A stretch of 24,895 nucleotides of DNA, from the IMG/VR virus record IMGVR_UViG_3300024231_001040, positions 1 to 24,895 of that record, one strand, 5' to 3'. A program made the position numbers and the translations under genes. Source of the stretch: a virus. Of the stretch, positions 1-24,895 are shown in pieces. The notes beneath the pieces were generated by a model. That model saw nothing but the letters and a program-made list of their open reading frames with translations, was not told the DNA's origin and searched no databases. Numbering within the stretch: position 1 is the stretch's first letter; each line of letters opens with the position of its first letter.

Positions 1-78
1 ATCACACATAGGACATGCCGCCTGACAGCGTTGTGTAACTTCCAGATGTACTTGTTTTATACCATGATAGTTATACAT
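1..78 (-). CDS. Radical SAM enzyme, N-terminal fragment (cut by window edge)
   Basis: Only the first 26 codons lie in the window. The reading frame from ATG at 78 contains C12, C16 and C19 in the order CQAACPMC, which is the CxxxCxxC motif that binds the [4Fe-4S] cluster of radical SAM enzymes. The preceding segment (IKQVHLEVTQR) is the first beta strand and matches the starts of the enzymes at 6465 (RTLEIELSSNCQASCPLC) and 16346 (RQMHIELTSKCNASCPGC). This predicts the same subfamily, with the core at the extreme N terminus and an auxiliary-cluster domain at the C terminus; that part is outside the window. The start overlaps the stop of the 71-301 gene by 8 nt, as elsewhere in this genome. 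No strong ribosome site is seen. The family call is firm; the subfamily is inferred. Confidence 0.85.
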   Translation of the reverse strand, partial: MYNYHGIKQVHLEVTQRCQAACPMCD

Positions 79-301
79 TGTCAATAATTAACTTTACGTT
101 CTGTCCTGGACCAGTTTTACTGGGCAATTCGCCATATTTTTGTACGTACCATTCAATAACAGCACGATACCAGTTCTGGCTATCGTGATGTGCTTTTTTA
201 TTAAACTGATAGATATTATTGTTGGTAGCACTCATTGTACTTAATGCTCTAGCACTTTCAGTTTGCAATTGTCGTAACGATAACTTATTTAAATCTGTCA
301 T
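71..301 (-). CDS. Small hypothetical protein (76 aa)
   Basis: The function is not recognised. ATG at 301 lies 7 nt after the stop of the upstream gene; a TTG eight codons earlier would overlap that gene and is less likely. The protein is polar, with a Gln/Ser/Ala-rich, probably helical N-terminal half (LSLRQLQTESARALSTM), an aromatic segment (NWYRAVIEWYVQKYGELP) and a Lys-rich tail. It has no cysteine, signal peptide or membrane segment. It lies directly upstream of, and overlaps by 8 nt, the radical SAM gene that leaves the window. It could be a small partner or a substrate of that enzyme, or simply a small phage protein; nothing in the sequence decides between these. Confidence 0.6.
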   Translation of the reverse strand: MTDLNKLSLRQLQTESARALSTMSATNNNIYQFNKKAHHDSQNWYRAVIEWYVQKYGELPSKTGPGQNVKLIIDNV

Positions 302-308
302 ATGACAG

Positions 309-905
309 TTATTCTGTAATCTCAAAATTTGCTGACTTGTGATATGGATTAGTTGATGTTGAATGATTCATTGGATAATCAAACAATGTATTGCTCGTTA
401 GCGTCCAACTATCTTTAAGGTAGCACATGGCAGTACCACTTTCAACTGTAATATCTGTTACTGTTGAACCATCTTTAACTGTTTTTGTAAACCCTTCAAT
501 ATCAAATGTCTTTTCGTTATGTCCAATACATGCTGCACAATTATTATCACTACTAGTTGCAAATGTTTGCAATGCAGTTGTGTCGCCACCAGTGAGTTCA
601 GCAGTCATATCAAAATTAACAACTGTATTGCCAAATATATGAATAATTTGTCCATTCATATCACCGTCAATTGGATCAATTCGCCAATCACTACGGTCCA
701 TAACTTCTGCTTCTGCACTATATACATAGCACCCAACTCCAGCATTAGCCGCTGATGCCGTGTATGTCCCACCAGGAAAATGGTCTTTCATTGCCGCCGG
801 CATGTTTTGAAATAATACTAAAGTTCTGTCAGCAATAGCTTCTTTAAGTTTAGCTAAACTGTCGGCATCTAAAGCGCCATTCCATCTATATGTAAAGATA
901 TGCAT
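309..905 (-). CDS. Hypothetical phage protein (198 aa)
   Basis: The function is not recognised. The ATG at 905 has a strong ribosome site (AAGGAG, 913-918, 7 nt spacing) and a late promoter octamer at 930-937. The first 50 residues (starting MHIFTYRWNG, then a helical DADSLAKLKEAIADRTLVLF) look like a compact alpha/beta domain. The rest is Thr/Asp/Gly-rich and probably beta-structured. Four cysteines are present (C59, C123, C126, C161), C123 and C126 forming a CAAC pair that could bind metal or form a disulfide. There is no signal peptide or membrane helix. Late promoter control and composition are compatible with a minor virion protein, but this is inference. It is followed by the 76-aa gene and a radical SAM gene. 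Confidence 0.7.
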   Translation of the reverse strand: MHIFTYRWNGALDADSLAKLKEAIADRTLVLFQNMPAAMKDHFPGGTYTASAANAGVGCYVYSAEAEVMDRSDWRIDPIDGDMNGQIIHIFGNTVVNFDMTAELTGGDTTALQTFATSSDNNCAACIGHNEKTFDIEGFTKTVKDGSTVTDITVESGTAMCYLKDSWTLTSNTLFDYPMNHSTSTNPYHKSANFEITE

Positions 906-929
906 ATCTTTTCTCCTTTTATATCATAG

Positions 930-937
930 TATTTATT
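930..937 (-). promoter_or_regulatory. T4-type late promoter (AATAAATA)
   Basis: A one-base variant of the T4 late promoter octamer TATAAATA on the minus strand. It overlaps the stop codon of the methyltransferase gene and would start RNA near 924, giving a leader of about 19 nt with the AAGGAG site of the 905 gene. The octamer fits the consensus and is correctly placed. Confidence 0.6.
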
Positions 938-1850
938 TAATACCTAATAGCATGTAACGTTCGTATTCTGGGGTATCTAAACTGCCACTGTAAATAAGTT
1001 GGCTAAACTGATACTTTTCCTCAGCTTCTGCTGTATTATTAACACAATTGATATGTTGTGTATTTTCAAAATAATTATTGGTTTGTAAACACACTAGTTT
1101 TCCACTGGGTATCTGATCAAACCAAGTATCGTCCATGTGTTCACAACTTGTATTAATTATTAAATCTGGACGAATGTCACACACAACATCATTTTCTGCC
1201 ACCAGCTGTTCAATATACCAAGTATTATTGCCACGATTCTTCCACTGTAAATTACATACATCAGTTTCAAATGCTTTAAATCTCCAGGATTGATCGTAAC
1301 ACTGTGGATAGTTAAACTTGTCACTGATCCATCTTGCGTCTGGATCTATATCTAAACTGTATAATTTTTTAATATCAGTAAATCTTTCAAACAAGAAGTA
1401 TGCAATTGTAGCATACCATCCCCCATATAATACAACATTTTGTATACTATCTGCTTCAACATATTCGTCAATTATGTTCATTAACCATAATTTACTCATT
1501 ACTTGACCACGACTAAAGTGATCATTTAGATTAGCAGCTTTGGCTGAACTGATTGACCATGCACTTACTTGTCTTAAAAATTGGTCATCTATACAATGAC
1601 TTATATATCTCAACACTTTGCGATGTGTTGAGTGATCATATTCAATATGCTTACTAAAAATTAGTTGTAAAAATTCATCAGTAAGCTCACTATATCCACG
1701 ATGTATTTCTCTTTTGACTAGATCACGTATTTTGTAAATGTTCCCATGCACAATAGCTTTTTTGATATCTTGGAAGGAATCTAATTGTGGATGCTGAATG
1801 TAAGTAAAATATTCCTCAAACCCATTGACCCAGTGAATATTATCATTCAT
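933..1850 (-). CDS. Class I SAM-dependent methyltransferase, GGWY type (305 aa)
   Basis: A methyltransferase with an N-terminal helical domain (about residues 1-130) and a Rossmann-like SAM-binding domain. The glycine loop is VVLYGGWYATIAYFLF (139-154), followed by the acidic end of strand 2 in LYSLDIDPDA (163-172), which would hold the SAM ribose. The motif-IV region is PDLIINTSCEHMDDTWF (228-244). The C-terminal part has the pattern LQTNNY...HINCV and ends near YERYMLLGIK. I know this layout from marine phage methyltransferases, but its substrate is unknown to me. ATG 1850 is preferred over ATG 1892 because GAGGAAG lies 6 nt before it and the overlap with the upstream glycosyltransferase is then only 8 nt. 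Translational coupling with that gene suggests a joint pathway, perhaps methylation of a sugar or small molecule. Confidence 0.8.
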   Translation of the reverse strand: MNDNIHWVNGFEEYFTYIQHPQLDSFQDIKKAIVHGNIYKIRDLVKREIHRGYSELTDEFLQLIFSKHIEYDHSTHRKVLRYISHCIDDQFLRQVSAWSISSAKAANLNDHFSRGQVMSKLWLMNIIDEYVEADSIQNVVLYGGWYATIAYFLFERFTDIKKLYSLDIDPDARWISDKFNYPQCYDQSWRFKAFETDVCNLQWKNRGNNTWYIEQLVAENDVVCDIRPDLIINTSCEHMDDTWFDQIPSGKLVCLQTNNYFENTQHINCVNNTAEAEEKYQFSQLIYSGSLDTPEYERYMLLGIK

Positions 1851-2553
1851 TAGTGGCTTCCTCAAATTGTTCACGCAACCAAGCATAGTCATTAATCAAA
1901 TGCAATGCTTTTTTATTGTTCTTATAATGATTACCAAAATCTCTGCCTTGTTTAGCACCCATTATACTGTATTCTCCATATGGAGATTTTGCACCACGTG
2001 AGCACCATACTTCCAGCCGATATTTGTTATCAATATTATCACCATTGGGAATAATACTGGAAGCCAGTTTAGTTGCTTCTCTAAACGCACCTTTCCAGGT
2101 ATCAAATGGGGTTGTGTTAAATGCTGTGATGTTGCTGATCTGAAATTTAGGAACAAACGGACATCCAATAGTAGTAGTCATGTCTACTTTAAATTCTCTA
2201 GCGTTTAGTAATTCACGTTTGGGGAATAACTTTACAGCGCCGTAGCCGTATATCAACTTATTTACTGGATTTAAACTACGCCAAGTGTATACACACTTGT
2301 TTTCTGGAATGCCTGGGTATGCCATAATGCTAGGACTAGGAGTAAACTTAAAACTAAATTGCTCATCAATGATAGCATCTGCATCAACCACATAGAAATA
2401 ACCAGTTGAACTCTGTTTTGCACATTCCTTGTGTGCATTAAGTATACCATCTATACCATGCACACGCTTGGCATGTGGTGCAAACAGTTGTAGAAGCTGA
2501 AAGTTTTCGTCAGCAGAAATTTCGTCGTAACTTAGAAAGAATACATCTAACAT
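1843..2553 (-). CDS. GT-A-like glycosyltransferase (236 aa)
   Basis: A putative glycosyltransferase of GT-A fold. The N terminus LDVFFLSYDE forms the first strand of the nucleotide-binding half. The sequence YFYVVDADAII (52-62) places D57 and D59 as the DxD pair that binds metal and the sugar nucleotide. NPVNKLIYGYGAVKLFP and FREATKLASS fit the acceptor half. It is a clear paralogue of the protein at 20478: both share FxSYDE, the DADxI motif, the N-x-VNxLxYGxGxxK(L/C)(F/W)P block and a FREGxK/FREATK helix. It is shorter by about 90 residues at the C terminus. A late promoter on the minus strand lies at 2630-2637, and AAAGGT precedes the ATG. The donor sugar and acceptor are unknown. Confidence 0.72.
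   Translation of the reverse strand: MLDVFFLSYDEISADENFQLLQLFAPHAKRVHGIDGILNAHKECAKQSSTGYFYVVDADAIIDEQFSFKFTPSPSIMAYPGIPENKCVYTWRSLNPVNKLIYGYGAVKLFPKRELLNAREFKVDMTTTIGCPFVPKFQISNITAFNTTPFDTWKGAFREATKLASSIIPNGDNIDNKYRLEVWCSRGAKSPYGEYSIMGAKQGRDFGNHYKNNKKALHLINDYAWLREQFEEATNE
1857..1863 (-). promoter_or_regulatory. Ribosome binding site deciding the methyltransferase start
   Basis: GAGGAAG on the minus strand, 6 nt before ATG 1850 and inside the end of the upstream gene. It favours this start over the in-frame ATG at 1892. Confidence 0.6.
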
Positions 2554-2629
2554 ATTTTAAACCTTTATTTAACTAATATTATATATGAATTCGGCTAGAT
2601 AGTCAAGCACTTAAATCATTAACTACGTA

Positions 2630-2637
2630 TATTTATA
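2630..2637 (-). promoter_or_regulatory. T4-type late promoter (TATAAATA), minus strand
   Basis: A perfect late octamer read on the minus strand. Expected transcription start is near 2624, giving a leader of about 71 nt for the glycosyltransferase gene at 2553. It overlaps the plus-strand octamer at 2634-2641 by four bases. Confidence 0.6.
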
Positions 2638-2641
2638 AATA
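2634..2641 (+). promoter_or_regulatory. T4-type late promoter (TATAAATA), plus strand
   Basis: A perfect late octamer 5 bp before the ATG at 2647. In T4 the octamer spans about -13 to -6, so RNA would start on the A of the ATG. No ribosome site is present. Confidence 0.72.
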
Positions 2642-2646
2642 ACTGT

Positions 2647-3963
2647 ATGAGTAAAATATTTGCAAGTTTTCCCGACTCCAGTAGCTACAATAAAGAATAC
2701 CCTGATCCAACTGTATCCAATATGTGGATTAGTAAAGTTATAGACTATACTGAAAGTTTTTTTCATGATCAGTTCAATGACATGGCACAATTTACAGTAA
2801 CACCGTACCATAAAATTCCTGAAAAAACACCATACAACATCTATATCAAATGCCATACATCATATCCTGCATATTTAGAAATTATTGATGGGGTACTTAG
2901 TAAGAATAACTACTATAATATGGTACTACAAGATAGTAAACAGGGACTAGTAACATGGTGGTTTGATCATGGATGGGAAAAATTTTTAGTAACACATCAT
3001 GAACAATATGATATTCTAGATTGGTATGGCAGATTAGTACACACTCTTAATTGTGATACCCATCCACACAAAGTAAATTTACTAACTGGGGCAGAATTTA
3101 ATAAAGATCTTTTTGAAAACATAAACCAAACATTTGGTATTAAGATACACTCAATTCAACCGATGGAACATTTCCTACACAAATTAATACTGTATGATAA
3201 CAACTTTAAAAATTTTACATCATTGCGTATTAAAACAATTGAAAGTCGTACAGTAACGCATTCGCCTGGGTTAACATATAATCGAATGCCACGGCCGTTA
3301 CGTGCATTATTATTGGCATACCTAGATGAAAAAAACCTAATAAACAGCACCAATTACAGTTGGGGCGGTAGTAAACTAATATCTAATCTGGCGCCATCAG
3401 CTCACAGTGATTGGTCTACAGAGCAAATAATTGACAATCAGCTAAACACACTAGTACAACAATATGGTGCAGTGGGAGAACAATACAAAGACCAAGTTAA
3501 ACACTGGTATAACAAGCCTGTGGTAAACTTACCTGCTGAAGATGAAAACTTTGATTATACACAAAATCCAGCAGGAAATATAAATTATATACACGCTCAG
3601 TGGAGCAATTTTCAAATAGTAACCGAAACATGCTACAACCATTTAGCATTTTTAAGTGAAAAATCATTTAAACCTTTAGTGATGTTGATGCCGTTTATTA
3701 TATTAGGACCAGCTGGATGTATACAAGCACTACGCAATCGCGGGTATCGTACATATGATAGGTGGATAGATCATAGCTATGACCAAGAATTACAATTTGA
3801 TAGAAGATGGCAATTATTTACGAAAGAAGTCGATCGATTGTATAATTTAACTCCTGATCAGTGGGCTGATATTAAACTACAAATGTTGCCAGATATGATG
3901 TATAATTTATATCATTTCCGTAGTAGATCATTTAACAACCATTCAGATGTATTTTTCAGCTAG
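2647..3963 (+). CDS. Putative glycosyltransferase with SEK motif (438 aa)
   Basis: The N-terminal half is not recognised. The C-terminal segment contains FLSEKSFKPLVMLMPFIILG (336-354 region) and then ALRNRGYRTYDRWIDHSYDQ. The S/T-E-K motif followed by a helix, a PF(I/V) strand and a small-residue turn resembles the donor-nucleotide region of GT10 fucosyltransferase-like and related GT-B enzymes. The paralogue at 9710 shares the same block (ITEKAFKNLV...PFVML...YVDHSYD), so the motif is conserved within this genome. The length is usual for a two-domain transferase. The ATG follows TATAAATA by exactly 5 bp and has no ribosome site, so the message may be leaderless; the next in-frame Met is residue 26. 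Glycosyltransferase is the best guess, but not proven. Confidence 0.5.
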   Translation: MSKIFASFPDSSSYNKEYPDPTVSNMWISKVIDYTESFFHDQFNDMAQFTVTPYHKIPEKTPYNIYIKCHTSYPAYLEIIDGVLSKNNYYNMVLQDSKQGLVTWWFDHGWEKFLVTHHEQYDILDWYGRLVHTLNCDTHPHKVNLLTGAEFNKDLFENINQTFGIKIHSIQPMEHFLHKLILYDNNFKNFTSLRIKTIESRTVTHSPGLTYNRMPRPLRALLLAYLDEKNLINSTNYSWGGSKLISNLAPSAHSDWSTEQIIDNQLNTLVQQYGAVGEQYKDQVKHWYNKPVVNLPAEDENFDYTQNPAGNINYIHAQWSNFQIVTETCYNHLAFLSEKSFKPLVMLMPFIILGPAGCIQALRNRGYRTYDRWIDHSYDQELQFDRRWQLFTKEVDRLYNLTPDQWADIKLQMLPDMMYNLYHFRSRSFNNHSDVFFS

Positions 3964-3971
3964 AATAAATA
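3964..3971 (+). promoter_or_regulatory. T4-type late promoter (AATAAATA)
   Basis: A one-base variant of the late octamer beginning immediately after the stop codon of the 2647 gene. Expected start is near 3977, giving a leader of about 22 nt for the B12-type radical SAM gene, with AAGAGA as a weak ribosome site. Confidence 0.55.
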
Positions 3972-3998
3972 CTACTATAAAACAAGAGATATTATAAT

Positions 3999-5873
3999 AT
4001 GAAAAACGTTTACCTTAGCCAAATGAGTCTAGAATTACCTGGATCAAAGTACTACTATTTTCCATACAGTGTAGGAGTAGTGTGGTGCTATGCCAATGCT
4101 GACCCAGTAATCCATAACAACTATCAGCTTAAAGGATTATATTTTGTCAAAGAAAATATTGATACTATAGTTGACAGTATGGAAGATCCAGCAGTGTTAG
4201 GTCTGAGCAGTTACATATGGAATACCAACTACAACGAGGAATTTGCACGTAAGGTCAAAACACGTTGGCCCGACTGTAAAATTATCGTGGGCGGTGCTAA
4301 TGCACCTGACAGTAATATTATGTATTTTGAAGACAAGCCGTACATTGATTATTTAATTCATCAAGAAGGAGAAATTAGCTTCCTTGGGCTACTTAAAAGT
4401 TTTATAGGCGAACAAGATGAAGAGAAAGTGCCTGGTATTAGCATAAACCAAAATGGTAAGCGTATTAGTACTGGACCTAGTGTTAGAGTTAGTGACTTAA
4501 CAAATGTGCCCAGTCCATACCTAACTGGATTATTTGATGACATTGTTGAAAAATATAACGGACGTAGTGATATGACTCTTAATGGCATTATTGAAACTAA
4601 TCGCGGGTGTCCATTTATGTGTACGTTCTGTGATTGGGGAGGTACTACATTTAGTAAAGTTAAGAAATTCGATATAACAAGAATTGAAGCAGAAGTCAAG
4701 TGGTTTGCTGAAAATAAGATTGAATACATCAACAATACTGATGCTAACTTTGGTATATTTAAAGAACGTGACATGGCTATTACTGATATGCTTATTGCTA
4801 CAAAACAAAAGTATGGCTTCCCAGAAATATTTGATACAAACTGGAATAAAAATAACAATCAAGTAACAGTAGAGATGGCAAGTAAACTTCTTAATGCAGG
4901 CATGATGCGTAGATTTACTGCTAGTTTACAAAGTATGAACCCTGATGTGCTTAAAGCTATTAAACGCACAAATCTAAATGGAGATCAACTGGACAATATT
5001 GTAGATGATGCACGTAAAATTGGCATTAGTGTTAGTACTGAGATGATTGTTGGATTGCCAGAAGAAACCTACGAAAGTTGGAAGTCCGGGATATGTCAAT
5101 TACTTAAAGACGGGTTTATTGTTGAAAGTTTTCCACTAGCACTATTACAAAATAGTGAAATGAATGTCCCTGCTTACAAAAAACAATATGGACTTATAAC
5201 TAAATCAGTAAAGAGTTATTTTAGTAACTATGTAGACGAATGGCAGGATATGGTAGTAGGCACACGTACAATGTCAGAAGAGATGATGAGTAGAGTTTGG
5301 CTGTGGACCTGGCTTACAAATAAACTTGAAGCAAATGGATTCACACATATTGTAAGTAGGTATTTAGAAAAACATCATAATATTCCACAACAGGATTTTT
5401 ATGAAGAGATGTTAGAATCATTTTTAACTGATAAGAATAGTGTATACTACCCACACTTACAAAAGTGGAGTAAGTATGCACATGATTTAGAATTTCAATA
5501 TTTTATAGCTGGGTATGTATATGGTGAAGTATTGGTTGATATTGGACAACATCGACGAGCTAAGTTTTTTAAAGAAGTATATGAAGTAGCTAATAGGTTA
5601 ATTGGCACATTCGATCCACAATTGAGTCAAGTACTTGACTTACAAGAAAAAATACAGCGTCAACCGCATCAAGATAAACATACTATAACATGTAATAGTA
5701 ATTTATATGAATACATTGTTAACAATGACCAATTGCTAGTTAACAATACTACACAATATACCATAACTAATAATGCAATTGAAGACAGATTTAATAATGA
5801 TTGGTTTGCATTTATGAACTTTGCTAGAAAAAATCGTAGTTGGTTGAATAATATAGAAGCATCTACAATATGA
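3999..5873 (+). CDS. B12-binding-domain radical SAM enzyme (624 aa)
   Basis: A class B-like radical SAM protein. Residues 1 to about 140 form a cobalamin-binding-type Rossmann domain (AVLGLSSYIWN, then CKIIVGGANAP, then YLIHQEGE). They lack the DxHxxG motif that supplies the lower cobalt ligand, which is common in this branch. The core starts at IIETNRGCPFMCTFCDWGG (198-215) with C204, C208 and C211 for the [4Fe-4S] cluster. MIVGLPEET is a later core strand. About 230 further residues at the C terminus are mostly helical and unassigned. Such enzymes methylate or rearrange unactivated carbons, but the substrate here is unknown. A late promoter (3964-3971) starts directly after the upstream stop. 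The stop overlaps the next gene, a methyltransferase, by 4 nt (ATGA), so the two are likely translated together. Confidence 0.88.
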   Translation: MKNVYLSQMSLELPGSKYYYFPYSVGVVWCYANADPVIHNNYQLKGLYFVKENIDTIVDSMEDPAVLGLSSYIWNTNYNEEFARKVKTRWPDCKIIVGGANAPDSNIMYFEDKPYIDYLIHQEGEISFLGLLKSFIGEQDEEKVPGISINQNGKRISTGPSVRVSDLTNVPSPYLTGLFDDIVEKYNGRSDMTLNGIIETNRGCPFMCTFCDWGGTTFSKVKKFDITRIEAEVKWFAENKIEYINNTDANFGIFKERDMAITDMLIATKQKYGFPEIFDTNWNKNNNQVTVEMASKLLNAGMMRRFTASLQSMNPDVLKAIKRTNLNGDQLDNIVDDARKIGISVSTEMIVGLPEETYESWKSGICQLLKDGFIVESFPLALLQNSEMNVPAYKKQYGLITKSVKSYFSNYVDEWQDMVVGTRTMSEEMMSRVWLWTWLTNKLEANGFTHIVSRYLEKHHNIPQQDFYEEMLESFLTDKNSVYYPHLQKWSKYAHDLEFQYFIAGYVYGEVLVDIGQHRRAKFFKEVYEVANRLIGTFDPQLSQVLDLQEKIQRQPHQDKHTITCNSNLYEYIVNNDQLLVNNTTQYTITNNAIEDRFNNDWFAFMNFARKNRSWLNNIEASTI

Positions 5874-6463
5874 ATGAGAGAATAAATTTTTTAAACAAAA
5901 CTATTAAACCATTGTGTAAGGGCGCAAGGGTATGGGATTTTTGCTGTGGTACCGGAATGAATGGACTGTATGCATTAGAACACGGTGCTGAGTTTGTGTA
6001 CTTTTCAGACGTAAGACCACAATCGTTTCAAACATATACTAAAAACTTAAACTTAAATGACAAACATTTTAATTGGCAGTTTCTGGATAGTGATGACATT
6101 GAAACAAAAAACTTAAACCACCTCAGTATAGACATTATAATATATCATGGCCATTTATATCATGCTAGAAATCATTATCAAATTCTAAAGTCACTTAGTG
6201 AATCTACTGCAAAGTATATTTGCTTTGAAAGCAAGGGAAAAGATAGCGATTGCGCAGATATTACCTGGGCCGTTGAACCACAAGATATTGATACCAATGC
6301 ACTGGAACACGGGCAACAAAATTTAAATTCAATGGTAGGCGCACCAACATCAACTTGGTGCTATAAAATGTTTGAACACTTTGGATGGGAAATTGCCGAT
6401 AGTACTATGGAACATCCGCAAGACAAAGATTACGCTAAATGGCGTTATTGGCTTAAACGATAA
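5870..6463 (+). CDS. Class I SAM-dependent methyltransferase (197 aa)
   Basis: A compact Rossmann methyltransferase. Motif I is RVWDFCCGTGMNGLYALEHG (20-39), with strand 2 ending in VYFSDVRP (43-50), where D47 would bind the ribose. The motif-IV strand is IDIIIYHGHLYHARNHYQIL, an arrangement seen in small-molecule methyltransferases rather than DNA methylases, since no NPPY or DPPY is present. Late residues ADITWAVEP and SMVGAPTSTWCYKMFEHFGW may shape the acceptor site. The gene starts inside the stop codon of the B12-type radical SAM gene and ends 1 nt before the next radical SAM gene, so the three form one unit. The substrate is unknown; the product of one of the flanking radical SAM enzymes is a reasonable guess. 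Confidence 0.82.
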   Translation: MNERINFLNKTIKPLCKGARVWDFCCGTGMNGLYALEHGAEFVYFSDVRPQSFQTYTKNLNLNDKHFNWQFLDSDDIETKNLNHLSIDIIIYHGHLYHARNHYQILKSLSESTAKYICFESKGKDSDCADITWAVEPQDIDTNALEHGQQNLNSMVGAPTSTWCYKMFEHFGWEIADSTMEHPQDKDYAKWRYWLKR

Positions 6464-6464
6464 T

Positions 6465-7496
6465 ATGTATACTGCACAACAAATACGCACATTAGAAATA
6501 GAACTAAGCAGTAATTGCCAAGCTAGTTGTCCACTATGCTTGCGCAACTTTCACGGCGCAACATACAACAAAGGATACACTGTAAAAAGTTTAACAACAT
6601 CTGAAATAAAGCAAATACTACCTGCTGACTTTGTTACACAATTAGATACTATAATATTTGAAGGTAACTTGGGAGATGCGATTGTGGTTAGTGACTTAGC
6701 TGATACTGTTAAATATTTACGTAGTTGTAATCCGCATTGTGATATAGAATTACACACCAATGCTAGTGCTGGAAGTAAACAAACATGGATAACACTTGCT
6801 GAACAGCGTGTGCGTGTGTTCTTTGCTCTTGACGGGCTAGAAGATACACATCACTTGTATCGCCGCGGTACTAATTGGCAAAAAATTATAGACAACGCTG
6901 GCATTTTTATGAGTGCAGGTGGAGATGCAATATGGAAATTCATTCCATTAACAACTAACCAACACCAACAAGAAGATTGTAGAAGGCTTAGTATGGAATT
7001 TGGTTTTTCTTCTTTTGCAGTTATGAGCGACCAGCGACAGAACTGTCATGTGTTTGATGCTCAGGGAGAATATCAATATAGTATTGGTAATCCAAAAGGT
7101 CCTAAAGACTTTAAACAGGCAGTGCGTGATTATCAAATAAGTGGAGAGCAACAGGACCTTAGGCCTGTGCCCAAGCGTATTGAATGTTATGCAGACAAAC
7201 GAAAATATCTATACCTTGATGCATTGGGCGATGTATACCCTTGTTGCTACTTGGGTAGTCAGCCACGCACTTTTGATAGAAAGGGTGGGGTACAAAAATA
7301 TGTACATAAACGTGTTGATGATATAATGTACAATAATAATCTATTTGAAAATTCTATTAATGATGCAATCGATTGGTTTAACAAAATACCTCCCAAATGG
7401 AGTGCGCCAATGTCGGATAGGCTTGCTGCATGTGATAATGTGTGTGGGAAAAATACCAATTCTATAGAGATTAGTACAAATAATTATGACGAGTAA
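6465..7496 (+). CDS. Radical SAM enzyme with C-terminal SPASM/twitch domain (343 aa)
   Basis: The core begins almost at residue 1: RTLEIELSSNCQASCPLC holds C18, C22 and C25 in the CxxxCxxC motif for the SAM-binding cluster. ALDGLEDTHHLYRR (121-134) is a core block shared with the enzyme at 16346 (VDGLEDTNHMYRR). The C-terminal domain has the auxiliary-cluster signature C241-x13-G255-x4-C260, followed by C261 and a CDNVC pair (C323, C327), as in SPASM/twitch proteins. Those proteins commonly modify peptides, and some modify sugars or other small molecules. ATG 6465 is chosen because it follows the methyltransferase stop by 1 nt and puts the core at the N terminus, as in its paralogues. The 3' end overlaps the convergent gene at 7484 by 13 bp. 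Confidence 0.87.
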   Translation: MYTAQQIRTLEIELSSNCQASCPLCLRNFHGATYNKGYTVKSLTTSEIKQILPADFVTQLDTIIFEGNLGDAIVVSDLADTVKYLRSCNPHCDIELHTNASAGSKQTWITLAEQRVRVFFALDGLEDTHHLYRRGTNWQKIIDNAGIFMSAGGDAIWKFIPLTTNQHQQEDCRRLSMEFGFSSFAVMSDQRQNCHVFDAQGEYQYSIGNPKGPKDFKQAVRDYQISGEQQDLRPVPKRIECYADKRKYLYLDALGDVYPCCYLGSQPRTFDRKGGVQKYVHKRVDDIMYNNNLFENSINDAIDWFNKIPPKWSAPMSDRLAACDNVCGKNTNSIEISTNNYDE

Positions 7497-8425
7497 AGTC
7501 TATAGCCATCATCTTGTAGTTTAACAACACCAAACTCAAACCTTATACTGTGCATACTAATACCGGACTGTTGCATAATCCATTCATAAACATTATCTTC
7601 ACTATAACCGATTATCATTCTACCAGTAAAATTTTTAAAATCGTTTGGATCAATATCATAATCATGTGAGTTATTGTCTACGGCCCAGTTAGTAACATGT
7701 TGTTGGATACTTTGTCTGTATTGATTTAATTCTGATTCTGGCATAGTAGTGCCCGGCACAATAATACTAAATTGACTTTTGATGTCTGTTTTGGGAACAT
7801 AACGAAGTGGATTTTTCATACTGTTAACGTCATCATCAAATGCAAGTGCTTGTAAATCTTTGCCTAGTGTGTTGTATCCGATTATCATACAGTTCTGATA
7901 CTTAAATCCTGCATCATAACATTGTGCATCGGATTCAGTTAATGGTGTACTATAATTAGCTTCTACTTTATATGCACTACAACTACTAATATAAGGAGGA
8001 CTTTCAAAATTTTCAGCTTGATTCATAATTTTTGCTTCTAATTCATGTATAGCAAAGTTTAAATCACAAAGCATACTGGCTACATTTTCATTAGGCTGAA
8101 GCTGTGTACTTTCGGCAAATTTATCATGCAGTATGTTTAATTCAGACTGATTGTATGGAACATTCTGCCAACAGTCTGGAATATCAATATCAGGGCAATC
8201 AGTAACAATTTGTCGACATATATTAAATATATTATTCTGTAATGTTTGTTCACTAGCCATAGGAGTAGGACACTCAAAGTCAAACTCCAATATTTGCCTA
8301 TCATAGTCTTGAAAAATACGTTGCCACACATTTAAAAATTTATTACTTGCGCTGTTATTGCTTAGTTCATAATTTAAAATACGATAGTCCGTATCTCCAG
8401 TAAGTGTTATTGTTATAATTGCCAT
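7484..8425 (-). CDS. Hypothetical protein (313 aa)
   Basis: The function is not recognised. The protein is acidic and soluble, with no signal peptide or membrane helix. The N terminus MAIITITLTGDTDYRI is a likely beta hairpin. A helical stretch follows (about residues 105-140, NENVASMLCDLNFAIHELEA). The C-terminal half has GRMIIGYSEDNVYEWI. Cysteines are scattered (residues 52, 69, 77, 84 and others) with no metal-site spacing I can name. It is the only minus-strand gene between two plus-strand blocks, with its own late promoter (AATAAATA, 8431-8438) placed 5 bp from the ATG and no ribosome site. Its 3' end overlaps the convergent radical SAM gene by 13 bp. An upstream ATG at 8430 runs into a stop after five codons and is not used. 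Confidence 0.65.
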   Translation of the reverse strand: MAIITITLTGDTDYRILNYELSNNSASNKFLNVWQRIFQDYDRQILEFDFECPTPMASEQTLQNNIFNICRQIVTDCPDIDIPDCWQNVPYNQSELNILHDKFAESTQLQPNENVASMLCDLNFAIHELEAKIMNQAENFESPPYISSCSAYKVEANYSTPLTESDAQCYDAGFKYQNCMIIGYNTLGKDLQALAFDDDVNSMKNPLRYVPKTDIKSQFSIIVPGTTMPESELNQYRQSIQQHVTNWAVDNNSHDYDIDPNDFKNFTGRMIIGYSEDNVYEWIMQQSGISMHSIRFEFGVVKLQDDGYRLYSS

Positions 8426-8430
8426 GCCAT

Positions 8431-8438
8431 TATTTATT
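8431..8438 (-). promoter_or_regulatory. T4-type late promoter (AATAAATA), minus strand
   Basis: A late octamer variant 5 bp before the ATG at 8425 of the unknown 313-aa gene, predicting RNA that starts at the ATG. It shares base 8438 with the plus-strand octamer of the dehydrogenase gene. Confidence 0.58.
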
Positions 8439-8445
8439 ATAAATA
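8438..8445 (+). promoter_or_regulatory. T4-type late promoter (TATAAATA), plus strand
   Basis: A perfect late octamer. Expected start is near 8451, giving a leader of about 21 nt with AGGA at 8462-8465 before the nucleotide-sugar dehydrogenase ATG at 8472. Confidence 0.72.
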
Positions 8446-8471
8446 AGTATGTAGTTAATATAGGATTTAAA

Positions 8472-9710
8472 ATGAAAATAGGATTTATAGGTTGCGGTAA
8501 ACTAGGTATGCCGTGTGCAGAAGCTATTGCACAAAAAGGTCACGATGTTAGTGGATACGATGTTGTCAAGCGTACAAGTAGTTACGTAACAATGTTTCCT
8601 ACAATCCAAGGCGCAGTACAAGGACGTGATATTGTCTTTGTTGCCGTGCCTACACCACATGAACAATTATATGATGGTCGTGTACCAAGTGCGCACCTAG
8701 AACCAGTAAATTTTCGTTACGATATTGTAAAAGAGGTATTGGATGAAGCAAATCGGTATATGACGCAGGATCAAATGCTGGTGCTTATTAGTACAGTATT
8801 ACCTGGCACTACTAGACGTGAGTTTATACAATCAGTAACTAACACTAGGTTTGTGTACAATCCATATCTAATTGCAATGGGGTCAGTAGCATGGGATATG
8901 GTTAATCCTGAAATGGTTATGATCGGTACAGAAGATGGTAGTGAAACTGGTGACGCAAAAGAACTAGTAGACTTCTATAAGACTATAATGGAAAACAATC
9001 CACGCTATGAAATCGGCACATGGGACGAATGCGAATGTATTAAAGTATTCTACAACACATTTATTAGTGCAAAGATTGGTTTAGTAAATATGATACAAGA
9101 TGTGGCAGAGAAGCAAGGCAATATCAACGTTGATGTTGTGACTAATGCTCTTGCTAACAGTACGATGCGTATTATGGGTCCACAGTATATGACAGCAGGC
9201 ATGGGCGATGGAGGTGCCTGCCATCCAAGAGATAATATTGCATTAAGGTATATGGCAAATGAATTGGACTTAGGGTATGACTTGTTTGATGCTATTATGA
9301 ATGCACGTGAAGTACAAGCCAAGAACATTGCTAAAAGGCTGGTAGAATTGCGTGATGAAACAGGATTACCAATTTATATTCACGGCAAAGCATACAAGCC
9401 TGGCGTGCCGTATATTGATGGTAGTTATAGTTTACTGATCGGTCACTATGTTGAAGAAATGGATGAAGCTGTCATTTATATTGATCCATTAGTTGAACCA
9501 CCAAGCACGCCAACAAGTGTTAAAGGTGTAGTATTACTTGCTCATAGTGCTAGTACAACATACAAGTACATGCAGGAAGAAGGTGACGACACTGATAAAC
9601 TTTATTGTGATATTGAGTTTGGTAGTATTGTAGTTGATCCATGGCGTAAATTTACAACTAGTGATGAAACTGTTAGAGTAATATATTACGGGAATACTCG
9701 AGGACAATAA
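8472..9710 (+). CDS. UDP-glucose/GDP-mannose dehydrogenase family protein (412 aa)
   Basis: An NAD-dependent nucleotide-sugar 6-dehydrogenase, the class that oxidises UDP-glucose, GDP-mannose or UDP-HexNAc to the uronate. The N-terminal Rossmann motif is MKIGFIGCGKLGMP with D30 ending strand 2 (GYD), which favours NAD. VFVAVPTP (56-63) and LISTVLPGTTR (105-115) are family blocks. ECIKVFYNTFISAKI supplies K191, and GMGDGGACHPRDN supplies the catalytic Cys C250 and D254. The usual Lys before that Asp (CxPKD) is Arg (R253). The C-terminal domain is about residues 290-412. ATG 8472 has AGGA (8462-8465) at 6 nt and the late promoter at 8438-8445, and it begins directly with the Rossmann strand. 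It likely supplies an acidic sugar donor for the glycosyltransferases nearby. Which sugar is used cannot be told. Confidence 0.92.
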   Translation: MKIGFIGCGKLGMPCAEAIAQKGHDVSGYDVVKRTSSYVTMFPTIQGAVQGRDIVFVAVPTPHEQLYDGRVPSAHLEPVNFRYDIVKEVLDEANRYMTQDQMLVLISTVLPGTTRREFIQSVTNTRFVYNPYLIAMGSVAWDMVNPEMVMIGTEDGSETGDAKELVDFYKTIMENNPRYEIGTWDECECIKVFYNTFISAKIGLVNMIQDVAEKQGNINVDVVTNALANSTMRIMGPQYMTAGMGDGGACHPRDNIALRYMANELDLGYDLFDAIMNAREVQAKNIAKRLVELRDETGLPIYIHGKAYKPGVPYIDGSYSLLIGHYVEEMDEAVIYIDPLVEPPSTPTSVKGVVLLAHSASTTYKYMQEEGDDTDKLYCDIEFGSIVVDPWRKFTTSDETVRVIYYGNTRGQ

Positions 9711-10786
9711 TGTTACAGGTATGGGGGTATAGTCCAGAAGGAACTAGTTTTAGTACTAATTGTAATTGTATACCAGTTATATATCGACAGTTTGCACAAG
9801 GTGCAAGTTTATTTCATAGAAAGTATGCATTCTTTATTAGTGGAGCGTTTGGTAGATTTACGGATCCAAACGCCGACTATACCAATTGGCTGGACACTAT
9901 AAATTTAGATAATCGTACACTGCAACATATCGAACAAGGTAAATGTATTGTAGTAGTAGATGATACTACTGAAGCTTTTGATGAAAATACAATTAAAACA
10001 ACACTACAAAACTTTGCTAAACGTAATAACTTAACAGCTGATAATTTTGTCTTTAGTACTAATAATTTAAATTTTCCAAAGCAATCATTTTGTGATGTAT
10101 ATTCAGCACCTTTTGTTTTGGAATATTGTCGCTATAGTATAATTGATAAGGATACTGATTACTTTGAACCTATCATGAGTAATCGTGGAGATTGGCAATA
10201 TCCGTTTATTAGTATTGGCGGAGAACCACGACATCATCGTCGACAACTACACAATCTTATTCGTAATCAGTACCCTAAAACTGGGATTTGTACTATGAAT
10301 AGTGGATTTAGAGCTAACGATTACAGCAACATAGCGTTTACACCTGAAGTATCTCCATATGAACTACAACACACTGGCCCATATGTATGGCATGATATTA
10401 ATCCCAAACACTTTATACACATACCCTGTGCTGCAGTAATGGAAACTTATATTGATTATAATAATTTTAGTATTACTGAAAAGGCATTTAAAAATTTAGT
10501 ATACCCCCAGCCATTTGTAATGCTGGCGGCCAGCGGCAGTATACAGTTATTACGTGATATTGGATTCAATGTGTATGATGAGTATGTAGACCACAGCTAT
10601 GATAATATCGTTGATAACAATGATAGGATTAACGCTGTGTTTGAAAGTTTTTGTAAGTTAATCCAAGATAATCATTTTCCAAACGAAAAAAATATCGCAA
10701 CCCATAATCGTGAAGTCAGTCGCAATTTAACAATTGCCAATGACTTTATTAGTTATGTTGAGTCTAAATTGGAATCTACGGGTTAA
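9710..10786 (+). CDS. Putative glycosyltransferase with TEK motif (358 aa)
   Basis: Paralogue of the 2647 protein in the C-terminal part: NFSITEKAFKNLVYPQPFVM (252-271) followed by IQLLRDIGFNVYDEYVDHSYD. An upstream block FISIGGEPRHHRRQLHNLI (166-184) supplies Arg and His residues, as seen before the donor site in related transferase-like proteins. The N-terminal half (VVVDDTTEAF, then DNFVFSTNNLN) has a Rossmann-like alternation. The S/T-E-K helix followed by a PF strand recalls the nucleotide-sugar site of GT10-type transferases. The gene shares one base with the stop of the nucleotide-sugar dehydrogenase (TAATG), so it is coupled to it and probably uses its product or acts in the same pathway. 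The 3' end overlaps the convergent radical SAM gene by 11 bp. Confidence 0.52.
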   Translation: MLQVWGYSPEGTSFSTNCNCIPVIYRQFAQGASLFHRKYAFFISGAFGRFTDPNADYTNWLDTINLDNRTLQHIEQGKCIVVVDDTTEAFDENTIKTTLQNFAKRNNLTADNFVFSTNNLNFPKQSFCDVYSAPFVLEYCRYSIIDKDTDYFEPIMSNRGDWQYPFISIGGEPRHHRRQLHNLIRNQYPKTGICTMNSGFRANDYSNIAFTPEVSPYELQHTGPYVWHDINPKHFIHIPCAAVMETYIDYNNFSITEKAFKNLVYPQPFVMLAASGSIQLLRDIGFNVYDEYVDHSYDNIVDNNDRINAVFESFCKLIQDNHFPNEKNIATHNREVSRNLTIANDFISYVESKLESTG

Positions 10787-12083
10787 CATTATTTTGCCAG
10801 ATTTTATCGAAAAAGTTTTCTCCAAATCCCTCTGGCTGACCTGGTGCATGTTTCTTTTCTAGTTCTTCCATTACTGTCTTATAGTAAGGAAACTGTTCAA
10901 AATATGCTGGTGTTCTCATTGATATATTTTTGTGATACTGAAAAAACCTAGAGTTAAAAGGCTTTGTGCCAACACGCTGTTTCATATTATCCGTGTGTAG
11001 ATATATACTATTCAATCTGTCAGGTTCGTTTCCACGTCCAATATATTGGTCCAGTTTTGCATATATACGATCCCAGGGAACAAAATCATGACTCAAATAT
11101 GCTGGGTCAAGAACGTTATCATAAACACAGTTACTTGTTATTCCCCATCCATGTCCAACACGATCGTCATTAAATTTAGTGCTAAAACTATTAAAGAAAT
11201 ATTCCAGTGTTTCATCAAAGTGTGGTAAACTAAAATAGTTATGTGTACATGTCAGTGCAATTTTAGCATGATGCTGTAGTTCCATCATATTATGATGGAA
11301 TCGATTCCAATCCAATCCATAGCGCACAAGTTCAGCACGTGGACCAATATTTTCAATACTAACACCAATTGTCCAGTGTGCAAACTCATTGGTGTTCTTA
11401 ATAGTATCAACCATACGATCAAACAGCGGACCTTTTGTATTGAGGTTTGTAGTAAACATTAAGTTAACTTTTTCATCAAATGTTTTAAAAATAGGTGTTA
11501 GATTGTCGATCAATGTGTATACTTCCGGCATAAGTGTAGGCTCACCGCCTAGGAAATTAATGCTTAACCGTCTAGTTTTGTCTATTTGTTTGATTCGCTC
11601 TACTAATAATTCCATCATGCGTCGAGTCCATTCAATTGTGTACTCGTCTTTTGATTTTACACTTTGTCCTACTTCTTTTTTCCATGTAGTGCTACTCCAT
11701 GGTCCGCAATATACACATGCTAAATCACACTGATCACCAATATCAATTTCAATATACTGAGTATAATCAGTATCCATTAACACATCTTTACTGTTGTCAA
11801 TAAAGTCATCTGTCCAGGTATTCCAACTATGCCGTATTGCATTATCGCCATTACGAACACACAACTTACAAGTGTGAGTAGGTATTTGATTTTTGAGCAA
11901 CATTGTTTTCTTATTTTCTACATTAAGATCATAATTTTCAAAAACATTCACTCCCAAATCGTCCATCTCTTGAAATGTAATTTTATGACCAATACTTTTA
12001 CAGCAATGACGTATTTCTTGGCGTCTAAAATCTATATTTGTATCTGTCCATAGCTTACTACAAACGTTTTGTTTAATCCTCAT
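10776..12083 (-). CDS. Radical SAM enzyme with N-terminal twitch domain (435 aa)
   Basis: Domain order: N-terminal auxiliary-cluster region with C8, C27, C28 and the CKLC pair (C72, C75), then the radical SAM core IDIGDQCDLACVYCGPW with C119, C123 and C126 as CxxxCxxC. NFLGGEP (176-182) is the usual SAM-methionine contact. Unlike its paralogues it lacks the Gly of the Cx9-15Gx4C signature (the interval reads TNIDFRRQEIRHCC), so it is the most diverged of the five N-twitch proteins here. ATG 12083 is chosen over TTG 12098 because GAGGA (12092-12096) stands 8 nt before it. It overlaps the upstream radical SAM gene by 11 nt. Such enzymes are known in marine phages, but their substrates are unknown to me. 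Confidence 0.87.
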   Translation of the reverse strand: MRIKQNVCSKLWTDTNIDFRRQEIRHCCKSIGHKITFQEMDDLGVNVFENYDLNVENKKTMLLKNQIPTHTCKLCVRNGDNAIRHSWNTWTDDFIDNSKDVLMDTDYTQYIEIDIGDQCDLACVYCGPWSSTTWKKEVGQSVKSKDEYTIEWTRRMMELLVERIKQIDKTRRLSINFLGGEPTLMPEVYTLIDNLTPIFKTFDEKVNLMFTTNLNTKGPLFDRMVDTIKNTNEFAHWTIGVSIENIGPRAELVRYGLDWNRFHHNMMELQHHAKIALTCTHNYFSLPHFDETLEYFFNSFSTKFNDDRVGHGWGITSNCVYDNVLDPAYLSHDFVPWDRIYAKLDQYIGRGNEPDRLNSIYLHTDNMKQRVGTKPFNSRFFQYHKNISMRTPAYFEQFPYYKTVMEELEKKHAPGQPEGFGENFFDKIWQNNVNP

Positions 12084-13257
12084 GCCAATAGTCCTCAAGT
12101 TCTGGTATTACATCTAGTATACTTATATTTCGCATTTTGTCACGCATTTTTGTTATTCTTTTAAATTCCTGCCAGTGTGCATCTACCCTGGGTCTCTTTA
12201 GTTGTTCAACCAATGGAGCGAGATTATTGCTACCGGTATACACATACCCATGGTTATATGTTTGTTCAAACTCAGTAATTAAATGTTGTTTAATAGGATC
12301 TGGCAACATTTCAATTGAATAAAAACTTTGATTGACTGGATTTAACCAAATTGGAAATTTAAAATCCAACTGCTCTTTGTAGTATTTACTAGTACGTATT
12401 ATATCAAATATACTGTATGCACTATACGTATATGCATTAGCAATAAAATCTGTTGGCAAGAGTCTACTTTTTATCAAATGTAAGTTTTTAATAAACTGAT
12501 CCCAATTGGCTGGGTATCTGGTATATTCAAATGTTTTATCACTGCCATCACCACTAAGTAATATGTTCCTACGTTTGAATGTGCTTAACATATCAAACAT
12601 TTCCTCTTCGTATATGCTACCATTGGTAGCAAAATTTATCTCAATATTCTTACTAATACCTGAATCTACCAACTTACGCATAAACGGAGTCATTTCCTTA
12701 ACCAATAATGGTTCACCACCGTATACATTAAGTAGTTTAGCATGATGACATTTTTCAATTATACTATCCCAAATTTCTGGGGTTCGCCACCATTTGGTTT
12801 TAAATGTAACACCTCTGCCTGGCCATAATATTTCATCTTCATTGAATAACATACTACTACTAGCACTATCACATACCACACACATTTGGTTGCACACATT
12901 TCCTAACTTCATATCAATATCCAGGATACTATGTGTGGATGCATCGTTTTTCGTAATGTACTGTACCGCATAATCATGGAATCGGTTATTACTATTTTGT
13001 CGCTGACTAGTAATACCAACTTCTTCGTTACGATAACATGTAGAACAGTTAACACTTGGTTTGTTGTCCAGCATATTTTGTCTTAAAGTTTGCCAGTGTT
13101 CGGCATGTGTGATTTCATCCAAAGTATAATTTGACAAAGTATGAGTAACTTCAGTAATATTACTGTTAAAATCACAACATGGCACAACATGCCCATTTGC
13201 TCTAATTTCAACACCAGTAAATGCCTTGATACAAAAATGCTTGTTTATTTCAGTCAT
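12073..13257 (-). CDS. Radical SAM enzyme with N-terminal twitch domain (394 aa)
   Basis: The N-terminal domain shows the auxiliary-cluster signature C9-x12-G22-x4-C27 (FCIKAF, then ANGHVVPCC), completed by the pair CSTC (C71, C74) with the following YRNEE. The radical SAM core begins DIDMKLGNVCNQMCVVC with C122, C126 and C129, followed by SASSS. VYGGEP (178-183) is the SAM-binding GGEP block. The C-terminal part ends in helices (FKRITKMRDKMRNI). ATG 13257 with GGAG (13265-13268) at 7 nt is preferred to an upstream TTG. It overlaps the stop of the isochorismatase-like gene by 4 nt (ATGA). It is second in a three-gene unit started by the late promoter at 13769-13776. Confidence 0.88.
   Translation of the reverse strand: MTEINKHFCIKAFTGVEIRANGHVVPCCDFNSNITEVTHTLSNYTLDEITHAEHWQTLRQNMLDNKPSVNCSTCYRNEEVGITSQRQNSNNRFHDYAVQYITKNDASTHSILDIDMKLGNVCNQMCVVCDSASSSMLFNEDEILWPGRGVTFKTKWWRTPEIWDSIIEKCHHAKLLNVYGGEPLLVKEMTPFMRKLVDSGISKNIEINFATNGSIYEEEMFDMLSTFKRRNILLSGDGSDKTFEYTRYPANWDQFIKNLHLIKSRLLPTDFIANAYTYSAYSIFDIIRTSKYYKEQLDFKFPIWLNPVNQSFYSIEMLPDPIKQHLITEFEQTYNHGYVYTGSNNLAPLVEQLKRPRVDAHWQEFKRITKMRDKMRNISILDVIPELEDYWHED
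12092..12096 (-). promoter_or_regulatory. Ribosome binding site deciding the radical SAM start at 12083
   Basis: GAGGA on the minus strand, 8 nt before ATG 12083. The in-frame TTG at 12098 overlaps this site and is therefore unlikely to be the start. Confidence 0.6.
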
Positions 13258-13763
13258 ATATAATCTCCAAAGCAAATTTTATATCCGCTAGTAATACTAT
13301 ACTTATATGTCTCATGTATAATATCAGCTTCATCCATATTATGACTCATTAAATTTAAACAACAATCGACCACAACTTCACATTTATAGCCAGCAGCTGT
13401 CATATTATGTATACCAAGTTCTCGATGCTCAATACAGCCAGGGATACTAAAGCCAGTATAGTATAGATGATTTACATTATTATTTTTTAAGTATACATTG
13501 ACTTCATCAGTATTCCAGCTTGTGATAATATTATCACGCCTACTAACGGCTGATTCAATTAGATGATGTGGGTGTTTCCATGGAAAATTTATTGCTTGGT
13601 CCGGAGGTAACTCAGTTTGATATGCAGCTAAAACAATTGGACCCTGCCAACGCTGAAGAACTTTGGATATACGTAATACAGTACGTTCCATTGGTGTTTG
13701 TAGAAAGCTAAGACCAGGATAATATTTGTCCCATGTGTCGATAATCATTATTGCTGATGTCAT
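13254..13763 (-). CDS. Isochorismatase-like cysteine hydrolase family protein (169 aa)
   Basis: The N terminus AIMIIDTWDKYYP carries D9, the Asp of the family's catalytic triad. TGFSIPGCIEHRELGIHNMT (103-122) has C110 in the position of the nucleophile, and AAGYKCEVVVDCC (123-135) matches the closing strand of the fold. The length is near the family minimum. The triad Lys, normally about 30-40 residues before the Cys, is not obvious: the region reads SRRDNIITSWNTDE with Arg instead, so activity may be altered or lost. Family members hydrolyse isochorismate, nicotinamide, N-carbamoyl compounds and similar amides; the substrate here is unknown. The gene opens a three-gene unit with two radical SAM genes. 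TATAAATA lies exactly 5 bp before the ATG, with no ribosome site. Confidence 0.75.
   Translation of the reverse strand: MTSAIMIIDTWDKYYPGLSFLQTPMERTVLRISKVLQRWQGPIVLAAYQTELPPDQAINFPWKHPHHLIESAVSRRDNIITSWNTDEVNVYLKNNNVNHLYYTGFSIPGCIEHRELGIHNMTAAGYKCEVVVDCCLNLMSHNMDEADIIHETYKYSITSGYKICFGDYI
13265..13268 (-). promoter_or_regulatory. Ribosome binding site deciding the radical SAM start at 13257
   Basis: GGAG on the minus strand, 7 nt before ATG 13257, inside the end of the isochorismatase-like gene. It rules against the in-frame TTG at 13275. Confidence 0.6.
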
Positions 13764-13768
13764 AATTA

Positions 13769-13776
13769 TATTTATA
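13769..13776 (-). promoter_or_regulatory. T4-type late promoter (TATAAATA)
   Basis: A perfect late octamer on the minus strand, 5 bp before the ATG at 13763 of the isochorismatase-like gene. RNA would start on the ATG. It lies in the 30-bp gap behind the radical SAM gene that ends at 13794. Confidence 0.72.
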
Positions 13777-13793
13777 CATTATTAAAATAGCAG

Positions 13794-15101
13794 TTAATTA
13801 TCCGGCCAAGTTTTCCATCCTTTGCGTTCTTTGTATTCAGTAAAGAAATTGTATAGATAATTTAAACTTCGACTCCAATTTAAGTCAGCACTCTTATCAA
13901 ATACCCATAATCTCTTCCACATTTCACTTATTAAGTGATCCTTTTCTTCTTGACTAAACGTATCTTCTTGTATATAACTAATAATACTTTTCATACCTTG
14001 TACTTGGTTGCCGCCCAGCGGATGATGATTTTCCAGCCAATCAATGTGTGTTTCGTATTTTTTTATAACACGTTCTTTATACCAGTCTGGAAAGATTGCT
14101 GGATGCTGCCACTGTGGCCAACTTACAAAGTTGGGTGTGAACAGTGCCCATTGACTCCATTTATTTTCCACACAATATTTGTTAAACTCAGGAAAGTGTT
14201 CTAGATTTAATGCACCAATAGTGGGTGCTGGAAACAAATGTACTTTTGGTGCTTCAGTTTTTACACGATTAAAATTAGATTCAAACTGTGACCATTTTAA
14301 TCCAGTGCGTATATACTCAATAGGTTCACCATAACCATCAATACTTGCACCAACACTAACTCTATCAAACTTTTTCCAAATTTCTACTATATCTCTGCCT
14401 TTGTATTTTAGACTAGTTAGATTGGTGTTATATTTAATTTTTACGTCAGTCCGTCCCATGGCAATCAACTTGTCTAGCATTTGTAAATGTTCTGGATATA
14501 AAAATGGTTCCCCACCTGCGAAATAAATTTCTTCAACTGTTTCCAAAAATGGCTCTACTTTTTCATAACAATCAACATGTATAAATTTTGGTTTGTTTTG
14601 TTGGCTACGTGGGTTGTCGGCAGTAATTCCGTTGTCTACTTCCAGTTTAATTAATTCGTCATGCCATGTACTGCTGAGTTCATAACCACACATACGGCAT
14701 TTTAGATTACAAATATTACCAAACCGTATATCCAAATATAGCATATTAATATCGCTAGTACCGTCTTCTTTGGTATCTGCTACTACCTGTCTTGTCTTTT
14801 CATTATCAAATTCTGTATTAAACCACGAACGCATACTGTTATGTTTGCGTCCAGCATCATCATGTTGGTAGCAACGATTGCATCCTGGATGTTTTTCACC
14901 AGCTAAGAATTGTTTACGTAATTTTTTAAAACTATCATGATTCATTAAATCTGGTACGCTATCATAGTTTTGCATTTCACCATAATTATCACGTTTGTGT
15001 TGTTGGTCCCAGAAACAACAGGGCATTACTTTACCTGTGGGTAACACGTGTAAATGCACCCAGGGTGCTAGACAAAAACTTTTGTTGTCGGGTAAATCCA
15101 T
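13794..15101 (-). CDS. Radical SAM enzyme with N-terminal twitch domain (435 aa)
   Basis: Domain order is auxiliary-cluster domain then radical SAM core. The N terminus has C10-x12-G23-x4-C28 (SFCLAPW, then TGKVMPCCF), and the pair CNRC (C74, C77) with YQHDDAG. The core motif RFGNICNLKCRMCGYELSST gives C131, C135 and C138. FAGGEP (194-199) and KYNTNLTSL are further core blocks. The segment after the cluster (SSTWHDEL) is shared with its paralogues. It is last in the long minus-strand unit that begins at 23495, with 15 nt separating it from the upstream radical SAM gene and TGGAA before the ATG as a weak ribosome site. Only 30 bp separate its stop from the next gene, and they hold a late promoter rather than a visible terminator. 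Confidence 0.89.
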   Translation of the reverse strand: MDLPDNKSFCLAPWVHLHVLPTGKVMPCCFWDQQHKRDNYGEMQNYDSVPDLMNHDSFKKLRKQFLAGEKHPGCNRCYQHDDAGRKHNSMRSWFNTEFDNEKTRQVVADTKEDGTSDINMLYLDIRFGNICNLKCRMCGYELSSTWHDELIKLEVDNGITADNPRSQQNKPKFIHVDCYEKVEPFLETVEEIYFAGGEPFLYPEHLQMLDKLIAMGRTDVKIKYNTNLTSLKYKGRDIVEIWKKFDRVSVGASIDGYGEPIEYIRTGLKWSQFESNFNRVKTEAPKVHLFPAPTIGALNLEHFPEFNKYCVENKWSQWALFTPNFVSWPQWQHPAIFPDWYKERVIKKYETHIDWLENHHPLGGNQVQGMKSIISYIQEDTFSQEEKDHLISEMWKRLWVFDKSADLNWSRSLNYLYNFFTEYKERKGWKTWPDN

Positions 15102-15116
15102 TAAAATTCCATTCTG

Positions 15117-16346
15117 TTAACTTTTTTGTTCGTCAATTTGCGTTTTACGCAAATCTTCCTGAATGCGCACACTTTCATATAGACTGTCAATAGGATTATT
15201 ATGCACTTGACAGTGTTTAGTACATTGTGCAATTCTACCATCACTGTGTTTTTTAATATCCCAAGTGTCTTTAATTTTACTAAAGTAGTCAGTTTCATCT
15301 AATACATATTGCAATCCGTGCTTAATAATATTGATGTTGTCAAATCCAATATTTTTATCAACCCATTCATAATATTGCATATTAATAATACCGTCGGCAT
15401 CTTGACTTACATGTCCTAGGAAACAGCATGGGTGAACCCCACCTTGAGCATCTACATAAATTTCTTGATTACGGATACTCATACAATCGATTTGCTGACT
15501 ACTATCTAACCAACTTAAATGACCTTTTTGTATTCTTTCGTCTAGTGAATCTTTTTCATTCTTGAATGAGCGTTTGAACACTTCAGGTACCAGTGGATCC
15601 ATACGAGTATTACTTTTTCCTTGATTTTTACCAGCTTCTAAGTGCCAGCTATTAGTCCATTCATCGTCTGGTGGATATAATGCACCTTCCACTAATCCAT
15701 TATCGTCCAACAACAGCATACTATCTAGTCCTCTGCCTTGTTTTTCTTCAGTGAATCCAAATGCTTTTTTATAGAAGAAATCTTTAAATCCTAATTCTTC
15801 ACTTAGTGCTTTTGCATCATTTAGCTGATGCTGATTGTGACCAAATATTAAAAATTCCCATGTGGCTGCACCACCAGCATCTATAAAGGCCTTCATATTA
15901 GCGTATAACTTACTCCACTGTACTTTGCGTCTATACATATGATTGGTATCTTCCAGACCATCCACACTAAAAATAACACGGTCATGATGTGGATTCATTT
16001 TGTCAGCCAATTTACGCCAAAATGTTGGATTGCGCATTCCTCCATTTGTATGCACACGCACACAACCTTCCCAATGGCACTGTTTAATATAGTCTACAAT
16101 TTCAACTAAATCACGGCACGTTCCCGGATCACCATAGTTTCCGCAAAATAATATTGTCCTACATCCTTTAAGTAGTTCAGGCGTAAACACTTGCTTAAAT
16201 TGGGAGAGTGACCATTCACGTTTATCTATCCATGGTAACGGATATCCTCCGCTTACGTTGCGTGGACAACCCGGACATGATGCATTACACTTACTTGTAA
16301 GTTCAATATGCATCTGTCTAATGTTTTTGTATTTAATCATACTCAT
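15117..16346 (-). CDS. Radical SAM enzyme with C-terminal SPASM/twitch domain (409 aa)
   Basis: The core starts at the N terminus: RQMHIELTSKCNASCPGC with C20, C24 and C27 for the SAM cluster. LFCGNYGDPG (66-75) stands in the position of the GGEP block. VDGLEDTNHMYRR (128-140) and TWEFLIFGHNQHQ (162-174) are shared with the 6465 enzyme. The C-terminal auxiliary domain has C288-x13-G302-x4-C307, C308 and CTKHC (C375, C379), a SPASM/twitch pattern. It is about 65 residues longer than the 6465 paralogue, mostly in an insert before the auxiliary domain. The start overlaps the previous stop by 4 nt (ATGA), with AAGGA 9 nt before. It is embedded between three N-twitch enzymes, so both architectures are probably made together. 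Confidence 0.89.
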   Translation of the reverse strand: MSMIKYKNIRQMHIELTSKCNASCPGCPRNVSGGYPLPWIDKREWSLSQFKQVFTPELLKGCRTILFCGNYGDPGTCRDLVEIVDYIKQCHWEGCVRVHTNGGMRNPTFWRKLADKMNPHHDRVIFSVDGLEDTNHMYRRKVQWSKLYANMKAFIDAGGAATWEFLIFGHNQHQLNDAKALSEELGFKDFFYKKAFGFTEEKQGRGLDSMLLLDDNGLVEGALYPPDDEWTNSWHLEAGKNQGKSNTRMDPLVPEVFKRSFKNEKDSLDERIQKGHLSWLDSSQQIDCMSIRNQEIYVDAQGGVHPCCFLGHVSQDADGIINMQYYEWVDKNIGFDNINIIKHGLQYVLDETDYFSKIKDTWDIKKHSDGRIAQCTKHCQVHNNPIDSLYESVRIQEDLRKTQIDEQKS

Positions 16347-17881
16347 GTGTTAGTATCCTTGTTGTCAGGTATCAACAGTTGATCTTCCACTGCTTGTGCC
16401 AATGTGTCTAAATATATTGGGCGACCCCACGTAGTAGCATCGCCATCTTTAACTGGTTCCTTGACTGGATGTATATTATGACTAACATCATATCCCTCGT
16501 ACCAGTTTACTAAATCTGGTAAGTTTGAAAATGCTGTCATAAAATTTTTGTTCCTACGTACATCATACTGCTTGTAAAAACTAACAAAGTCACGCTGGCG
16601 AGTTTCAATATCGCTGTAATCTCTAACACTGTGTCCTTCGTCAACTACTTCCAGGTATGCTAATGTTCTTTCAAATCCATCTTGTTCGTGTTTGTGGAAA
16701 CGCTCTTTTTGCTCACTGTACCAATCACTTAAATATTTATGGCGTTCTTTTCTTACTTCTTCCGGTAATGTAGTAATACTCTGAAAACTAGGAAAACGTA
16801 AAATATTATAACTCATATCAACAAATGTTTCATCTTCTGCAAATTTACCACCATTATATTCTTCACGCATATCAAAAATCTGTTCATGCATCTTATCAAT
16901 ACTACCCAAACATAATGCATTGATAGTTAACATACAGTGTACCATGCCAAAATTTCCTTCATTTAACATGTATTTGTAGTTGTCAATCCATTCGTCATAC
17001 ACAAGACCGTCACGTATGTATTCTGCTTGTTCGCCAAATGCTTCATTACTGGTGTAAATATCAAAAGCATCAATTTTATGACTAAGTTTAACTAACCTGT
17101 GTAAATGACTACGCTTACACCCCAAGTTAGTGTTAACTGCTAATCGTACTTTGCACCCTGGATTTTTATCGTACCAGTTGATTAATTTCCAAAAGTCATG
17201 ACTCACAGTAGCTTCGCCACCAGTAACTCTTAACTGTTGTAAATTATGTTGTAAATCAGTTTCCCACCATTTCCAAAATGCCTGAGTGTATGGATTTCCT
17301 TCGTTCTTAACGCCATATGGCTGAGCCCATTCTCCAGTATGTGCAAATGCTCCCCAGCCATCACTGGTCATATTATCATACGGCCCATTCTTTTTAATAT
17401 CATGGCCCCACGTTGTACTAAATCCAGCATTACAATAACTACATGCAAAATTACAATTACTATCAAATGCAATCTCTAATGTCTTGGGCGTAAAGCTATC
17501 TCTCCAGTCACTAGTAAAGGCAGTTTCTAGTTCTTCTTCACTATAGGGTGTACTTTTATAATAACGATCACTTACATAATCATTGCCCATATCTTCAATT
17601 TTCCAGCAATATTCACATTCTTTGGGACGTACACCTTCTTGCATTTGTTTACGTACTAGTTTTTTATATACTGTATTGTGTAATGCACTGGGATCTTTTT
17701 TAACATCGTTTTCATTAATTTTATGTGGTGGTGGATGATGACAACTGGTTGTTGCACCGTTTCCGAGCCATACAGTAGCATTATACCATTTTGCCCCACA
17801 AAAGCTAGTACTTTTTTTATCAAGTACACGTGTGCGCCATTCTACTGGTGTTTCTTTAATATTTTTCTTTTTATTAGCCAT
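16343..17881 (-). CDS. Radical SAM enzyme with N-terminal twitch domain, CHHP type (512 aa)
   Basis: The N-terminal cluster region reads C28-x13-G42-x4-C47 and continues as SCHHPPPHKI, then the pair CEYC (C89, C92) with WKIED and SDRYYKS. The radical SAM core is EIAFDSNCNFACSYCNAGFS with C143, C147 and C150. RVTGGEA (218-224) is the GGEP-equivalent with Ala for Pro. It is closely related to the next upstream gene (19491 start): same CHHPxPHKI block, same spacing, the same tryptophan-rich AFWKWW segment, and a similar large insert before GGE. It is longer than the other N-twitch proteins by about 80-120 residues. Its ATG shares one base with the upstream stop (TAATG). The enzyme's substrate is unknown. 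Confidence 0.89.
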   Translation of the reverse strand: MANKKKNIKETPVEWRTRVLDKKSTSFCGAKWYNATVWLGNGATTSCHHPPPHKINENDVKKDPSALHNTVYKKLVRKQMQEGVRPKECEYCWKIEDMGNDYVSDRYYKSTPYSEEELETAFTSDWRDSFTPKTLEIAFDSNCNFACSYCNAGFSTTWGHDIKKNGPYDNMTSDGWGAFAHTGEWAQPYGVKNEGNPYTQAFWKWWETDLQHNLQQLRVTGGEATVSHDFWKLINWYDKNPGCKVRLAVNTNLGCKRSHLHRLVKLSHKIDAFDIYTSNEAFGEQAEYIRDGLVYDEWIDNYKYMLNEGNFGMVHCMLTINALCLGSIDKMHEQIFDMREEYNGGKFAEDETFVDMSYNILRFPSFQSITTLPEEVRKERHKYLSDWYSEQKERFHKHEQDGFERTLAYLEVVDEGHSVRDYSDIETRQRDFVSFYKQYDVRRNKNFMTAFSNLPDLVNWYEGYDVSHNIHPVKEPVKDGDATTWGRPIYLDTLAQAVEDQLLIPDNKDTNT

Positions 17882-19491
17882 TATGCTTTTTTACCTTCTG
17901 CACGATATTCTGCTTGCATTTCATAATACAGATCATTATAGTATTGGCAATCAAAATAAAATTCTTCCATTTCTGGAAATGTTTGTACAAAGTCAGTACC
18001 ATGCCGTTCATCCATTTTATTTACAAAATCATAAAACATAGCACGTTTTTTAATAAGGTCAAAACCTTCATTACGTTCAGGCTTATTCTTCTGATTAAAA
18101 TATAAACGGTGTACTACAATACGCTTAAACTTGTCAATTTCATATTCTTCAAATCCTTGATGATCACTCCATGCACCATTACTGCTACGATTACTCATAT
18201 AGTCTAGCGTGGGCAAAAGGTAATCTTCCACTAGCTGATGGCTACAAATCTGAACATCCAAATAATCTGGACTTCTTAAATAAGGAACATCAAGTCCAAC
18301 TGTTACACTGTGATCTGGACTAAGGGTTCGTCTATCAGTAAGCGACATGTCGCCAGGCCGAGTAATGCGGAATCCAGTACTAGTTTCCAAATGCTGATTA
18401 CTGTTATTTGGATTGTATTTTTGTTTAAGTTGATATTGCCATTCTAGTAACTTACGGAATCCAGTAATACTGAATATATTAAATGTAGCCATAATAACTG
18501 CACGTACATTACCAAGTTGTAGTAGTTGTTCATATCGTTTACGGAACAATTCAAAATTTAATCCACGTCTAGCATACTCAGCTTGTTTACCCCAACTTTC
18601 AACACTAGTATAGATGGTAATCTTTTTAACATGATTATCTTCTTTAAGAACAACGAGCTTCTCAATAAACTTATCCCAAATTTTATCAGGTATACTTAGG
18701 TTACTGTTAATACTAAACTCTAGTTCTGGGTTTGGATTTTGAATAAAAAAGTCCATTGTTTTGAGTGTTTCTTTACTCATCAATGGTTCGCCACCAGTAA
18801 TACGGAAATGTTTTAAATGCTTATACGCATCAGGAAACCATTTCCAAAATGCATCAATGTAAGGATTAAAGTCTCGATTTTTATAACTTAAATTATCTAG
18901 ATCCTGATACCCTTGTACCCAAGTTTCAGTTTTATCACCTTCGAAAACTTTGATAGGCCCGTTTAGTTTTAGATCTTCTACCCACTTGCTGCTAAATTCT
19001 GGACCGCAATAATGACAAGCAAGGTTACATGCATTACTAAAACTAACTTCCAGATAACTTGGATATATATTTTCATCACCTTTAAGATTAACAACTTCAT
19101 CAAAGTCAGTAAGTGCCCAGGGTTCTAAACTTTTATAGTGTCTATCACTAGTTCCACTATCATCTTCAACTCTCCAACAATAATCACACTCACTGGGCTT
19201 TTCATTATTAAGCATTTCAGTTCGTGCTTTTTTAAGTACACTGGTATTAAACAATGCTGCAGGATTTTCTTGTATTTCTTTTAATGGTATTTTGTGTGGT
19301 GATGGATGATGACATGCATGCGTCATACCAGTACCCAAGTGCATAGTTACTTGCTTAAACTTAGCCATACAAAATCCGCACCCTTTGCTGTCAAGCAAGG
19401 ATTTTATTTTTTCTAGATTATGATGATTATTGCCAATAGTGCCGTCTGGCTCTTTTGCCCAATCTACTTCTTGAAATTTTTTAACTGTCAT
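17881..19491 (-). CDS. Radical SAM enzyme with N-terminal twitch domain, CHHP type (536 aa)
   Basis: The N-terminal auxiliary region has CGFC (C38, C41), the signature C41-x13-G55-x4-C60 continuing as ACHHPSPHKI, and the pair CDYC (C102, C105) with WRVEDD and SDRHYKS. The core motif EVSFSNACNLACHYCGPEFS gives C155, C159 and C162; RITGGEP (230-236) follows a block with the aromatic AFWKWFP segment. It is the longest N-twitch enzyme here and pairs with the 17881-start gene as a tandem duplication. C38 is extra compared with that paralogue. The start lies 3 nt after the glycosyltransferase stop with no clear ribosome site, so it is probably translated by coupling. The C-terminal 130 residues are charged and helical. 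Confidence 0.89.
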   Translation of the reverse strand: MTVKKFQEVDWAKEPDGTIGNNHHNLEKIKSLLDSKGCGFCMAKFKQVTMHLGTGMTHACHHPSPHKIPLKEIQENPAALFNTSVLKKARTEMLNNEKPSECDYCWRVEDDSGTSDRHYKSLEPWALTDFDEVVNLKGDENIYPSYLEVSFSNACNLACHYCGPEFSSKWVEDLKLNGPIKVFEGDKTETWVQGYQDLDNLSYKNRDFNPYIDAFWKWFPDAYKHLKHFRITGGEPLMSKETLKTMDFFIQNPNPELEFSINSNLSIPDKIWDKFIEKLVVLKEDNHVKKITIYTSVESWGKQAEYARRGLNFELFRKRYEQLLQLGNVRAVIMATFNIFSITGFRKLLEWQYQLKQKYNPNNSNQHLETSTGFRITRPGDMSLTDRRTLSPDHSVTVGLDVPYLRSPDYLDVQICSHQLVEDYLLPTLDYMSNRSSNGAWSDHQGFEEYEIDKFKRIVVHRLYFNQKNKPERNEGFDLIKKRAMFYDFVNKMDERHGTDFVQTFPEMEEFYFDCQYYNDLYYEMQAEYRAEGKKA

Positions 19492-19494
19492 TTA

Positions 19495-20478
19495 TTACTC
19501 AATTTCTGATATAACATTATCTTCTCGAATCATTGGTGCCATCCGACTTGGATTTATGTAAACTTCCTTAAAGAATCGACTTGCTTTATCATCCATATCT
19601 GATATTTCTAGATCTAATTCATCCTGAAGTATACGTCCTAGCCGAACTGTTTCAGCTTTTAGCTTGTCTTTATTATAACGATATCCAGTTGCTGGACATA
19701 GCTCTCCATCAGGATCTGCAAATTGTGGCATTACAGTCTCAGTCCAAAACTTAGTGTGCCATTTGAAGTCACGTACATCACGCCAATCCCAGGCATCTCT
19801 GTCTAAGTTGGTCATATAGCATCCCAATCTTGCTCCATAAACTGCCCATAATCCATTGGGGACATCTTCACCAACACTCATCCATACTAACATACGTTGA
19901 TAGTTTTTACGATGTAATTTTTTAAGGGCTCGCTTATCAACAATGTTACCATCTTCCAAACTCATCTTACAGCCTTCACGGAACCCTGCACGATATGCTT
20001 GATACGGTGATCCGTTGTTTGCTACATCACAATAGATGTTATTCATTTGAACATAGTTGATGTTCCAACAAAAGTCAACCTGTGCATGCTTGTCATTTTC
20101 AGGAGCCGCTTCGTGTGTGCGCATTGCATTAACAACATGTACTGGCCAACATTTGATACCACCATTGCCGTATACAAGTCCGTTTACTGCATTTTTGCCT
20201 GCCCAACTAATAACATCATTTTCTCCAATGGTATCTAAATCTAGTTCAATATTAAAAAAATCACTACGTACAATGTTGTCTGCATCAATGGTAATAAATC
20301 TTTCAGTTTCAACAAGTGCCGCCGCGGCTTTATGTGCGGCATCACTACCCCAAACGCCATGACTGCGTAACGCCCATGGGCATTTCTCCAGCAAGTCTTG
20401 ATAATTTTGATCAGCATTTGGTTCGTCATAACTGATGAATACCACATCAAATTCTGTGATAGGTACTATTTTGCTCAT
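19495..20478 (-). CDS. GT-A-like glycosyltransferase (327 aa)
   Basis: The N-terminal strand FDVVFISYDEPNADQNYQDL is followed by RFITIDADNIVRSDFF (60-75), with D65 and D67 as the metal-binding DxD. NAVNGLVYGNGGIKCWP and AYRAGFREGCKMSL are shared with the 2553 paralogue, but this protein has about 90 more residues at the C terminus (RDVRDFKWHTKFWTE onwards). QVDFCWNINYVQ lies in the acceptor half. AAAGGAA stands 7 nt before ATG 20478, which overlaps the upstream stop by 4 nt. It sits at the junction of the glycosyltransferase part and the radical SAM part of the long operon, suggesting that sugars and radical chemistry belong to one pathway. Donor and acceptor are unknown. Confidence 0.74.
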   Translation of the reverse strand: MSKIVPITEFDVVFISYDEPNADQNYQDLLEKCPWALRSHGVWGSDAAHKAAAALVETERFITIDADNIVRSDFFNIELDLDTIGENDVISWAGKNAVNGLVYGNGGIKCWPVHVVNAMRTHEAAPENDKHAQVDFCWNINYVQMNNIYCDVANNGSPYQAYRAGFREGCKMSLEDGNIVDKRALKKLHRKNYQRMLVWMSVGEDVPNGLWAVYGARLGCYMTNLDRDAWDWRDVRDFKWHTKFWTETVMPQFADPDGELCPATGYRYNKDKLKAETVRLGRILQDELDLEISDMDDKASRFFKEVYINPSRMAPMIREDNVISEIE

Positions 20479-21458
20479 GTGTTGGTTCCTTTGATTGAAA
20501 ATGTTACTTTGTGCTTTTGGTGTAACAGGTTATAATTTTGTATATTTCCCTCAATTTTTATAGCACATTTCTTTTTAGTTTTAAGTTCACGTATATTTAT
20601 TGGTATGCTTCCATAGTATTCATCCGGTGTGTCGCCCACTAAGTACACCCATAATTTATCTTCATGCAGTCCGATATCAGTTAACTCACCACTACTTAGT
20701 GGTGTTGTAATTGTAAGAAAATCGCCCTTTTGGGTTATGTTAATATGTCCTTGATTATGAGTGTGTTCAGCATATCTGTGTATATAAGAAAAATTCTTAA
20801 TAAGGCTTTGTTGTGCAATATTCAATGGACTATTGAAAATATCTAAGTAGTAATTTTTAAAACACCGTCTAGTTAAGAATCCAAGGTCAGTTAAACTAAC
20901 GTGTTTGCGTATACTAGTAATATCATATATAACATTGCCGTTATCCAATAGTTCCTGTGCATCAACATCAATAGTGTCTATCAGGTAATCTGGATTATTA
21001 TGCTTAACTATATATAGAGATAGATCATTTTTATCGTCAATAATGATCTTCTTGTTAAAAGTCATATTACTAAGTTTGCGTATACTTAGTGGATTGACTT
21101 CTACTACTAGTTTATTATTACCAGCATATACCAATACTCTAATATCCCAATCATCTTTTTTTACATTAGCCAATTGGTGTAGATTAGTTTCACTACTACG
21201 TAACCGTACTACGTTATCTTTTTTAACAATTGCTAAGTTGTTATCATTATCAAATGATACAATATGGTCTTTTTCATTTTCGTAACCTTTGAGAATATTT
21301 TCTGCTAGATAACTGTCAGTCAGTATATACGGGTACTCAGAATCATTCTGTTCAATTGATGCTATTTTTATAATAGCCCCAGTCCATTCATCATAGAAGA
21401 CATAAAACTGCCTTTTAGATTCTAATGTTACTGTCTTTAACACGTTGTCTATAATCAT
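20475..21458 (-). CDS. Hypothetical protein (327 aa)
   Basis: The function is not recognised. The N terminus RQFYVFYDEWTGAIIKIASI looks like a beta-strand repeat that reads a turn (DEWTGAI) between two strands, as in some phage tail or fibre accessory proteins. The rest is rich in Asp, Asn and Ile with many predicted strands (VVRLRSSE, KLWVYLVGD, FLTITTPL). There is no cysteine-rich motif, signal peptide or membrane helix. ATG 21458 overlaps the upstream glycosyltransferase by 44 bp, which is larger than the usual 1-11 nt here; I find no later in-frame ATG near that stop, so the overlap is probably real. Its place between two glycosyltransferases makes a structural protein or a modification substrate possible, but neither is shown. 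Confidence 0.65.
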   Translation of the reverse strand: MIIDNVLKTVTLESKRQFYVFYDEWTGAIIKIASIEQNDSEYPYILTDSYLAENILKGYENEKDHIVSFDNDNNLAIVKKDNVVRLRSSETNLHQLANVKKDDWDIRVLVYAGNNKLVVEVNPLSIRKLSNMTFNKKIIIDDKNDLSLYIVKHNNPDYLIDTIDVDAQELLDNGNVIYDITSIRKHVSLTDLGFLTRRCFKNYYLDIFNSPLNIAQQSLIKNFSYIHRYAEHTHNQGHINITQKGDFLTITTPLSSGELTDIGLHEDKLWVYLVGDTPDEYYGSIPINIRELKTKKKCAIKIEGNIQNYNLLHQKHKVTFSIKGTNT

Positions 21459-22263
21459 CTAATATTTCTTCATCTAAAAATGCATCACTATTATAGCATA
21501 TGATACCACTCACACGGTGGTTATTGACTTTGAATACACCATTTGCAAACCAACTACTAAGATAGTCTATCCAGTCTGTGGGTAAGTCATCGTCGTCAAG
21601 AGTTAAGTTATCTAAACTTAATAATTTGTATGGGATATGTCCATGTATGTTTGTTTCTTCGCCTAGCATCTTAAGAGTAGTATTAATTAACAAGTTTAAA
21701 TCAAAATACCCAGGACGGTTTTCATTTATAAATTTAAGATAGACCCGACGGAATTCCTTGAGGACAACATCCAGCATCTTAAATAACTGTTCTGATCTTT
21801 CACTTCGATTGAAATAAAATACATCTGTCATGTATGTAGGAATATCATTGCGCTCATGAGTACTGAATCTATATTCTAGTGGTACTGTTTCACCTCTAAA
21901 ATTTTCTACACTTTTACTAAAAATATAGTCGTGCAATACCATGTTATCCCAAAGATCATCCATATTATTTGTTACTATACATCTACGATCAATATACATT
22001 GTGTGTTCAAATGTACTACATGCATATAATTGCCATAAGTTAATTGCAATATCTTCAGTTGGATCATAATGTCCATATGGGAGTTCTACAATACTATCAA
22101 ATGTATCCTCATACTTTTGTGGTACAGAGTCAAATTTGTCTACAACCAGACAAAATTCACGATCAGGATCAATTAATTTTAAACTACTAGCGAGTACTAC
22201 TGCTTGCTCAATTTGCACGTTACCTGGAGACTTTGTTGCTATTGTAATATATCCCTGAGTCAT
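21415..22263 (-). CDS. GT8-like glycosyltransferase homologue without DxD (282 aa)
   Basis: The fold resembles GT-A/GT8: YITIATKSPGNVQIEQAVVL (5-24) gives the first strand and helix, EFCLVVDKFD the second strand, and AINLWQLYACSTFEHTMYID leads to the metal site. There the sequence is IDRRCIV (91-97), with D92 followed by R93 and R94, so the second Asp of the DxD is absent. The adjacent paralogue at 23147 has LDIDYIV at the same place. TDVFYFNRSERSEQLFKMLD (141-160) matches VVYFDRSETSDMFFDLW of that paralogue. It may be a metal-independent transferase, an inactive partner subunit, or may bind a different ligand. The start overlaps the upstream stop by 4 nt. Confidence 0.62.
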   Translation of the reverse strand: MTQGYITIATKSPGNVQIEQAVVLASSLKLIDPDREFCLVVDKFDSVPQKYEDTFDSIVELPYGHYDPTEDIAINLWQLYACSTFEHTMYIDRRCIVTNNMDDLWDNMVLHDYIFSKSVENFRGETVPLEYRFSTHERNDIPTYMTDVFYFNRSERSEQLFKMLDVVLKEFRRVYLKFINENRPGYFDLNLLINTTLKMLGEETNIHGHIPYKLLSLDNLTLDDDDLPTDWIDYLSSWFANGVFKVNNHRVSGIICYNSDAFLDEEILDDYRQRVKDSNIRI

Positions 22264-23147
22264 GTAACTGCTCCAATCATAGCATCAAAATTACGCCCAA
22301 TACTACGTTTGTTCATTACATGTAAATTTTGATGTAAATTTCTTGATACTATGTCTTTCCATGGTTCATTACGATCATTTGACAAAAATATCCAATCATT
22401 AGAAGATTTAATTTCAACTATATCATCTTTTTGATCCATATATTGCATTGGCCCGTCAATAATCTTATGTATAGTATCGCCATCTGCCATACCATTCATC
22501 AAATGTGAGGCAACACTAACACAATAATCAGTACGATACATATGTCCTGGAAAACTGTATAGGAATTTATAAAAACTATATTCTTTTTGTGTATGCGCCC
22601 ACAGATCAAAAAACATATCACTAGTTTCACTACGATCAAAATAAACTACAGTACTCCACCACATTGGTACACCAACTGGATTTAAGTATTGTTCATATAA
22701 ATCTGGAGGATCGCCACGTAAATCACATGCAGAATTATACATACCAACATGTATGTGTTCTTGTTCAAACAGATAATCTAAGTTATCATTACGCACAATA
22801 TAGTCAATATCTAATAGTAATGTTTTATCAAACGGAGAGTACTCATTAACCAAATGCTTATTACTATTCTGAAAATGACTGTCAAATGTAGTCCATGGAC
22901 TATCATAATGTGTTCTTACATTTTCTTCTTGTTTAACATCTGTGATTACTACTTCGTCAAATGCTTTTTCAACTAACTCCTTGCCAAGGCTTGATTCAAG
23001 CCAGTTATAATCACCGTCTGAAGTAATCAGGCAAGTGTTGTTGTTTTTCATATGCTTTTTTACATATAGTGCAGACAGCAGTGCCAACTGTACATAATCA
23101 ATTTCACTGTTGTTATAGGCAAAAAAGCAACATCCGTTATAACTCAT
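22260..23147 (-). CDS. GT8-like glycosyltransferase (295 aa)
   Basis: A GT-A type transferase resembling family 8 in layout: GCCFFAYNNSEIDYVQLALL (5-24), then TCLITSD, then the metal site FDKTLLLDIDYIVRND (106-121) with D113 and D115 as DxD. VGVPMWWSTVVYFDRSETSD is the block that follows in its neighbour as well. A late region (DWIFLSND, then LHVMNKRSIGRNFD) may close the active site. GT8 enzymes retain the anomeric configuration and use UDP-sugars, but donor choice here is unknown. The ATG directly follows the stop of the 23495 gene (TAAATG) without overlap. It is the second gene in the long operon, directly behind a conserved phage protein, so it is likely expressed late. Confidence 0.72.
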   Translation of the reverse strand: MSYNGCCFFAYNNSEIDYVQLALLSALYVKKHMKNNNTCLITSDGDYNWLESSLGKELVEKAFDEVVITDVKQEENVRTHYDSPWTTFDSHFQNSNKHLVNEYSPFDKTLLLDIDYIVRNDNLDYLFEQEHIHVGMYNSACDLRGDPPDLYEQYLNPVGVPMWWSTVVYFDRSETSDMFFDLWAHTQKEYSFYKFLYSFPGHMYRTDYCVSVASHLMNGMADGDTIHKIIDGPMQYMDQKDDIVEIKSSNDWIFLSNDRNEPWKDIVSRNLHQNLHVMNKRSIGRNFDAMIGAVT

Positions 23148-23495
23148 TTACCAGTCCATTACCTTTTTTATATTTCTTGCTTTTGATAGTTTGTTTGTTT
23201 CTATTAAAAACTCATTCATTGCTTCATTATATTTTTCAATAATCATTAACTTAAATTCATGCAAGTCATCAATTTGAATTGGTGTATTACGACTATCTTG
23301 TATTACTGCATGTTGAAACTCATTATCCAATAAACTTTGGACAAAACTAATTAACAATTGATCAGCACGCCATGTGCCTTTTTTGTACATAAAAGTCTGT
23401 TGCGTTTCCATTCTGATTTTGAGGTTTTTCTTTTGATTTTCTATTGTCATTCGATAATTAGAAAATTCCAATGCTTTTTCTAAGCGGTCATCCAT
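23148..23495 (-). CDS. Conserved phage hypothetical protein (115 aa)
   Basis: The start DDRLEKALEFSNYRMTIENQ and the end EFLIETNKLSKARNIKKVMD frame an all-helical protein with a beta insert around FMYKKGTWRADQLLISFVQS. This layout (helix, short hairpin, ISFV helix, D-x-N-x-P-I-x-I turn, long helix) resembles small proteins I recall from T4-like cyanophages, whose role is not established. It has no cysteine or signal peptide. The ATG has a strong GGAGG (23506-23510) about 10 nt before it and a CATAAATA promoter at 23541-23548, so it heads the nine-gene unit down to 13794. The role may be structural or regulatory; the function is unknown. Confidence 0.7.
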   Translation of the reverse strand: MDDRLEKALEFSNYRMTIENQKKNLKIRMETQQTFMYKKGTWRADQLLISFVQSLLDNEFQHAVIQDSRNTPIQIDDLHEFKLMIIEKYNEAMNEFLIETNKLSKARNIKKVMDW

Positions 23496-23508
23496 AGTGC
23501 TTCTACCT

Positions 23509-23518
23509 CCGTATACGG
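23509..23518. other. Ten-base perfect palindrome CCGTATACGG
   Basis: A self-complementary decamer in the predicted leader of the 23495 gene, touching the GGAGG ribosome site at 23506-23510. It could be a dimeric protein site or a small hairpin near the ribosome site, or chance. Confidence 0.35.
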
Positions 23519-23540
23519 TTATTTAACTACTACTATAACT

Positions 23541-23548
23541 TATTTATG
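23541..23548 (-). promoter_or_regulatory. T4-type late promoter variant (CATAAATA)
   Basis: A one-base variant of the late octamer in the 70-bp gap behind the structural gene. Expected start is near 23535, giving a leader of about 40 nt that contains GGAGG before ATG 23495. It would drive the long operon of glycosyltransferases and radical SAM enzymes. Confidence 0.5.
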
Positions 23549-23565
23549 ATTGTTTGTCAAGCGGT

Positions 23566-24786
23566 TTAGCTGTCGTTAGCTGAATTAAAGTTTTCAATGA
23601 CGCTAGCTGTTGGGCCAGTTACGCTATACGAAACTGAATTTTTTGAAATATTATTAGGTTGTAATGTTTTAGCAAAAAATGTAGTGGTTCCAGTGATGGG
23701 ATTTGCATGATGTGATCCATCATCCATTACTACTTTAATTTGTACTTGGTGGGCTGACCCCACTTCAACATATTTGGCATAAAAAACTGCACGAAGGTTT
23801 GCATATCCGCCGCCGTAACCGCCGCCGCCGTAACCGCCACCAGGACTAGCACTACTAAAAATTGTTTGCCAATCTGTAGTTAAATGATAAAATCCCCTAC
23901 CGTTACTAATTCCGCCACTACCACTTTGTAATGTGCCTTCATGATTCATACGAACTGTGCCCAGTCCAGTACATATTGCATTCCAACTTGCATAACCAGC
24001 ATTTGAGGCGTTGCCTGTCATATCTAGACTGAATCGTATCTCGCCTCCACTATTAAAAAAGTATCGTGCTTGACTATAGTCAGTAAAGGTATAAGCAAAT
24101 ATACCTTCTAAACGTGAATCCCATGCATCGGTACGTGCAAAATTTCCTGCGTTTGTTTCACTTGATGCACTTGCACCTACAGTTAAATGTACATCGTTCA
24201 TTAATACATTTGTTTGATACACATTTTCAATATAATTACCATCATTGGCAGTAATGTCAGTACCAACTGAAACATTTGTAAGTTGTGTACTGTCTCCAAC
24301 ATGTGTTAATATAGCGTTAGATCTATCAATTAAACTATTGGTATGTACACTCTCAACTTTGTCATTGGGTGCCAAATTATTTACAACTGCGCTATTACCA
24401 TAGCCAAATCTATGTGTGTATCGATTAAATACAACCACACGGGTTGCCGCTGGAACGGCTGTGGTAAATGTAATAGTATTAGCAGTATAGTCTATACTAT
24501 AGCCACTGCCGACCTTTGATTCCTGTCCAACTACTACGACAATAAAGTCTGTTGATACTACATCAGTAGTTAGTGAAAAAGGTCCAACACCAGGACTTGT
24601 TGATGGATAGTCTGTTTCATGTATTGAAAATATTGCATTACAGTCTGCGGCATTAATAATTGTGCCACCACTAAAACTAGCATCGTACTGCCGTCCAGAA
24701 TACACATCAGCAAAACACTTATTGCATAAATCTGCAAGTGCATTGTAATGTGATGCCTGTATTACTTGACCGACGCTAACTGCCAC
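23566..24786 (-). CDS. Virion structural protein, probably tail or fibre (406 aa)
   Basis: The N-terminal VGQVIQASHYNALADLCNK is the pattern I know from marine myovirus structural proteins that begin with an IxAxxYN(A/x)L helix, and it recurs as GTIINAADCNAIFSIH. The middle (residues 80-200) is beta-rich with Thr/Val/Asn. ARYFFNSGGEIRFSLDM (240-256) is another block seen in such proteins. Residues 316-328 are a Gly/Tyr-rich run (GGGYGGGGYGGG). No signal peptide is present. The start is GTG 24786 with AGGAG (24796-24800) about 8 nt before. It is 1 nt behind the stop of the next upstream gene. As an abundant surface protein made late, it is a candidate substrate for the modification enzymes downstream (inference). 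Confidence 0.72.
   Translation of the reverse strand: MAVSVGQVIQASHYNALADLCNKCFADVYSGRQYDASFSGGTIINAADCNAIFSIHETDYPSTSPGVGPFSLTTDVVSTDFIVVVVGQESKVGSGYSIDYTANTITFTTAVPAATRVVVFNRYTHRFGYGNSAVVNNLAPNDKVESVHTNSLIDRSNAILTHVGDSTQLTNVSVGTDITANDGNYIENVYQTNVLMNDVHLTVGASASSETNAGNFARTDAWDSRLEGIFAYTFTDYSQARYFFNSGGEIRFSLDMTGNASNAGYASWNAICTGLGTVRMNHEGTLQSGSGGISNGRGFYHLTTDWQTIFSSASPGGGYGGGGYGGGYANLRAVFYAKYVEVGSAHQVQIKVVMDDGSHHANPITGTTTFFAKTLQPNNISKNSVSYSVTGPTASVIENFNSANDS
23803..23841 (-). repeat. Short in-frame Gly/Tyr-coding repeat
   Basis: Tandem GGC/GGT-type codons broken by TAC encode GGGYGGGGYGGG in the structural protein. On the plus strand it reads as repeats of ccgccgccgtaa. It is a small GC-rich island in AT-rich DNA and may vary in copy number. 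Confidence 0.7.
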
Positions 24787-24787
24787 C

Positions 24788-24895
24788 TTATTTGACTCCT
24801 ACTACAATTTCAATTAACCCTGGCTCTTGATTTATTTTAGCATCAAGGGCTCTACCAATTATGTGCTGGTATGTACAATCTTCGCCATCACTAAC
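24788..24895 (-). CDS. Structural protein, C-terminal fragment (cut by window edge)
   Basis: Thirty-five codons are visible, ending at TAA 24788. The sequence ends QHIIGRALDAKINQEPGLIE then IVVGVK. A closing GRALxAK...GLIEV(x)(x)G block is typical of phage structural proteins whose last domain repeats this turn, so I read this as the C terminus of a virion structural protein. One base separates its stop from the GTG of the next gene. The rest lies outside the window, so length and domain content are unknown. Confidence 0.68.
   Translation of the reverse strand, partial: VSDGEDCTYQHIIGRALDAKINQEPGLIEIVVGVK

Follow-up and report, generated by a model that had tools for sequence, protein, structure and literature searches.

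In this study, we asked why an uncultured phage should carry a dense set of radical SAM genes among genes for sugar enzymes, and what their products might modify. The DNA analysed, here called the window, is a whole viral contig of 24,895 bp (Table 1; genes and proteins are named by their first coordinate), in which the original prediction had counted nine radical SAM genes. A six-frame scan gave 12 matches to the CxxxCxxC motif, nine in real genes and three in short spurious frames, and PF04055 matched at eight places. Profile searches placed all eight complete genes, at the positions predicted, in the radical SAM superfamily: seven of the full-length proteins are supported by the Pfam Radical_SAM model (E 3.5e-17 to 1.4e-5), and the eighth (16343–17881) has a weak Pfam match (0.009) and a clear match to NCBIfam NF033640 (8e-85). 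The ninth gene survives only as a truncated start, as it runs on the minus strand into the contig end and leaves 26 residues, MYNYHGIKQVHLEVTQRCQAACPMCD, in the window; these are 92% identical to radical SAM proteins of the relatives G039 and G040.

Table 1. Genes and promoter-type octamers of the window
Position	Strand	Feature	Evidence or remark
1..78	-	Ninth radical SAM gene, start only, CQAACPMC	26 aa before contig end
71..301	-	76-aa protein, conserved, adjoins truncated radical SAM gene	Nine members
933..1892	-	Putative class I methyltransferase, GGWY and DIDP motifs	Family A5
1843..2553	-	YDEP-family glycosyltransferase	Alignment A4: 32% identity to 19495..20478 protein
2630..2641	both	T4-late-type promoter octamers, between two divergent operons	TATAAATA at 2634 (+), 2630 (-)
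2647..3963	+	Putative glycosyltransferase, paralogue of 9710..10786 gene	Alignment A6
3999..5873	+	B12-binding radical SAM, KedN5-like, CPFMCTFC	PF04055 E 3.5e-17; PF02310 E 7e-6; NF033712 E 6.5e-73
5870..6463	+	Class I methyltransferase	PF08242 E 1.8e-6
6465..7496	+	Radical SAM, weak C-terminal SPASM match, CQASCPLC	PF04055 E 1.4e-5; SPASM 0.0045
7484..8425	-	Fast-evolving protein of the dehydrogenase's cassette, function unassigned	Orthologues in other contigs
8438..8445	+	T4-late-type promoter octamer, ahead of nucleotide-sugar dehydrogenase	Exact TATAAATA
8472..9710	+	Nucleotide-sugar dehydrogenase	PF00984 E 6e-17; PF03721 E 1e-16; TIGR03026 E 3e-44
9710..10786	+	Putative glycosyltransferase, EK..KP and DHSYD motifs conserved	Alignment A6
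10776..12083	-	N-twitch-like radical SAM, CDLACVYC	PF04055 E 3e-9; NF033640 160.8 bits
12073..13257	-	N-twitch radical SAM, CNQMCVVC	NF033640 E 3e-82
13254..13763	-	Isochorismatase-like hydrolase	PF00857 E 6.7e-6, slightly under cut-off
13769..13776	-	T4-late-type promoter octamer, ahead of isochorismatase/radical SAM operon	Exact TATAAATA
13794..15101	-	N-twitch radical SAM, CNLKCRMC	NF033640 E 1e-111
15117..16346	-	Radical SAM, weak C-terminal SPASM match, CNASCPGC	PF04055 E 1.2e-8; SPASM 0.009
16343..17881	-	N-twitch radical SAM, CNFACSYC	NF033640 E 8e-85
17881..19491	-	N-twitch radical SAM, CNLACHYC	NF033640 E 3.5e-88
19495..20478	-	GT-A fold glycosyltransferase (YDEP family)	Predicted model, Foldseek and alignment A4
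20475..21458	-	U327, conserved, function unassigned	In operon at 54/55 loci
21415..22263	-	GT8-family glycosyltransferase, paralogue of 22260..23147 gene	Within profile A3
22260..23147	-	GT8-family glycosyltransferase	Profile A3 vs glycogenin, E 5e-8
23148..23495	-	115-aa protein, conserved, function unassigned	Kept among viral relatives
23566..24786	-	Putative fibre/adhesin protein, 406 aa	Opens conserved operon; Gly/Tyr-rich loop GGGYGGGGYGGGY

Most of these enzymes had been assigned to the twitch or SPASM kind, and this is what we found: four proteins (12073, 13794, 16343 and 17881) pass the curated cut-off of 170 bits for NF033640 (N_Twi_rSAM), a subfamily model that names no substrate, one (10776) falls just short of it, two have weak SPASM matches and one (3999) is of a B12-binding type. 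The best family for 3999 is NF033712, that of the B12-dependent C-methyltransferase KedN5, but its score of 246 bits against a curated cut-off of 700 makes it a relative rather than a member; an alignment built on this gene detected no bacterial relative in our genome scan. The density of radical SAM genes, thought exceptional for a virus, is so when isolated phages are the measure; within this uncultured lineage it is ordinary, as N-twitch genes occur in 44 of 45 related records, many with 10–21 per record. A marine phage reported earlier, TARA_ERS488813_N000010, has a T4-like genome of 183 kb in which 12 genes are radical SAM genes and which also encodes an A-type Fe-S carrier and paaD (PMC5332604). 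Its richness in radical SAM genes and its A-type carrier are features shared with the present lineage; however, the parts of that paper on which we draw treat these genes as Fe-S metabolism and describe no fibre-transferase-radical SAM operon, glycan pathway or SAM synthetase (PMC5332604).

A DNA search with the whole window against isolated phages gave no match, and protein searches found distant relatives only: 13794 has them in Vibrio phages and in a marine virus known from a single cell, 17881 in that same virus, and 3999 in two gut phage records. The cultured Vibrio phages K566 and K567 and phage KVP40 have distant radical SAM genes, with five CxxxCxxC genes in K566 and two annotated radical SAM genes in KVP40; the head of the conserved operon is missing from those parts of their genomes that we checked. 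The T4-type capsid gene Gp23 is absent from this fragment; six long relatives, G039 among them, have it with a score over the cut-off. The isolates closest to it, at 66–71% identity, are jumbo phages that infect Pseudomonas or other hosts, which names no host, and host prediction through the capsid gene was rejected.

Six known or putative glycosyltransferases had been listed beside the radical SAM genes. The two GT8 enzymes are supported by profile similarity to glycogenin and a DxD motif (consensus LIDxDxI), and 19495 by a predicted GT-A fold (pLDDT 89) with Foldseek matches to RmlT, SunS and TarS (best E 5.5e-4) and by a DxD motif, D65 and D67, that is invariant in alignment A4. Support for 1843 comes from homology to 19495, whose fold is itself predicted, whereas 2647 and 9710 matched nothing in Pfam or the PDB and remain putative. 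The nucleotide-sugar dehydrogenase was confirmed by two Pfam profiles and TIGR03026. Of the two methyltransferases proposed, 5870 matches PF08242, but 933 has neither a Pfam nor a PDB match and stays putative; its family is also present in Bdellovibrionota. The isochorismatase-like protein falls marginally short of recognition, with a domain score of 26.7 against a cut-off of 27. Orthologues of the fast-evolving protein 7484, 24–87% identical, adjoin the B12-binding radical SAM gene in other contigs.

The survey of relatives showed that these genes are kept together in order and not carried singly in unrelated places. The order is fixed: putative fibre, 115-aa protein, GT8, GT8, U327, YDEP transferase, radical SAM genes. 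Among loci retrieved by way of the 115-aa gene, the putative fibre gene lies directly upstream of it at 73 of 73, and where the flank is long enough, radical SAM genes, two GT8 genes and the YDEP gene follow at 55 of 55 and U327 at 54 of 55. By reciprocal best hits, G004, G007 and G011 keep this order from the putative fibre to the YDEP transferase and on through 17881, 16343, 13794, 12073 and 10776. The 115-aa protein has 439 relatives among viral contigs; of 18 viral records tested, 14 have it in one copy, as does one genome from the Bdellovibrionales. The radical SAM set itself varies between loci. In a wider set of 87 loci, 22 have no radical SAM gene within five genes of the YDEP gene, and most of these carry an extra YDEP transferase there, often with a putative methyltransferase. 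Because transferases and putative methyltransferases take their place at these loci, the radical SAM genes look like an exchangeable tailoring layer within a glycosylation pathway.

The gene at the head of the operon suggests where such a pathway might act. In G039 it comes after putative baseplate and tail genes, which by inspection resemble gp25, gp6 and the gene of a giant tail protein; the place of the island behind these genes, together with the variable radical SAM set, fits the host-recognition cluster of T4-like marine phages. The AlphaFold model of the protein (mean pLDDT 70) found no PDB match in a fold search and matched only uncharacterised viral proteins in BFVD; as none of the known tail fibres was matched in structure, its identity as a fibre rests on position. 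The host-recognition cluster of pelagimyophages is similar, as it too is hypervariable and combines tail fibres and GT8 glycosyltransferases with cassettes of radical SAM genes, but these are a minor variable cassette there, whereas here the operon is invariant and radical SAM genes number 8 to 21 (PMC7029224). Late promoters had also been predicted. The window holds four exact TATAAATA octamers against 5.5 expected, and since this count is not in excess only their positions are informative; all four fall inside the 436 non-coding bases of the window. From this placing, the locus is probably transcribed late.

The original prediction proposed a multi-step modification pathway for a virion glycan, a virion protein or a secreted product. 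The presence of the radical SAM set with sugar enzymes in one locus agrees with such a pathway, and of the targets left open, the conserved gene order speaks most for the fibre of the virion and the glycan on it. Our preferred reading, which we put forward tentatively, is late-expressed glycosylation and radical SAM tailoring of the phage's own fibre, where we infer the acceptor, the identity of the fibre and the action of the radical SAM enzymes on the glycan. The window would cover one end of the island that serves an uncultured, T4-like phage in host recognition. An operon headed by the gene for a distal-tail protein (fibre or adhesin) and continuing with glycosyltransferase genes would be transcribed late in infection, and the transferases would build a glycan on the fibre protein from nucleotide sugars that are in part products of the phage's own enzymes. 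The sugars would then be tailored by radical SAM enzymes, whose set is variable and comprises N-twitch and SPASM-like enzymes and one that resembles B12-dependent C-methyltransferases. Their reactions could include C-methylation, epimerisation, dehydration or oxidation, with an ordinary methyltransferase alongside, and some relatives would supply the SAM and Fe-S clusters themselves. The outcome would be a chemically unusual and rapidly diversifying decoration on the host-contact structure of the virion. Virion glycosylation by phage glycosyltransferases has been suggested for the mycobacteriophage Maravista; there the proposed target is the capsid, not a fibre, and the portion of that work cited here does not mention radical SAM tailoring (PMC11256854).

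Alternatively, the transferases and radical SAM enzymes might alter the host surface polysaccharide during infection and so shut out rival phages, by serotype conversion or superinfection exclusion. Pelagimyophage glycosyltransferases have been read as modifying the host O-chain (PMC7029224) and cyanophage transferase clusters as modifying host surface polysaccharide (PMC7824862). NeuB and heptose-type (ADP-heptose-like) sugar genes in G039 agree with this, as does the occurrence of the same radical SAM families beside glycosyltransferases in Bdellovibrionota chromosomes. However, the promoters are late-type, the linkage to a tail-region gene is strict, and the window has no clear membrane or export protein, flippase or polymerase. 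The island of G039 has one small hydrophobic ORF only; the island region of G007 encodes one 10-segment protein. We consider an action on the host surface unlikely.

Peptides are frequent substrates of SPASM/twitch radical SAM enzymes, and these might directly modify amino-acid side chains, in the fibre or in some other protein of the virion, forming cyclophanes, thioethers or C-methyl groups, with a separate glycosylation beside. The Gly/Tyr repeats, nearly unique to the putative fibre family against ~3,900 other proteins checked, would suit this. However, the Gly/Tyr-rich loop is about equally common with radical SAM genes (34 loci rich, 31 not) and without them (9 rich, 13 not), and in the absence of an association (Fisher p = 0.46, 87 loci) we rejected it as their specific substrate; direct modification of protein seems to us quite improbable. 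A secreted or intracellular small molecule from a natural-product-like cluster is very doubtful: a KedN5-like enzyme, an isochorismatase-like protein and numerous tailoring enzymes are present, but the annotated genes include no PKS, NRPS or terpene scaffold enzyme and the operon is fixed with a tail-region gene at its head. A RiPP can be practically dismissed although its radical SAM maturases belong to the same broad superfamily, as no intergenic gap in the window exceeds 93 bp (one larger listed gap is filled by a methyltransferase gene), which leaves no room for a precursor gene beside them, and the 76-aa protein is conserved along its full length in all nine members and has no variable core.

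With regard to the supply of cofactors, G039 encodes a SAM synthetase and an Fe-S assembly protein, and the records rich in radical SAM genes include SAM synthetase in 6/19, the Fe-S assembly protein in 3/19 and an A-type carrier in 4/18. Not all relatives have the Fe-S assembly genes, in part because the records are fragments. Of 144 genomes sampled from Bdellovibrionota, a phylum that includes predators of bacteria, 42 also contain N-twitch radical SAM genes. The putative fibre gene is present in one of the 144, and most genomes with these enzyme families lack it, so the radical SAM enzymes there must act on another target.

While radical SAM-rich marine T4-like phages were already known, the invariant fibre-transferase-radical SAM operon appears to be new, and we know of no earlier description of a virus particle tailored by radical SAM enzymes. 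It is possible, although we hold this with some reserve, that a large group of uncultured T4-like phages build a glycan on their own fibre and tailor it by radical chemistry. The radical SAM enzymes would be exchangeable and come from an enzyme pool common with Bdellovibrionota, and some of the phages would supply their own SAM and Fe-S clusters. If true, this would account for the tens of kilobases given to radical SAM enzymes in some marine phages, whose host-contact surface would be diversified by chemistry instead of sequence, and would point to a large and so far unused reservoir of radical enzymes that act on carbohydrates or proteins. Through the common enzyme pool, one could also test for gene flow between these two kinds of predator on bacteria.

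The gene order putative fibre, 115-aa protein, GT8, GT8, U327 (a conserved protein) and YDEP-GT (a GT-A-type glycosyltransferase family) was kept, by reciprocal best hits at 27-67% identity, in three other contigs, where radical SAM (rSAM) orthologues follow in the order 17881, 16343, 13794, 12073, 10776 (window genes are named by their starts). Among 80 loci fetched via the 115-aa gene, the fibre gene lay directly upstream in all 73 with enough upstream DNA, and two GT8 genes, YDEP-GT and rSAM genes lay downstream in all 55 with at least 6.5 kb on that side; since these loci were picked by similarity to the window's family and include near-duplicates, the counts are not independent trials, though across the loci identity drops to about 41%. 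When a second set, fetched via the YDEP transferase, was pooled with the first and identical fibre proteins were counted once, an rSAM gene was within five genes in 65 of 87 usable loci and absent there in 22. The latter mostly carry another YDEP transferase in the rSAM place, often followed by a putative methyltransferase like that of window gene 933 (933-type). This replacement leads us to read the rSAM genes as what would be an exchangeable tailoring layer on a probably invariant fibre-glycosylation core.

Some fibre proteins, the window's among them, have long stretches of (GGY)n, (GY)n or (GSY)n that differ greatly from one phage to another. Gly/Tyr repeats are almost confined to fibre proteins among proteins of the set and were therefore suspected to be the direct rSAM target; however, the ratio of repeat-rich to other fibres is similar with rSAM (34 to 31) and without it (9 to 13; Fisher p = 0.46), so this is not claimed.

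The original prediction of nine rSAM genes was largely confirmed. The window is a complete IMG/VR viral record, 24,895 bp long, and a six-frame scan of it found 12 CxxxCxxC motifs, nine within real genes and three within spurious frames. All eight complete genes are rSAM by Pfam and NCBIfam profiles, but the ninth, which runs down the minus strand from 78, is cut off by the contig end and is thus a gene start of 26 residues (92% identical to rSAM proteins of relatives). The predicted twitch/SPASM kind held for most of them: four proteins pass the NCBIfam N-twitch cut-off, a fifth is narrowly below, and two have a weak Pfam SPASM match at the C-terminal end. One protein is B12-binding, with KedN5 C-methyltransferase as closest family at a score far below its cut-off. 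As for the six proposed glycosyltransferases, two are GT8 by profile (glycogenin match, E 5e-8), YDEP-GT is predicted to adopt a GT-A fold (pLDDT of the model 89; Foldseek matches of the model to RmlT, SunS and TarS, best E 5.5e-4) and 1843 is its homologue, but 2647 and 9710, without any profile or structure match, stay putative. The nucleotide-sugar dehydrogenase gave a clear profile match; one of the two methyltransferases has Pfam support, whereas the other was assigned from motifs only.

All four exact TATAAATA octamers, which we take to be T4 late promoters, lie in the window's 436 non-coding bases, and three intergenic sites precede operons. The predicted late promoters agree in placement, although the octamer is not in excess in the window and no exact copy was found there for the main fibre operon.

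Three window proteins were used in viral-contig searches, and the 45 related records gathered were each searched whole; rSAM matches were present in 45/45 and N-twitch matches in 44/45, many records having 10 to 21 (21 in the 198-kb G039). T4-type Gp23 exceeded the cut-off in six long relatives, including G039, whose island comes after genes that, by inspection, look like those of a giant tail protein and of baseplate proteins resembling gp25 and gp6. A search of 50,697 deposited phage records gave no match to the window as a whole, one distant match to 17881, two to 3999 and fourteen to 13794, the last mostly from Vibrio phages, KVP40 and K566/K567 among them. In the cultured phage K566, which could serve as a laboratory model, five genes with the CxxxCxxC motif are related to the N-twitch set, and four of these carry a radical SAM annotation. 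Three contigs (L183, L200, L202) assigned to Neisseriaceae, Rickettsiales and Gammaproteobacteria bins resemble phage DNA of the window's kind and seem to have been misbinned.

G039 also carries genes for SAM synthetase, an Fe-S assembly protein and a protein resembling ferredoxin reductase, along with NeuB and sugar genes of the heptose type. SAM synthetase occurs in 6/19 rSAM-rich viral records, Fe-S assembly protein P in 3/19 and A-type carriers in 4/18; in the phage collection, 135 records have SAM synthetase, with no recognised T4-like phage among the twelve matches listed. Carbamoyltransferase and adenylylsulphate-kinase-like genes hint at carbamoyl or sulfate decorations.

Coordinates of features in the window and its relatives
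Feature	Location	Remark
Fibre protein with repeats	window 23566-24786 (-)	
Fibre protein with repeats	L340:4094-5761	
76-aa protein	window 71-301	conserved in nine records; near CQAACPMC rSAM gene
Full SAM synthetase, T4-like phage	G039:C1:171172-172263 (L130)	adjoins Fe-S assembly protein
Carbamoyltransferase	G044:C1:24424-25935	inside island
Carbamoyltransferase, adenylylsulphate-kinase-like gene	G039:C1:128354-129931	both inside island
Long N-twitch rSAM array, Bdellovibrionia chromosome	G049:C1:745469-774899 (L227-L228)	20 genome-wide
Fibre - 115 aa - GT8 - GT8 - x - GT - rSAM - rSAM	L207:14281-21271	same order as phage operon

When genomes were scanned with a single N-twitch subfamily, matches fell mostly in Bdellovibrionota. 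N-twitch genes are present in 42/144 sampled genomes of this phylum, with up to 20 per genome among those fetched directly. A recurring rSAM trio there, two about 57-65% and the third about 43-49% identical to phage copies, often has YDEP-type transferases and 933-type genes alongside. In a FastTree tree of 245 N-twitch proteins, which has some long branches, phage and bacterial rows are interspersed, with at least 19 forced label changes. The fibre gene was found in only 1/144 genomes, on the Bdellovibrionales chromosome contig L207, which has genes nearby that by inspection are PheT and TrmD-like.

The rSAM density, predicted to be exceptional for a virus, is itself not new: rSAM-rich T4-like marine phages have been reported (PMC5332604), and rSAM cassettes in host-recognition clusters have been described (PMC7029224). 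In the papers searched, neither the invariant operon nor the Bdellovibrionota link was described, nor was phage SAM synthetase alongside rSAM arrays. For related phages the literature prefers the reading that such enzymes modify the host surface (PMC7029224, PMC7824862); however, the linkage, the rSAM exchange pattern, the promoter placing and the near absence of membrane proteins count against this, and on these grounds we favour fibre glycosylation. In this best-supported reading, the phage's own fibre would be glycosylated late in infection, accompanied by radical SAM tailoring, with both substrate and acceptor presumptive.

Follow-up and report, generated by a model that had tools for sequence, protein, structure and literature searches.

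The late genes of phage T4 are transcribed with the help of gp55, gp33 and gp45 from promoters marked by the octamer TATAAATA, which occupies positions -13 to -6 (PMC2988020), and a late promoter of the same type, NATAAATA, is known in cyanophages (PMC2984593). The phages analysed here resemble both systems in the octamer itself, in the predicted geometry of the RNA start and in the placement of these promoters before structural genes. They differ in what follows the octamer: in T4 and in the tested cyanophages it is a leader, whereas in the relatives studied here about one in four octamers lying close to a start codon leaves none. Leaderless mRNAs are in turn well described in the Alphaproteobacteria, with 375 in Caulobacter crescentus (9.6% of its CDSs; PMC4117421) and 171 in Sinorhizobium meliloti (cited in PMC4117421). 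They too carry the start codon at the 5' end and no Shine-Dalgarno (SD) sequence, but they are products of host genes and host promoters, whereas the genes considered here are phage late genes behind a T4-type late promoter. The pelagimyophages, relatives of HTVC008M, belong to the same group as some of our phages; late-promoter prediction based on cyanomyophages failed in them, and leaderless genes go unmentioned in the paper that reports this (PMC7029224). In PMC9004378 the word 'leaderless' occurs solely within the title of a reference. Full-text searches, which mostly do not reach subscription journals, turned up no account of late genes without leaders among T4-like phages; an earlier report is possible. 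The T4-type late promoter and the leaderless mRNA are therefore each known, and we have found no report of their combination. Here we describe a form of the T4-type late promoter that is predicted to yield leaderless mRNAs and, judged from genome sequences, is common in part of the T4 superfamily.

Results

Three genes with an octamer five bases before the ATG

The window, that is, the whole stretch of DNA analysed, is the 24,895-base IMG/VR record IMGVR_UViG_3300024231_001040, a genome fragment of an ocean virus of bacteria with a G+C content of 35%. It encodes a radical SAM/SPASM cluster, a methyltransferase, many proteins that fall into no family and a UDP-glucose dehydrogenase with matches in the T4-like marine phages Bellamy and HTVC008M. 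Between 3999 and 19491 the radical SAM or radical SAM-like proteins number about seven; several have SPASM domains, and some resemble mutual paralogues. No gp55, gp33 or gp45 was seen in this fragment of a genome; in HTVC008M, which shares the promoter layout described below, the annotation includes a late sigma factor, a putative late promoter factor and a DNA polymerase processivity factor.

The exact T4 octamer TATAAATA is present at 2634..2641 (+), followed by the 5-nt spacer actgt (2642..2646, +) and by the ATG of an ORF of 438 aa (2647..3963, +) that belongs to no Pfam or PHROG family. Since the numbering of T4 late promoters puts the first base of the octamer at -13 (PMC2988020), the sixth base past the octamer is +1; the spacer would thus cover -5 to -1, with T at -1, and an octamer lying exactly five bases before a start codon predicts an mRNA that begins on its own ATG, with no leader. 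The sequence-only reading from which we started had described this arrangement at 2647, adding that no ribosome site precedes the gene and that no alternative Met occurs before residue 26, and direct inspection bears it out on all these points: there is no upstream SD sequence, and the next ATG, GTG or TTG downstream is codon 26. Nor is there an alternative start upstream, because the in-frame codons back to the TAA stop (CTA CGT ATA TTT ATA AAT AAC TGT) include no ATG, GTG or TTG.

The same spacing had been noted at two further genes, and it is indeed found at both, although one of the two octamers is not the exact one. The ORF of 313 aa at 7484..8425 (-) is preceded by AATAAATA (8431..8438, -), which differs from the T4 consensus in a single letter: its first base is A, a known variant of T4 late promoters (PMC2988020). 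The ORF of 169 aa at 13254..13763 (-), with a weak isochorismatase match, is preceded by an exact TATAAATA (13769..13776, -). Both octamers have a gap of 5, by which we mean the number of bases between octamer and start codon, and both genes are predicted to be leaderless; at 2647, 8425 and 13763 alike the start codon is ATG and no SD sequence was read upstream.

Five other late-type promoters of the window leave a leader. These are AATAAATA at 930..937 (-), with a gap of 24 containing AGGAG before the ATG at 905; TATAAATA at 2630..2637 (-), with a long leader of 76 nt before the gene that starts at 2553; AATAAATA at 3964..3971 (+), with a gap of 27 to the ATG at 3999; TATAAATA at 8438..8445 (+), with a gap of 26 containing AGGA; and CATAAATA at 23541..23548 (-), with a gap of 45 containing GGAGG before the ATG at 23495. 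The fourth serves the UDP-glucose/GDP-mannose dehydrogenase gene (8472..9710, +; Pfam PF00984 and PF03721), a leadered control. The earlier statement that such promoters give leaders with good ribosome sites holds at 905, 8472 and 23495, the sites at 3999 and 2553 being weaker.

Two of the three predicted leaderless promoters, 2634 and 8431, overlap the divergent octamer of a leadered gene (2630-2637 (-) and 8438-8445 (+), respectively). In the first pair the two octamers have TATTTATAAATA in common, and the divergent one, conserved in two near relatives of the window (G001, IMGVR_UViG_3300024228_000644, and G002, IMGVR_UViG_3300025098_000260), lies upstream of an ORF of 236 aa (1843..2553, -). 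Beside it is a near-consensus sigma-70 type promoter, TTGACT-17-TATAAT (2578..2606, -), the top of 92 promoter-like sites in positions 1-14000 of the window and probably an early promoter; the 1843-2553 gene therefore seems to have both an early and a late promoter, with a leader. Across the common promoter, protein identity between the window and G002 falls from 100% at 1843-2553 to 33% at 2647-3963, a case of mosaic gene swapping in which promoter and spacing were kept.

The gap is conserved in orthologues

The DNA of G001 is 88% identical to that of the window across the first 14 kb. At the protein level, the orthologues of the genes starting at 2647, 8425 and 13763 are 79, 87 and 95% identical in G001 and 33, 45 and 54% identical in G002, and all six gaps are exactly 5. 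The surrounding letters vary: the spacers in the window, G001 and G002 read actgt, gatgt and ctaac at 2647, atggc, atatt and atcat at 8425, and taatt, taatt and tgttt at 13763. The first letter of the octamer differs among the three as well: both orthologues of 8425 have TATAAATA at gap 5, and the G002 orthologue of 13763 has GATAAATA, also at gap 5. The leadered gap before 3999 measures 27 in the window and in G001 and 17 in G002.

Among orthologous core genes of the virion, the gap is 5 in several phages while others have a leader. For gp2 the gap is 5 in HTVC008M, Mosig and Melnitz, and 16 with an SD sequence in the Rhizobium phage RHph_I1_18. For gp25 it is 5 in HTVC008M, RHph_I1_18 and four uncultured phages (G003, G010, G012 and G027), 8 in Mosig and 16 with an SD sequence in Melnitz; the N-termini of gp25 agree (MADILYSD in RHph_I1_18, MANINKLYSD in T4). 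The six conserved gaps in G001 and G002 suggest that the fixed 5-nt gap is maintained by selection.

Gap 5 is common in some T4-like phages

A direct search with the 2647 protein found relatives in one viral contig alone and in no phage record; the distribution was therefore followed through the promoter layout instead of this gene. Whole genomes were assembled from stretches of phage records, and pairs of octamer and start codon were counted within 45 nt. Gap-5 pairs made up 8/16 and 6/29 in the cultured SAR11 phages HTVC008M and Mosig, and 3/24 in the OM43 phage Melnitz. The fractions in uncultured phages were 7/23 (G003), 8/24 (G007), 3/8 (G012), 3/13 (G027) and 6/30 (G038), together with 10/40 (G010) and 4/27 (G013), two counts that are not independent because these genomes are close relatives. 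Altogether, 58 of the 234 pairs in these phages have a gap of 5, versus 1/138 in T4 (0/29) and the cyanophages Syn9 (0/15), Bellamy (0/29), P-SSM2 (1/35) and S-SKS1 (0/30). All eight gap-5 ATGs of HTVC008M are the RefSeq start codons. The T4 site TATAAATAATAATATG (131165-131180) was discarded; it falls between gene 31 and rIII, and no start codon is annotated there.

We also considered whether the trait is common to all alphaproteobacterial T4-like phages and found no support for this: Cr30, phiM12 and OLIVR5 have no gap-5 genes. There are none in DLP6 either, and each of these four phages has just 1-3 octamers near genes. RHph_I1_18 has 2 gap-5 pairs out of 14. Seven loci (L044, L045, L048, L055, L058, L060 and L064) repeat the arrangement NATAAATA + 5 nt + ATG ahead of a frame that is uncalled or very short; it lies some 840 nt downstream of a gap-5 gene that encodes about 90 aa.

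The sequence-only reading had suggested counting octamer-to-ATG distances genome-wide. In a set of 295 octamer-start pairs from deduplicated T4-like relatives plus HTVC008M, Mosig and Melnitz, the histogram has a peak one base wide: gaps 4, 5 and 6 account for 7, 79 and 7 pairs, respectively. Another 144 pairs form a second mode at 16-32 nt, with SD 4-mers in 81% of them versus 42% of the leadered set of T4 and the cyanophages. None of 46 GTG or TTG pairs in the relatives has a gap of 5, a weak test given that the start calls are noisy.

The predicted RNA start and the base before it

In the leadered promoters of these phages, A is the commonest base at the sixth position past the octamer (63%), which is the geometry predicted for the gap-5 genes. 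At gap-5 genes of the deduplicated set, base -1 is T or C in 74 of 79, a bias expected with RNA starting on the A of the ATG; in ten whole genomes the share of pyrimidines at this base is 96% for gap-5 genes, versus 44% for SD genes and 59% for intergenic genes that lack an SD sequence. The argument from base -1 is limited to the T4-like set, since in an unselected IMG/VR sample (TTATAAATA + ATGAAA at gaps 4, 5, 6 and 9; at least 120 matches each) the bias is alike at gaps 4 to 6: among the matches listed, 78-81% have a pyrimidine at gaps 4, 5 and 6 and 68% at gap 9, with similar ORF fractions across gaps 4-6.

These data bear on the alternative that transcription of the late genes begins slightly upstream, one to three bases ahead of the ATG, which would make the mRNAs ultra-short-leadered and not strictly leaderless. 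The choice of start may vary by about one base and gaps of 6 to 8 occur at a few genes, as this alternative would have it, but the peak stands exactly at 5, and a pyrimidine at -1 with A at +1 fits a start on the ATG itself; we therefore regard a short leader of this kind as improbable.

The octamer as a probable promoter

In a second alternative, the octamer is not the promoter of the gene that follows it. In bacteria, SD-less initiation on AU-rich leaders is known, and several of these phages have a gene for bS21; the AT-rich octamer could thus be an RNA element, such as an enhancer bound by bS1 or bS21, inside a longer leader made from another promoter. An enhancer, however, would have no need of spacing one base wide, the spacer letters are variable except at -1, and the identical octamer stands 16-32 nt before leadered genes that have an SD sequence. 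Furthermore, the upstream neighbour is divergent at about half of the gap-5 genes examined, and frequently less than 100 bp separates the two, so that read-through from upstream cannot be the sole source of RNA. Taken together, these observations make the RNA-element explanation very unlikely, and a late promoter that places the 5' end on the ATG is the reading we prefer.

That octamers merely fall near start codons by chance in AT-rich intergenic DNA, as the absence of enrichment of exact TATAAATA in the window (4 copies, all intergenic, versus 5.5 expected) might suggest, deserves almost no credence: NATAAATA stands at exactly gap 5 (octamer start at -13) before 3 of the 23 gene starts of the window, versus a Markov-null mean of 0.034 with three or more in 1 of 20,000 trials, the spacing is conserved in orthologues, and 79/295 pairs in the relatives share it. 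Permuted octamers yield nearly no gap-5 pairs. When 80 loci of relatives, retrieved by the radical SAM protein at 17881-19491, were pooled with the window, gap 5 was the tallest single bar both for TATAAATA (13/43) and for octamers with other first letters (17/73), while 55 permuted octamers had a mean of 0.27 at gap 5 over the relatives' loci; in whole genomes, permuted octamers gave 0-0.25 per genome at gap 5. The spacing peak excludes chance as a general explanation, even if a lone site elsewhere could still be due to it.

Discussion

Our analysis supports the original suggestion that the RNA of the 2647 gene would start on the A of its ATG, with the transcription start itself deduced from promoter geometry, and indicates that the phenomenon is larger than was stated. 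In the mechanism that we propose, the octamer at 2634 would act as a T4-type late promoter at -13 to -6, recognized by a late RNA polymerase that combines the core enzyme of the host with gp55, gp33 and the sliding clamp of the phage; RNA would likewise begin on the A of the ATG at 8425 and 13763, and host ribosomes would initiate on the 5'-terminal AUG without an SD sequence. The leaderless layout would then be a widespread alternative among T4-like phages, T4 itself and the cyanophages excepted, and would coexist with leadered late genes in the same genomes. We hold it very probable, on the strength of the comparative data, that a gp55-type RNA polymerase makes true leaderless late mRNAs in these phages, that their gap is held by selection and that the layout is widespread.

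The distribution of the trait does not follow phage taxonomy in a simple way. HTVC008M, Mosig and Melnitz are classed in the Kyanoviridae alongside the cyanophages; this family holds both kinds of phage, and thus family alone does not set the trait. In a gp17 tree these three phages are sisters of the cyanophages and the group of G003, G010, G013 and G038 is distant, which forces at least two changes of the trait; a gp23 tree requires one, with weak support, and neither tree shows a single origin. By analogy with Caulobacter, where leaderless mRNAs are common and their translation is roughly on a par with that of leadered mRNAs (PMC4117421), we infer that host translation matters for the distribution.

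Two leads point in the same direction, and neither amounts to proof. (i) In ten genomes, including HTVC008M, Mosig, G007, G010 and G013, TATAAT placed 5-6 nt before an ATG is raised over most nearby gaps; 10 of the 18 sites have at least 5/6 of a -35 box, a placement hinting at leaderless early mRNAs. (ii) A gene for bS21 is present in HTVC008M (W01:91237), Mosig (W07:9983), Melnitz (W08:35461), G003 (5563), G007 (18941) and G010 (217601), and is absent from the references searched (T4, Syn9, Bellamy, P-SSM2, KVP40 and S-SKS1); it is also absent from G012, G013, G027 and G038, all of which have gap-5 genes. It is conceivable, if somewhat doubtful, that in T4-like phages whose hosts are SAR11, OM43 or others outside the cyanobacteria a substantial part of the late programme, with core virion genes such as gp2 and gp25, is leaderless, together with some early sigma-70 promoters, that this tracks the translation machinery of the host, and that bS21 may help.

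If the proposed reading is true, one classic promoter system works in two modes side by side, leadered and leaderless, depending solely on how far it lies from the start codon, and orthologous virion genes change from one mode to the other. The leaderless layout may also explain why late-promoter prediction built on cyanophages failed in the pelagimyophages (PMC7029224), and with the gap of 5 as a simple rule, start codons could be called in these phages. The layout would provide, moreover, a testable link between the translation of the host and the promoter layout of the phage, in some of the commonest phages of the sea.
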